Below are positions 1 to 64,000 of a stretch of DNA of 64,000 bases, piece after piece (within the stretch, counting starts at the first letter, position 1; every line of letters starts with the position of its first letter). Position numbers and translations under genes: made by a program. The DNA comes from Chondrosia reniformis. Taxonomy: Eukaryota > Porifera > Demospongiae > Chondrillida > Chondrillidae. The stretch lies in the NCBI GenBank assembly GCA_947172415.1, contig OX359197.1, positions 310,001-374,000 of the forward strand. The letters run 5' to 3'. The notes under the pieces were generated by a model, which was not told where the DNA came from, searched no databases, and was given only the letters and a program-made list of their open reading frames with translations.

Positions 1-300
1 CCACCACCATGTGGTCCAGGTGGCGTGCGGCGCTCGCGTAAATCCGTACAGACCCATTAGGTGGATATAGGATATTAGTATGACGTTTCTCCATACAATT
101 GGTGCCTGAAATATTTGACGGCCAAACAGTTTGACTGGTTTGTAAGCTTCGATGTGTTTCCGAAACTTTTGCTGTAATTCTGGCGAAAAGCTACTCAAAT
201 CATATTCACCCACCGAATCCTTTCCATTACTGTTTTGAGATGTGTCGTTGGCGAATAAAGTTTGTCTCGAAAGATCTTCAACAACCTTCCTAGGAGCCAT
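1..300 (-). CDS. SCD: Acyl-CoA (stearoyl-CoA-like) desaturase, N-terminal part, cut by window edge
   Basis: Reading the minus strand from the ATG at 298-300 gives 100 codons open to the window edge. After an acidic, polar N-terminus of about 60 residues comes a stretch containing IVWRNVILISYIHLMGLYG, which closely resembles the start of the first membrane segment of animal stearoyl-CoA desaturases. The family places a cis double bond in fatty acyl-CoA in the endoplasmic reticulum membrane, using a di-iron centre held by three His boxes. Those boxes would lie beyond the edge, so catalytic competence cannot be judged. No intron is seen in the visible part. The product family is fairly secure; the exact paralogue and chain-length specificity are not. 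Confidence 0.8.
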   Translation of the reverse strand, partial: MAPRKVVEDLSRQTLFANDTSQNSNGKDSVGEYDLSSFSPELQQKFRKHIEAYKPVKLFGRQIFQAPIVWRNVILISYIHLMGLYGFTRAPHATWTTWWW

Positions 301-775
301 TTCCACTGCTTCCTAAAAGGTACCTCGTGACAGCAAATTTGCTGCGCTAAGATCGCTCGATCTAAGTCGCCTGACCAATGACCTTTGCGCTGGTAATGGA
401 TTATGAATCTCATTATTATTGAAAAGGTCAGCATTTCAATTACACGTGCAAAAAGTGCAGTTTTGTCAAGTTCATATTTTCATTCATGAAGAAGGTTGAA
501 TTGCGAGGGATTTCTTCGGGGCTAGATATAATTTAGTAAAAGAAGTTACTGGAGACACAGTTCTTTAAGATAAGACTATATCTACTAACCTATATATCTA
601 CATAATATAGCTACTCAACTATAGACACATTTGAAGCTACTCACAAGGCCCATTCTTTGCTTTGCATATTCTATTCTTAAACCATTTGTTCGTTTTGAAG
701 TCTTTAGTACAAAACTAATAACAGAAATCAACAGAGGAATTAGTGTCATTCACATACATACACATGTACATGTAT
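301..775. other. Intergenic: 5' side of desaturase and 3' side of RBPMS-like gene
   Basis: AT-rich sequence between the start of the minus-strand desaturase and the putative last exon of the minus-strand RNA-binding gene. It should hold the desaturase promoter and the 3' UTR of the upstream gene. I see no further coding exon or clear repeat here. Confidence 0.5.
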
Positions 776-3700
776 TCAGACCAACAGTAACAGGTAATTA
801 AATTCATAGGTTGACATGACAACCGTGTCAGGGATGGTTACAAGACAAGGATTCCTTTTAAATCTTCCTTTGGGGATTGTTGAGTCAAGAGTATCTGAAC
901 TGAGGTTTTCAAAACTCCACACAAATAAAATTGAATATCACCAGAAGATGATACTCCATGCAATAGGGAAAATATGTTTATTTAAAGCACTATAGTTTTA
1001 TGTTTATTTGTACATTCTATAGATTAACTGGGGCCCATGAAAAGTAGCCATACTCGGCTAATTGGTTACCCAGTATAAATAAGACAAGTGAATATATATA
1101 TATAGGGATGGTTACTGCTAACTATGTGACTATATCAGTTGTACGCACCCTTGTAGTTCAGTCATTGCTTTTGTGGCAGAAGATTCATCTTTAAACTCCA
1201 CAAAACAAACGGGAGGTCCAGTCTTTCTGTACATTTTCGCTTTTACAAAATTGTGGCATCTATAGATGGAAAATTAACACACCAATCAAACTTCCTGTTT
1301 ATAGGATCCAACCTCTACTTCCTGTTAAAGTGATTGCGTGATGTTAAGAGGAAGTAGGGATTGGGTGATGTTAACCTAACCCAGCCTAAACATAGAAAAT
1401 GGTATCCTTTCATATGCTAATGATATAAGACTCTTCAGGGCTGTATGCAGAACTTGGGGCCAGAGGGGGCAAAATGAAAATGTTCAAAGTTAGGGGGGAG
1501 GGGCAATGGTATGAGGGTGTCGAAGCAGTTTAGGGGGTTCCCAAACGTCTAGGGGGGGCAATTCAATCCTAGGGGGCATTCCCCTTCTATGCAGCCCCTG
1601 GTAGTATAGCCCTGACTACCCACACATAGTCACAGAAACATTCAAGAGAAGCATTCATATTCTCAATAATAGTCTGATGTAGCCAGACCACCGTGCTGCC
1701 TCCATTTTGGTATGACATCATTCAATGGAGGCAAAAACTGTGGTCTGGCTACATCAGACTATCAAAATAATAAATAGTTACCTTCTAAATTAGAAACATC
1801 TACCTTCCAAATAGTTACCTTTTAAATAAGGATACAATGTCTTCTTCCGTGTTCTGTGGTTCCAAGTTGGCCACAAACAAAGTTGAACATGGCACATTAA
1901 AGTTATCACTGTCGCTCTACGGAAAGGAGATAAAAATACAGAGTCAATACTGGAAGGAATACTCTATTTGAAAAACTACATTCTATAGTTTCTATACTTT
2001 CTATACTTTCTATACTTTCTATAGATTCTATACTTTCTATAGCTAATTATAAAACATACACACTCTAATTATATTTGAGCTAATGTACAAATCTTTACTC
2101 TAAATTAAATATTTGTTACAAGTTATACAACAAATTAAGTCAATCAATCTCTAAATAGTGACAAGAGACAAATAGAGAAAAGAGAGCAACTAATTCATTT
2201 GAAGATTCACTTCAAATACATCTTGCAGGCATAGGCTCTGCGTTTCACTGCAACACACCCACCAGAGAATGTGTGTCGCAATCAACGACAACATTATCAT
2301 CTGTGATACATTCAATGTCATGGTAACGTGATGCATCTGCGGTTGCCATGTCAACCACTGGACACTGCCAAGGTTGAGAAGTCGTCACAACATACTACAT
2401 AAGAACAGAATAAGCATTTCCACATCTACCCCACCCACATGCTGATTGGCAGTTGCCATAGCGACTTCAGGTTGGGTCCAATATATTAACATACGTATAC
2501 ACATTAAACTAAGTCTCCATTGACTAAAATCAGCCCTGTGATGTAATATTGTTGTCATAGCAACAGGATACTGCGCTGACATAGCAACATGGTATTGTTG
2601 TCATAGCAACAAGCTATTTCACGTAGGAAGAACCAATAATCTACATAGTGCTTAATTGAACCTGGGGATATTGATAGCAGATGGTGGATGGAGTCATATA
2701 TCCATATCCAATTGGTGCATACAAGTTCTAAAGAGATTGAAGCAAGGAAAAGACACATAGACCTGCAGGTCTTCAGAACCATAATTCTGAACATCCTTGA
2801 ATACGATGAGCAGTCAATTGTTCCATATTTCCACTCAAAGCTGCTGCCAGCTCAGCAGTAATTGCGCCCGCACCAGACAGAAGTAATAGACAATCACGCA
2901 AAATCCACTATAACCACGGATACGCAAATACACATACATGTATGCATGTATTTTACAGCAGTAGCTGAAATCCACCATTTTTGGATTCTCAATTAAACAT
3001 GTACATCATTCCATCACTAAGCTCTTGTGAAACTTAACATTATAAATCTATTCCTCTCTCCCTCTCTCTCAAACACAGTCCCTCTCCCTCTCACTCTCCC
3101 TCTCCCTCTCTCCCTCTCCCTCTCCCTCCCACACAGTTCCTCTCCTTCCACAACACTCTTGTGTGCCCTCACAAGCTGTCACCTACCGGATTAGGGAGGC
3201 ACTGAGGCAGGGTTGAAGAGCTGCAGGCCCAGATGTCTCTAAAGGGACTGAGGAAACAACTAATGGTTAATCACTAGTAGAGGAGGAGAGGTAACTGACA
3301 CACAACTATAGAGAGCATAGCAGATAAGAGCCCTATTAATAAAGAGAAACAAAATAGTAGCTTTAGGCTCTTATTTAAGAGGTCAAAATCCTTATAAAAG
3401 ACAGTCCAGCCAAAAACCTTACAATAATGTCTTGTTAGAAACAATTCTCTAGATGCCTTATAAGAAACTTCTTTTATTTAATGCTCGGGCTTCTAAAAGG
3501 AGCCCTTGGGCTCTTAGGTATGAAAGACCTCTAAACAGTGGTATGCACAAGACTCACTGATTGTGTGCCAGATGAGAGCCCCCGGGGGCTGCCCAGGGGT
3601 TGGAGGGGAGTTCCAGGGATCCCCCTCCAACCTGCTCCATTGGATAAAGGAAATTATTTGCTAAAGTGAACAACACAAGAAGGAAGACATTTCCACACAA

Positions 3701-4699
3701 TATTATTATACAATCTAACACATTTTCCTATAAGTTACACTTACTGAGAAAAGGCCCATAGGGAACTAAACCTAGTGAGAGCTTTGGATGAGGATACAAG
3801 AATGTCACAGACAGACCAGCCGGACATCTTTAGAGGATATTGCAATCAACTTTCTAAGAACTTAAAGGTCATTGATTTCATTGATTACAAGCAACTTACA
3901 ACTGATAAATACAGAATGAAAACATACGTATTTAATGTATACAATCTCTAATTAAGGAATGGTCCATTTGAAGGTATACATAACATGTATAGATTCCCCC
4001 ATTCTGAGTTACACATACTCCTTTGGTTGTTTTAATGACATACATTTAAAAAAGGACTAACCAGTTCCATTTTGGATATTAGATTTTGGAATGGAACTAG
4101 TCCTCTTGGAGGCTGACACTCTACTGTTAGACTTAGCAAACTCAAGTCGCAATGTCTGGTGAGACCCGGGATCAAACTTGACACCCTAACACAAGAAAGG
4201 AAGCAGGCAAATAGAAATGCACTGTAGCGGACATTGAAAGCTATCAACACAAAATCTCAATGCTCCATAGATGCAATGTATAAAAGGGTGGTGGATGGAT
4301 GGATGGATGGGTGGATGGATGGATGGGTGGATGATATCTCAGAAAAGGGATGCACCTTCAAATTGGTCACTCACTTGCAGATCTGCCATGGCCTTTTCTG
4401 CATCTCCTCTGCTTTCAAAAGTTATGAAGGCTACGGGCTAAAGGTTAAAGTTTAAAGGTCAAAGTGTAACAACCCAGGAGATTCAGCTTTAATGTATCAC
4501 TTAGTACATATAGCATCTCTTCATAATGCATCTTACGTAGCTATAGTAACATGAGTGGTCTGTAGTCGGGAGGACACCATTAACAAGATACATACCACAA
4601 GGTTATTCATCCATGTAAATCTTACCTGAGACACTTTGCCTCCTTTAGTCATAATCTTCAATGAAGATCCTTTATAGCCCTACATACATACATACATAC

Positions 4700-4730
<31 letters not shown>

Positions 4731-4755
4731 CATACTTACATACATACATACATAC

Positions 4756-4786
<31 letters not shown>

Positions 4787-4811
4787 CATACATACATACA
4801 TACATACATAC

Positions 4812-4842
<31 letters not shown>

Positions 4843-5922
4843 CATACAAGATAAGTACAGATTGTATACATGCATCAACAGTGAACTGCTCTGATGGCAC
4901 AACTGACTGAGTATGATCTGCATAACAGGTACAACTCTCGTGGCTTCACATCCATGGGTAGGCCACTCACAAACAACGTTTTAACCTAAAAATATCAAAG
5001 AGATAACTGTGCTGAAGAGTGTGGCCTGCTGGGGAGGAAGGAGGGAGAGTGGTGTGGTCTGCTGGGGAGGAAGGAGGGAGAGTGGTGTGGTCTGCTGGGG
5101 AGGAGGGAGGGGGAGGGGTGTGGCCTGCTGGGGAGGAGGGAGGGGGAGGGGTGTGGCCTACTGGGGAGGAGGGAGGGGGAGGGGTGTGGCCTACTGGGGA
5201 GGAGAGAGGGGGAGGGGTGTGGCCTACTGGGGAGGAGGGAGGGGGAGGGGTGTGGCCTACTGGGGAGGAGGGAGGGGGAGGGGTGTGGCCTACTGGGGAG
5301 GAGGGAGGGGGAGGGGTGTGGCCTACTGGGGAGGAGGGAGGGGGAGGGGTGTGGCCTGCTGGGGACAGCTGGACAGCTTCCTACCTATTTCTTACGTACT
5401 TGTATGTACTTTGCATCCTTTTAAAAACCAAATTAGTATTAAATTTCTATTAACTACAGATTACACCTCTTTACAACACAGCAGCTGAGTCAACCAATCA
5501 GATGGCTTGAATTAATTACTAGAAATCTAGCCTTATAAATAGTCGACAATCACTGGCAGTGAAAGTCCTAAAATACACTAATTAATGGTTTTCTAATTAA
5601 GAAATAATTTAAATTATGGATCCCAATTTATTGCTATCAGTAATATGTCAACAGTTCACTCTGAACAAACCTCGGCGTCCTCCTCCGCACAATCTACCAT
5701 CTCATCAGTTCTCTCGATCCACGCTGTTATAAAGGACTCCATCTGACCGTCTTCTTGCTCCTCAGATATAACTCTCTCTTGAGGAATTATCTTCAAACTA
5801 TCCGAGGCCGCCGCCATGTAGTTTACCGGACTGTAAAAACTGTCCATCTTCTCTACTTTAGTATACAGTAACTTCACTCCCGTTTCGTCAGTCACGTGAG
5901 CGATGACGTATATCATGCTCAT
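776..5922 (-). CDS. RBPMS: Two-RRM RNA-binding protein of the RBPMS / couch potato / MEC-8 family
   Basis: Minus-strand multi-exon gene. Clear exons: 5671-5922 (ATG at 5920-5922, in-frame stop upstream), 4908-4985, 4626-4679, 4375-4437 and 4062-4185, all with GT-AG borders and matching phases. Together they encode RRM1, with [19 protein letters not shown] (RNP2 region), [17 protein letters not shown] (RNP1 region) and a tail with [15 protein letters not shown], all hallmarks of the RBPMS family. A second RRM lies on 1819-1916 ([20 protein letters not shown]) and 1149-1259 ([19 protein letters not shown]), so the layout is MEC-8-like rather than the single RRM of vertebrate RBPMS. Members bind CAC-containing RNA and control splicing and localisation. 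The linker is unresolved: 3558-3631 is one phase-compatible exon, and coding-like stretches near 2250-2360 and 2790-2930 may be others. The last exon 776-899 fits phase but is weakly supported. Confidence 0.78.
1436..1615. repeat. Dispersed G-run repeat, copy 1
   Basis: A stretch rich in runs of G with the phrases ggggccagagggggcaaaat and gcaatggtatgagggtgtc. The same phrases occur in reverse complement at 23697-23853, inside a PSMB4 intron, so this is an interspersed repeat. It has no coding potential that I can see. Confidence 0.6.
1670..1761. mobile_element. Short palindromic MITE-like element with perfect 22-bp terminal inverted repeats
   Basis: The first 22 bases (1670-1691) are the exact reverse complement of the last 22 (1740-1761). 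The interior is also nearly palindromic, with cctccatt answered by aatggagg. At 92 bp with no coding capacity, this has the form of a non-autonomous DNA transposon. It sits in an intron of the RBPMS-like gene. Ends with TA suggest, but do not prove, a TA target. Confidence 0.7.
2342..2610. promoter_or_regulatory. Cluster of X-box-like palindromes (possible RFX sites)
   Basis: Four imperfect 14-base palindromes of the form gttgYcatRgcRac or close to it lie at 2342-2355, 2452-2465, 2551-2564 and 2597-2610, inside an intron region of the RBPMS-like gene. RFX factors bind such X-box motifs. Similar motifs occur in the TEX9 intron at 7466-7479 (gttgctatggtaac) and the UBXN6 intron at 13897-13910. 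Some may travel with repeats, so function is inferred only. Confidence 0.35.
4283..4333. repeat. GGAT tetranucleotide microsatellite
   Basis: About a dozen tandem ggat/gggt units just downstream of the RRM1 exon at 4375-4437, in the intron on the coding (minus) strand. Confidence 0.85.
4680..4850. repeat. CATA tetranucleotide microsatellite abutting a 3' splice site
   Basis: About 170 bp of tacatacata repeat with a few tact variants. On the coding (minus) strand it reads GTAT repeats and ends directly at the AG (4681-4680) used for the RBPMS-like exon 4626-4679. The repeat therefore takes the place normally held by the polypyrimidine tract. Confidence 0.9.
5015..5366. repeat. 33-bp G-rich minisatellite in RBPMS-like intron 1
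   Basis: About ten copies of a 33-base unit containing gtgtggcctactggggagga. Because 33 is a multiple of three, two frames stay open on the plus strand, but those frames are pure repeat and are not annotated as genes. Confidence 0.9.
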
Positions 5923-5964
5923 GAATAATTAAGTGAATAACAATAACAATAAAAGCACAAGTCT

Positions 5965-8900
5965 TTAGAGTTTGTCCCAGTCTAAAGCCTTTACAAATTC
6001 TTCTTCAGTGAAGGATAGCAGCTTTGACGCTTCTAAATGCATCTAATAGAAATAAAACTTAAGCTAAGAAGATAAAATGGCAAACCTACAAAGATGACAC
6101 GACATTATTTACAGAAATGGGAAACATTGCAGGTTAAATATACAGTGTACATTTACATACTGGCCCAGTGGAGAAGAAGAGAAGGAGAAGGAAAAACTCT
6201 TGTATTCTCATCAAAAGTTTAGTTCTATAGTTCTATATAGGCATTTACTCTTAAGTATATAGATGTGGCATGTGAGAAAAGAGTGTATTAATATTATTGA
6301 GTGATAAATTATTATTTTTGGAAAATAAAGTAGTCATTAATTGTAGTCTTAAAATGCAAACATACTTTTTCTTTATACAGGTACTACATTTGCTAAACAT
6401 TTGCAATAATATACCTTCTGTTTCTTGAGGACATCAATCAGTTTCAGCTGCTTCTTAAAGGCTGCCATTAAATCATTCCTCTGCTTCTCCAAATGCTTAT
6501 TTTCAGTTGTCACCTTCTCCATCACCTTCTTGTCCTGCTCAAGGCTCTCCTGGAATAAAAAATAACTAAAAACTAAAGTTTACTAAAATGGTAAAAGTTA
6601 GCATTGCATATGCTTAAAGAGAACAAAAATGTAATATCCAAACTACATTCAGATCTATATTATATGCTATGGTTTACAAAATGGAGGATTAATCATTCTT
6701 TAATCTGCATTATTGACCTTTTTCTCTGATTTTTCTCTTTGCAGGGCACTCTTGGCTCGCTCCAATTCCTCCAGGGCCCTGTTGAGACGCACATCAGTGG
6801 CGCTCTGATTTGAGAGGAGCTGCTTCTGATGACGATCTCGAGCATCCAAATCCTGCAGCACATGGCATGGGAAGAGAGCTTGGGAACCCAAACGGACAGA
6901 GAGAATGAAGCCATAGATGTCAACAGGTGTATAAAATTGTATATTAGGCGATTCATTTGGGGGGAGGGGCATGGGGCTTGCCTCCCTTTGGGGGGAGGGG
7001 CATGGGGCTTGCCTCCCTTTGGGGGAGGGGCATGGGGCTTGCCTCCCTTTGGGGGAGGGGCATGGGGCTTGCCTCCCTTGAAGAAAATCAAATTATCATT
7101 TTTAATAACATATTAAACTACCTCAGAATTTCACTATACTGTACATTTAATCTTCTTTGGACATTTTCTACTATAGGTAGAGGATAGGGATTTCTACTAA
7201 CTGTGCCAACCTTATCCTTGAGATGGTTCATCTTTAGTCTCTTGAGTGTCTAGAGATGCAGTTTGTTTCTAGAGAATCAGACATTTTGACCCTGGGGTCT
7301 TCTTCAGTGATTGAAAAGACTAAAGATGAATCATCTCAAAGATAACCAGTACATGTGGCAACACAAACTATGTGGGGATCATGTAGAATTATTTCGCTAT
7401 GTACAAAATGCAGTTGTTTTACAAGCTAAGTAAGCCGCTCGCCAAGAACATCATGACTACATTATGTTGCTATGGTAACCAGTGGGTTCACCTTTCTCAG
7501 TGAAGAGAGGTGACCTTCCAAACTGGAGCACTTTGCTTTCATCTCATCTGTCAACTGTTTGTACTTGTCAATCTGGACCTAAACAGGGATCCAGTGTAAG
7601 GGAGTTACAGAAGTGAATGAATAAGTACCTAAACCTAGAACAACTATTGCAAAAAACAAAATGACAAACCTGCAATGCCTGCTGTGTCTTTTTAAGCTTT
7701 GCATTTTCATTTGACAATGTTGCTATTGTCGTCTGAGCCTCAGTTAGGTTGGAGTGCTTATGGATATAGTTAAATTGGAGATGTTACATCATGAAATCGT
7801 AACATTAGACATTCTTTACTAACTCCTGTAGTTTCATCACATAATGAGTACCACAGAATGCGGACATAACATGTATTATTTAAATATTATTTTTTGATTT
7901 ATTTAATGTTGTTTGTCACATTCCTAATCTTGTACATAAGCTAGATCCATCAAGACTTACTTTACTACTGTTCTCAGCATGAAGTTTGTCCATTTCTTCT
8001 TGCATAACTCTCAATTTTGCCTTCAGAAATCGGATCATGGCATCTAGGCAATACCAGTATTGTATTCAATGAAGCAATGTAGAACATCATGAACTACACT
8101 TTGGTGGATATTAAAAGTACATATAATATGAACTCTACTTACCTGGTCCTAAATCTTCTGCTACATCTGGGATGATGTCATCTTCTGGGGGATCCCCCTG
8201 TAACTGTCCCCCATCCAAGGTTGAAAAAGCTAGAGTCCCCATTCCCATTTTAGGTTTACTAAACTGAGGATCGGAGACTAACTGAACACCTTGTGTACCT
8301 TTCTCTGCAGATAGTCCTGTCCCCGTGCCAAAATTAAAAGAATCAAATCCGGAATGGGATGATATATTCTCCATTTCCTGTAATTTCAGTTTTTGCTCAA
8401 GAAGTTCACCAATTAGCTTGTCATCTGAAGGAGTTCCCTCTTCCCTTTGGGAGTGATCTGTGGTACCAGCTGTAGCAGGCCTACGGAACGGAAGCAGAGT
8501 CTACAAGAACCTCTTGTAAAGAAGATTTAAACAGGTACCTGGCTAGCTATCTGGAGGGGATGATTACAGGGATGTCCCCTGTACTTAATAATTCTGATGC
8601 ATTGCATCATATGTGGTTTTTAATTGTATCCAAAATAATATGATGGTATATATACAATGCAATAACTTTCCAACAAATACGTATTATACTTGCCCTATAA
8701 TGTAGGTTAGTGTATTGATATGTACTTTGATCATGTATTATTACTATGTGTAGGTTAGTGTACTGTATTATTATTATGTGTATGTTAGTGTACTGTATTA
8801 TTATTATGTGTATGTTAGTGTAATGTATTATTATTATGTGTATGTTAGTGTACTGTATTATTATTATGTGTATGTTAGTGTACTGTATTATTATTATGTG

Positions 8901-11700
8901 TATGTTAGTGTACTGTATTATTATTATGTGTATGTTAGTGTACTGTATTATTATTATGTGTATGTTAGTGTACTGTATTATTATTATGTGTATGTTAGTG
9001 TATTGATATGTACTTGCAATCCAACTTAAGGTTCACCTTGTAAAAGATTGTGATTGTAACTTCTTCTGTGTTCCTCCAGTTGTCCTCAGTCGCTCCTTTG
9101 CATTTATTGTCATACCCCCTCCCTGCTGAACCTTCTGTGATGAGCCGGCTCCCTTGCCTAACGTGGTCTTCTGCTTGCCAGCGCTCCTCTTAGGAGGTAC
9201 AGAGGTGGCGGAGGGCCCGGGAGCTGACATTGTACCACTAGAGGACTGCTCCACAAGTGAGGGACCAGTCTTCTGCAACAGACTGGAAGGATCCCGCTAA
9301 CAAGGAGTGAACATTGGCTTATAGATACACCAGGGGGGGAGGGTGTGGAACTGTTGGCTTATAGATACACCAGGGGGGGTGGGTGTGGAACTGTGGGCTT
9401 ATAGATACACCAGGGGGGGAGGGTGTGGAACTGTTGGCTTATAGATACACCAGGGGGGGAGGGTGTGGAACTGTTGGCTTATAGATACACCAGGGGGGGA
9501 GGGTGTGGAACTGTGGGCTTATAGATACACCAGGGGGGTGGGTGTGGAACTGTGGGCTTATAGATACACCAGGGGGGGAGGGTGTGGAACTGTTGGCTTA
9601 TAGATACACCAGGGGGGGAGGGTGTGGAACTGTTGGCTTATAGATACACCAGGGGGGGAGGGTGTGGAACTGTTGGCTTATAGATACACCAGGGGGGGAG
9701 GGTGTGGAACTGTGGGCTTATAGATACACCAGGGGGGAGGGTGTGGAACTGTTGGCTTGTAGATACACCAGGGGGGGAGGGTGTGGAACTGTGGGCTTAT
9801 AGATACACCAGGGGGGTAGGTGTGGAACTGTGGGCTTATAGATACACCAGGGGGGGTGGGTGTGGAACTGTGGGCTTATAGATACACCAGGGGGGGTGGG
9901 TGTGGAACTGTGGGCTTATAGATACACCAGGGGGGGTGGGTGTGGAACTGTTGGCTTATAGATACACCAGGGGGGGTGGGTGTGGAACTGTGGGCTTATA
10001 GATACACCAGGGGGGGTGGGTGTGGAACTGTTGGCTTATAGATACACCAGGGGGGGTGGGTGTGAAACTGTTGGCTTATAGATACACCAGGGGGGGTGGG
10101 TGTGGAACTGTTGGCTTATAGATACACCAGGGGGGGTGGGTGTGGAACTGTGGGCTTATAGATACACCAGGGGGGGTGGGTGTGGAACTGTGGGCTTATA
10201 GATACACCAGGGGGGGTGGGTGTGGAACTGTTGGCTTATAGATACACCAGGGGGGGAGGGTGTGGAACTGTTGGCTTATAGATACACCAGGGGGGGTGGA
10301 TGTGGAACTGTTGGCTTATAGATACACCAGGGGGGAGGGTGTGGAACTGTTGGCTTATAGATACACCAGGGGGGGAGGGTGTGGAACTGTTGGCTTATAG
10401 ATACACCAGGGGGGGAGGGTGTGGAACTGTTGGCTTATAGATACACCAGGGGGGGAGGGTGTGGAACTGTGGGCTTATAGATACACCAGGGGGGGAGGGT
10501 GTGGAACTGTTGGCTTATAGATACACCAGGGGGGGAGGGTGTGGAACTGTGGGCTTATAGATACACCAGGGGGGGTGGGTGTGGAACTGTGGGCTTATAG
10601 ATACACCAGGGGGGGTGGATGTGGAACTGTTGGCTTATAGATACACCAGGGGGGAGGGTGTGGAACTGTGGGCTTATAGATACACCAGGGGGGGAGGGTG
10701 TGGAACTGTGGGCTTATAGATACACCAGGGGGTGGGTGTGGAACTGTGGGCTTATAGATACACCAGGGGGGGAGGGTGTGGAACTGTTGGCTTATAGATA
10801 CACCAGGGGGGGTGGATGTGGAACTGTGGGCTTATAGATACACCAGGGGGGGTGGATGTGGAACTGTTGGCTTATAGATACACCAGGGGGGTGGGTGTGG
10901 AACTGTGGGCTTATAGATACACCAGGGGGGGTGGATGTGGAACTGTTGGCTTATAGATACACCAGGGGGGGAGGGTGTGGAACTGTTGGCTTATAGATAC
11001 ACCAGGGGGGGAGGGTGTGGAACTGTTGGCTTATAGATACACCAGGGGGGGTGGATGTGGAACTGTTGGCTTATAGATACACCAGGGGGGGTGGGTGTGG
11101 AACTGTGGGCTTATAGATACACCAGGGGGGGAGGGTGTGGAACTGTTGGCTTATAGATACACCAGGGGGGGTGGGTGTGGAACTGTGGGCTTATAGATAC
11201 ACCAGGGGGGGAGGGTGTGGAACTGTGGGCTTATAGATACACCAGGGGGGGAGGGTGTGGAACTGTTGGCTTATAGATACACCAGGGGGGAGGGTGTGGA
11301 ACTGTTGGCTTATAGATACACCAGGGGGGTAGGTGTGGAACTGTGGGCTTATAGATACACCAGGGGGGGTGGATGTGGAACTGTTGTTCTATTTCAATCA
11401 AGGATGTGCTTACCATTAAAAAATCATCTGCTTCTTTCATTAAGCTGGCAGATTTAGCTTCCAATTCCTCATTGAGACGCCTTTAGATAAGACAAATGAG
11501 AAAGACAACATTCATGCATGCACAGTCCGCACAGACAACCCTCACCTATACTCTTCTTCCTTGGCCTTTAAATCCAGCACCACCTTTGCTTTAGTTTTAG
11601 TCTGTTGTGTTGAAGGTCTGCTCTTTAATGTTATACCTCCTGCCGCTTTCTCGCTCCTGCTAGCTGTCGATGCTCTCTTGGTTGCTCGGAGATCCGCCAT
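5965..11700 (-). CDS. TEX9: Testis-expressed protein 9 (TEX9) orthologue, coiled-coil protein
   Basis: Ten exons on the minus strand join in phase to 474 aa: 11546-11700, 11414-11480, 9037-9296, 8143-8480, 7961-8043, 7670-7756, 7492-7578, 6718-6852, 6415-6549 and 5965-6042. Recognition points are LKAKEEEYRRLNEELEAK near the N-terminus, AMIRFLKAKLRVMQEE in the middle, RLNRALEELERAK, ENKHLEKQRNDLMAAFKK with QLKLIDVLKKQK, and the C-terminal LLSFTEEEFVKALDW, which closely follow vertebrate TEX9. The C-terminal half is predicted coiled coil from its heptad-like Leu/Glu/Lys pattern; residues 75-270 are low-complexity and Ser/Gly/Pro-rich. TEX9 is linked to centriolar and ciliary biology in other animals, but its molecular role is not settled. 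Three introns carry large minisatellites. It is divergent from UBXN6, and its stop lies 42 bp before the RBPMS-like ATG. Confidence 0.92.
6165..6290. repeat. Interspersed ~200-bp repeat family (fragment)
   Basis: Contains gtggagaagaagagaaggag, then ctcttgtattctcatcaaaa and a tail with gcatgtgagaaaa. Related copies occur at about 17045, 17812, 19190, 33300, 44718, 45412, 56530 and 62343, in both orientations. Lies in the last TEX9 intron. Confidence 0.55.
6957..7080. repeat. ~30-bp minisatellite in TEX9 intron
   Basis: Four tandem copies of a unit containing ggggcatggggcttgcctcc, starting 105 bp upstream of TEX9 exon 6718-6852 on the coding strand. Confidence 0.9.
8750..9003. repeat. 30-bp minisatellite in TEX9 intron
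   Basis: Eight or more nearly identical copies of a 30-base unit containing tgtatgttagtgtactgtat followed by tattattatg. It ends about 35 bp from the donor side of TEX9 exon 9037-9296. Confidence 0.9.
9316..11390. repeat. 2-kb minisatellite of ~40-bp units in TEX9 intron 2
   Basis: Roughly fifty tandem copies of a unit containing gcttatagatacaccagggg, then a G run of 5-7 and gtgtggaactgt. Unit variants (gggggga/ggggggt and ttggc/gggct) are mixed along the array, as expected from unequal exchange or gene conversion. It fills almost the whole intron between TEX9 exons 2 and 3. There are no spacers, so it is not CRISPR-like. Confidence 0.95.
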
Positions 11701-11820
11701 CTTTCTGCTCTAGGGATTTCCCCTAAATCCATCTCCTTTTATACAGATGCTTACACTATATTAGAATACTATTTATGGAGTAGTCCTGTTTAGAATTAAA
11801 ATTATCATTACTAGGAAATT
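11701..11820. promoter_or_regulatory. Divergent TEX9 / UBXN6 promoter region
   Basis: Only 120 bp separate the TEX9 ATG (minus) from the UBXN6 ATG (plus), so both 5' UTRs and core promoters must overlap here or extend into the genes. No convincing TATA box or X-box is seen, apart from generic AT-rich sequence. Confidence 0.6.
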
Positions 11821-14770
11821 ATGAAGAAGATTCGAGGCTTTTTTGAGGATATTAAGGCGGATTTCAACTTCAGGCGTGCTGGAGATGGACATTCGCTCAC
11901 CGAAACTCCCGCACAGCCCAAAAAAGAACCAAAAAAGGCTTCAAAAGAAGAAGTGCCATCCAGCTCCCAGAAACCATCTCAAGCGTCTATGACGGCTGGA
12001 GTAGCGGCAGTCGAGCGAATAGAACGAGTACAGTCGGCGCCAAGCCAAGGTCGCAACGTGACTGCTCACACAACGGAGAGGCCCACCACTGCTGCTAACA
12101 CTCGGGTAGCCAAGACCTCGCCCCAGGCCGTTCGCCTGGCTGGGGACGCGGCCGTGAGGAGGATTGAAGGGGACCGCAGCGGCGCGGCCGCAGTGTTTGT
12201 ATCCCCACTGAAAGGGGGATCTGATCGCGGAACCAGTGTTTACCTGATATGTCCTGTCTGCCGGAAGAGTATTCCGTACAAGAGCATGGAGGATCACCTG
12301 GAGTCCTGCCTCCAAGAGGTGGGCGTGGCTAAGAGGGAGTAGTGATGTAAATTGCGTAAGAGTAACATTTAGATATACCTAGGTATATAGACTATCCCTA
12401 TCAGTGGAATGGTATGTTTAACCCTAATCAATGGTTACGCTTCTTCACCTTAGAAATCTCATTAGTGTAAAAGTGTGTACAACTTTTATCTTCTTGTCTT
12501 CCCAAGGTCCTTGACTAGATAAATGGATGGTCTGTGATACATGAGTGTACAATAATGGGGTAGGGACTTCTTACTGCATCCAAATTATGATAAGGCCGGG
12601 TCCTTAGGCTTGAAGAGGCATTTGGACAATGTCTGATATGCAGCAGTGTAGTGGTAACTAACTATTGGTAGTGTAAACATCCTATACAGATCTTAATAAG
12701 GCATTTTTACCCAAAAGTGACTCGAGTGTAGTTAAGTACCATCTTATACCACAGGAATATCTGAAGGATGCCATACTGGGGTCAGCCAAGATCATTCACA
12801 CAATGTGCAAGGACCAGGAGAAGCGTACCACATGCGTGGAAACACTATGCAGGTATGATCACTTGCTGCTGGCCTTGTCTACCGTTTGAGGACTTTGTTC
12901 ATCTTTTGATTTTAGGTATCTTGATAACATAAGACTAAACTTGGAAGACGAAAAGTATCAGAAAATTAGATACCACAATAAAGCATTTCAAGTGAGTCAA
13001 GCATGATCTGCCTCACTTTGCATGATTGATGCCTTTCATTTTCACTTCCTGTTTACAATCCTTTTCACTTCCTGTTTTCTGTCCATTTTCACTTCCTGTT
13101 TTCTGTCCATTTTCACTTCCTGTCCTTCCTAGGATAGAGTGTGTAGCGTGAAGGGCGGAGAGCTCTTTCTAGAAGCTTGTGGCTTCAAGCAGAAGTTGCT
13201 GGACCATAATGGAAAGGAAGAACAGTTTTACGTTCTTCAGCTTGAGGAAGACAAGCTGAATGACGAAACCTTGTCATCTTACACTGAACTGTTGAAGGGC
13301 GTGACTCCGGTCAGACCGTCAGTAGACCGACGACCCCAGGTACTCCCAGAACTACTACTAATTGGATCTCTTCAGCTTGCATCTAAAGTTTTGATAGTAT
13401 CGATGTGCAAAGACAGTCTTTGCTATATGTATACAATATGTACAATATTATTGGGAGGGGGAGGATCTGCAATATTATTGGGAGGGGGAGGATCTGTAAT
13501 ATTATTGGGAGGGGGAGGATCTGTAATATTATTGGGAGGGGGAGGATCTGTAATATTATTGGGAGGGGGAGGGTCTGCAATATTATTGGGAGGGGGAGGA
13601 TCTGGGGTAAAGCCCAAGGTCAGGCCATCTAAATCTTGCTCCATCACACTTGCTCCTTAAAGTAACACTTCTGCACATTTAGAAGTAGTGAACAAGAAAT
13701 TTATTCTGAGTGTGTATAGAAAAGAGCTGTATGTATGTACCTGTATTACTTTTGATGTTATAACTGGTATAGGTCTTCAGGGCAACTGCTAAAGTCAGCC
13801 ATTTTGATCTCCCTGAGGATTTTTACCATCTCACTCCCGAAGAGATTAAAAAGGAGCAGAAAGTGAGGTTAGTGCATATATATACGGATGTGGCTGTTGT
13901 CATAGCAACATTAATATAAAGGTATTCATTTACCTGTATGTAAGAAGGTGTGTTAATAAAGAAATTGTGACATGTAATTGTGTATTAGGAGTGAGACAAT
14001 GGAGAAAGAGATGATGTTGCGTACCAAAATCATGAAAGAGAGAGATGGAGTGAAGAATGTCCTCAGATACTACAGGTTTATACTCCTAAGGATACGTATG
14101 CCAGATAACTACATCCTACAAGGTTTATGAGTGCATCATATCCACGTACCCATCCACCCACCCATTGACCCACCCATCCATCCATCCATCCACCCACCCA
14201 TCCACCCATCCAAATGTAGGTGTCTTCAGGCCCTTAGAACGTGTTTATGATGTCAGGCAGTTTGTGCTAGCATCTCTCTCCACTGAAGCCTTTCCATTTT
14301 CTCTCCTCTCCACTGGTAAAGTGCTGGACGATGACAACACCACTTTAGCCGAGCTGGGACTTGTAAGTTGCACAAGACAGTCTCTAGACTTTAGCTAATA
14401 TATCAAACATCACTAATTTCAAGGAACCCATGTTTAGAGAGGTCTTTATGATAGAATAAAGATTTCTTCTAACTGCATCAAACTTAGCTTCAGGATGGTC
14501 CAAATGTGACCGTTGATAGTACATTGTATATATGTATGTATATACGTATTATATTAGATGTATAATATTATACTTATTATATTAGATGTATAATATTATA
14601 CTTATTATATTAGATGTATAATATTATGATGTAATGCACTGACCATCCACTGTCTATACATTATGTAGGCCCCGGCCTCAGTGTTAACCTTTGCTTGGAC
14701 AAGTACAGAGATGACTCCAGAATCTCCATTTCTCAAACAAGAACTACTTCAGAATACTGAAGATTTGTAA
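11821..14770 (+). CDS. UBXN6: UBX domain-containing protein 6 (UBXD1), p97/VCP cofactor
   Basis: Eight exons join in phase to 448 aa (human about 441): 11821-12318, 12755-12852, 12916-12991, 13133-13339, 13773-13868, 13996-14122, 14220-14362 and 14669-14770. The N-terminus [18 protein letters not shown] matches the conserved UBXD1 start that binds p97. Exons 2-4 form the PUB domain (KYLDN-like motif RYLDNIRLN, then [12 protein letters not shown]). Exon 5 has [18 protein letters not shown]. Exons 6-8 give the C-terminal UBX domain from [16 protein letters not shown] onward, with a poorly conserved FP loop. UBXN6 works with p97 in endolysosomal sorting, lysophagy and mitophagy. Residues 144-163 form a C-X2-C-X11-H-X3-C finger like UBZ4, which human UBXN6 lacks. 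The exon 6 acceptor at 13994-13995 was chosen because the nearer AG breaks the frame. Confidence 0.93.
13449..13605. repeat. 27-bp minisatellite in UBXN6 intron 4
   Basis: Six tandem copies of a 27-base unit containing attattgggagggggaggat. The unit is a multiple of three and lies in frame with the preceding exon, so intron retention would add repeats of ILLGGGGSV-like residues before a stop at 13660. Confidence 0.9.
14530..14625. repeat. AT-rich tandem repeat in UBXN6 last intron
   Basis: Three copies of a roughly 31-base unit containing ttatattagatgtataatat. No coding potential. Confidence 0.8.
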
Positions 14771-15002
14771 ATACTCAGCCAGTTCCAATGTTTTAAATTC
14801 TCTCATTTAAACAGCTAATGTTGTTATAAATTTTGTATAATATTTGAAAAAGAAATCAGCTCAGCAAAGTTATTAATATCTCAGCAAAATTAATATGGAA
14901 ATTACATATATAGGCCTAAATGGTTTGTCTTGTACATATAAATCTTGTATAAGTCTAGTATATAGCAACACTCTTGTGGCATCACTCCTCCCCCCCAAAG
15001 TG

Positions 15003-18000
15003 TTATATCCAAATGTCTGATGTACTGTCTCCCCCGGGATAGCGGACCTCATGGGCCAGGGCGGGACCTTCTGGCTCCTCCCCAAAGTCTATGTAGAAAT
15101 CTCTGTTCAATGACAGTCCTCCCTTCTCAGTGTCAACGTCAATTTGAAAGAGAAAAGCTCCATCTCTATATAATAATACATGAAGAAAATGAGTACATAT
15201 TATACACAGAGACTGACATGATATATATATGCAGTTGAGATCTGGAAAATATGGCTAATAATTTTTTATAGAATCATCTCGAAACATACAAGGCCATTTT
15301 TTAATTATCAGTCCCAGTCCCAGATAGAGATTTTGCTCATCAACACAAGTCTTTGAATCTCTAATTTATATTATTTATATACTGTACATATATGTAATAT
15401 ACAATATACAGTGCCATACTGACTTGACCATATCCGGATAGAACTGCTTGTCCCAAGTGCTGAAGAGAGAGGTAGTCACAAATAGCCTCTTGCCGTCCAA
15501 CGACAGCTGCAACATTTGTGGTCCTCCGTTGACTCTCTTCCTGTTGATAAAGAGAGGGTCTGGCTGCTCCTTCAGTTCCTTGTCCTCTGTGACCTTGACT
15601 TTACCATCCTTACAAATACTGCCTCCAAGAAAGATCTATATGTGAGACAAGAAAGATCTATACGTGAGACAAGAAAGATCTAGAAGAATATTATTTATAA
15701 GGATTCCATCATAATCTAGTATAAAATTCCCAATCCACTCCTCCCACAACCCACTCCTCCCACAATCCACTCCTCCCACAATCCACTCCTCCCACAATCC
15801 ACTCTTTTCCTAATCCACTAATTCCCCAATCCACTCCTTTCCTAATCCACTAATTCCCCAATACACTCCTCCCACAATCCACTCCTCCCACAATCCACTC
15901 CTCCCACAATCCACTCCTCCCACAATCCACTCTTTTCCTAATCCACTCCTCCCCTATCCACTCTTTTCCTAATCCACTAATTCCCCAATACACTCCTTTC
16001 CTAATCCACTAATTCCCCAATACACTCCTTTCCTAATCCACTAATTCCCCTATCCACTCCTTTCCTAATCCACTATAGCTAATTCCCCAATTCACTCCTC
16101 CCACAATCCACTCCTCCCCTATCCACTCTTTTCATAATCCGCTCCTCCCATGATCTACGTATATCTCTCCCAACTCAACACACTTACCTGTCCAACCAGC
16201 TTGGGGTTTCTGGTGTCAGTGATGTCATATTGCCTCACGTCGCCATGAGCCCAATTGGAGAAGTACAGGTACTTGTCATCCAAAGACACCAAAATGTCTG
16301 TGATCAACCCAGGCATCTCTGGAAGAGTCCATCCCTCAACCTTCTTGCTCGGTACATCAACCACCTTCTCAGCTCCCCATGTACCATTCTAATAGTATGA
16401 CAACAAATAATGAATTTCATAAGGATCTTCAATCTATATACGTATATATATAGGCATGTCTCTCACTCTCTCATTCACTTTCTATAGCAGTTTAACAAGA
16501 AGCATTTCCTTGCACATGCAATTGTAATGATATGTGAATAGCTAGCACTAGATAACACAGTGTTTTAAACTAAAGGTAAATCGATTTTGAAATTGTAATA
16601 TTTAGAAGTCAAGATATAATAAATCATGATATATATAAGGTGATATAATATATAAGATAAGCAGCACTCACATCTCCAGTTTTATAGAATCTGATTATGT
16701 TTGAGGAGAGAGTTGCACCCATAAAGCCTTCAGTTGCATCGGGGTTGTGCAGAAACCTTATCTCCAGGGCCATCACTCCATCATCACCAAGATCAATCTT
16801 TTGAATCAGCTTGTGCTCTTTCCAGTCCCAAACATGGAGGGAATGGCCATACATTCCTATGGAATATACACACATGGAGGGAATGTTCATACATTCCTTG
16901 GAATATACGCACATGGAGGGAATGTCCATACATTCCTATGGAATATACACACATACACCCTTCCAAGAGGCTAGGAGAAGTATACATATAATCATTCAGT
17001 AAATTCATAATACTTCAGGGTTATGATCATTTAAATATCAAACATGCTCCAGTAGATAAGAAGAGAAGGAGAAGGAGAAAACTCTTGCATTCTCCATCTA
17101 AAACTCTCACTAGGTTTAGTTCTCCCTATATATAGGCCTTTATTCTAAATTGTAGCATGTGAAAATATTTATGAATGTCAGTATACGTAATTTCTAGATT
17201 TCATCCCAATGGCTTACCATTGGCTACATCTTTGGGGTGGAAGCCTTTCAGGAAGGCTTGGGGATCCCCCCATCCAGTGCTAATCATCACATTGTGTCTG
17301 GGCTGATACCAAAAGTCGTATCCAAACTCTGCGGCCTCCACCTCCCAATTCCCTTTGATCTCAAAGGTGGTCCCATCCAGCAGGATGAATCCACCTATTG
17401 TGTGTCAGTACAAAGTACAAAGTACAAAGTACAAAGTACAAAGTTCAAAGTACAGTCAAAGGTCTAGGCATTTAAAAGCAATAGATATGTACAGATTTAC
17501 AATAGTGACCCATCCTCAATTTTAATGTATTGTCATGGTACAAAATACATTACTCACCATTTTGACAACAAAGTATGTATTTAACCCAATGAAACTGAAT
17601 AGCTGACATATTTGTGTTATTGTTTTAAAAATAAGAATATATGTATGCTGGATAAAAGGGAAATTTAGAGGCCAATTCTTTGTGTCATCCTATTGTCTAT
17701 TCTATTGTGTCATTCTACATATCTGTATATGTGTGTATATACATAGAGAGCATTGATGTATATATGCATATACAAGACCCGAGATTTAGCACAGAGAGCC
17801 AAGGACTCACAAAAAGATCAAGAAAAACACAAAGATTCCCAGGGTCACTAATGAAGGCTGGAATTCCCAGAAAGAGCTGTCTGAGCCAGTGGAGCAAAAG
17901 TATAGAAAGAAAAGACTCTTGTATCCTCATCCAAAGTTCTCAACAGGTTTAATTTTTTGCATGTAGAGTTATAGGCATCTATAATGTAGGGAAGTGGTAT

Positions 18001-18790
18001 ATTCACCTTTTCTGGACTCATTCTCATCTCCCATTGTACAAACCATGACCTCTCCTGTTCCTAGGCAATGAGCAGTGTGAGGGATGGAGAGTTTGGTCTT
18101 CTTCTTAATCTCGTCTCCATCAACAACCTTCAAAACAACAACATAATATACGTACATTTGTAGATATATAGTATTAATTAAAAAAGTTTTAATTATTTAA
18201 TGTGAAGAAAGAGTAGGCACCTTGAATAATTTAGGAGCTCTTGGATTCGTTGCTGTGTCTACTGCATAGATTCGGTTGGAGACCATTGATGGCAGCACCA
18301 GCCTATTTCTCTTTCTTGTTGAATCACCAAAACAGCTATAAATGATTACAATTAGTATTTTTATCAACTAAGTACTGTATATAACTCATGAATGCACGTG
18401 TTGACTGATATGTATATATTAAAGGCGTGCTTGCCTGCTGCAGGCGTTCCATCCAGTGTGGTGGAGCTCATCGTCTACATGGGGCATTGACAGTCTGTGA
18501 ATGACCTGGCGGAAGGTCGGAGACTCGGGGTCGCAATCGATAGTGCAAAGGTAGTCCGGCTTTTTTGTTTCCGTAGTGCGATAAATGCACGGAACGTAGA
18601 GCAGCTTCTCCCGCGGGCCCTTCATTGCGTCCAGCGGGGTGGCGTAGCCAGGACCACAACCACAACCTTCTGTACACAGAACGAAATACAACAGTAGACA
18701 CTAAAGAGCTATAGAGCATGAACTTATAATTATACATGATTTGTGCATCGATTATCTAAATGAGCAGAAGATTCTCTTACTACTCTCCAT
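15003..18790 (-). CDS. SELENBP1: Selenium-binding protein 1 / methanethiol oxidase
   Basis: Nine exons on the minus strand give 472 aa, the same length as human SELENBP1: 18781-18790, 18435-18669, 18221-18335, 18007-18127, 17218-17394, 16672-16856, 16188-16388, 15424-15635 and 15003-15165. The first coding exon has only 10 bases (ATG at 18788-18790). Family landmarks are [99 protein letters not shown] and the C-terminal [12 protein letters not shown]. The enzyme oxidises methanethiol to formaldehyde, hydrogen sulfide and hydrogen peroxide in the cytosol, using copper bound by conserved His. The position of human Cys57, reported to bind selenium, is Arg57 here. The intron after exon 2 has a GC-AG border. 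Confidence 0.95.
15640..15685. repeat. Short direct repeats in SELENBP1 intron
   Basis: Units of about 22 bases with acaagaaagatctatacgtg repeated immediately upstream (coding sense) of exon 15424-15635. Confidence 0.6.
15725..16155. repeat. 16-bp minisatellite in SELENBP1 intron
   Basis: About 25 degenerate copies of aatccactcctcccac and related variants (ttttcctaatccac, taattccccaatccac). It ends about 30 bp from the donor of exon 16188-16388. Confidence 0.9.
16845..16965. repeat. ~40-bp tandem repeat duplicating a SELENBP1 splice acceptor
   Basis: Three tandem copies of a unit with ccatacattcctatggaata and cacacatggagggaatg. The exon-proximal copy includes the acceptor and first codons of SELENBP1 exon 16672-16856. 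A second copy keeps the AG; another reads ttccaagg instead of ttccatagg on the coding strand. The repeat clearly grew from the exon-intron border. Confidence 0.85.
17045..17165. repeat. Interspersed ~200-bp repeat family (fragment)
   Basis: Copy of the family described at 17812-17998, with agaagagaaggagaaggaga, ctcactaggtttagttctcc and gcatgtgaaaatat. Lies in a SELENBP1 intron. Confidence 0.55.
17405..17460. repeat. 10-bp tandem repeat in SELENBP1 intron
   Basis: Five copies of agtacaaagt-type units next to the acceptor side of exon 17218-17394. Confidence 0.8.
17812..17998. repeat. Interspersed ~200-bp MITE/SINE-like repeat (near full length)
   Basis: Reads, in order, aagattcccagggtcacta, ggctggaattcccagaaaga, gagccagtggagcaaaa, ctcttgtatcctcatccaaa and a gcatgtag tail. 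The same order in reverse complement is found at 62343-62545, and in the same sense at 19190-19390. No open frame is shared, so it is a non-coding mobile repeat of unknown class. Confidence 0.65.
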
Positions 18791-19970
18791 CTCTCAGATC
18801 TATAGCAGATATATCTAAATATAGAGTTTTTCCGCTATAAGGCTGTCGTAAAGCGATTCTCGTCATTTGCTTTTATATCATAATTATATTTGGCGACGTG
18901 TGCGTACGTGATCCTACTCCTCCTTATTTACATAATCATTTCAGAAGGTCAAGTTTTGCAAATAATATTATAGGGATTAGGTATAAGCCTCCAAACATGA
19001 CCTCATGCAAGTCCACAGATCGTGACCGTACGTGATCAGGAGGCTAATTATTCTTGCATAATATACAAAAACACAAAAGAATCACACTCAGTGCTGGGAC
19101 ATGCATGATATCCTATAGTTACATATAATCAGTATGTAGATAAGTTATATTTACTTTACTGAGACAATTAAAATGTCATGCACAGATGACAATGTTTCTC
19201 AAGAAGAACATCCATGCAGAAAGACTTCCAGGGTTGAATGGTGCATATTTCCAGAAACAGCTGTCCTGACCTGTGGAGACCTGTGTGAAAATAAAATGAA
19301 CCTCTTGTATCCTCATCCAAAGCTCTCACTAGATTTAGTTCCCTACAGTAAAGGTCTTTTACTGTAGAATTGTTGATGTAGGGAAATGATGTTTTAGATT
19401 AGTCAAAGGAAAAGAAATAGTAAGTTTATCATTTGGCTTAACTATTGTTAGAACCACTGGATCCATAGGACAAACTTAATATTAGTCATTTAGCTCCTGT
19501 CTAATTGCCCTGTTAAAATTTTAGAACAATTACATTTTGTAAGTGGCTTATAATCCATTCAAATGGAAAATTACAATATAACTTTGTTCTTGAAATGTTG
19601 CTAAGTAGCTGTTGCCATGGAAACTTCACTAAATAATTGAATAGGAAATGAAGTAGGCTACTGCAAAAATTATATCTTGCTTAAAGGGATTGTACAGTTT
19701 CATAACCAAGTAGTGAGGCAAACTGATTTATAAGATACAGAGAACCTGGTAAACATGTACTACACCTAGCTCTCCCCAACTGAACAATGGTAGCTAGGAG
19801 TTACTGGTTACTAGGGATTGGTAGACATGCTAAATCTGGTAATCCCATTGAACAGATGTAGTCCAGGTCCTTTACAGTTATTATATACTGACTTCTGGTT
19901 CTGTCCCTTGATCCAATACTTTCCTTTCCCACCTGAATGGGTCAAGCCAATAACTTTAAAGATTCCCTAC
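18791..19970. other. Intergenic: SELENBP1 upstream region and interspersed repeat
   Basis: Contains the SELENBP1 promoter side (no clear TATA) and a copy of the ~200-bp interspersed repeat at about 19190-19390. From roughly 19670 onward it is the outer part of the inverted 2-kb block shared with 57.2-59.2 kb. No other gene was recognised. Confidence 0.5.
19190..19390. repeat. Interspersed ~200-bp repeat (near full length)
   Basis: Same family and orientation as 17812-17998, with tatttccagaaacagctgtc, cctcttgtatcctcatccaa, agctctcactagatttagtt and a gatgtagggaaatgat tail. Confidence 0.65.
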
Positions 19971-21710
19971 CACTCAGTCCTTCTTTTTTAATTGGACATG
20001 TTGCTAGGCAACTGACATTAGATTTCCATGACAATTCTTCTGGAAAATACTGCAAATAAAGCAAACTACACAATAAGCCATATATTGAGTTTGTGTAAAT
20101 TATACTTGAAGTACAAATTAACAGTCTAACAAGTAAAGTATTCTTACATAAGATAAAGATGCTGATTAATATGCTAATCATGTACGTAACTTGAAAGAAT
20201 AAAAACCTTATAGACTTCATTTAAAGCGGCTATACAGTTTGCCTGATTATCTAAATAAGATGACCCACCAATCAGTGACATGTACAGCGCCAAACTAGAC
20301 AGTTCAGCTTCAGCAGCAACGGCCATTTTGGATTGAGCAATAATACAATTGACATGAACACATACATCAAAAGTCAATAGATATAAGGACAGAAAATATT
20401 TAAGCAATAGCCAGTATATATCTCGCGAGTTTGAATGTAAGAATCAGACAGGGTGCAAAATTATGGCTTACACGAAACTATATTAGCGTAAAGTAAAGGC
20501 CTTTTTTCGTTTAATATCTTTATACATATGATAATTATAAAACCTGTGATTTTTGTTAACAACTCTACATCCGTATATCCTTGATTCTCAATATCTTGAT
20601 TGTGCATGAAACATACTGCTTGATATGTCAATTCATGCGCTCGCAAGAGCTTTTGCATATGTTTGATTGCTGCTGAAACAATTAGATGTTCATTAAGAGA
20701 TTGATAGTTTGTTTTTTAATTAAGCACTTCTATACATAGGGGCACTGGACATGCTATGATTTGCTTCGCTGTATAGCCATGCATGTTTTCGTGTCTAATT
20801 AAATATAACAAAGACTTGCTGAATATTCCGGGTCATGTACTACATGCTGACATGATGCTGTCTATTGTTCTCGAACATGACATCGAAAACAAAAAACAAA
20901 ATTTAGCTTCCACAATTTTCCGCCAAGTTCACGATGTTTCCCGCCGACAATTTCTAATAAATAGTCGAGCAAATTTTCAGTCTTTGGCCTCCGGGCTATC
21001 AACTCTGGAGGTCTACTTTGGTGTGGATCGATGCGAAAACCGTGGTAGGAGCACGACCATGGTACCATGCGACAAAGGGTCATCGGTGTTCGTATAGTGG
21101 GGTGGTCTCTCCATCATGGGTTAGTGCCTGGAGATGTATCTCACTATTAATCCTGCTTGTGTGTTAAATTGGCACTTGCGGATTCTTGCTATACGACCCG
21201 TACCTGGAGGAGCGTGGGTCCAGTGCCACTACGTAGTCGGTCAGGAAGCTATTGTAGGCTGCCGCATCAGGTTGGTTTTGAAGACATTTAAAATTTGTAT
21301 TACAATTGCAATTTTACATGGTATTCTCTAATTCTTTTCTTATATAGTTCATCGATGGGTCCCTACTCTAAAGCAACCTGGCCGATCCCAATGAGCTAAA
21401 GTCTGTGTACAGTGTTCCCAAGCTGCGTTGTGTGCACATGATGATTCTCATTGGTGGGAGTTTGTGGTCCGCCAGGGTCGGGCTTGTTCTGTCCGTAGCG
21501 TGAGGCAGTGCAGGACTAGTAACTGGTCACAGGTCGGTCAGGTACGCCGGACCGTTCCCGAGCAGCTTCTCTTACGACGCAAGTAGTGGAAGTGTCAAAC
21601 AGAGTTGAGAAACCGGAGGCCATTTGGGGCACGAAGTACTTCTACCTCCTCGTGGTGTGCCCTGGGGTCACCTTTACAGTCAGTAAAGTGATGCAAAAAG
21701 AAGTACAATT
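19670..21710. repeat. Inverted ~2-kb duplicated block, left copy
   Basis: This block recurs as a reverse complement at about 57210-59155. The inner ~740 bp (about 20935-21670) is almost identical between copies, including two long open frames (21134-21331 and the end of the frame to 21097). The outer part, which carries the small minus-strand gene, is clearly diverged. The near-identical segment has stops in every long frame, so I cannot call it a protein gene. The limits are by eye. Confidence 0.8.
19971..20326 (-). CDS. Small gene of unknown function (two visible exons)
   Basis: A good start context (AAAATGG) at 20326 opens an exon to 20207 that encodes 40 aa beginning MAVAAEAELSSLALYMSL, rich in Ala and Leu. 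It ends at a GT donor in phase 0. An AG acceptor follows at 20051-20050 with exon 19971-20049 (YFPEELSWKSNVSCLATC and onward), ending at GTAGGG in phase 1. A further, more 3' exon is needed but was not identified. An upstream coding-like stretch at about 20545-20690 (KLLRAHELTYQAVCFMHNQ) may be another exon of this gene. I do not recognise the family. The equivalent in the right inverted copy has stops, so that copy looks dead. Confidence 0.4.
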
Positions 21711-22015
21711 CAAATTCAAGTCAGAAAAGAACAGCTTAAGGAAAAGCGTCTGTCTGGAGTGAAGAAAAGAAGTGAACTTTTATTTCTAACTATGTATCGC
21801 AATAACACTTTTTATTGTATTCAAAATTTTATGTTATTATATATTAAGATTTTACTATTATTATAAATTTAATTACTTATTTAAAATGCGGAAGAAAAAA
21901 ACGCGATCGTATGATCGATATCGATAAATGCCGGGAGAGATAATCTACCCGTAGTGCACGTGGTCTGAAACTTTTTGAGCACGTACACTCATATGATCAT
22001 ACACTCAGCAACAAA
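21711..22015. other. PSMB4 upstream region
   Basis: About 300 bp of AT-rich sequence between the inverted block and the PSMB4 ATG. No clear core promoter motif was identified. Confidence 0.4.
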
Positions 22016-25000
22016 ATGGCTGCGCATAATCTTCAGCAAAGTCCTTTTCCTGCTCCTTTTTGGAGCGGCGGACCAGCCCCAGGTAGTTTTTACAACTTTC
22101 CAGACAATAAATCAAGCAGAAATACTTCGGAAATACCATCCAGTAGAACAAGGTTAGTTAGACCTTGAATGTTTATTTGTAGAAGAAAGCTGATTTTCTC
22201 GTATCACTTATAGCTCAATGTTAGCCTTGCTCTTTGCTCCGCTGTTTGATAATTGTCATTATTTTAAGGGAAAGACTGACACGTATTTTAGTTTTAATGC
22301 ATTGCAACTTCGTTTGTAAATATTTATTTTAAAGATTTAAGTGTACTTAGATTGTTAGTCATTTTCTGAGAGTATTAGGAGTCAGAAAATCCTAAATCTT
22401 TTTATGGAGATCATTTAACTTAGCTTTGACTTAATACAGAGCATGTTTTGGACTATAAAAGTTGCTAGCTTCATTATAAGTAGTGATGATTGTCGTATCC
22501 GTTTTCGTTAATGTTCAGGCACCCGATGACTAGTGGAACATCAGTCCTAGGTGTCCAATTTGATGGAGGTGTTGTCATAGCAGCCGACACACTGGGGTCG
22601 TATGGGTCTCTGGCCCGCTTCAGAAGTGTGTCACGTCTGATGAAAGTGAATGATTCTACAGTCATCGGAGCAACTGGTGATTATGCCGACTTTCAGAATG
22701 TCAAGGATGATATTGAAAATATGATGTAAGACTATATTTATCCTCCCTGGAATTACCCCACCCACTCATGTCTTCTGAGGAGTGCAATGAGCTAATGGCT
22801 GGAACTCAAGTTCATTCAATGGGACCAGAATATCTCCTTTGCACTCCTCAAGTGACATGAGCAGGTGGGGTAAGATTCAGAGCTAAATTTTTATATGATA
22901 ATGAAAGTGTTACGGGTGACTGTAGATGTAAGAGTTACCAATTTTTCAAGGCTAATCTGTGTATGGCCATGTTAAACTAGGAATAATGTCAAAGATTGTT
23001 ACTGCAGCCTTTGTAACCATTTCTATAAATCTTCTATTGCTACATACAAGAGTATAATTCTATCTTCACCTCTATAAGTAATAGCCTACGGAAAAGGACT
23101 TTCATTCCGATTCTAATTTTATAATTTAGAATCCAGGACAAGGCTGAGGATGATGGTCACGATGTATCTCCAAAGGCTATATTCTCCTATTTAACAAGAG
23201 TGATGTATTACCAGCGCACCGAGCTTGATCCCTACTGGAACGTCTGGGTAGTGGGAGGATACAAGGATGAGAAGCCGTGAGTTGACACACTAGATTGCTT
23301 GAAGCTTGTGATCGTAACTCCTCCTTTTAAAAGTGTCCAGTTGCTGAACTTTATTGTCTATTGCTGCAGGTTTCTGGGTTATGTTAACATGATTGGAGTA
23401 GCTTATGAATCACCCGCTGTTGCCACGGGATACGGAAGCTACATAGCTCTGGTATGATATTACGAATGTACTTTTATAAAGCCGTATGTGCATATAATCT
23501 CAACAACTATACATTACTTGAAAATACCATTTGTGTTGATCTAGGCCTATGCAGTCACTATTAAAACGGCCATTCAATGTCTACCCCCAGTGCACGACAG
23601 GGTACAGATCACCAGTTTAGTGATTTTGATGGTGACAGATTATGACTCACATAACCACTTGTGGGCAATCACACAGGGCAAATATCTAGTGTCTACCATC
23701 AGCAGGGGGCGGGGGCATTTGCCCCTCCCCCCTAGGATTGATTTAGCCCCCCCTAGACTTTTGGGAGCCCCCTAGACGGCTTTGACATCCTCATACCATT
23801 GCCCTAGAACATTTTCATTTTGCCCCTTCTGGTCCCAAGTTCTACCCTCAGATATGATCATGATCATGCAACTACGTACGTATACTTAACTCTATAGGGG
23901 CTATAGGACTACGTATATAGCTATAGTATTATATACTTAGCTCTATATGGGCTATAGGACTATATAGCTATAGTATTAAGAGTGAGAGTTTCATACATTC
24001 AAGATATAGAATTATTCTGATCCAAATCCTGTTTACCTGAGTTAAAGTTCTGATGGATGTCCTCCACCTTCCATCACTTGAAGACTGTCTTCATGTAGCC
24101 ACTGTTGAGAGACGCTTATGAAAAAGCAACCAGTAGAGGAAGATTGATGACTAAGGATGAAGCAAAAGAGATCATCCTTCGATCACTGAAGGTAACTATT
24201 TAATTATGTTAATTGAGAGAACATTATACAATGAAATTGTGTTTTTGATCGTCCAACAATATTGTTTATTTGTCTTCAACATTAATATTGTTGATGTATG
24301 TTAACAAATGAATTTTTAGCTTGTAAGTTTTTTGTCGATTTCCATTTCCCAAGCTGGTTCAAATTTACAACCCTTCATAGTAATTGGGGATGTTTCATTT
24401 GTTGTTTAATGTTTAAGTTGATCCTGTCAATTGTAAACTTATCATTTTTGTGTTTTCTCAGGTGCTCTATTATCGAGAATGTCGTACAATTAACAAGTTT
24501 GAATTAGCCACTGTGACTGAGGATGGAGTTGACGTTGAAGGTCCATTCTCTGTGGAAACCAATTGGGAAATTGCTAAATATGTCAAGTACGTATGTCTTC
24601 ATGCACCTCAAATATTGTATTTGTCATGTGAAAATGTTGCAACTGAGCAAATGACACTTTGCTAACTTTTGTATTTATTTTTATTGATATTTACGTATTT
24701 ATCTTACAGCCCCTTACATTGTTTTCATTTGCCGATTCAGTTGTATGGCTTCATGTTACGGAAAGAAATATATACTATATGTATAATACGAAACTATTAT
24801 AATATTTAATTTATACGTCGTTACATCGTTTTTGCAAATGGCGGCATTCAGGAAGCTTTAGTTAATGAAGCTTTTCTATCAAACACTTAAGTGTCCTCAA
24901 TCTATTGTGAATATATAGTTATTCTGTAAAGTAGATGTGTGATACGTGAATACTGAGATTATAAGCTCTACGTGAATATTTATTGTTTATTGACTAAATC

Positions 25001-25110
25001 AACGTTTGAATAATTTATTACATGAAATCTATTTTTAGTCTCAGGTAAGTATTATTTTTTATTTATTCTACAGAGGTTACGATGGCACTCAAGCAGCAAA
25101 GATAGCATAG
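22016..25110 (+). CDS. PSMB4: Proteasome subunit beta type-4 (beta-7 of the 20S core)
   Basis: Seven exons join in phase to 275 aa (human 264): 22016-22152, 22519-22725, 23130-23276, 23370-23451, 24099-24191, 24462-24586 and 25074-25110. The mature region starts near [17 protein letters not shown] and continues with [63 protein letters not shown] and [18 protein letters not shown], all diagnostic of PSMB4. As in the family, there is no catalytic N-terminal Thr, so this is a structural beta subunit of the 20S proteasome in cytosol and nucleus. An N-terminal propeptide of about 46 residues, rich in Pro, Ser and Asn, precedes the core. Introns carry a palindromic element (22752-22872) and a G-rich dispersed repeat (23697-23853). 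Confidence 0.96.
22752..22872. mobile_element. Palindromic MITE-like element in PSMB4 intron 2
   Basis: Arms of about 35 bp, starting ttaccccacccactcatgtc and mirrored by gacatgagcaggtggggtaa, flank a short interior. A related partial copy starts at 51410. Non-coding. Confidence 0.65.
23697..23853. repeat. Dispersed G-run repeat, copy 2 (opposite orientation to 1436-1615)
   Basis: Shares gacatcctcataccattgcc and attttgccccttctggtccc with the reverse complement of the copy at 1436-1615. Lies in a PSMB4 intron. Confidence 0.6.
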
Positions 25111-25442
25111 CAATTATTAACTTGTAACTTCTTGTTTGTAGTGCCTGTTTGTTGATTGATTGGTAATACACTTGAATATGAATACTTAATAAAAGAATAG
25201 TTTCTGAATTCCCTCATGCAGAACTAATTTATTTAGCATTGAGCGCATTTGTAATTTTATGCATATTGGAAAAATTTATTACCAGTGGAATATTTTAAAT
25301 TGCATGTGATACAGATAATCGGGTTAACCACAACTTCAGAGCAATTAATGTAGATGTATGGTAACATCTAAAGATCTGTTCAGTTAATCTTTAATTAATA
25401 ATTTGAATGTAAATGAGTGTGTATATTAAACTACTCCTCTTA
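25111..25442. other. Intergenic between convergent PSMB4 and array gene A
   Basis: About 330 bp holding the 3' UTRs of the convergent PSMB4 and the first array gene. An aataaa signal for PSMB4 is seen near 25188. No other feature was recognised. Confidence 0.5.
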
Positions 25443-26519
25443 TTAGTAGACAAAAATCTCCAAACTCTCTGTTGCAGTATTGTCAATTACTGAAATACCA
25501 CACCAGCGTACTTCTATATCATGACTGGTAGGACTGTCCAGTGTTACATTAAACCATGGTCTTCCATCATCGGGACAACAGTTGCTACCTTTGTAACAAT
25601 TACCTTGCCACATTTTGTAGCCAGTGTACCACCGATTTCGAGGTTCCTTTTTTGTGGCTGATTCACAGAAATAGTTATTTCCAACAAAACTGGGAGAAGC
25701 AGTTCCACCTGGAGCACAGGGACAGTTACAAGCATTAAATTCAGCATATTTATAACCACTAGCATAAGTCCAGACATGAGCACGACTATTAGAAGGACCT
25801 CTTGTTATTGTGACACCAGATACATAGAGACTGTTGATTGAAGGATTATTACGACCCCAGTAAAATGCACAAGTATACCCTCCGCTGTGAGCATACCCCA
25901 CTGCTCTACCACAAATATTACTGTACTCTACTCCATGAGATGGATAATATACAGAATCACATGATTGTCTGGAAAGAGTGCTGCTATGTCTGCCACACAT
26001 AGTTTTACCATTGACCTCATACTTAGTAAGGCTACTGGGACAGGTATCTGATACACTGGTATCCAGATAGGCTATACGCATAACTCCTCTCACTCCACAT
26101 GCTGTGGTATCCATATCACAGTAGACTTGTTGAGGAGATGATTTAGTGGAGATCCAATAGAGACCAGAAGGACAAAGGTTATTGTTCTTGTAGACATCAT
26201 GGCAAGAAGAAGCAGGCTGTTCTGGAGTGGAGCCAATACAAGGAGAGCTTGATGGAGAAGGACTTGGTGAAGGTACGTAGTAGGTAGTGGTCCCTATGGG
26301 AATTTCTGTAGTTATATAAACTGTTTCAGTGACTGTAGTAGTAGGCTGGCTCTGATTGGATATAATGGGAGGACCAGGAGGACTAGGTGGACCAGGGGGA
26401 CCAGGGGGACCAGGAAAACCAGGAGGACCACGGGTGAGACGATTGCAGTACGGTGAATTCCCTTCATAAAAATAAGCATTGACATAAGCAGTCAATACTA
26501 GTAGATACAGCAGGAACAT
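25443..26519 (-). CDS. Array gene A: secreted collagen-like / fibrinogen-motif protein
   Basis: Single exon, 358 aa. A signal peptide [15 protein letters not shown] is followed by a short acidic segment, seven collagen-type triplets (about residues 32-52, one GFP), and a [13 protein letters not shown] plus Pro/Ser linker. Next comes a motif like the start of fibrinogen C-terminal domains ([20 protein letters not shown], then QQVYCDMDT). The C-terminal domain of about 220 residues contains [72 protein letters not shown] and IEVRWCG, and ends SLEIFVY. That domain resembles a family I know from sponge and cnidarian proteins of uncertain function. Potential N-glycosylation sites (NLT-type) are common in the paralogues. 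Secretion is well supported; ligand and role are unknown. Confidence 0.85.
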   Translation of the reverse strand: MFLLYLLVLTAYVNAYFYEGNSPYCNRLTRGPPGFPGPPGPPGPPSPPGPPIISNQSQPTTTVTETVYITTEIPIGTTTYYVPSPSPSPSSSPCIGSTPEQPASSCHDVYKNNNLCPSGLYWISTKSSPQQVYCDMDTTACGVRGVMRIAYLDTSVSDTCPSSLTKYEVNGKTMCGRHSSTLSRQSCDSVYYPSHGVEYSNICGRAVGYAHSGGYTCAFYWGRNNPSINSLYVSGVTITRGPSNSRAHVWTYASGYKYAEFNACNCPCAPGGTASPSFVGNNYFCESATKKEPRNRWYTGYKMWQGNCYKGSNCCPDDGRPWFNVTLDSPTSHDIEVRWCGISVIDNTATESLEIFVY

Positions 26520-26587
26520 CTTGCAGATACAGAAAGAACTTGACTGATATCTCAGATTGTTTTAGTCACTTCAGGAACAACTAATAT

Positions 26588-26640
26588 TCTGATTTACTGA
26601 ATGTGAATGACATGCAGTGGATGGTCTGAGTATTTATATA
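26588..26640 (-). promoter_or_regulatory. Conserved upstream block with TATA box, gene A
   Basis: On the coding strand a TATAAATA-type box (26631-26640 in plus coordinates) lies about 115 bp before the ATG. It is followed by a block equivalent to plus-strand tttactgaatgtgaatga and gtggatggtctgag, shared with genes B, C, E, F, H and J. Confidence 0.7.
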
Positions 26641-26988
26641 TATATATATACTGCTACTATACGGAAGTATATCCATATATTATATATATACAGTGCAAGT
26701 TACAATATATATATAGGACTATTAAAACTGTAGAGTTATGTAGTGGGAAGTTAGATCCTGTTTCTACAAGATGACACAAATATTTATACATTGATCATGA
26801 TCAAGTTAAATTATTAATATTGCAAATTATGAATTATATAGGAGTTCCATCAAATCTGCTATATATGGTTACTAACTGAAACCCTTAAGGACTGGTTCTT
26901 TGTGTCCTGCAAATTAAAGTGCTTTTAATTCATTACATGATATTGTTGTATATATAGCTAGCATGCCTGTATATATATATTATATATA

Positions 26989-27620
26989 GTGATACAACTA
27001 ATAGCATTTAGTTTAATTACATGGTACAGCCATGTACACTTTCCTGTGGATCATGTATAGCAATAAGTATTATATATTGATTTATGTCTGGACCATGCAC
27101 ATTTAGGAAAGTGGAAAGGCCGCGTGTTCTTATGTTACTATGTAAATATAAATTTATACATAGATGTATAGTAATATATATAGTGATACAACTAATAGCA
27201 TTTGGTTACATGGTACGGCCATGTACGGATCATGTATTGCAATAAGTATTATATATTGATTTATGTCTGGATCATGCACATTTAGGAAAGTGGAAAGGCC
27301 GCGTATTCTTATGTTACTATATAAATATAAATTTATACATAGATGTATAGTAATTTATATAGTGATACAACTAATAGCATTTGGTTACATGGTACGGCCA
27401 TGTACGGATCATGTATTGCAATAAGTATTATATATTGATTTATGTCTGGATCATGTACATTTAGGAAAGTGGAAAGGCCGCGTGTTCTTATGTTACTATA
27501 TAAATATAAATTTATACATAGATGTATAGTAATTTATATAGTTTTTGATGTATGGATCACATTAAGAAAGAGTAGGATAATTGGCTGCACACAAGGACAT
27601 GAAAGGCTGTCAGTGAAGCC
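26989..27620. repeat. ~180-bp tandem repeat between genes A and B
   Basis: Three copies of a unit with gtgatacaactaatagcatt, ttgatttatgtctggatcat, aggaaagtggaaaggccgcg and aaatttatacatagatgtat. Further copies occur at 41630-41830 and 42100-42260, in the matching interval between genes E and F. Confidence 0.85.
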
Positions 27621-27989
27621 TTAATGTAATGATGTAATAAGAGTGCAAGTTATAAAATGTTCTATATAATTAACTCAGTAGCCATGAAGTCAAACTTTAT
27701 TGTTTGAATTTGAATTCCCATGTAAAATACATGCATATAATAATACGGTACATGCATTATATAATGCCACTCAAGTATCAAAGATAGCTGTAGCATAACA
27801 AGTATTGTATATATATAATTGTAACTTTTATTTGTTGTGGATGTTTTTTGGTATATAGTACATGGTGAGATACCATATATACAAATATACATAGAGCCAG
27901 TGCGTGTATATATAATTGGTGTACCCTTTGGACCAATGGAAGGCATGCAGTTACAATATTATTTAATATGTGTATACGTATATATATAT

Positions 27990-28060
27990 ATGCATGACTG
28001 CTCTGCCACAAACATTACCTGTATATATATACTCTATGCCACGAGATGAGTAGTATATAT
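27990..28060 (-). pseudogene. Relic fragment of an array gene
   Basis: The plus-strand text ctgctctgccacaaacatta and the following tgccacgagatgagtagta match the reverse complement of the CGRAVGY region of intact array genes. No coding frame remains. The same relic at 42700-42730 forms the end of gene F. Confidence 0.6.
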
Positions 28061-28099
28061 ATGCCATTACTGGGGCAACGCTGAGGTGTTGAAGTCCAT

Positions 28100-28275
28100 A
28101 ACTAGGGTATAACTACAATAAGAGGCCCACTCCAGGGTAAAACTGCAATAAGAGGCCCACTCCAGGGTATTACTACAATAAGAGGCCCACTCCGAGGTAT
28201 TACTACAATAAGAGGCCCACTCCGAGGTATAACTACAATAAGAGGCCCACTCCAGGGTAAAACTGCAATAGGATG
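28100..28275. repeat. 30-bp minisatellite
   Basis: About six copies of a unit with aactacaataagaggcccac followed by tccagggtat or tccgaggtat, between genes A and B. It is absent from the equivalent E-F interval, which has a deletion there. Confidence 0.9.
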
Positions 28276-28746
28276 TCTAGGCTCTTATATCTGCCAATTA
28301 TGGAAAGGTGTTAATTGAATTTATACAATAACAATGAAAAAACGAGACCCGAGGGCGTGTAGGCCGTAGTATATCTATTACATATAGTTCTTTATATCTA
28401 TCAAATAGAAAGATAGCTAGACTTGGTGTCAGCATTCACAGACACCTATATTAAGTATGTCCAATGAGATTTAGCAATGTGATTTATGCTCATATACGTA
28501 TATACGTACTTTAAATTCATATACCGATCGAGATTATATGTACATTTATATATAGAGCATGCGCATCTCAAGGTTAATCATTGTAACAACTCTTAATTAA
28601 TGATGTGATCAACAGGCTAAGCGGATTCATTAATTTTATGATAAAGATCATACACTGCAGCTTTGCATATAATATGGTTTCATCTAAATGATTCCGTTCT
28701 ACAGTTTTTCTAGCTATCTCAAAATTATCTCTGTTAGTAGTATTAA

Positions 28747-29817
28747 CTAGTAGACATAAATGTCCAATGTTTCCAGACCTATGTTGTCAATCCTGTTACT
28801 CGATCGTATAACTCCACACCAGCGTACTTCTATACCTTGATTGGTAGGACTGTCCAGTGTTACATTAAACCATGGTCTTCCATCGTCAGGACAACAGTTG
28901 CTATCTTCATAACAATTGCCTTGCCACATTGTGTAGTTGGTGTACCACTCACCAAGAAGGGCGGGAGAATACTTTGTGGCTGATTCACAGAAGTAATTGT
29001 TTCCAACAAAGGAAGGAGGCTGTTGTCCTCCTGGAGCACAAGGACAGTTGCCACCATTACTTGTGGTTTCTTGATAACCACTAGCGTAAGTCCAGACATG
29101 GGTACGATTATTAGGAGGACCTCTTGTTATTTCAAGACCAGATACATATATATCATTAATGGATTCAGTTGTTGCTGCAAATGCAATTGTATCACCTCCG
29201 CTGTGAGCATACCCCACTGCTCTACCACAAATGTGACTGTACTCTACACCTTCTGATGGATAATATACAGAATTACATGATTGAGTGGAAAGAGTGCTGT
29301 TATGTCTGCCACACATAGTTGTACCATTGACCTCATACTTAGTAAGATTACTGGGACAGTTATCTGATACACTGGTATTCAGATAGGCTATACGCATGAC
29401 TCCTCTCACTCCACATGCTGTGGTATCCATATCACAGTAGATTAGTTGAAGAGATGATTTAGTGGAGATCCAATAGAGACCAGAAGGACAAAAGTTATTG
29501 TTCAGGTAGACATCACGGCAGGAAGAAGCAGGCTGTTCTGGAGTGGAGCCAATGCAAGGAGAACTTGATGGATAAGGACTTGGTGAAGGTATGTAGTAAG
29601 TGGTCTCAATGGGAGTTTCTGTAGTTATATAAACTGTTTCAGTGACTGTAGTAGTAGGTTGGCACTGATTGGATGAACCGGGTGGACCAGGAGGACCAGG
29701 TGGACCAGGAGGACCAGGGATGATGCACAGTGATTGATAGTTGCAGTACGTTGAATTCACTTCATTCAAATGAGCATTGACATAAGCAGTCAATACTAGT
29801 AGATACAGCAGGAACAT
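28747..29817 (-). CDS. Array gene B: secreted collagen-like / fibrinogen-motif protein
   Basis: Single exon, 356 aa from the ATG at 29815-29817. An in-frame ATG 36 bases upstream would place twelve polar or mixed residues before the signal peptide and is disfavoured, because all paralogues start at MFLL. Layout as in gene A, with a four-triplet collagen run after SLCIIP, the [11 protein letters not shown] linker, the fibrinogen-like motif ([20 protein letters not shown]) and the Cys-rich domain. Variable parts are [39 protein letters not shown] and [21 protein letters not shown]. It is closest to gene F over the whole coding region. The promoter block matches that of gene A. Confidence 0.85.
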   Translation of the reverse strand: MFLLYLLVLTAYVNAHLNEVNSTYCNYQSLCIIPGPPGPPGPPGPPGSSNQCQPTTTVTETVYITTETPIETTYYIPSPSPYPSSSPCIGSTPEQPASSCRDVYLNNNFCPSGLYWISTKSSLQLIYCDMDTTACGVRGVMRIAYLNTSVSDNCPSNLTKYEVNGTTMCGRHNSTLSTQSCNSVYYPSEGVEYSHICGRAVGYAHSGGDTIAFAATTESINDIYVSGLEITRGPPNNRTHVWTYASGYQETTSNGGNCPCAPGGQQPPSFVGNNYFCESATKYSPALLGEWYTNYTMWQGNCYEDSNCCPDDGRPWFNVTLDSPTNQGIEVRWCGVIRSSNRIDNIGLETLDIYVY

Positions 29818-29884
29818 CTTGCAGATACAGAAGGAACTTGACTGATATCTCAAATTGTTTTAGTCACTTCAGTAACAATTAATA

Positions 29885-29936
29885 GTCTGATTTACTGAAT
29901 GTGAATGACGGTGGATGATCTGAGTATTTATATATA
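29885..29936 (-). promoter_or_regulatory. Conserved upstream block with TATA box, gene B
   Basis: Plus-strand tctgatttactgaatgtgaa and tgagtatttatata, about 110 bp upstream of the ATG. The acatgca insertion present in gene A is missing, as in E and J. Confidence 0.7.
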
Positions 29937-30157
29937 CTGCTTATAGACATTTAGTACAGCACTATAGAAATATATTAACAGCATGTAGAGTTATGTAGAG
30001 GGTAGTATCCTATTTTGTATTTGACTTGCAAACAAATGTAGGCAAATCAGTTGGAAAAGGGTCAGACATGTACTTGTGGAAGTTTAGGTAGGTAGTCACA
30101 TGATATATATATATATATATATGACTCATATTTATACACTGATCAAGTTATATTTTT

Positions 30158-30460
30158 ATTATAACCACTAGCTTATAAGTCTGGACAGGAGTACAATCAT
30201 TAGAATGATCTCTTGTTATATTGTGACACCAGATACATATACGACCATTAATGGAGTTGGTATGCCCGTTCCAAGTTACGGTCCGAACAAATGTACATAT
30301 ATATTTCCTCCATATTCCATAATGAGCACGAGTCCAACTGCTCTACCACAAATGTGACTGCACTCTACACCATGAGATGGGTAAGTTACTGAATCACATA
30401 GTTCGTGGCAATAGTGCCCCGCCACCTATCTCATACTTGGTAAGGCTACTGGGATATATA
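30158..30460 (-). pseudogene. Decayed array gene fragment between B and C
   Basis: About 300 bp matching the middle of array genes in reverse complement (ASG, VTITRG, VSG, CGRAVGY and MCGR regions), with several indels and stops and no start or end. Plus-strand landmarks are ctgctctaccacaaatgtga and ctcatacttggtaaggctac. Confidence 0.75.
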
Positions 30461-30888
30461 TACTCCAGCCTCTTATGAAATTTTATTAGTATATGAAGTG
30501 ATTTCTGAAACTTACATGGTATGGAGGTATGTGCATGCAAGCTCCACGAGGTTTTCAACTCAAATCAGTTGTTTCAAGTCATCTCTCATCCTTCAAATTA
30601 TAACTGCTTATAAATTGAATACAGCAGAACTTCCTAACTATATAGAGTTTGGTTCTATATAATAATATATGTGTGATCAAACTGGCTACATGTGACAAGT
30701 AGAAGTAGTGGACGGTGCAAGTGAGGATTATTCATATGGGAGTTCTCCCAAAACACTGAGGTGAACGGTGGTTCTGTAAACTGTAAGTTAAATGGATGAT
30801 ATGTGCATATATGCGTATACATTGTGACAAATGTATAAAGTATATATTGTACACATATAAGTGGTTACATGTTACAGTATCAGATCAG

Positions 30889-32001
30889 TTAGTAGGTAAA
30901 TAGTTCCAAAAGTTCCAAGCCTATAATGTCATTTTCAGGTGGATATCCACACCAGCGTACTTCTATGTCTTGAGTAGTAGGATTGTCCTGTGCTACATTA
31001 AACCATGGTCTTCCATCGTCAGAACAACAGTCACTACCTTCATTGCAATATTCATCATTTCCATGCCATACATTAGCATTGGTGCGCCACTGATACTCGT
31101 TTGAGTACGGAGCTGACTCACAGAAAAAGTTATTACCAACAAAGTCTGGAGAATCATATCCATCACCACAGGGACATCCACAACTACTACCTCCAGGTCT
31201 ACCAGAAGCATACGTCCAAACGTGTGAGCGATTGTTTACCAGGCCTCTTGATATTAAGATCCCAGCGGTATAGAGAGAGTCTATTGAGTCACCTGCATAT
31301 ATATGGCTAGCTGTCTTCCACCAAAATGCACATGTATTTCTTCCACTGTGTGTATATCCTACCACTCTGCCACAAACATTACTGTACTCCACACCTTGAG
31401 ATGGATAGGTTACAGAATCACATGGTAGAGTAGTCGTGGAACTAGTATCATGTCTGCCACACATAGTTGTACCATTGACCTCATATTTAGTAAGATTACT
31501 GGGACAGGTATCTGATACACTGGTATCCAGATAGGCTATACGCATGACTCCTCTCACTCCACATGCTGTGGTATCCATATCACAGTAGACTTGTTGAGGA
31601 GATGATTTAGTGGAGATCCAATAGAGACCAGAAGGACAAAGGTTATTGTTTTTGTAGATATCACGGCAGGAAGAAGCAGGCTGTTCTGGAGTGGAGCCAA
31701 TACAAGGAGAACTTGATGGAGAAGGACTTGGTGAAGGTACGCAGTAAGTAGTGGTTTCTACTGACGTTTCTGTTATATAAACTGTTTCAGTAACTGTAGT
31801 AGTAGGTTGGCTCTGATTGGATGAACCAGGAGGACCAGGGGGACCAGGTGGACCAGGGGGACCAGGTGGACTAGGTGGACCAGGGGGACCAGGAGGACCA
31901 GGGATGATACACAGTGATTGAAAATTGCAGTACGTTGAATTCACTTCATTCAAATGAGCATTGACATAAGCAGTCAATACTAGTAGATGCAGCAGGAACA
32001 T
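30889..32001 (-). CDS. Array gene C: divergent collagen-like / fibrinogen-motif protein
   Basis: Single exon, 370 aa. Signal peptide [15 protein letters not shown], about nine collagen-type triplets including GPPSPP, a shortened [12 protein letters not shown] linker, then the fibrinogen-like motif. This is the most diverged intact copy in the C-terminal half. CGRHDTSSTTTLPCDSV replaces the usual segment, NTCAFWWKTASHIYAGDSID is unique, and RPGGSSCGCPCGDGYDSPDF replaces the CNCPCAPGG region. The [12 protein letters not shown] segment reads NANVWHGNDEYCNEG. It ends IGLELLELFTY. The first 170 residues remain nearly identical to its neighbours, so divergence is concentrated in the putative binding half. 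Confidence 0.85.
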   Translation of the reverse strand: MFLLHLLVLTAYVNAHLNEVNSTYCNFQSLCIIPGPPGPPGPPSPPGPPGPPGPPGPPGSSNQSQPTTTVTETVYITETSVETTTYCVPSPSPSPSSSPCIGSTPEQPASSCRDIYKNNNLCPSGLYWISTKSSPQQVYCDMDTTACGVRGVMRIAYLDTSVSDTCPSNLTKYEVNGTTMCGRHDTSSTTTLPCDSVTYPSQGVEYSNVCGRVVGYTHSGRNTCAFWWKTASHIYAGDSIDSLYTAGILISRGLVNNRSHVWTYASGRPGGSSCGCPCGDGYDSPDFVGNNFFCESAPYSNEYQWRTNANVWHGNDEYCNEGSDCCSDDGRPWFNVAQDNPTTQDIEVRWCGYPPENDIIGLELLELFTY

Positions 32002-32069
32002 CTTGCAGATTCAGAAGGAACTTGACTGATATCTCAGATTGTTTTAGTCACTTCAGGAACAACTAATAG

Positions 32070-32124
32070 TCTGATTTACTGAATGTGAATGACATGCAGT
32101 GGATGATCTGAGTATTTATATATA
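32070..32124 (-). promoter_or_regulatory. Conserved upstream block with TATA box, gene C
   Basis: Plus-strand ctgatttactgaatgtgaat, gcagtggatgatctgag and tatttatatata, about 115 bp upstream of the ATG. Confidence 0.7.
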
Positions 32125-32775
32125 CTGCTCATAGATAACTAATGTACAGAAGTATATATATATGGGACTATTATAACTGTATAGATTTAGCTATATACGA
32201 GGGGGAAGTTAGTATCGTGTGGCTAACTACCTAAACTTCCACAAGTGCATGTCTGACCCTTTTTCAACTGAGTTCCCTATATGTTTGGAAGTCTATAGCT
32301 ATAGGATACTAACTTCCCACTACATAACTCTACAGTATTAATAGTCCTATATATATATATATATATGGATATACTTCCGTACATTAGTATAGTAGCAGTA
32401 TATTTAAATACCCAGACCATAAATCTATAGGACGAGATGATACATTCCCCAGGTTAATATTAAATAATGGTTAAATAATGCACACAACGGATTTTACATT
32501 CCATTAAGGCTTGAGCCTTTCCAAGGCTTAAGGCTTTCATGCCCTTGCCTATATACATCAAATCTGCTATGGTTAATAAGTGAGACCTGGCTCTTTGTAC
32601 CTTGTGTGTGTAGTGCATTTTGTGCTATAGTATTCATATATATTCATGACAACTAATGGCATTAATTAAATATCTTTAGCTACATGGTGCAATGGTCTAT
32701 GGGTTGCATGCATGCAGTCAAACTTAATAATTAATGATTTGATACATTCACACACGTGTATAGCTACATTAGTTA

Positions 32776-35700
32776 TTGACCAATGACCATCGAAGTATAT
32801 TTTATTTGCTAAATGTATTCATTGACTGTATCCATGCCAACGAGGTTATTCAAAATACAAGCAAACGATTGAGCAATATAGCAATTATAAGGAGAAAGCG
32901 AATGGTGAGTTTCCTATATTACGTCCGCGACCGGCCAACTAGACAAGCTGTGTTAAACTTTACTATTTTCAAATTAGGCCATGTTGAGACGCAGTTACGT
33001 TGGTACGGGGCAAATGACTCGCGCGCAAGAGGAAAAAATGAGGTGTGACAACAGACAGAGAGAATACCTCATTGACGATCACAAAAAAATGTTGGCACAA
33101 GACAAACTACTCAAGTATGTTCTGTGAAATTTTACCGAGTCTCGCATGTTGGTCTGTTATTTCCCATTTTGCTTACACGAATGTGGTATACGATGTGATG
33201 TATCTCACTCCAGCTCCAGACCTTATGGCTCAAGGGAATGATGTTTTAGATACTCCATAGGTCATTGGGACAGTATATAATAGATGAATATTCTAATACA
33301 CCATTTTCCTACATGCTATGCCTACTCTGTAAATTAAAAAACTAAAGGGAACAAAACCTGGCGAGAGCTCAGAAATTTTCTCTTTCTTCTTTTGTTCCAC
33401 TGAGCCAGAAAAATAATTCTGGGAATACCACCCTTCATCAGTGACCCTGAAACTGTTTCTTTGAATCCTTACCTCCTTAGCTCTCTCTTTGAATCCTTAC
33501 CTCCTTAGCTCTCTCTTTGAATCCTTACCTCCTTAGCTCTCTCTTTGAATCCTTACCTCCTTAGCTCTCTCTTAATTTTGAGGTTGTTTATACAGAATTG
33601 GCATATAATAGATGCAATATTAGTTCTGTAAACTTTTATATTTTCTTGAATGTACGATAAAATGCACTTTTGTGTTGTAGTTGTATAATAAATGACAATT
33701 TACCTTTATGTGGAAAAACATTTTATATTGCAATTTTGTGTTAAGTTATAAACTTCCTTTGCAATCAAACAGGGCCTATAAAGTAGTTGTAGATAAAGTA
33801 TGAACTATCTAACAAGTACATAAGACTTAGTACAAACCTATGTACTGGTATGTGAGGTTTGTGTAGGTACGTACGTAGTATTGTATGAAATAGAATATTT
33901 TAGATACATCCTATTTTAAGGTTTTAAGTATATAATAATCAATACATTGTTTTCCTTTATTTTAATGTGGTTTATGGCACAACATTTCAGGAACATTCTT
34001 TCACTCACTGTAGGGCCAATATGGCTAGTGAAACAAGAGTTGAAAACAAGATATTTATTCGTAAGCTACAGCAGGAAGCTATGGAAAGAGAGATGGAGGA
34101 GAAGCTGGCAGCAGCTGAGAGGGAGAAAGTTTACAGGAAAAAGCAGCAGCTACAAGAAGAGAAACTGGCACAAGTGAGTGGATAAAGACAATGACTTTTA
34201 TTATGGATACATTGAATGGGGTGGCCATGTTTTTTGGCCATCCATACTTAGAGAGTACTACCTTACTCTCTTATATACGTATGTATGTATGTATGTGTAA
34301 ATTCATAAATGTTGTTTTTGAAGGAGCTAGAGAGGCTGAAATGGCAGAAGCAGAAAGATGAGAGAATGAGACAAAAGATTCGAGAAAACTCTACTGAGCT
34401 TCGTGAGTTGGAGGCCAAACTGAGGGCGGGTTACATGAACAAGGAGCGAGCAGCCCAGTTGGCAGAGAAGGACACACTTAAGGCTATCGAGGATGACAGG
34501 GAGGCGGAGATTGCAGCCATGATGCAGAAGGAACATGACGAGGCATTGAAAAGGGAACACCAGAAGGAAGTGGCTAGGTGGGAGAAGAGTGTGGAATATC
34601 AAGAACAGTTGGAGAGGCAGCTTGAAGAGCAGGTAGACCTGATCAGGACATCATTACAGGCCACTGATATGCTATGTTACTATATTGTAGATACGTACGT
34701 ATGTATATACGTATATCTTTTCATTTAGACATATACACATATAAATGTGCATAGGTACGTGCATATGTACAATAAATCTACAAAAGTTTAGTATACGTAT
34801 ATATACGTATGTAAACATGATTGTTGACTTGTACGTACACTGCATATTTACTGCATACGTACAATAGGAACAAAAGAAACAGGAATTATACGAAGAGTTC
34901 CTGAAGGAAAAGTTGATGATTGATGAGATTGTCCGTAAGATCTATGAGGAGGATCAGAGAGACATGCAAATGCGGTTGGAGAGGCAGCAAGCCACGAGGG
35001 AGTACGTCAAAGAGTTCCTGCAGAAGAGAGAGGAATGGAAGGAACACGAGAGAGAGGTGATGGAGGCGGAGAACAAGCGGATACTGGAGTTCAGTCAGCA
35101 GCAGCAAGCCAGAGAGGAGCAGAGGATGGAGAACCAGAGACTGAGAGAGGAGGCAAAGTCCAGAGTACAACAACAGCTGGCAGAAGTGATAGCCTCTAAG
35201 CAGGTAGCGGATGAAGAGATGGAGAGGTATTGAAAGATGCATCTATTTGCATGAATGAGCTTGAATAATCTGAAACACTATTTCCTGTTGAAATGCATAT
35301 CCGTATGAACATACATACATAGATAAGACTAAGGAAACACAGATAGAACTGACTTCCAGACTTATTACTTATTACTTAGGGAAAACCTAGCCATAGGGCT
35401 TTGTATGTGGATAGAGTTTCATGCTAACCTTTTCTCTTTCTCTACTGGGCCAACTTGAATGTACATTTAAGGTGGCATGACATGTGTCAAGCTGTCCCAA
35501 TAAATTTAATTGTATGAGCTGAACGCAGTGTCACGAGTGTGTCTTCCTCGCAGGATACGTATGGAGCTGTACCAGGAGGAGCTGGAAGAGGAGCAGAGAC
35601 AGAAGGAGAGATCAGCTCTTGAGGCTCAGATCAGACAGCGTCTTGATCTACAGCAAGCAAACAAGGACTATCTTGAGCTGAAGGCTAGGAAGGAGGAGGC

Positions 35701-36741
35701 ACAGAGAATAGAGGAACAAGAGTTTAGACAACAGGTATGTTTTGAGCTACGTATATCTTGGCATAGTGTCTTCCAGTTATTATCCATATCACATAGTGTA
35801 TTTCATCATAGGCTTTACACTGGGTTAGTGCAATTAACTCCCATTTTTCATGTACATCTACAGTATATGCAGTATATGAGTCAATGAATATGATTTGCTG
35901 TTATATACAAACAAACCCGATATCACGTTATATTTATACATACGTACATGCATACACAGACGTGGTTACACAGGTTTAAATATCAGTATTGTACCACTCA
36001 TTTCAGATGATGGCAAAGTTTGCAGAAGATGATCGCATTGAACAGATGAATGCACAAAAGCGAAGAATGAAACAGTTGGAGCACAGAAGAGCTGTTGAAA
36101 GATTAATTGAAGAAAGGAGAGCACAATTTCAGGAAGAAAAGGTAAATTACGTATATACCTACTCTCATAAACTGGGTCAGTCCGGGTGTGAAAGGTTGTC
36201 AATTATCTCTGATTAACATCTTGTACTGATAAAAAGATGTCTATAATTTATGAGATAAAAGAGTAATTATTTATATAAAATGTAACCATATATACGTAAG
36301 AATATGACATATGTAAAAGACCTCATTTCTGTACATGGAATATCTACGTATGTACGTATGTTATAAGATCTAATTTTGTCAGGATATATTATTCTTATGC
36401 ATGGATATATTTGAAAATAATGCACATGCAGTGTGTAAATTTATTTATGATGTATAGACTTTGGTAACCATAATATATCACTACTTATTGATCCTTTAAA
36501 TGCTGCTAAACAGGAGAGGGAACTGGAAGAGTGGAAAGAGGAGCAGAGAATGGAACAAGCAAGAAAGCAGATCATTGAGGAAGAGAGACAGCGTCTCCTC
36601 AGAGAACACGCTGCCAAGTTATTGGGTTACCTACCAAAAGGAGTTCTCAGGAATGAAAAAGACCTTAATCTCTTTGACCACTCCTTTAAGGAAGCTTATG
36701 ACAAGCGAAAAGTGGATTTATTTGAAGATGATGGCTGGTGA
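32776..36741 (+). CDS. MNS1: Meiosis-specific nuclear structural protein 1 (MNS1), ciliary axoneme protein
   Basis: Eight exons join in phase to 545 aa: 32776-32904, 32978-33114, 34014-34173, 34324-34632, 34868-35226, 35554-35734, 36007-36141 and 36514-36741. Nearly the whole protein is charged alpha-helix or coiled coil of the trichohyalin-plectin-homology type (EREMEEKLAAAEREKVYRKK, EELEEEQRQKERSALEAQI). The C-terminus AAKLLGYLPKGVLRNEKDL, then DLFDHSFKEAYDKR-like sequence, matches animal MNS1. MNS1 is a microtubule inner protein needed for motile cilia and flagella and for outer dynein arm docking. The first exon, and so the true start, is the least certain part; exon 2 onward is firm. The gene lies inside the array, opposite in direction to the array genes, and exon 3 copies occur at 44429 and 47951. 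Confidence 0.92.
33300..33460. repeat. Interspersed ~200-bp repeat in MNS1 intron 2
   Basis: Family copy with accattttcctacatgctat, gggaacaaaacctggcgag and a gggaataccacccttcatca end, in the same orientation as 62343-62545. Confidence 0.65.
33462..33575. repeat. 28-bp tandem repeat in MNS1 intron 2
   Basis: Four near-perfect copies of ctttgaatccttacctcctt followed by agctctct. Confidence 0.9.
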
Positions 36742-37351
36742 AAGGAAAGAGTTTGCAAGCTGCAGTTTCCTGTACAATTGGAACTCTCTAAACCTTTACT
36801 ATCTGCATGTACCTATCTTATCCTCTTGTGCACAAAATTGCTCATTATTGTAACTGTATGTTTTTCTTTCTACCGAGGAATGAAGGTCCAGATCTACTGA
36901 CTGAAACAATCCCACGTTCCATTATCTAGTCTATCTATGTACGTATATAGCTATATGCGTGATTAATGATATAAAATTTAAAATAAAGTTTGCTTCTAAC
37001 GAAGGAGCGATAATTAAATATAGCGGTCTGCCGCGAAGGGAAAACCGGAAGTAGAAGGAGAAAGCCAAAAGAACGGTAGGACGGGCGTCTTCGACCGGCA
37101 GAGCACATGTACACTTTACGGGAGTTTTCCATAATCTGTGAATGTTAGGCGGCGTTTCGTGCTGTAATTTAAGAGGACTTGTCGAACGAAGAAACAAATA
37201 AACGCTACTGAATTATAGATATTTATTGAGATACATACAGCCATACACAAATGGTGATTCTGTATATGAACTAATTAAATGATGACATCATATGTTGCAC
37301 AAAATGCAAAATGCAGGCACTCTACTAATATCATCAGTCAGAGAAATTGCA
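36742..37351. other. Intergenic between convergent MNS1 and gene D
   Basis: Contains the 3' UTRs of MNS1 and gene D. A GC-richer, CpG-containing stretch at about 37000-37200 (gcggtctgccgcgaaggg, gacgggcgtcttcgaccgg) differs from its surroundings and may be a relic of another gene. I could not identify it. Confidence 0.4.
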
Positions 37352-38410
37352 TTAATACGTAAATAGTTCCAAAAGTTCCAAGCCTGTATTGTCATTATTA
37401 TTTGGATATCCACACCAGCGTACTTCTATATCATGATAGGTAGGACTGTCAAGATCTACATTAAACCATGGTCTTCCATCTTCAGGACAACAGTTGCTAC
37501 CTTCATAGCAATTGCCTTGCCACATTGTGTAGTTAGTGTACCACTGATTTTGAGGTGTATATTTTGTGGCTGATTCACAGAAATAGTTATTTCCAACAAA
37601 ACTGGGAGAAGCAGTTCCACCTGGAGCACAGGGACAGTTACAATGATTATGTTGAGCATATTGCCAACCACTAGCATAAGTCCAGACATGAGTACGATTA
37701 TCTGAAGGACCTCTTGTTATTGTGACACCAGTTGCATACTTGGTGGAGTAACCAAAAAAAGCACATGTCCATCCACTAGTAGCATAAGCATACCCCACTG
37801 CTCTACCACAGATATGACTGTACTCTACACCTTGCGATGGATAATATACAGAATCACATGGAACTGAATTGGCAAGAGAATGCGAAAGTCTACCACACAT
37901 AGTTGTACCATTGACCTCATACTTAGTAAGATTACTGGGACAGGTATCTGATACACTGGTATCCAGATAGGCTATACGCATGACTCCTCTCACTCCACAT
38001 GCTGTGGTATCCATATCACAGTAGACTTGTTGAGGAGATGATTCAGTGGAGATCCAATAGAGACCAGAAGGACAAAGGTTATTGTTCAGGTAGACATCAC
38101 GGCAGGAAGAAGCAGGCTGGCCTTGAGTGGAGCCAATACAAGGAGAACTTGATGGAGAAGGACTTGGTGAAGGTACGTAGTAGGTAGTGGTCTCTATGGG
38201 AGTTTCTGTAGTTATATAAACTGTTTCAGTGACTGTAGTAGGTTGGCACTGATTGGATGTACCGGGAGGACCAGGGGGGCCAGGTGGACCAGGAGGACCA
38301 GGTGGACCAGGGATGATATGCAGTGATGGAAAGTTATGGCATTTTCCTTTATTCGACTGAGCATTTACATAAGCAGTCAATGCTAGTACTAGTACATACA
38401 GCAGGAACAT
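37352..38410 (-). CDS. Array gene D: secreted collagen-like / fibrinogen-motif protein (subgroup 2 start)
   Basis: Single exon, 352 aa. The N-terminus MFLLYVLVLALTAYVNAQS and the following KGKCHNFPSLHIIP differ from genes A-C and match gene I. There are five collagen-type triplets and an intact fibrinogen-like motif. The C-terminal domain has YATSGWTCAFFGYSTKYATG and lacks the INGLYVSG insertion, and its NDNTGLELLELFTY end is close to gene K. D therefore looks mosaic: 5' half like I, 3' half like K. The upstream block also follows the I type rather than the A type. Confidence 0.85.
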   Translation of the reverse strand: MFLLYVLVLALTAYVNAQSNKGKCHNFPSLHIIPGPPGPPGPPGPPGPPGTSNQCQPTTVTETVYITTETPIETTTYYVPSPSPSPSSSPCIGSTQGQPASSCRDVYLNNNLCPSGLYWISTESSPQQVYCDMDTTACGVRGVMRIAYLDTSVSDTCPSNLTKYEVNGTTMCGRLSHSLANSVPCDSVYYPSQGVEYSHICGRAVGYAYATSGWTCAFFGYSTKYATGVTITRGPSDNRTHVWTYASGWQYAQHNHCNCPCAPGGTASPSFVGNNYFCESATKYTPQNQWYTNYTMWQGNCYEGSNCCPEDGRPWFNVDLDSPTYHDIEVRWCGYPNNNDNTGLELLELFTY

Positions 38411-38479
38411 CTTGCAGCTACAGGTGGAGCTTGGCTGATATATCTGAGATTGCTGTATTCCCTCAAGACACTATAACTG

Positions 38480-38530
38480 TTTGATTTGTTCACTGAAGCA
38501 GAGAATGAAACTGGTCACATATTTATACTC
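38480..38530 (-). promoter_or_regulatory. Subgroup-2 upstream block with TATA box, gene D
   Basis: Plus-strand gtttgatttgttcactgaag, gagaatgaaactggtcac and atatttatactcttct, about 110 bp from the ATG. Shared with gene I only. Confidence 0.65.
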
Positions 38531-40129
38531 TTCTAAGGAATTTTATTAATAATGGAGTGACTTCTGTAATATACATACATGTAGGAGGTATGTACACGTG
38601 ATATGTATGTATAGTATAACCACCCATCTTACATCCTAAATTTTTAAAAGTTTCCCTTTAGGGCCCACTGTAAATCCCCATTGTTAGGGGGTACTTATCT
38701 TATCTTATGGAGCTTCCTTCAATAAATTGATCATTAATGTTTGACATTTTTAATTCTATAATTGCTATAGCAGCATCTTTATAGATAAGCTAGATATATG
38801 CTCATATATGTATTGTATATACATATTTTTAAGCTCTGAGGTATATACATATTTAATATATTCAAGTTAATTTGACTATATACATTCACACATATACTAT
38901 ATATGCATGGTTAATATATTAGGTTTTACACAATATTAATTTATAACTTGCTCACAAGTACAATTGCTGAAGCGTTAACATATTCACGTAAACCACATAT
39001 ATGTGGTACAAGTGATATGGCTACATAGTTATCCCTATACAGAATGGATGTAGTTAATTAGTTACAGTGATCCTTAACTGCATATATAATGCAGTGTAAT
39101 ACAGCCATCAGATAGGCAGCATACCATCTCTATCCCAGACACTGGCAGAATGCCGGGAGAATCCCTCAAAAATGAATGTTAGGATGTGAAGCAAGTCAAT
39201 GGTATAACACAAAAGAGCAGGTTTATATCGTCAGGTAGGGCTTGATAGAAATCAGGCATTTAAACATATATATATCCCATAGGCACAGCAAATGTGTGAG
39301 ATTGGGATGATGTCACAAGCAGTGCAGTCTTACACTGAGGGTGAGTTACCTGGCCCCTCTCACAGTGTAGGATATCCCCCATGCAACCCTGGATCAATAA
39401 TGAGCGCTGGGGGAGGGGAAGATGGTAGAAAGTAGGTTTAGACATAGGTATGTAGAAATGAGTGATATATATAATCAGAGGTACATATATACGTATATAT
39501 CAACGTATATATGAATAACAGACCCAATTTAACTCTCTCTATATATATATTTAGCATTCATAAGATATAGACATCTATATAAGGCACTTTGAGTATACCA
39601 AAATTTTACATTCATATGATACAGGACAAGATACTTGTTACTAGTCAGTTAAAATTCAACATGAAGAAATATGCCAGAATTACTTTCTGAGTGAAACTGC
39701 ATGCTGTACTTAGTTCAAAGTTGGTGTTATCTATTTAAGGCACTTTGGGTATGCCAAACATTTAGCATTAATATGATACAGGATAAGATATAGACTTGTT
39801 ACAATTCAGTTAAAATTCAACATTAAGAAATAATAAGCCCCTATATACACCTAAGTCAGAATCATTAAGATTACGACTATTATATATGCCCAACAAGGCG
39901 ACCAAGTTATTCGAGAGTGTGGGACATACAGCAGCCCCATGAGTTTTAACTTGAATTATATTACCTGTGAAGTTTAAAGACATCTGAAAGATGTACTTGA
40001 CTGTGTTCATAAACATATTATAGATTACACTTTATTCAGAGTCATATTATTACAATTGAATATGCTCAGATAGTAAGGTGTGCAGAAAAAGGAATGAGTT
40101 ATGAATATTTAAGCATGTTGTAACTAATG
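38531..40129. other. Intergenic between genes D and E, with a ~156-bp direct duplication
   Basis: No gene recognised. A segment with aaggcactttgagtatacca and tagtcagttaaaattcaaca at about 39580-39675 recurs, diverged, at about 39736-39832. The middle portion (39120-39440) is GC-richer and single copy in the window. Confidence 0.5.
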
Positions 40130-41224
40130 TTAGTACACAAAAATCTCCAAAAGCTCTGTTGCTATATTATCATTAGTTTTACTACCACACCAGCGTACTT
40201 CTACATCTTCATTGGTAGGATTGTCAAGATCTACATTAAACCATGGTCTTCCATCGTCAGGACAACAGTCGCTACCTTCATAGCAATTACCTTGCCACAT
40301 TGTGTAGTTTATGAACCATTGACCTACTGCAGGAGGTTGGTATTTTGTGGCTGATTCACAGAAATAGTTGTTTCCAACAAAACTTGGAGGATCAACTCCA
40401 TCGGTTGGAGCACAGGGACAGTTACAATCAACACCAGGGACCTCTTGTCTACCAGCAGCATAAGTCCAGACATGAGTACGATCGGTAGAAGGACCTCTAG
40501 TTATTGTGACACCAGACACATAAAGAGCATTAATGTTATCTCTACCTTGAGGCCACCAAAATCCACAAGTGTATAATGGACCCCCACTTCCGCTGTGAGC
40601 ATACCCCACTGCTCTACCGCAAATATTACTGTACTCTAAACCTTCCGAGGGGTAATATACAGAATCACATGCATATGTATCTCTTAGGTTCTTCCTTCCA
40701 CACATAGTTGTACCATTGACCTCATACTTAGTAAGATTACTGGGACAGGTATCTGATACACTGGTATCCAGATAGGCTATACGCATAACTCCTCTCACTC
40801 CACATGCTGTGGTATCCATATCACAGTAGACTTGTTGAGGAGATGATTCAGTGGAGATCCAATAGAGACCAGAAGGACAAAGGTTATTGTTCTGGTAGAT
40901 ATCACGGCAGGAAGAAGCAGGCTCGTCTGGAGTGGAGCCAATGCAAGGCCTAGGAGAACTTGATGGAGAAGGACTTGGTGAAGGTATGCAGTAAGGAGTG
41001 GTCTCAATGGGAGTTTCTGTAGTTATATAAACTGTTTCAGTGACTGTAGTAGTAGGTTGGCACTGATTAGATGTACCGGGAGGTCCAGGAGGACCAGGGG
41101 GACCAGGGGGACCAGGAGGACCTGGGATGATGCATAGTGATTGATAGTTGCAGTACGTTGAATTCCCTTCATTCAAATGAGCATTGCCATAAGTAGTCAA
41201 TACTAGTAGATACAGCAGGAACAT
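40130..41224 (-). CDS. Array gene E: secreted collagen-like / fibrinogen-motif protein
   Basis: Single exon, 364 aa. Signal peptide MFLLYLLVLTTYGNA, five collagen-type triplets, a linker with an extra Arg-Pro (SSPRPCIGSTPDEP), and the fibrinogen-like motif [20 protein letters not shown]. Variable parts are KNLRDTYACDSV, GPLYTCGFWWPQGRDNINAL, RQEVPGVDCNCPCAPTDGVD and GSKTNDNIATELLEIFVY. Position, promoter type and upstream interval pair it with gene A: A-B and E-F look like copies of one two-gene block. Confidence 0.85.
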   Translation of the reverse strand: MFLLYLLVLTTYGNAHLNEGNSTYCNYQSLCIIPGPPGPPGPPGPPGPPGTSNQCQPTTTVTETVYITTETPIETTPYCIPSPSPSPSSSPRPCIGSTPDEPASSCRDIYQNNNLCPSGLYWISTESSPQQVYCDMDTTACGVRGVMRIAYLDTSVSDTCPSNLTKYEVNGTTMCGRKNLRDTYACDSVYYPSEGLEYSNICGRAVGYAHSGSGGPLYTCGFWWPQGRDNINALYVSGVTITRGPSTDRTHVWTYAAGRQEVPGVDCNCPCAPTDGVDPPSFVGNNYFCESATKYQPPAVGQWFINYTMWQGNCYEGSDCCPDDGRPWFNVDLDNPTNEDVEVRWCGSKTNDNIATELLEIFVY

Positions 41225-41289
41225 CTTGTAGATACAGAAAAACTTGACTGATATCTCAGATTGTTTTAGTCACTTCAGGACCAACTAAT

Positions 41290-41342
41290 AGTCCGATTTA
41301 CTGAATGTGAATGACGGTGGATGGTCTGGGTATTTATATATA
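41290..41342 (-). promoter_or_regulatory. Conserved upstream block with TATA box, gene E
   Basis: Plus-strand gtccgatttactgaatgtga, ggatggtctgggtatttata, about 110 bp from the ATG. Confidence 0.7.
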
Positions 41343-42008
41343 CTGCTACTATACTAATATATATACGGAAGTATATCCATATAGGACTATTAAAACTGTA
41401 GAGTTATGTAGTGGGAAGTTAGATCCCATTTCTACGAGATGACACAAATCACTGATCATGATCAAGTTAAATTATTAATATTGCAAATATAAATTATATA
41501 GGAGTTGCGCTATATGATTACTAACTGAGACCCTTAAAGGACTGGTTCTTTATGTCCTGCAAATTAAAGTGCTTTTAATTCACTACATAATTATATGATA
41601 TTGTTGTATAGCATGCCTGTATATATTAGTGATACAACTATTGGCATTTAGTTTAATTACATTGTACAGCCATGTACCCTTTCCTGTGGATCATGTATAG
41701 CAATAAGTATTATATATTGATTTATGTCTGGACCATGCACATTTAGGAAAGTGGAAAGGCTGCGTATTCTTATGTTACTATATAAATATAAATTTATACA
41801 TAGATGTATAGTAATATATATAGTTTTTGATGTATAGATCACATTTATTTAGTGTAGGATAATTGGCTGCACACAAGGACATGAAAAGCTGTCAGTGAAG
41901 CCTTAATGTAATGATGTAATAAGAGTGCAAGTTATAAAATGTTCTATATAATTAACTCAGTAGCCATGAAGTCTAACTTTATTGAATTTGTAAAATACAT
42001 GTATACAA

Positions 42009-42043
<35 letters not shown>

Positions 42044-42700
42044 CTTGTACAGTATATATATATATAGTAATACGGTACATGCATTATATAATGGCACTCA
42101 AGTGTACGGATCATGTATAGCAATAAGTATTATATATTGATTTTTGTCTGGACCATGCACATTTAGGAAAGTGGAAAGGCCGCGTGTTCTTATGTTACTA
42201 TATAAATATAAATTTATACATAGATGTATAGTAATTTATATAGTTTTTGATGTATGGATCACATTAATTTAGTGTAGGATAATTGGCTGCACACAAGGAC
42301 ATGAAAGGCTATCGGTGAAGCTTTAATGTAATGATGCAATAAGAGAACAAGTTATAAAATGTTCTATATAATTAACTCAGTAGCCATGAAGTCAAACTTT
42401 ATTGTTTGAATTTGAATTCCCATGTAAAATACATATAATATATGCGTATATTGTAACTTGCACTACATGCATTATATAATGGCACTCAAGTGTATCAAAG
42501 ATAGCTGTAGTATAACAAGTATTGTATATAATTGTAACTTTTATTTGTTGTGGAAGTTTTTTTGGTATATAGTATATGGTGAGATACCATACAAATATAA
42601 ATTGAGCCAGTGCGTGTATAATTGGTGTACCCTTTGGACCAATGGAAGGCATGCACAGTTACAATATTATTTAATATGTGTATACGTATATATATGCATG
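41343..42700. repeat. E-F intergenic block, copy of the A-B interval
   Basis: Shares with 26640-28010 the order tactatactaatatatat-type AT tract, agttatgtagtgggaagtta, ctgcaaattaaagtgctttt, the 180-bp repeat unit, cacacaaggacatgaaa and ggtgtaccctttggaccaat. Here the segment containing the 180-bp unit plus the following flank is itself duplicated (41630-42090 and 42100-42480). Confidence 0.8.
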
Positions 42701-42718
42701 ACTGCTCTGCCACAAACA

Positions 42719-44029
42719 TTACCTGTATATGTCCAATGTTTCCAGACCTATGTTGTCAACCCAGTTACTCGATCGTATAACTCCACACCAGCGTACTTCT
42801 ATATCTTGAGTAGTGGGACTGTCCAGTGCTACATTAAACCATGGTCTTCCATCGTCAGGACAACAGTTGCTACCTTCATAACAATTGCCTTGCCACATTA
42901 TGTAGTTAATGTACCACTCACCAAGAAGGGCGGGAGAATACTTTGTGGCTGATTCACAGAAGTAATTGTTTCCAACAAAGGAAGGAGGCTGTTGTCCTCC
43001 TGGAGCACAGGGACAGTTACCACCATTACTTGGGGTTTCTTGATAACCACTAGCGTGAGTCCAGACATGAGTACGATTATTAGGAGGACCTCTTGTTATT
43101 TCAAGACCAGATACATATATATCATTAATGGATTCAGTTGTTGCTGCAAATGCAATTGTATCTCCTCCACTGTGAACATACCCCACTGCTCTACCACAAA
43201 TGTGACTGTACTCTATACCTTCCGATGGATAATATACAGAATCACATGGCTGAGTGGAAAGAGTGCTGTTATGTCTGCCACACATAGTTGTACCATTGAC
43301 CTCATACTTAGTAAGATTACTGGGACAGGTATCTGATACACTAGTATCTAGATAGGCTATACGCATAACTCCTCTCACTCCACATGCTGTGGTATCCATA
43401 TCACAGTAGACTTGTTGAGGAGATGATTTAGTGGAGATCCAATAGAGACCAGAAGGACAAAGGTTATTGTTCCTGTAGACATCACGGCAGGAAGAAGCAG
43501 GCTGGTCTTGAGTGGAGCCAATGCAAGGAGAACTTGATGGAGAAGGACTTGGTGAAGGTATGTAGTAAGTGGTCTCAATGGGAGTTTCTGTAGTTATATA
43601 AACTGTTTCAGTGACTGTAGTAGTAGGTTGGCACTGATTGGATGAACCGGGAGGACCAGGGGGACCAGGAGGACCAGGAGGACCAGGGGGACCAGGAGGA
43701 CCAGGTGGATCAGGAGGACCAGGGGGACCAGGAGGACCAGGGGGACTAGGTGGACCGGGAGGACTAGGTGGACCAGGTGGACCAGGAGGACCAGGAGGAC
43801 TAGGTGGACCAGGAGGACCAGGAGGACCAAGGGGACCAGGAGGACCAGGTGGACCAGGAGGACCAGGAGGACTAGGTGGACCAGGAGGACCAGGTGGACC
43901 AGGGGGACCAGGTGGACCAGGAGGACCAGGGATGATGCACAGTGATTGATAGTTGCAGTATGTTGAATTCCCTTCATTCAAATGAGCATTGACATAAGCA
44001 GTCAATACTAGTCGATTTAGCAGGAACAT
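42719..44029 (-). CDS. Array gene F: copy with expanded collagen-like region
   Basis: Single exon, 436 aa, the longest of the array. Signal peptide [15 protein letters not shown]; the collagen-like stretch runs from about residue 34 to 130, about 32 triplets, mostly GPP with GPL, GPD and SPP variants, against four to ten in other intact collagen copies. The rest follows gene B closely ([33 protein letters not shown]). The protein ends LETLDIYR where gene B has LDIYVY. The final codons and stop come from a relic copy joined by a deletion. The coding 9-bp repeat explains the length change. The loss of the last Val-Tyr may be tolerated, but this is unknown. Confidence 0.85.
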
Positions 44030-44059
44030 CTTGTAGAGTCACTCCAGGAACAGCTAATA

Positions 44060-44115
44060 GTCTGATTTACTGAATTTGAATGACATGCAGTGGATGATCT
44101 GAGTATTTATATATG
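44060..44115 (-). promoter_or_regulatory. Conserved upstream block with TATA box, gene F
   Basis: Plus-strand gtctgatttactgaatttga, gcagtggatgatctgag, tatttatatatg, about 80 bp from the ATG. The spacer is shorter than in the other genes because the 5' UTR segment with the gatatctcagattg motif is missing. Confidence 0.65.
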
Positions 44116-44374
44116 TATTGCTACTACATGTATACTTAATGTATGGAAGTATATCCATATATTATATATAGGACCATTAATACTGTAGAGTTATACTGTA
44201 TATGTTGTGGGAAGTTACATATTGGGAACTCAGTTGGAAAAGGTACTTGTGGAAGTTTAGGTAGTTAGCCACACGAGATGACACGATTAGGTGGTATTGT
44301 ATGAATTGGCAGAATATTTTTGATATCCTGTTTAATTTTATAATAATAAATACATTGTTTTCCTTAAAGTTTAT

Positions 44375-44592
44375 TTTAATGTAGTTTATGGCACAAGTTT
44401 TCAGTAATGTTCTTTAATTCACTGTATAGGGATAGTGAAACAAGAGTTGAAAACAAGATATTTATTCATAAGCTACAGCAGAAAGCTATGGAAAGAGAGA
44501 TGGAGGAAAAGGTGGAAGCAGCTGAGAGGGAGAAAGTGTACAGAAAAAAGCAGCAGTTAAAAGAAGAGAAACTGGTACAAGTGAGTGGGTAG
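44375..44592 (+). pseudogene. Duplicated MNS1 exon 3 fragment, copy 1
   Basis: The upstream sequence (tttattttaatgtagtttat, gcacaagttttcagtaatgt) and an exon encoding SETRVENKIFIHKLQQKAME to EEKLVQ match MNS1 intron 2 and exon 3. The ggccaatatggc bases at the exon start are missing. The frame is open and the GT donor is kept, but no other MNS1 exon follows, so it is a dead fragment unless spliced into another transcript. Confidence 0.8.
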
Positions 44593-44717
44593 AGACAATG
44601 ACTTTCATAATGTATGATAATACATTGAATAGGGCGGCCATGTTTTTTGGCCATCCCATACTTGGAGAGTACTCTGATATCTATGTGTATACATATATAT
44701 GTATGAAAAATCTAATA

Positions 44718-44830
44718 CCATTTTCCTACATGCTATGCCTATATATTCTGTAAAAAAGTCTATAGGGGAACTAAACCTGAAGAGAGCTCTGGATGAAGAT
44801 ACAGGAGTCTTTTCTTCCTTCTTTTACATA
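44718..44830. repeat. Interspersed ~200-bp repeat
   Basis: Family copy with accattttcctacatgctat, ggggaactaaacctgaagag and gctctggatgaagatacagg. A second, opposite partial copy lies at 45412-45486. Confidence 0.6.
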
Positions 44831-45609
44831 TTTTGAGTATATGCCAAATAGTCAGTCTTCATGTGATATGAAATGTTTTATTCTCGTTAATTTTTTCTCA
44901 CATCACACATTCACTGTCTCTTCCGCATTTTAATCTTTTGCCTGTATCATTTACAAATACGTACGTATAGTGAGTATTACACATAATATATTTTGCTATG
45001 GAATTGTTGGTCGTTGTTCAGTTCACATTAGTGAGGCTTTTTCAATGAATGCCGTACCTGCATGGACACTGCATGCTCCCGGTTTTGTGTCTTAAAAACA
45101 AGTGATAATCAAACCACAAGTAATCATTCTCAGACGTCATTAAAAAGGAAAGACATGTACATGTACAAAAGAAGCAATTGCTGGGAATGAACCCAGGACA
45201 GCTGTTTATATGCACTCTGGTTCTGAATTGAATATAGGATCTATATAATATTTTGAGCTAAATAATTATGTGTGTACGTATATACATAAATATTCCTGGT
45301 CCATTGTAATTAAATAATTACATATAAATTATAATCTTTCATTCACAATGCAAATTGCAGTCTATACATTCTCCTATACGTACTTTATTAAATTACATTT
45401 AGCTCTCATATACAGTAGCTCTCTTCAGGTTTAGTTCCCCTATAGGCTCTTTTACAGAATAGGCATAGCATGTAGGAAAATTGTATCTTAGATTTTTCAT
45501 ATACAATTATATTATTATATTTTATATCAATACAAAATAATTACTCAGTCTAGATCTGATATCTAGGCCACAACTTCAGAGTGATTAATGTATTGTAGAA
45601 ATAATGTAG

Positions 45610-45784
45610 GAAGTCAATCATGATGGTTGTAGCTGTCCCCGTGCTTTTTAATCTTAAATAATAATACAAATTCTTTTTATTTTATTCATTTGCTGTTTCA
45701 CAGGTCTGTTAAAATAAACAGAATTTGTATTATTATTTAAGATTAAAGAGCACAGGGACAGCTACAACTGTCATGATTGACTTC
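45610..45784. repeat. 65-bp-arm palindrome at the broken end of array copy G
   Basis: 45610-45674 and 45720-45784 are near-perfect reverse complements (gaagtcaatcatgatggttg against caactgtcatgattgacttc), separated by about 45 bp. The right arm includes the array-gene segment for NCPCA-like sequence, so the palindrome has copied part of pseudogene G in inverted form. Confidence 0.85.
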
Positions 45785-46245
45785 TTGTGTCGACCAGAAG
45801 CAAATGTCCAGACATGAGTACGGTTATTAGAAGGACCTTGTACTATATATAGTGACTCCAGTTTCAAACAAACCATTAATGGAGTTATCAGTGTAGTAAA
45901 AATTAGTAGTGGTAGACCAATTAAAAAGGCATACTGCCATCCATCATACCGAGCATGCTCTACCACAAATATTACTGTACTCTACTCCATCAGATGGATA
46001 ATATACAGAATCACATGGAACTGTTAGATCATGTCTGCCACACATTGTTGTACCATTGACCTCATACTTAGTAAGATTACTGGGACAGGTATCTGATACA
46101 CTGGTATCCAGATAGGCTATACGCATGACTCCTCTCACTCCACATGCTGTGGTATCCATATCACAGTAGACTTGTTGAGGAGATGATTCAGTGGAGATCC
46201 AATAGAGACCAGAAGGACAAAGGTTATTGTACTTGTAGATTGAAT
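45733..46245 (-). pseudogene. Array copy G: truncated and frameshifted
   Basis: Starts (coding sense) inside the fibrinogen-like motif near 46245, where homology breaks after the [12 protein letters not shown] segment. It runs through [38 protein letters not shown] and VEYSNICGRA, then loses frame near 45955. The later part ([20 protein letters not shown]) is in another frame and ends at the palindrome. It has no promoter, signal peptide or collagen region. Confidence 0.85.
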
Positions 46246-46410
46246 ATTCAGGTTATATTTATTGTTATGCATGTGCAGTGTGTGTGCGTATACATACTTA
46301 CAGGAAATTTAATGGACGATAATAAGTCAAATATGAAAAAATGTTAAATATAATGGATGTTAATATAAATGGCTTTACAGTATGTAATTCTGAAACAGTC
46401 AAAAATCAAA

Positions 46411-47485
46411 TTAATAAATCAAAATCTGTAAATATCTCAGTCCAATAATATCAGTCCATGAAAGCCCCCCTTTAATTCCACACCAGCATACTTCTATATC
46501 TTGAGTAGTGGGACTGTCCAGTGCTACATTAAACCATGGTCTTCCATCGTCAGGACAACAGTTGCTACCTTCATAACAATTGCCTTGCCACATTGTGTAG
46601 TTAGTGTACCACTCGCCAATACCTAAGGGAGTATACTTTGTGGCTGATTCACAGAAATAGTTATTTCCAACAAAGGAAGGAGGTTGTGCTCCACCTGGAG
46701 CACAGGGACAGTTACCAACAGATCGACTGACTTCATTATAACCAGCAGCATAAGTCCAGACATGAGTACGATCATTAGAAGGACCTCTTGTTATTGTGAC
46801 ACCAGAAACCATTAATGGAGTTGTCGTCCCAGTAGTGAGTATTGGTAGAATACCAAAAGCCATGAGTAGCTCCTCCGCTGTGAGCATACCCCACTGCTCT
46901 ACCATAAATATTACTGTACTCTACACCTTCAGATGGATAATATACGGAATCACATGGAATTGTTCGATTTTGTCTGCCACACATAGTTGTACCATTGACC
47001 TCATACTTAGTAAGATTACTGGGACAGGTATCTGATACACTGGTATCCAGATAGGCTATACGCATGACTCCTCTCACTCCACATGCTGTGGTATCCATAT
47101 CACAGTAGACTTGTTGAGGAGATGATTCAGTGGAGATCCAATAGAGACCAGAAGGACAAAGGTTATTGTTCTTGTAGACATCATGGCAGGAAGAAGCAGG
47201 CTGGTCTAGAGTGGAGCCAATACAAGGAGAACTTGATGAAGAAGGACTTGGTGAAGGAATATAGTAAGTGGTCTCAATGGGAGTTTCTGTAGTTATATAA
47301 ACTGTTTCAGTGACTGTAGTAGTAGATTGGCACTGATTGGATGAACCGGGAGGACCAGGTGGACCAGATGGACCAGGGGGACCTGGGATGATACATAGTG
47401 ATTGATAGTTGCAGTACGTTGAATTCCCTTCATTCAAATGAGCATTGACATAAGTAGTCAATACTAGTAGATACAGCAGGAACAT
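46411..47485 (-). pseudogene. Array copy H: full-length but frameshifted
   Basis: Opens normally at 47485 with MFLLYLLVLTTYVNA, four to five collagen-type triplets (one GPS), linker and fibrinogen-like motif. It is in frame to about 46807, where a deletion of about 8 bases in the INGLYVSG codons shifts the frame. The rest (VTITRGPSNDR to the end near 46411) continues in a second frame. The conserved NICGRAVGY reads NIYGRAVGY, losing a Cys. The promoter block at 47548-47602 is intact. It is probably a recent pseudogene; a secreted, truncated product is possible. Confidence 0.85.
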
Positions 47486-47547
47486 CTTGCAGATACAGAA
47501 AGAACTTGACTGATATCTCAGATTGTTTTAGTCACTCCAAGAGCTAA

Positions 47548-47604
47548 TAGTCTGATTTACTGAATGTGAATGACATGCAGTGGATGATCTGGGTATTTAT
47601 ATAT
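47548..47604 (-). promoter_or_regulatory. Conserved upstream block with TATA box, copy H
   Basis: Plus-strand gtctgatttactgaatgtga, gcagtggatgatctggg and tatttatatata, about 100 bp from the start codon. Confidence 0.65.
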
Positions 47605-47874
47605 ACTGCTACTATACTAATGTTCGGAAGTATATCCATATATATATATATATAGAACTAATTATACTATAGAGTTATGTATGTAGAGGGAAGTTAGTAT
47701 AATAGACTTCCAAATATATAGGGAACTCAGTTGGAAAAGGGTCAGACATGTACTTGTGGAAGTTTAGTTAGTAGTTAGCCACATGATGTTCACATGAGAT
47801 GACACGATTAGGTGGTATTGTATGAAATGGCAGAATATTAATATTTTTGATATCCTATTTAATTATATGATAAT

Positions 47875-48113
47875 AAATACATCATTTTTTTTATTTTAAT
47901 GTGGTTTATGGAACTAGTTTTCAGTAACGTTCTTTCATTCACTGTATAGGGAGAGTGAAACAAGAGTTGAAAACAAGACATTTATTCGTAAGCTACAGCA
48001 GGAAGCTATGGAAAGAGAGATGTAGGAGAAGCTGGAAGCAGCTGACAGGGAGAAAGTTTACAGGAAAAAGCAGCAGCTACAAGAAGAGAAACTGGCACAA
48101 GTGAGTGTGTAGA
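47875..48113 (+). pseudogene. Duplicated MNS1 exon 3 fragment, copy 2
   Basis: As in copy 1, the intron 2 end and exon 3 of MNS1 are recognisable (SETRVENKTFIRKLQQEAME), but a TAG replaces the Glu codon after EREM. The GT donor is retained. Degenerate traces of a later MNS1 exon occur at 48818-48880 (gctcttgaggttcagatc, ttttgagctgaa). Confidence 0.8.
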
Positions 48114-48654
48114 GACAATGACTTTCATAATGTATGATAATACATTAAATAGGTGGCCATATGCATGTTTTTTGGCCATCCATACTTAGAGAGTACTCTG
48201 ATATCTATGTGTATACATATGTACGTATATATTACTGCCTCAGTGAAGCTGTATACTTTGTATGGTGTATATAAATAGTCAAATAGTCAGTATTCATGTG
48301 ATATGAAATGTTTTATTCTCATTAATTTTTTCTTTTGCTATAATTATAATTACACTTATACTGTATACATCACATCACACATGCGCTGTCTCTCCCACAT
48401 TTTATCCTATCCTTTCGCCTGTATCATATGCGAATATAGTGAGTATATTACACATAAATTTTGATGATAATTGAATAGCTATAATATTGAATTGCTGATC
48501 ATTATTCAGTTCACATCGTTGAGGCTTTTTCAACGAATGCCGTACCCATGGACATGCACTGTATGCTCCCGGTTTTGTATTTTAAATACATAATTAAACC
48601 ACAAATAATCATTCTCAGACATCATGAAAAAGGGAAAAACATGCACAAAAGACA

Positions 48655-48735
48655 CAATTGCTGGGAATTGAACCCAGTGCAGCTGGTAATAACCATGCAC
48701 CACACAGTGTTCTGCCACTGTGCTATATACGTATA
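48655..48735 (-). repeat. tRNA-like SINE-type fragment
   Basis: On the minus strand the text agcacagtggcagaacactg is followed 30-odd bases later by gggttcaattccc, resembling an RNA polymerase III A box and B box. A related piece with ttgctgggaatgaacccag is at 45178-45200. No complete tRNA cloverleaf could be drawn, so it is called a tRNA-derived repeat at low confidence. Confidence 0.35.
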
Positions 48736-49107
48736 TACAATTCAATTGCCACATGCAATGCACATGCATCCTGTTATGTATATATATGTATACCATGGCA
48801 ACGAGCCGAAGATCTAAAAGCAGAGCTCTTGAGGTTCAGATCTATATACAAAAAGGACCATTTTGAGCTGAATACCTACATAAATAATCCTGGACCATGG
48901 TAATTCAGTAATTACATATAAATTATATTCTTTCATTTACAAGCTGCAGTCTATACGTACATTCTCTTATAATATATTTAGGGATGTCAATGCAAAAAAT
49001 AAATTGATAATCTAAACCACAACTTCATTAATGTATTTATATAGTATATAAAGTATGTGTTCAGCTAATTTTTAAAGATTTGAAAGTATATTAAACTACT
49101 CCTGGTA

Positions 49108-50232
49108 TTAGTATACAAAAATCTCCAAAAGCTCAGTAGCTATATTGTCATTAGCTCTTGGACGTCCACACCAGCGTACTTCTATATCGTGAGTAGAAGG
49201 ACTGTCCAGTGCTACATTAAACCATGGTCTTCCATCGTCAGGACAACAGTCACTACCTTCATAGCAATTGCCTTGCCACATTGTGTAGTTAGTGTACCAC
49301 TGATATTGACCTCTGTATTTTGTGGCTGATTCACAGAAATAGTTGTTTCCAACAAAACTAGGAGAAGCAGTTCCACCTGGAGCACAGGGACAGTTACAAT
49401 GACTAGTTGGGTCTTCTCTATGACCACTAGCATAAGTCCAGACATGAGTACGATTATCTGAAGGACCTCTTGTTATTGTGACACCAGTTGCATAGAGACC
49501 ATTAATGGAGGTGTCATGCCAATAGACTGTACCAGTTGAACTCCAGTCAAATGCACATGTATTCCCTCCACTGTAAGCATACCCCACTGCTCTACCACAG
49601 ATATTACCGTACTCTACACCTTGCAATGGATAATATACGGAATTGCATGGTTGAGTGGAAATAGTGCTGCTATGTCTGCCACACATAGTTTTACCATTGA
49701 CCTCATACTTAGTAAGATTACTGGGACAGGTATCTGATACACTGGTATCCAGATAGGCTATACGCATAACTCCTCTCACTCCACATGCTGTGGTATCCAT
49801 ATCACAGTAGACTTGTTGAGGAGATGATTCAGTGGAGATCCAATAGAGACCAGAAGGACAAAGGTTATTGTTCAGGTAGACATCACGGCAGGAAGAAGCA
49901 GGCTGGTCTTGAGTGGAGCCAATGCAAGGAGAACTTGATGGAGAAGGACTTGGTGAAGGTACATAGTAAGTGGTCTCAATGGGAGTTTCTGTAGTTATAT
50001 AAACTGTTTCAGTGACTGTAGTAGTAGGTTGGCACTGATTGGATGTACCAGGAGGACCAGGTGGACCAGGTGGACCAGGAGGACCAGGTGGACTAGGTGG
50101 ACCAGGAGGACCAGGAGGACCAGGTGGACCTGGGATGATATGCAGTGATGGAAAATTATGGCATTTTCCTTCGTTTGACTGAGCATTTACATAAGCAGTC
50201 AATGCTAGTACTAGTACATACAGCAGGAACAT
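49108..50232 (-). CDS. Array gene I: secreted collagen-like / fibrinogen-motif protein (subgroup 2 start)
   Basis: Single exon, 374 aa. N-terminus MFLLYVLVLALTAYVNAQS with EGKCHNFPSLHIIP as in gene D, then nine collagen-type triplets, linker and fibrinogen-like motif. Variable parts are [50 protein letters not shown] and GRPRANDNIATELLEIFVY. The C-terminal end resembles A and E, while the N-terminus resembles D, again suggesting segmental exchange between copies. Confidence 0.85.
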   Translation of the reverse strand: MFLLYVLVLALTAYVNAQSNEGKCHNFPSLHIIPGPPGPPGPPGPPSPPGPPGPPGPPGPPGTSNQCQPTTTVTETVYITTETPIETTYYVPSPSPSPSSSPCIGSTQDQPASSCRDVYLNNNLCPSGLYWISTESSPQQVYCDMDTTACGVRGVMRIAYLDTSVSDTCPSNLTKYEVNGKTMCGRHSSTISTQPCNSVYYPLQGVEYGNICGRAVGYAYSGGNTCAFDWSSTGTVYWHDTSINGLYATGVTITRGPSDNRTHVWTYASGHREDPTSHCNCPCAPGGTASPSFVGNNYFCESATKYRGQYQWYTNYTMWQGNCYEGSDCCPDDGRPWFNVALDSPSTHDIEVRWCGRPRANDNIATELLEIFVY

Positions 50233-50299
50233 CTTGCAGCTACAGGTGGAGCTTGGCTGATATATCTGAGATTGCTGTATTCCCTCAAGACACTATAAC

Positions 50300-50352
50300 T
50301 GTTTGATTTGTTCTCTGAAGCAGAGAATGAAACTGGTCACATATTTATACTC
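50300..50352 (-). promoter_or_regulatory. Subgroup-2 upstream block with TATA box, gene I
   Basis: Plus-strand gtttgatttgttctctgaag, gagaatgaaactggtcac, atatttatactcttct, the same type as gene D. Confidence 0.65.
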
Positions 50353-50569
50353 TTCTAAGATTCATAAGGAGTGACTTCTGTAACATACATGTAGGAGGTA
50401 TGTGTATATGGTTAGTCTATGTAATCAATGTGGAGCTTCCTACATTTAATTGAATGTTTGACATAACCATGTGCAGCCAGGCAACATCTTGGGGTAGGGA
50501 TTTCTTCATGCTGCATCCAAATTATGATAAGGCAACATCTTACAGCTACTTATCAATGACAAGAACTAA

Positions 50570-50768
50570 ATGTTCATATAGGAGTTTCTGTAGTTATATA
50601 AACTGTTTCAGTGACTGTAGTAGTATGTTGTCACTGATTGGATGTACCGGGAGGACCAGTTGGACTAGGAGGACCAGGGATGATGCACAGTGATTGATAG
50701 TTGCAGTACGTTGAATTCCCTTCATTCAAATGAGCATTGACATAAGCAGTCAATACTAGTAGGAACAT
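50570..50768 (-). pseudogene. Array copy J: 5' remnant only
   Basis: About 200 bp covering the start, signal peptide (shortened by loss of the LLYL codons), the [19 protein letters not shown] segment, four collagen-type triplets and the [11 protein letters not shown] linker, with a stop after SNQ. Homology ends at about 50575. The A-type promoter block upstream (50842-50888) is well preserved. Confidence 0.85.
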
Positions 50769-50837
50769 CTTGCAGATACAGAAAGAAGTTGACTGATATC
50801 TCAGATTGTTTTAGTCACTTCAGGAACAACTAATATT

Positions 50838-50890
50838 CTGTTTTACTGAATGTGAATGACGGTGGATGATCTGAGTATTTATATATACTG
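50838..50890 (-). promoter_or_regulatory. Conserved upstream block with TATA box, remnant J
   Basis: Plus-strand ttttactgaatgtgaatgac, gtggatgatctgag, tatttatatata, about 110 bp from the remnant ATG. Confidence 0.6.
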
Positions 50891-51995
50891 CTACTATACT
50901 AATGTATGGAAGTATATCCATATATATATTATATATAGGACTATTAGTTATGTAGTGGGAAGTTAGTATCATAGACTTCCAAACATATAGGGAACTCAAT
51001 TGGAAAAGGGTCAGACATGCATATACTAGTGGAAGTTTAGATAGCAAGCCACACAAGATGACACATATATATATAGACTGATCAAGTTTAGTTGATATAC
51101 CAGAATTCATTGTACATTTAGTGCTGCAACTCTTAGATATGAAGCTGTAACTTGATGTCAGCATTCGCAGTTACCTATAAATCATATTCAATGAGTTTTG
51201 AAAATTTTGATGTTCACTCATATTTGCCCTATATATACGTACCTCTCACCATAAATTAATTATTAAATATTGCAAATTATAGTAGTTGGTATATGCACAC
51301 AAGGAATTTACATTCCATGCATTATAAGGCTTAAGCCTCTTGTGTGCAAGGCATGTATATATATATGACAACTATATTATAATGTCAACATTATTATTCA
51401 AACTCTGGATATTACCCCTGCCCACTCATGTCTGCTTAGGAGCGCAATGAATTAATGGGTGAAACCAAAGTTTGTTTGATGGGAACCAGAGTCTCCCCCT
51501 AGCCACTCAAAAAGATGGTCGAGCCATAGGCATATATATGAATATAGACAACTATATAATGATAGGTTTATTCTGTAGCCGGGAATCAAATAGGGCCAAT
51601 GTTAGGGATCAGAATTCAGACATTTTGACCCAATCCAGGGGGCCTCTTCAGTGAATTAATACCTTAAAACCCTTAATGGAGTTATATCAGTATATTAATG
51701 AATCCAATGATAGAATGCATATGTCTATATATCATATTGAGCACACCTCACTGCTCTACCACAAATATTATTGTACTCTATACACCGGTGATATCTAAAA
51801 CGGGCACCTTTATTCAGTTAATCAATAGCTTTTTTGTAATGCTACTCTGATCACAAACAAATTCTCTTGATTTTCAGATTACAATTGTCTATAAAGTGAA
51901 CTAATTAAATTGCACAAAATGCATAATAAAGTATAATACATACACTCTACTAATATCCAAAATTGATAATAATATGATCAGTCAGAGAAATTGCA
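50891..51995. other. Intergenic J-K with repeat fragments and one array-gene relic
   Basis: Contains a partial copy of the palindromic element of PSMB4 intron 2 (51410-51500), a repeat with gacattttgacccaatcc (51620-51660, also near 7290), and an array-gene relic at 51664-51790 matching the INGLY to CGRAVGY region (plus-strand ctgctctaccacaaatatta). No intact gene. Confidence 0.55.
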
Positions 51996-53183
51996 TTAAT
52001 ATGTAAATATTTCCAAAAGTTCCAAGCCTGTATTGTCATTATCCCTTGGAGATCCACACCAGCGTACCTCTATATCCTGATTGGTAGGACTGTCCAGTGC
52101 TACATTAAACCATGGTCTTCCATCATCAGGACAACAGTTGCTACCTTCATAACAATTACCTTGCCACATAGTGTAGTTAGTGTACCACTGATTTTGAGGT
52201 GTATATTTTGTGGCTGATTCACAGAAATAGTTATTTCCAACAAAACTTGGAGAAGCAGTTCCACCTGGAGCACAGGGACAGTTACATCCATTAGATTGAG
52301 CATATTGCCAACCACTAGCATAAGTCCAGACATGAGTACGACTATCTGAAGGACCTCTTGTTATTGTGACACCAGTTGCATATTTGGTGGAGTAAAAAGC
52401 AAATGCACATGTCCATCCCCTAGTAGCATAAGCATACCCCACTGCTCTACCACAGATATGACTGTACTCTACACCTTCCGATGGGTAATATACTGAATCA
52501 CATGGCTGAGTGGAAAGAGTGCTGCTATGTCTGCCACACATAGTTTTACCATTGACCTCATACTTAGTAAGATTAGTGGGACAGGTATCTGATACACTGG
52601 TATCCAGATAGGCTATACGCATGACTCCTCTCACTCCACATGCTGTGGTATCCATATCACAGTAGACTTGTTGAGGAGATGAAGAAGTCTTTATCCAGTA
52701 GTACCCAGAAGGACTTGAAGGATTGTGACTATAGATGGCACTACATGATTCAGCTGGTGTAGCAATACTTTTTCCATATGATGATCCGAGTTTAGCAATC
52801 TTGTCAATATTACAATACACCTGACTAGGAGGTGAAGATGACTTAATCCAATAGTTACCATTTTTAGTGTAAGGATCACAGTCGTACACATCAAAGCATG
52901 AGTCAGCTGGATAGTCTGCACTTGATCCTGGAGTTATAGAAGTGATCTTCACAAGGTCCATTTCACAGTGAGTTGCTTGGACTGTTCCATTAGTCCTGAT
53001 CCAGTAGTATCCAGAAGGACTGAGAGAGTTGCATCTAAAGATCTGGTAGCAGCAAACTGCAGGAGATTCGTCAGATAGACCAGGACAGGTTTTGAAACAA
53101 GAAGAACTCTCTGGAGACTGCTGAGAGGTCACTTGACCAGACAGTAACGAGAAGACAGACATCAAAGAACACAGGAGCTTCAT
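51996..53183 (-). CDS. Array gene K: variant with three fibrinogen-like motifs and no collagen region
   Basis: Single exon, 395 aa. Signal peptide MKLLCSLMSVFSLLSGQVTS, then, in place of collagen and linker, three successive modules of the form C-x-x-I/V-Y/F ... SGYYWI ... VYC. They are at about residues 42-80 (CYQIFRCNSLSPSGYYWI), 90-135 (CFDVYDCDPYTKNGNYWI) and 145-185 (CSAIYSHNPSSPSGYYWI, then QQVYCDMDT). From [18 protein letters not shown] on it is almost the same as gene D. Either an older gene donated its C-terminal domain to the array or the reverse. It has a different N-terminus and no A-type promoter block, so it may be controlled differently. The function is unknown; the extra motifs suggest a multimeric or multivalent protein. 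Confidence 0.83.
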   Translation of the reverse strand: MKLLCSLMSVFSLLSGQVTSQQSPESSSCFKTCPGLSDESPAVCCYQIFRCNSLSPSGYYWIRTNGTVQATHCEMDLVKITSITPGSSADYPADSCFDVYDCDPYTKNGNYWIKSSSPPSQVYCNIDKIAKLGSSYGKSIATPAESCSAIYSHNPSSPSGYYWIKTSSSPQQVYCDMDTTACGVRGVMRIAYLDTSVSDTCPTNLTKYEVNGKTMCGRHSSTLSTQPCDSVYYPSEGVEYSHICGRAVGYAYATRGWTCAFAFYSTKYATGVTITRGPSDSRTHVWTYASGWQYAQSNGCNCPCAPGGTASPSFVGNNYFCESATKYTPQNQWYTNYTMWQGNCYEGSNCCPDDGRPWFNVALDSPTNQDIEVRWCGSPRDNDNTGLELLEIFTY

Positions 53184-54839
53184 CTTCTACAAATATTGGG
53201 AAGGAACCTTTACAACACTAAATACACTTTCATCAAGTATGTATATAGGAACAATCTTATAGGAAATAACAAATTAACAATACAACAAAGTAGATATTAG
53301 TATTCAGAATTGTTATTTCCTATAAGACTTTATTTCCTACGTAGTATATAGTCAAACAATATAATAACTAAAATGATAATTCATAAAAAAAATTACTCAG
53401 TTTACCAGACTGAAGGGACTACACGTTCATATATAAAAATAATTCTTACAATCCAATTTGCAATTGAATTCTCCAGCAACTATTAATTTCTCTTTTATAA
53501 AGCAAAATTTCCTTATACTTTTATATCTCCTCATCTTTGGGAGTATTTATTTACTAATTGCACTATTTTCTATATTCACTATAACTATGTATGTACGTAT
53601 ATACCATCTATATATCTACTAATTAATGTTTATACGTTAATCTAGTCCATACAAAATAATAACTGAATTTTGATATTGGTGATTGCATCATCAAAAGGTA
53701 TAGTTCCAACTGGTCACTGTAGTCCATATTCTATATATGGGACCCTATCAACAAATCTGGAGACATCTATGACATATATTAAGACACAAGCATATAGGGC
53801 AGAAAAATGAATACGTACCTTTTGTAAGGCAAGGATATACGTACTATATAATAATAAGATCTCCAGCTGTATGTAAGCTTCTTACATTAAACCTTAAAGT
53901 ATATTAGAAGCTAAAGATCTTTGATAAGTCTTCACCTAGAATGTGTACATTAGTCACTGAAGAAGACCCCCAGGGCCAAAACATCCAATTATAAAGAAAC
54001 TAACTGTATCTCTAAATATTTCGGACAGTCCTACTTAGAAAGTACTAGCTATAGTACCCTCTGATAGATGTTCAAAAGACTGAAGATGAATTATTCCAAA
54101 GATAATGTGTACATTCTTTTACACACTTAAGTAGTCAAGGTAACAATGTCGTAATATTCATGAACAGTGTATATACATGATTCTCCTTTGTGCTTTGTAC
54201 ATCATATACATATAGAGTTTTGGTTAACACTGATGGTCAATTGACAGTGAATTAGTAATTCAATTTTCAAATATTACACTTCTGAAAATTGGAATATTAA
54301 GAAGCCCTACTACTGCTAGGCACAACAGAGCATTAACTTAGCTCATACTTAAGTGGTCACTGTAATTATAGGGTATTGGTAACTTAGCTGCAATGTTCAC
54401 AATGGAAACATGCAGGCTATCTCACTGCAATCCAACTTCAAGTACGTATTGCTCTATTAGAGCTCTATGGGACACTAGTATGATTAGGATATCAGCACAG
54501 TATCTTTTTCATTTTTTCCCCACATATATCTCTTTCGCAAGGGTATTGCGCAACCTATAAAATGGTGGTCAAAAGCTAAGGTAAGCAGATGAGATCCTTT
54601 TAGCGAATAACAACAGGTTGTCACGAAATGGCTTGAGTTGTTGATAAAATTGATTTACTTTGGTATATCTAAGTTAATAATTACTATAATATACATATAC
54701 GTACGTGTGTACATGTACATAATGCGTATACGTAAATTATCTTTTAATTATCAAAACTGATACAATTTGTATTATAGTCGTCCTATAATTGATTTACTGA
54801 TCACGTGATCATGTCCCTTGTTATTAGACTGATAGTGTG
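53184..54839. other. Intergenic: divergent upstream region of gene K and the Brinker/CENP-B-like gene
   Basis: AT-rich. A repeat with tcactgaagaagacccccag and aagactgaagatgaattatt at 53944-54110 is related to 7270-7345 in the TEX9 intron. A tatttatttact tract lies near 53545. No gene recognised. Confidence 0.5.
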
Positions 54840-56345
54840 ATGGAGGCAAAGGAGACTCATAAGAGGTATACAATAGAGTTCAAGCTGGCAGTGGTGGACT
54901 GGGTCAAACATCACGGCAGTAGCTACAGAGCTGCCTCCAAACAGTTTGGGGTGGACAGGAAGATGGTGCGGCAGTGGATCAACAGCCAGAGTGACTTCAA
55001 GGAGGCCATACTGAAGCATGGTCCCAGGAGATGTCGGATCCAGGGGGGGAGACCTCCGTTATCGGAGGAGCTTGATAAAAAGGTTCTTCAGTATCTGGTT
55101 GAAGAGAGGCTTAAGGGAAGTAGTGTGTCAGACAAGGAACTGCAAGACAAAGCTGTTGAAATATCAGAAAGTCTTTGCATTGAGAACTTTAAAGGCACAA
55201 CTCAGTGGCTTAGAAGATGGAAAAAAAGACAAAATGTTGCTTTCAAAGATGGCACAAATGACCATTTTCCTTCTTCAACTTTGAGTGCAGAAGTCACTCC
55301 TTCTTCCAGTGAGCCTTGTAGGATGAAGGGAGATGCTATACTCTCACACATTGAACCAAAGGAACAAGTGAAACTAGAAAAGAAAAGACGAAAAGTTTCA
55401 GAGAAGCAGGTTGATCTTATAGTTGATAATACTGTACTATCAGACAACCCAGAGGAGAGTGCTTCACCCTCATTGTCTCATCGTCATAGCAACTGCAATA
55501 GAAGGGATTTTCCCCCACCTGCAGAGAAATCAGTAGTGTTTGATTTTTCTGCTCCGGAACACAGCTACTGTCAACTTGACTGTTTCATTGAAGAGGAAAT
55601 GTGTGAACTATCAGTTCTTGAAGACCAAGTCATTTTCTCAAAGACTATTGCTCAAGATGGGACAGTGGAAGCAGTCGGGAGAAGAGACGCCTTTTGTCCA
55701 CTGTTGCAAGGCAAAACTCATGGCTATCAAAGCTCAAACGAATACTGCTGCTACACAGAAGGACATGAAGAGCTGGATTTGGGACAGGAAATTACAATTT
55801 GTAGTAATTCTGATTACTCTGATTTGAGTGTAGTTAACAGTGTTGCTATAGAGAGAGCAAGGCACACCACCCACGATCACAGGTACTCCATGTTGAGCTC
55901 ACCAGCCAGACCCTCCTTTAAGGAGCAGCCATTTTCTTTGCCAATGTCTAGTTACTATCTCAGTGGTGACCATAGTTACTCGTTATCTGGACATCCCTTC
56001 AGCATCTATGAAGTACCCTTTTTGAACTGTGACTTTCCATCAAGACCTCAGGATTCTGCATTCCATGCTGGTTTGGCAGCTGAACATGACCCAGATTTTA
56101 CACTAATTGGAGGGATATCCCCTCAACTCCACCCACCATCACCCACTCTTTCCTTTCTCCATCAGTTTCCCTCTCATCCTCCGCTTCTCTCAGACATTAT
56201 ACCTGACCTCATATGCTCGGGTAGCCCTTGTGGTGGGGAGGGAGGAAGCAGTGGAGGTGTGTACGCTTCCCACAATGGGACTGCTCCAATTGTGTATGTG
56301 GACAGACCCACCAGCCCGCCTTGTGCCATAACTACACACCAGTAG
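54840..56345 (+). CDS. Brinker-type plus CENP-B-type HTH DNA-binding protein, transposase-derived
   Basis: Single exon, 501 aa from the ATG at 54840-54842; an in-frame GTG three bases earlier is not a likely start. Residues 8-52 (KRYTIEFKLAVVDWVKHHG and KQFGVDRKMVRQW) match the Brinker-like helix-turn-helix that opens several pogo-type transposases and derived proteins such as POGK. Residues 65-130, with GGRPPLSEELDKKVLQYL and NFKGTTQWLRRWKKR, match the CENP-B/Tc5 HTH domain. The remaining 370 residues are Ser/Pro/Tyr-rich and disordered-looking, with no DDE nuclease domain. It is therefore more likely a domesticated nuclear DNA-binding protein than an active transposase. No terminal repeats were seen beside it. 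Confidence 0.82.
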   Translation: MEAKETHKRYTIEFKLAVVDWVKHHGSSYRAASKQFGVDRKMVRQWINSQSDFKEAILKHGPRRCRIQGGRPPLSEELDKKVLQYLVEERLKGSSVSDKELQDKAVEISESLCIENFKGTTQWLRRWKKRQNVAFKDGTNDHFPSSTLSAEVTPSSSEPCRMKGDAILSHIEPKEQVKLEKKRRKVSEKQVDLIVDNTVLSDNPEESASPSLSHRHSNCNRRDFPPPAEKSVVFDFSAPEHSYCQLDCFIEEEMCELSVLEDQVIFSKTIAQDGTVEAVGRRDAFCPLLQGKTHGYQSSNEYCCYTEGHEELDLGQEITICSNSDYSDLSVVNSVAIERARHTTHDHRYSMLSSPARPSFKEQPFSLPMSSYYLSGDHSYSLSGHPFSIYEVPFLNCDFPSRPQDSAFHAGLAAEHDPDFTLIGGISPQLHPPSPTLSFLHQFPSHPPLLSDIIPDLICSGSPCGGEGGSSGGVYASHNGTAPIVYVDRPTSPPCAITTHQ

Positions 56346-57209
56346 CTCACAGAACTGTATAACGTAGGTGTCTGTTTTCAGAATGTTTTTTTTTATTTTA
56401 AACTGATTTCCTTAATTGTTAATCGAGTATCCTTTGTGCAAAAGTAAAGTTGCAACTCTACATGTGTGCTGTAGATATTGAAACACTTGTGGTTAACAAT
56501 GGAGTTTTGCATGGTTCTAATTTGCAATTAAGGTTATACAGAGTAGGCATAACATGTAGAAAAATGGTGTATTAGATTATTCATGGAAAGTCTGAAAAAT
56601 TATGAAAAAGCTAATAAACCATTTTCCTACATAATATGCCTACTCTGTAAAGAAGCCAATCATTCATGGATATTTGGTCTGTGTATAATCAAATAGAGCC
56701 CTAGTAACAATTAACAGGATATTTTTCAGTAACAATTGCACTATAATTATAGTCTACAATAGCACTGTGTGAGACCGGATTCCAATATGCAAGTAACCTC
56801 GCGCTCGGTATAAAGTGACGAATATAAATAAAGCGTAAATCTTCTTTACCTTCTCCTGAATAACTTAATAGAAATTAAAGGCTTGAAAGCTTACGCGAAC
56901 ATCTTTTTGTAACCAAACTCCGAAAACGCATAGTCTATGTCTCGTGAAGGGTTTTTCCCTATAGCTAGCTAATTTGCAGCAAATGTTTGCAGTGGTTCAT
57001 TTTATTATCATCATTACCTTATATAATACAGGATCACTTTTAATTCAATCATAATTAAACCATCAAATATACATTAAATGTACAAAGTCATGGTAAAATG
57101 TACAAGTTGGTAAAAAATCAAAAAGATATCCAAGAATTTACGAGTCCAGTATTGACAACAAAATGTTTTATTTGAAGCTATAATCCATCCAGGATAAGTC
57201 GTAAGCTTT
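56346..57209. other. Intergenic with interspersed repeat copy
   Basis: 3' flank of the Brinker/CENP-B-like gene. A fragment of the ~200-bp repeat is at 56530-56650 (accattttcctacataatat, tgcctactctgtaaagaa). No gene recognised. Confidence 0.5.
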
Positions 57210-59155
57210 ACTGCACTTCTTTTCGCATCATCTTGACAGATGATCCCAGGGCACACCACGTGGAGGTAGAAGTACTTCGTGCCCCAAATGGCCTCCGGTT
57301 TCTCAATTCTGTTTGACACTTCCACTACTGGCGTCGTAAGAGAAGCTGCTCGGGAACGGTCCGGCGTACCTGACCGACCTGTGACCAGTTACTAGTCCTG
57401 CTCTGCCTCACGCTACGGACAGAACAAGCCCGACCCTGGCGGACCACAAACTCCCACCAATGAGAATCATCATGTGCACACAACGCAGCTTGGGAACACT
57501 GTACACAGACTTTAGCTCATTGGGATCGGCCAGGTTGCTTTAGAGTAGGGACCCATCGATGAACTATAAGAAAAGAATTAGAGAATACCATGTAAAATTG
57601 CAATTGTAATACAAATTTTAAATGTCTTCAAAACCAACCTGATGCGGCAGCCTACAATAGCTTCCTGACCGACTACGTAGTGGCACTGGACCCACGCTCC
57701 TCCAGGTACGGGTCGTATAGCAAGAATCCGCAAGTGCCAATTTAACACACAAGCAGGATTAATAGTGAGATACATCTCCAGGCACTAACCCATGATGGAG
57801 AGACCACCCCACTATACGAACACCGATGACCCTTTGTCGCATGGTACCATGGTCGTGCTCCTACCACGGTTTTCGCATCGATCCACACCAAAGTAGACCT
57901 CCAGAGTTGATAGCCCGGAGGCCAAAGACTGAAAATTTGCTCGACTATTTATTAGAAATTGTCGGCGGGAACCTCGTGAACTTGGCGGAAAATCATGGAA
58001 CTGCAATTGTTTTCGGTATCTCTTTCAAGAACAATAGACAACAATAGACAACATGTAGTACATGACCCAGCCTATTCAGCAAATTGTTATTGTTAGTTCG
58101 CAAACATGCATGGCTATGCAGCAAAGCTACTCAAAACATGTCCAGTGACCCCATGAAAAGAATCGCTTTATTGAAATAATTGTCTTAATGAACCTTTAAT
58201 TAATTCAGCAATAATCAAACACATGCACAATCTCTTTGCAAGCGCAAGAATTGACATATGTATGTCATATGCAAACCTTTTGATCACAGTCTAACTGCGT
58301 GTCTCATGTACAACACAGACATTGAAAAGCGAGGATGCAGATAAAGTTGTTAATAAAAAATCTCCGGTTTCTTTATTATTTGCATGTTGATTTTGATCCA
58401 GGCAGAGCTGAAAGTAAAATAAAAAGAGCATTGAGCGATTGCTGATCTACAGAAATCCTTGTGCTATTGCTCAATCAATTTGTGAATCCAAAATGGCCGT
58501 TGCTACGTACTAGCTAAATTGCTTAGTTTGAGGAACTTTGGCGTTGTACATGCCCTAAGCTACACTGATTGGTAGGTCATCTTGTTTAGGGAATCTAGCA
58601 AATGTATAGTGAAACTATAATGTTTGTTTTCTTTTACAATGTTGTGATTAGCATATTAATCAACATCTTTACCTAATTTAAGAATATGAGACTGTTAAAA
58701 GTGTAGTTTATACTTTAGATATATAAAATTTATACAAACATTGAATTACAGAAGTATACGGTTTATTGTGCAGCCTATACTTTATTTACTGTATATACAG
58801 AAGAATTGCCATGGAAATGTCAGTTACCTAGCAACAACATGTCCAATTAAGGACTAAATGGTGGGGAATCATCAATGTTATTGGCTTAACCCATTCAGGT
58901 GGGAAAAGAAAGTATTGGATCAGGGAGATTTGCATGGAATCAGCAGTGAGTCAGTATATAATAACTGTAGAGGACCTTGACTACCTTTGTCCAATAGGAT
59001 TACCAGATTTAGCATCTCTACCAGTCCCTAGTAACTAGTAACTCCTGGCTACCATTGTTCAGTTGGAAGAGGTGTGTAGTACAAGTTTACCAGGTTCTCT
59101 GTATCTTATAGATCAGTTTGCCTTGCTATCTGGCTATGGAACTGTACAATCCCTT
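57210..59155. repeat. Inverted ~2-kb duplicated block, right copy
   Basis: Reverse complement of 19670-21710. The 57240-58000 part is nearly identical to 20935-21670. The rest is recognisable (aatgggttaagcc/cattcaggtgggaaaa region, agttactagttactaggga) but diverged. Confidence 0.8.
58210..58870 (+). pseudogene. Decayed copy of the small gene at 19971-20326
   Basis: The ATGGCCGTTGCT start is preserved near 58493, but the next codons meet a stop (tacgtactag). The exon equivalent to 20545-20690 is also disrupted. Part of the right inverted block. Confidence 0.6.
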
Positions 59156-60487
59156 TGAGCAAGGTTATTAAAACTAATTGGTTTTAATATTAGTTGGCAG
59201 GTAAACTGTTTAAGATTTTCTTGTTTCTGTAGCTACTTGGATAATCTATTGTTTTTACTCTTCTTGGGTATCCATGGTAACTAGATAGAAGAGTACTTCA
59301 AATGACCTAGATTAAATTTGTCCAACTGGTATACCTGATTTAGGGTCCATTCCAGCTCCTAGTAGCTATGGTTACGCTCATTTGGGGGAGTGGTTACAGT
59401 GTTGACCCATCTAAGTGTTAATAAAGCAATTTTGACTTGTAACTCATGTTGTACATCTTGTTTACTTCTGTATAGCATTTCATATAGAAAAATCTCCATA
59501 ACAACCAGGTTGGTTCCCTGGCAACCATTCAATTGAAAATACAATTAATCAATTGTTCATGTGGCTCTCACTTGTAGAACAAACTTCACACATGTAAGTC
59601 AAGCAGTATCTTCACCTAATCAGCTGATCCCAATTTAGATCAGGCAGTTTCTCCAAAGTCATCATTAATGGAAAGAAACAAACTTTAATTTGTTTTATGT
59701 GAAGTTGATGTAATGTGTGTACTTATCAACTGTTTCACTGTAACAGCATGTGACAGTGGTTGATGCAATAACATATTACAGTGAAGGTTGGCATAGAGAG
59801 ACTGTATCCCCATGAAGGTTGACAGAGAGACTGTATCCCCATGAAGGTTGACAGAGAGACTGTATCCCCATGAAGGTTGACAGAGAGACTGTATCCCCAT
59901 GAAGGCTATTTAACAAACCATTCAAAGTGCATGCTTGTTGTTGATGTTTACTCTCTAGGAGCCATTATTATTATAATATTTTGCTGTTTATTTAATAACA
60001 CCAAATACCTAATAAACTGACCAATACAAGGCTAAGAGAAACTTAGCCTAAAATTACCTCCCCTGTACTTGATGGCTTCCTATATATATGGTTTCCATTT
60101 TAACCCTGCTGCCATAGAAACAGTTGTTTTGGAGATGACAAGGTATGTAGTCAGTTCTTAATAAATATTTGTCCTAGAAATAGTTGTCATGGAGACTATA
60201 GATAGGCAATTCTACTTGTCATGTTTAACAGAATACCAGAAATATAAACTATTCACTGATTGGTCAATTCTTATGGTTCACAATCACAACACCATAGATA
60301 ACATAGTTCTCAAATATATTCAATTCTTTACTTCTATCATTTAAAGTAGCATGCATATTTAGTACGGTTTAACTAGACTCTATATCATATCCTGTATTAT
60401 CACAATTCAACATACATACATACGTAAATATGTACAATTTTGTAAGTTAATGAATTCTTATTTTTATAAGGAACTTAAGCTCCAGAT

Positions 60488-60524
<37 letters not shown>

Positions 60525-60867
60525 TTGAAGGAGACAAAGCAAGTATAGCTTTCTGCTTCAAAGGATTCCAAGTATGTTAGGAGAGTCACCCACCTTGTAC
60601 CTCTGGACCTCCTAATTACATCAGTCCTACAACTTCACTTGTACCATCTCTTTTGATCACCTACGTATACATGATAGACTTCTTCCACTGACCCTCCTTA
60701 TTGTTGTATATAGTCTATTGGGAATGCTTATAACTGTATAGTACTCAGGGTGTGTGAAGCTATATAAAGTAATGACTTAATGAGGTGGAATGAACAATAA
60801 ACAGGGTGATATAGGATGAGGAATCACTATAGTAACCGAGTAGGTTAATTTACAAACCAGATCATAC
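59156..60867. other. Repeat-containing intergenic stretch
   Basis: Holds the 29-bp tandem repeat at 59787-59905 and a GT dinucleotide run at 60501-60524. No protein gene was recognised on either strand. Confidence 0.45.
59787..59905. repeat. 29-bp tandem repeat
   Basis: Four copies of gttgacagagagactgtatc followed by cccatgaag. Confidence 0.9.
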
Positions 60868-60930
60868 CTTCAATAACTCAACCTCCAGGTCAAGAGGCCA
60901 GGTGGAGAGCTTTTGTTTCGGCACTCTGAG
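60868..60930 (-). CDS. Putative orphan exon
   Basis: Minus-strand AG acceptor (60932-60931, preceded by a TTTTCC tract) and GTATGA donor (60867-60862) bound a 63-base open segment encoding LRVPKQKLSTWPLDLEVELL plus K. Codon use and borders look exonic, but no partner exons or family were identified. Confidence 0.3.
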
Positions 60931-60949
60931 CTGAATAGGAAAAGTGGGA

Positions 60950-61075
60950 GGGGACTGTGAGAGGTGGGAGGGGTCTGTGAGAGGTGGGAGGGGTCTGTGA
61001 GAGGTGGGAGGGGTCTGTGAGAGGTGGGAGGGGTCTGTGAGAGGTGGGAGGGGACTGTGAGAGGTGGGAGGGGAT
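60950..61075. repeat. 20-bp tandem repeat
   Basis: Six to seven copies of gaggtgggaggggtctgtga. Confidence 0.9.
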
Positions 61076-61449
61076 TGTTAATAAGTTGTTTTAAAAAGGA
61101 TAATTATATGAGAAAGTAGTTTTCAGTGTACATGTATGTAGTCGAAAGATGACCCTTTCCAAAGATCAGTTTGACGCAGTTAGAAGACATCCTTACTCTA
61201 TTACATGTACGTTGTATATTTATCCCAATAATATATCCTTAGTTCCCTATATATACGTACGTATAGCTATAGTACGTATGTTAGGAAATGTAGTTTTTTA
61301 AGATCACCACTCACCAGAAAAAGTGCACAAGTGTATATGAGTAATCTAAGACAGAAAGTGATCAAGTCACATGATCAAGTCACATGGTACAGTCACATAG
61401 TCAAGTCACATGACCAAGTTCCATGGTAAAGGCATATAGAATTTCTAAA

Positions 61450-61503
61450 TTATACAATTCCTTCAGCTTCTAGTCTGTCCTGTACATACTGGCGTAGTCC
61501 AAT
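61450..61503 (-). CDS. Putative orphan terminal exon
   Basis: After an AG acceptor (61505-61504) the minus strand encodes IGLRQYVQDRLEAEGIV and stop. It looks like the C-terminus of a protein, but the upstream exons were not found within the window and the family was not recognised. Confidence 0.3.
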   Translation of the reverse strand: MGLRQYVQDRLEAEGIV

Positions 61504-61635
61504 CTGATATATCACATTGCTTCATTCTTATGTACTCATGTGTGAATTATGTAAGTATTTACATGTTTCTACACAATTAATTGTGTGCAAGTTAATTAAT
61601 ATCAAATACACATGAATTGGTATAGTATTACATTA

Positions 61636-62010
61636 CAGATGTAATGCATGTAGCGCCAGCTGTAGTATGTAATTGATGTAATGCATGTAGCGCCAGCTGT
61701 AGTATGTAATTGATGTAATGCATGTAGCGCCAGCTGAAGTATGTAATTGATGTAATGCATGTAGCGCCAGCTGAAGTATGTAATTGATGTAATGCATGTA
61801 GCGCCAGCTGTAGTATGTAATTGATGTAATGCATGTAGCGCCAGCTGAAGTATGTAATTGATGTAATGCATGTAGCGCCAGCTGTAGTATGTAATTGATG
61901 TAATGCATGTAGCGCCAGCTGTAGTATGTAATTGATGTAATGCATGTAGCGCCAGCTGTAGTATGTAATTGATGTAATGCATGTAGCGCCAGCTGAAGTA
62001 TGTAATTCAT
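61636..62010. repeat. 37-bp minisatellite
   Basis: Ten tandem copies of a unit with tgtaatgcatgtagcgccag followed by ctgtagtatgtaattga (t/a variant). All three minus frames stay open across it, which is a repeat effect. Confidence 0.95.
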
Positions 62011-62342
62011 CTTATGTGTATCTCTTTAAATAGTATTATTATAGTTTTAATTTCCATTCATTATATGGTATTCCTAGTTCAGCCCAGTATTTCATTTTAA
62101 CTCTTTAAATGGTCTAGACTGTATGGAGATAATGATGAATATTGAATGACATCAATGTTACATAGAAACTAAATACCTTGCATTGATCCAATATGGTAAC
62201 TGATATCTATTTTGAGGAAAACATGCAATATAATACATTTAATAATGTATATTCCTTTTATCCTGTCTTATGTAACTTTGTAATCATGGGACTGAACTCT
62301 AGGCCTGTGACATCTGTATTCACTTGTATCAAGCATGAAAAA

Positions 62343-62545
62343 TCTAAGATACCATTTTCCTACATGCTATGCCTATTCTGTAAAAAAGCCTATAGGGGAA
62401 CTAAACCTGAAGAGAGCTTTGGATGAAGATACAGGAGTCTTCTCTTCCTTCTTTTCCCTTCTTTCATCTTCTTCTCCACTGGGTCAGACAGCCGTTTCTG
62501 GGAATTCCACCCTTCATCAGTGATCCTGGGAGTCTTTGTCTTTTT
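62343..62545. repeat. Interspersed ~200-bp repeat (most complete copy)
   Basis: Reads accattttcctacatgctat, ggggaactaaacctgaagag, gctttggatgaagatacagg, ctccactgggtcagacagcc, gggaattccacccttcatca and gatcctgggagtctttg in order. This is the reference copy for the family. Confidence 0.65.
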
Positions 62546-64000
62546 CTTTATCTTGATCTTCTGTGAATCCTTGGCATGTACTATGGTCACAATGTATTTT
62601 AATATCTCTTTTGCATATCTTTAACTTTTTAAAGAAGGACAGTGAATTCAAATTAGTCCAAGCTTGCTAAAAATACAACTTAATTGCATACCATTACATC
62701 ACCAAGTACACATCTTCATGGCTTCTGTGATGCTATATTTGTCTCGTACTCTTTGAGAACATTCCTTGTTAAAGTACTACTGGACATTCTTTATTGAAGT
62801 ACTACTGAGAACATTCCTCGTTAAAGTACTACTGGACATTCTTTATTGAAGTACTACTGGTATATCAGTTACAGTGCAGATAGCAAGATTTGGGTATGTA
62901 TTATCGGACACCAGACAAGTGTAGAATTAGAGTATAGTTATGCTAGTAATGTACAAGATAATAGTTTCACCATGCATACTATTTTATTTTATGTGCATAT
63001 TATTGAGCAAGGATATTTACTACTTCTAATTACTTAATTACTTCTAGTTCCAGAAACTGCAATTTTAATTTTAATAGGAGCATACATTATATGTCCAACT
63101 CTGCAATAGTACCATGCAGCAAGAGTATTTATAGCTATGCATATATACATATATGTAACAACATGGTTCCTTACTAGATAGCACTTGGAGCTCGAGGGAA
63201 CTGTACTTATATGTATATACATGGAATTAAGGTGGAGAATGTCCCTAAAAGTGAATTCAATAAGTATGATATACAGTACATGACTATTCACAAACATATA
63301 GGTATGCACTAATATAATTCACATGCATATATACGCATATAATATACATGTCTATAGTCTATAATACATATATGGTAACTATATATGCTTGTGATAAAAT
63401 TGACTTTGAATGTGGCTTTAATAATTTCAGAAACCAAATCAAATGATCCATAAGGTTGCTTGGTTACTCTATAGCTGGGATAATTACTAGAACCTAATTA
63501 AGGTTAATCACCTGAATGCCTCTTGAGGTCCAAAGATGATATCAAATGGTTAAAATCCATATAGCCAGCTGTCTGTATATATGCAGTTCCATTGAAGTCA
63601 TCCTATATGATGGTATGCTTGTACTTAATTGTTTATGTGACTTTTAATTACTAAAGATGGAGTCACTACTGATAACCATATATGGTAATGCAATCCCTAG
63701 AAATTCAAGGAAGTGGGAAACCTTGGCAACATGTTCAGTGAATACCTGGTATGTGTGGAATGTAAGCTTTTTATCAGTTGTCATTCAACATAGGGACTCT
63801 CTCATACAGTGTATACTAGCTATATATATGAAGAGCACCGTTGAAGAGCGTATACTAGCTGTATGAAGAGCACCGTTGGAGAATCAAATTTATAGACAAA
63901 TTCTACTGTTTAATATTCACCATTTATCTACAGTAGCTCCTGTGAATTTAATTATGACCTTTATGAGTGGTCTCTTCTTTAAAAAACTTTATGTGAAGTA
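62546..64000. other. Terminal intergenic stretch
   Basis: AT-rich. A tandem duplication of about 64 bp lies at 62755-62860 (ctactggacattctttattg repeated). No gene was recognised; short open frames here lack family resemblance. Confidence 0.4.

Follow-up and report, generated by a model that had tools for sequence, protein, structure and literature searches.

Genes for candidate stalked recognition proteins with a non-ficolin head in the sponge Chondrosia reniformis

We observed that a collagen-like stalk, often followed by a helical-looking neck and joined to a head other than that of ficolins, recurs across the genome of Chondrosia reniformis, and the best reading of the sequences is that these genes encode a germline repertoire of secreted, stalked and multivalent recognition proteins (probability about 0.5). 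The array in the window, the whole stretch of 64,000 nucleotides of contig OX359197.1 that was analyzed, is a single site of a large gene family, which gave at least 150 head matches genome-wide. A role in recognizing microbes or self, as proposed in the original prediction, fits the variable loops shared between arrays and the exchange of heads; use as matrix parts is an alternative. Collagen-stalked recognition proteins are best known from ficolins and collectins. A sponge genome in which another head is repeatedly placed on such stalks would show that evolution arrived at the stalk-plus-head design from a different starting domain, and the agreement of the variable loops between arrays, together with head exchange, makes the repertoire directly testable. 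The open-access literature matches listed (titles and starts of abstracts, with subscription papers mostly outside this scope) contained no description of collagen-stalked copies of this head.

The window array and its stalks

Eight intact genes lie on the minus strand between 25443 and 53183, in agreement with the original prediction, which had called them single-exon; each is indeed one open frame, with exon structure read from open frames alone. Seven share, largely as had been described, a hydrophobic leader, a Cys-bearing segment, GPP-type triplets, a Thr/Ser/Pro linker, the FIB-N motif (NCBIfam NF040941) and a Cys-rich body. FIB-N was scanned in three of these seven, genes A, D and F, and scored 33.6 to 34.2 bits against a cut-off of 30 bits, while three of the window's collagen genes were scanned with Pfam Collagen and only F exceeded the cut-off.

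Gene A (25443 to 26519) carries the leader, seven collagen-like triplets including one SPP (strict Gly-X-Y runs of 5 and 1), the linker and the head. Gene B (28747 to 29817) has four triplets in one strict run and a head body that clusters with that of gene F, and gene C (30889 to 32001) has eight triplets, one of them SPP (strict runs of 3 and 4), and a strongly diverged head body on a long branch. Five triplets in one strict run are found both in gene D (37352 to 38410; head at 37355 to 38110), whose body is nearest to that of the non-collagen gene K, and in gene E (40130 to 41224), whose head clusters with the non-collagen gene C9:448815. The longest tract belongs to gene F (42719 to 44029), with 31 triplets, 26 of them with Gly and the interruptions being four SPP and one DPP; this tract is a 9-bp tandem array (43646 to 43930). 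Gene I (49108 to 50232) has nine triplets with one SPP (strict runs of 4 and 4). Gene K (51996 to 53183) is without collagen and instead has three FIB-N/COLFI-like stretches, scoring 65.2 bits with NF040941, followed by the same kind of head (51999 to 52748).

Copy H (46411 to 47485, minus strand) is frameshifted, as predicted, and is read in two overlapping frames (46411 to 46905 and 46775 to 47485). At least five relics had been counted, a number that tblastn at E 1e-4 and at 1e-3 reduced to three, all on the minus strand: a head fragment (30219 to 30453), roughly one half of a head, containing stops (45749 to 46246), and a leader with a collagen segment (50559 to 50810). Rfam matches and tRNA genes were absent from the window.

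The range of 4 to 32 triplets given earlier was about right (4 to 31 were counted), but the strict Gly-X-Y runs are short. The window stalks themselves are short and imperfect or interrupted; trimerization by the stalks of 4 to 9 triplets, found in six of the seven genes (gene F has 31), is doubtful. Genome-wide, there are several distinct stalk types, and sister arrays include some with 11 to 28 unbroken triplets and a neck that was judged helical-looking by eye. An in-frame upstream run of at least four Gly-X-Y triplets was present for 53 of the 63 heads read genome-wide, compared to 24 of 400 open frames from the same DNA that had no head and were at least 80 residues long, a control that is rough and generous in that it takes in other frames over collagen tracts and some overlapping stretches. 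By sequence, the short collagen stalks of the window, the longer ones of the sister arrays and the multi-FIB-N stalk of gene K and its kin all follow a leader and join a head of about 250 residues.

The head and its relatives

This head consists of a FIB-N motif of about 45 residues and a Cys-rich body. The 63 heads analyzed are a subset of the 150 matches, which leaves out partial or stop-bearing matches and all matches within 58 of the 98 planned stretches; their 14 Cys columns are occupied in 98 to 100% of cases.

A ficolin-type fibrinogen-related domain (FReD) was rejected as the head: Fibrinogen_C (PF00147) matched none of the four window proteins with a head that were scanned at E 1, and none of 33 heads at E 0.01; 142 separate Fibrinogen_C matches were found elsewhere in the genome and none inside the window. 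A C-type lectin head was likewise rejected, the C-type lectin domain being absent from the Pfam scan results. The best PDB profile matches of FIB-N were the intelectins and XEEL (E 4.1e-8 to 6.2e-7, over approximately the first 57 profile positions), and FIB-N alone matched bacterial intelectin-type proteins (hhalign E 1.4e-21) that themselves match XEEL over full length at 2.9e-83. Full-length homology to intelectins was rejected, since the remaining ∼205 residues gave an hhalign probability of 0.2% (p 0.26), and a likeness in the late Cys and WDG motif, seen only by eye, was gone in the profile comparison. At the level of profiles, only the FIB-N part of the head thus resembles a known lectin, and a distant fold likeness of the body to intelectin may yet exist. 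A phmmer search of gene D against the PDB returned nothing at E 1. AlphaFold2 reached a pLDDT of 32 with the eight window heads and of 41 for one bacterial head together with these eight; Foldseek of the latter model gave nothing at E 0.001 and mixed first rows at E 2 to 5, with angiopoietin-type rows aligning 49 to 162 columns at a TM of 0.14 to 0.17, too weak for any statement about the fold.

The system had been proposed as lineage-specific and its C-terminal domain likened to sponge/cnidarian proteins; for the head, neither label is supported, because whole-length relatives occur in bacteria. In these relatives (L049 and others), the match covers query positions 1 to 251 at 30% identity and profile positions 1 to 254. 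They share the whole head with the sponge proteins and differ in that a run of four Gly-X-Y triplets is rare (2 of 21 frames), in a GGGW-type motif that follows CDM in the majority of 12 aligned rows and, in L049, in an N-terminal part rich in Cys/Asp repeats. No viral relatives were found; of 25 heads, 8 and 6 are matched by two PHROGs families whose function is unknown, and in L049 the match falls at FIB-N.

The proteins might instead be matrix parts of an animal that consists largely of collagen: short nonfibrillar collagens with heads that start trimer formation or attach to other matrix molecules, which we regard as unlikely. C. reniformis is unusually collagen-rich, with a mesohyl filled with collagen fibrils (PMC12181767), and FIB-N gives weak matches to COLFI, the procollagen C-propeptide; gene K passes the Pfam cut-off through its three stretches (42.9 versus 26.2 bits), and some further heads of the genome reach it. 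However, COLFI is matched at heads only over about positions 5 to 79 of 233, mostly near or under the cut-off, and when the head was compared alone, only 4 of the 33 members matched at E 0.01. Membership in the fibrillar collagens is not supported, as the propeptide was not matched over its full length. A structural role by itself also predicts neither shared variable loops in separate arrays nor exchanged heads.

Variable loops and exchange of heads

Variability concentrates in the same head loops across four separate arrays, namely, the window clade (W), C13, C6n and C9s. Loops 1 to 4 correspond to residues 108 to 125, 148 to 158, 182 to 189 and 234 to 244 of the gene D head. When the most variable quarter of columns in W was used as a mask, it picked out the variable columns of the other three arrays, with 0, 1 and 2 of 255 circular shifts giving values as large. 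The carry-over was less clean from C13 to W (23/255) and from C9s to C6n (15/255), neither of which was better than that of the W mask on bacterial heads (13/255), and the smoothed variability profiles of C13 and C6n did not correlate (47 of 236 shifts).

The pN/pS ratio was 0.68 to 1.05 in the loops and 0.25 to 0.36 in the rest of the body in the four arrays, with loop limits that were chosen after viewing the variability table; the mask test repeats the comparison with masks from one array only. Codon bootstrap ranges for the loops were 0.68 to 0.99, 0.64 to 1.02, 0.50 to 0.89 and 0.62 to 1.74. Loop 2 of W was above 1 (1.43; 1.06 to 2.01), as were loops 2 and 4 of C9s (2.85 and 5.40, on few substitutions), and no other single loop was. 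Since pN/pS over whole loops was 0.68 to 1.05, positive selection is not claimed. The pS was also raised in the loops, and conversion or alignment effects may therefore inflate the variation.

Judged by mean DNA p-distances, the stalks are less diverged than the head bodies in all four arrays (stalk/body, 0.122/0.206 in W, 0.059/0.144 in C13, 0.020/0.089 in C6n and 0.045/0.071 in C9s), using 14 of 21, 15 of 18, 9 of 9 and 8 of 8 rows, respectively, after leaving out those without a collagen run and row C9:1431398. In C13, head residues 1 to 66 diverge more (0.215) than the body (0.144). The heads look mosaic in their history, with none of 1,000 permutations as low in a PHI-type recombination test in three of the four arrays and 37 of 1,000 in the fourth.

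Heads have also recombined between collagen and non-collagen stalks. Genes K and n463 have an N-terminal part in common, in which they differ by 3.5%, and differ by 24.4% in the head body, and the body of K is 9.3% from that of the collagen gene D; similarly, the body of n466 is 13.9% from that of the collagen gene a442. Grouping all non-collagen heads in one clade was rejected (p-AU 7e-75) in a test run after the head tree had suggested the grouping. At least eight changes of the collagen-stalk label are needed on that tree, which flags long branches and took in 10 of the 21 bacterial frames. Such exchange among related copies would be expected of a putative immune-type recognition set.

Largely neutral tandem amplification, with loops that tolerate change and a mosaic pattern due to gene conversion alone, seems improbable. 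The whole-loop ratios near or below 1, the raised loop pS and the presence of relics and a frameshifted copy are in line with it, but the body outside the loops is constrained in all four arrays, the Cys columns are kept in nearly all of the 63 sponge heads, and most arrays agree in the positions of their loops, with bacterial heads following only weakly (13 to 66 of 255 shifts as large). That the variable heads mark individuals in self/non-self or gamete recognition rather than bind microbes is more improbable still, there being many paralogues per genome instead of one polymorphic locus, even if allorecognition families also have loops that vary, copies in tandem and mosaic sequences, and the sponge genes could by analogy be read that way.

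Proposed mode of action and closest known systems

If the genes form a repertoire of recognition proteins, the stalks would multimerize the heads and the four loops would form a ligand-binding face, while gene conversion or unequal crossing-over would keep stalk and FIB-N uniform and reassort heads and loops. The proteins might then bind, agglutinate or opsonize microbes, or sort symbionts, in a collectin- or ficolin-like manner with another head. More tentatively, the repertoire could be combinatorial, with gene conversion moving entire heads as well as individual loop cassettes between three or more stalk types; one set of binding surfaces would then be displayed both on collagen multimers and on multi-FIB-N carriers for sorting of microbes and symbionts in a high-microbial-abundance sponge.

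Ficolins, which bind acetylated ligands and activate MASP/complement, resemble the sponge proteins in having a leader, a collagen-like stalk and a C-terminal head that starts with FIB-N, but beyond FIB-N nothing of the fibrinogen domain is present in the sponge head, whose body belongs to another sequence family. Collectins share with the sister-array proteins the order of collagen stalk, neck (helical-looking by eye) and head, and differ in their C-type lectin domain, which was not found in the sponge Pfam scans. Intelectins bind exocyclic diols in a calcium-dependent manner; XEEL and human intelectin-1 have the FIB-N segment in common with the sponge heads, whereas the rest, ∼205 residues, is without detectable homology.

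Two further families can be compared by their descriptions only. Cthrc1, as presented in PMC7058181, is secreted, combines a variable short collagen stretch with a conserved C-terminal domain and is duplicated in cnidarians and several poriferans; this domain has 130 to 150 residues and resembles C1q, which sets it apart from the sponge head of ∼250 residues with FIB-N. No family named Cthrc1 was among the Pfam results, from a library that may contain none. The intelectin-like proteins of Trichoplax sp. H2 are, according to PMC6321704 and PMC11452194, mostly ∼250 residues long, begin with a signal peptide, contain a FReD-like part that spans at most 70 residues, are encoded by 31 mostly clustered genes and have been proposed as first-line extracellular lectins. 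In this description they resemble the sponge proteins; the placozoan proteins are described there (PMC6321704) as being without collagen repeats or coiled coils, and the sponge proteins add collagen-like stalks.

The window array and its relatives in the genome

On the minus strand of the window, open-frame reading of positions 25443 to 53183 revealed eight intact frames of 352 to 436 residues each and one split copy (H), and tblastn of the window identified three further fragments as relics of the array. No related match was found on the plus strand of the window by tblastn at an E value of 1e-4. Seven of the intact genes (A to F and I) have a leader with a peak mean hydropathy of 1.8 to 3.1 and GPP triplets followed by a Thr/Ser/Pro-rich linker; the eighth, gene K, has three stretches of FIB-N, the fibrinogen-like motif of NF040941, and no collagen. 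The C-terminal part, referred to here as the head, comprises FIB-N and a Cys-rich body and is 250 to 262 residues long in the eight genes.

A 179-bp tandem repeat (27048 to 27542; 2.8 copies) adjoins the array, and DNA at 27406 to 27702 is 95% like that at 41688 to 41984 and 42108 to 42404. The window also contains a 40-bp tandem repeat (9314 to 11386; ∼52 copies, 95% match) and two plus-strand frames: one of 501 residues (54840 to 56345) with Tc5/Brinker-type DNA-binding domains, likely transposase-derived, and one of 173 residues (11821 to 12342) with weak matches only, all below cut-off.

The array of collagen plus fibrinogen-motif genes described in the original prediction is real, and it is part of something larger. 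The window occupies C9:310001-374000. Using a single head as the query against the genome (117,379,552 bases in 15 contigs; PMC12181767 gives the published Chondrosia reniformis assembly as 117.37 Mb, with 14 chromosomes and a mitochondrial genome), we scored 150 of 313 candidates, all 150 below an E value of 0.001, which is a lower bound on matches and not a gene number; some broken copies give two or more rows. Among 63 sampled heads (eight from the window; 40 of 98 planned genome stretches), 53 were preceded in frame by at least four consecutive GXY triplets, the run by which we define collagen here. GPP runs with a Ser/Thr/Pro linker occur in the window and at C9:442-471 kb, C9:1.24-1.25 Mb, and C6:2.54-2.60 Mb. 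At C6:5.64 Mb, nine copies have six triplets and a helical-looking segment; at C13:1.13-1.21 Mb, 15 of 18 rows have eleven or twelve triplets and a neck; and at C9:1.89-1.95 Mb, eight copies have twenty-eight triplets and a neck, helical necks being called by eye. Further stalks have eleven triplets in three copies at C13:549-558 kb, fifteen at C13:4.70 Mb, seventeen at C9:1.10 Mb, and twenty-five at C9:1.26 Mb. Pfam Collagen scored above cut-off in four of seven scanned proteins of these stalk types.

The head and its bacterial relatives

The top PDB profile matches of the head were XEEL, intelectin-1, and a serum lectin, with E values of 2.7e-5 to 3.2e-4 for a profile of 33 sponge heads and 4.1e-8 to 6.2e-7 for one of 25 sponge and bacterial heads. 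Fibrinogen, angiopoietin, and tenascin came next, while procollagen and ficolins were matched without significance; among the 60 of 67 matches listed, every one was confined to the first ∼90 profile positions. Seven bacterial intelectin-type proteins, which match XEEL over their full length (2.9e-83), served as a yardstick. Since in profile comparison only FIB-N matched this yardstick (E of 1.4e-21), with no detectable homology for the rest of the head (p of 0.26), the body would appear to be a separate sequence family or to have diverged too far to tell. At an E value of 1e-20, such intelectin-type proteins (L066, L070-L076) turned up in 7 of the 377 genomes searched in one phylum, six of the seven matches being nearly whole-length.

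One genome-contig scan yielded one bacterial relative: a Deltaproteobacteria MAG has a frame of 1358 residues whose C-terminal part is related to the head, and frames that we take to be ATP synthase and Sec translocon genes adjoin it. Counting this MAG, 17 of 377 genomes sampled from its phylum gave a match at an E value of 1e-6; one of them, G026, has an intelectin-type protein instead. The 21 bacterial frames stand for 20 distinct genes, L050 being a repeat of L049. In the upstream DNA available for them, two frames had a GXY run, of exactly four triplets in each case, and the other 19 had none. When 10 of these bacterial heads were placed in one tree with the 63 sponge heads, a starred branch (100/98) separated all sponge heads from the bacterial ones. 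Six Cys columns were filled in all 10 bacterial heads and in 98 to 100% of sponge heads; eight further ones were filled in 98 to 100% of sponge heads and in 0 to 50% of bacterial heads.

Exchanged heads and variable loops

We compared four arrays, each a separate starred group in the tree: the window clade (W; 21 rows), C13 (18), C6n (9), and C9s (8). Among the seven window collagen genes, pS was 0 to 0.09 from FIB-N to around head residue 65 (0.09 to 0.19 across 18 genes) and 0.11 to 0.66 in windows along the body, and stalks diverged less than bodies in all four arrays. In W, C13, and C6n, none of the permutations gave a recombination statistic as low as the one observed; in C9s, 37 of 1000 did. 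Two C6n copies, 5641653 and 5650937, have loops 1, 3, and 4 in common, while in loop 2 copy 5641653 differs from 5648780 by one residue.

Nineteen aligned genes fell into three N-terminal types: collagen, K with n463 (3.5% apart), and n466 with n477 (2.0% apart), the n-numbers being, like K, non-collagen genes. Because N-terminal parts of different types are ∼55% different and hardly alignable, their tree adds little beyond these types. In the head-body tree, collagen and non-collagen heads were interleaved: K grouped with D (95/89), n466 and n477 with the collagen gene a442 (100/99), and n463 with the B/F group (92/97). Forcing the four non-collagen heads together cost 170 log-likelihood units. 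The head body of K is 9.3% different from that of D and 24.4% different from that of n463. These comparisons show exchange between heads and stalk types, with gene conversion or unequal crossing-over as the probable route.

Amino-acid diversity peaked in the same blocks for most array pairs. In loops 1 to 4, set on the alignment (gene D head residues 108-125, 148-158, 182-189, and 234-244), mean diversity versus the rest was 0.54 versus 0.17 in W, 0.44 versus 0.19 in C13, 0.34 versus 0.04 in C6n, 0.20 versus 0.07 in C9s, and 0.69 versus 0.61 in bacteria; among 255 circular shifts, 0, 1, 0, 4, and 45, respectively, gave as large a contrast. With masks taken from a single array, 0 to 23 of 255 shifts were as large in twelve sponge-to-sponge comparisons, and 13 to 66 in four comparisons on bacterial heads. 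Smoothed diversity of C13 and C6n was not correlated (47 of 236 shifts). In W, C13, C6n, and C9s, pN/pS was 0.82, 0.82, 0.68, and 1.05 within the loops and 0.36, 0.34, 0.33, and 0.25 across the remaining body.

Possible roles

The family can be summed up as proteins that carry, on a collagen stalk, a head other than that of ficolins and collectins, which may make them lectin-like, and that have expanded in arrays sharing variable loops and showing exchanged heads. Stalks would multimerize the heads, loops would form a binding face, and the proteins could serve in recognizing microbes. Ficolins and collectins have the same general layout, which favors recognition. Against recognition, the window stalks are short and interrupted, and the head body has no detectable match to a known lectin body. 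In an animal this rich in collagen, a role in the matrix is a serious alternative. Microbial recognition is also favored by the shift in expression of sponge fibrinogen-domain genes on microbial cues, as described in PMC6208332, but those are canonical PF00147 genes, a different family. In the Chondrosia genome, PF00147 gave 142 matches, many near full length and many in separate clusters, at sites including C6:2.12-2.64 Mb, C12, and C2:8.98-9.01 Mb.
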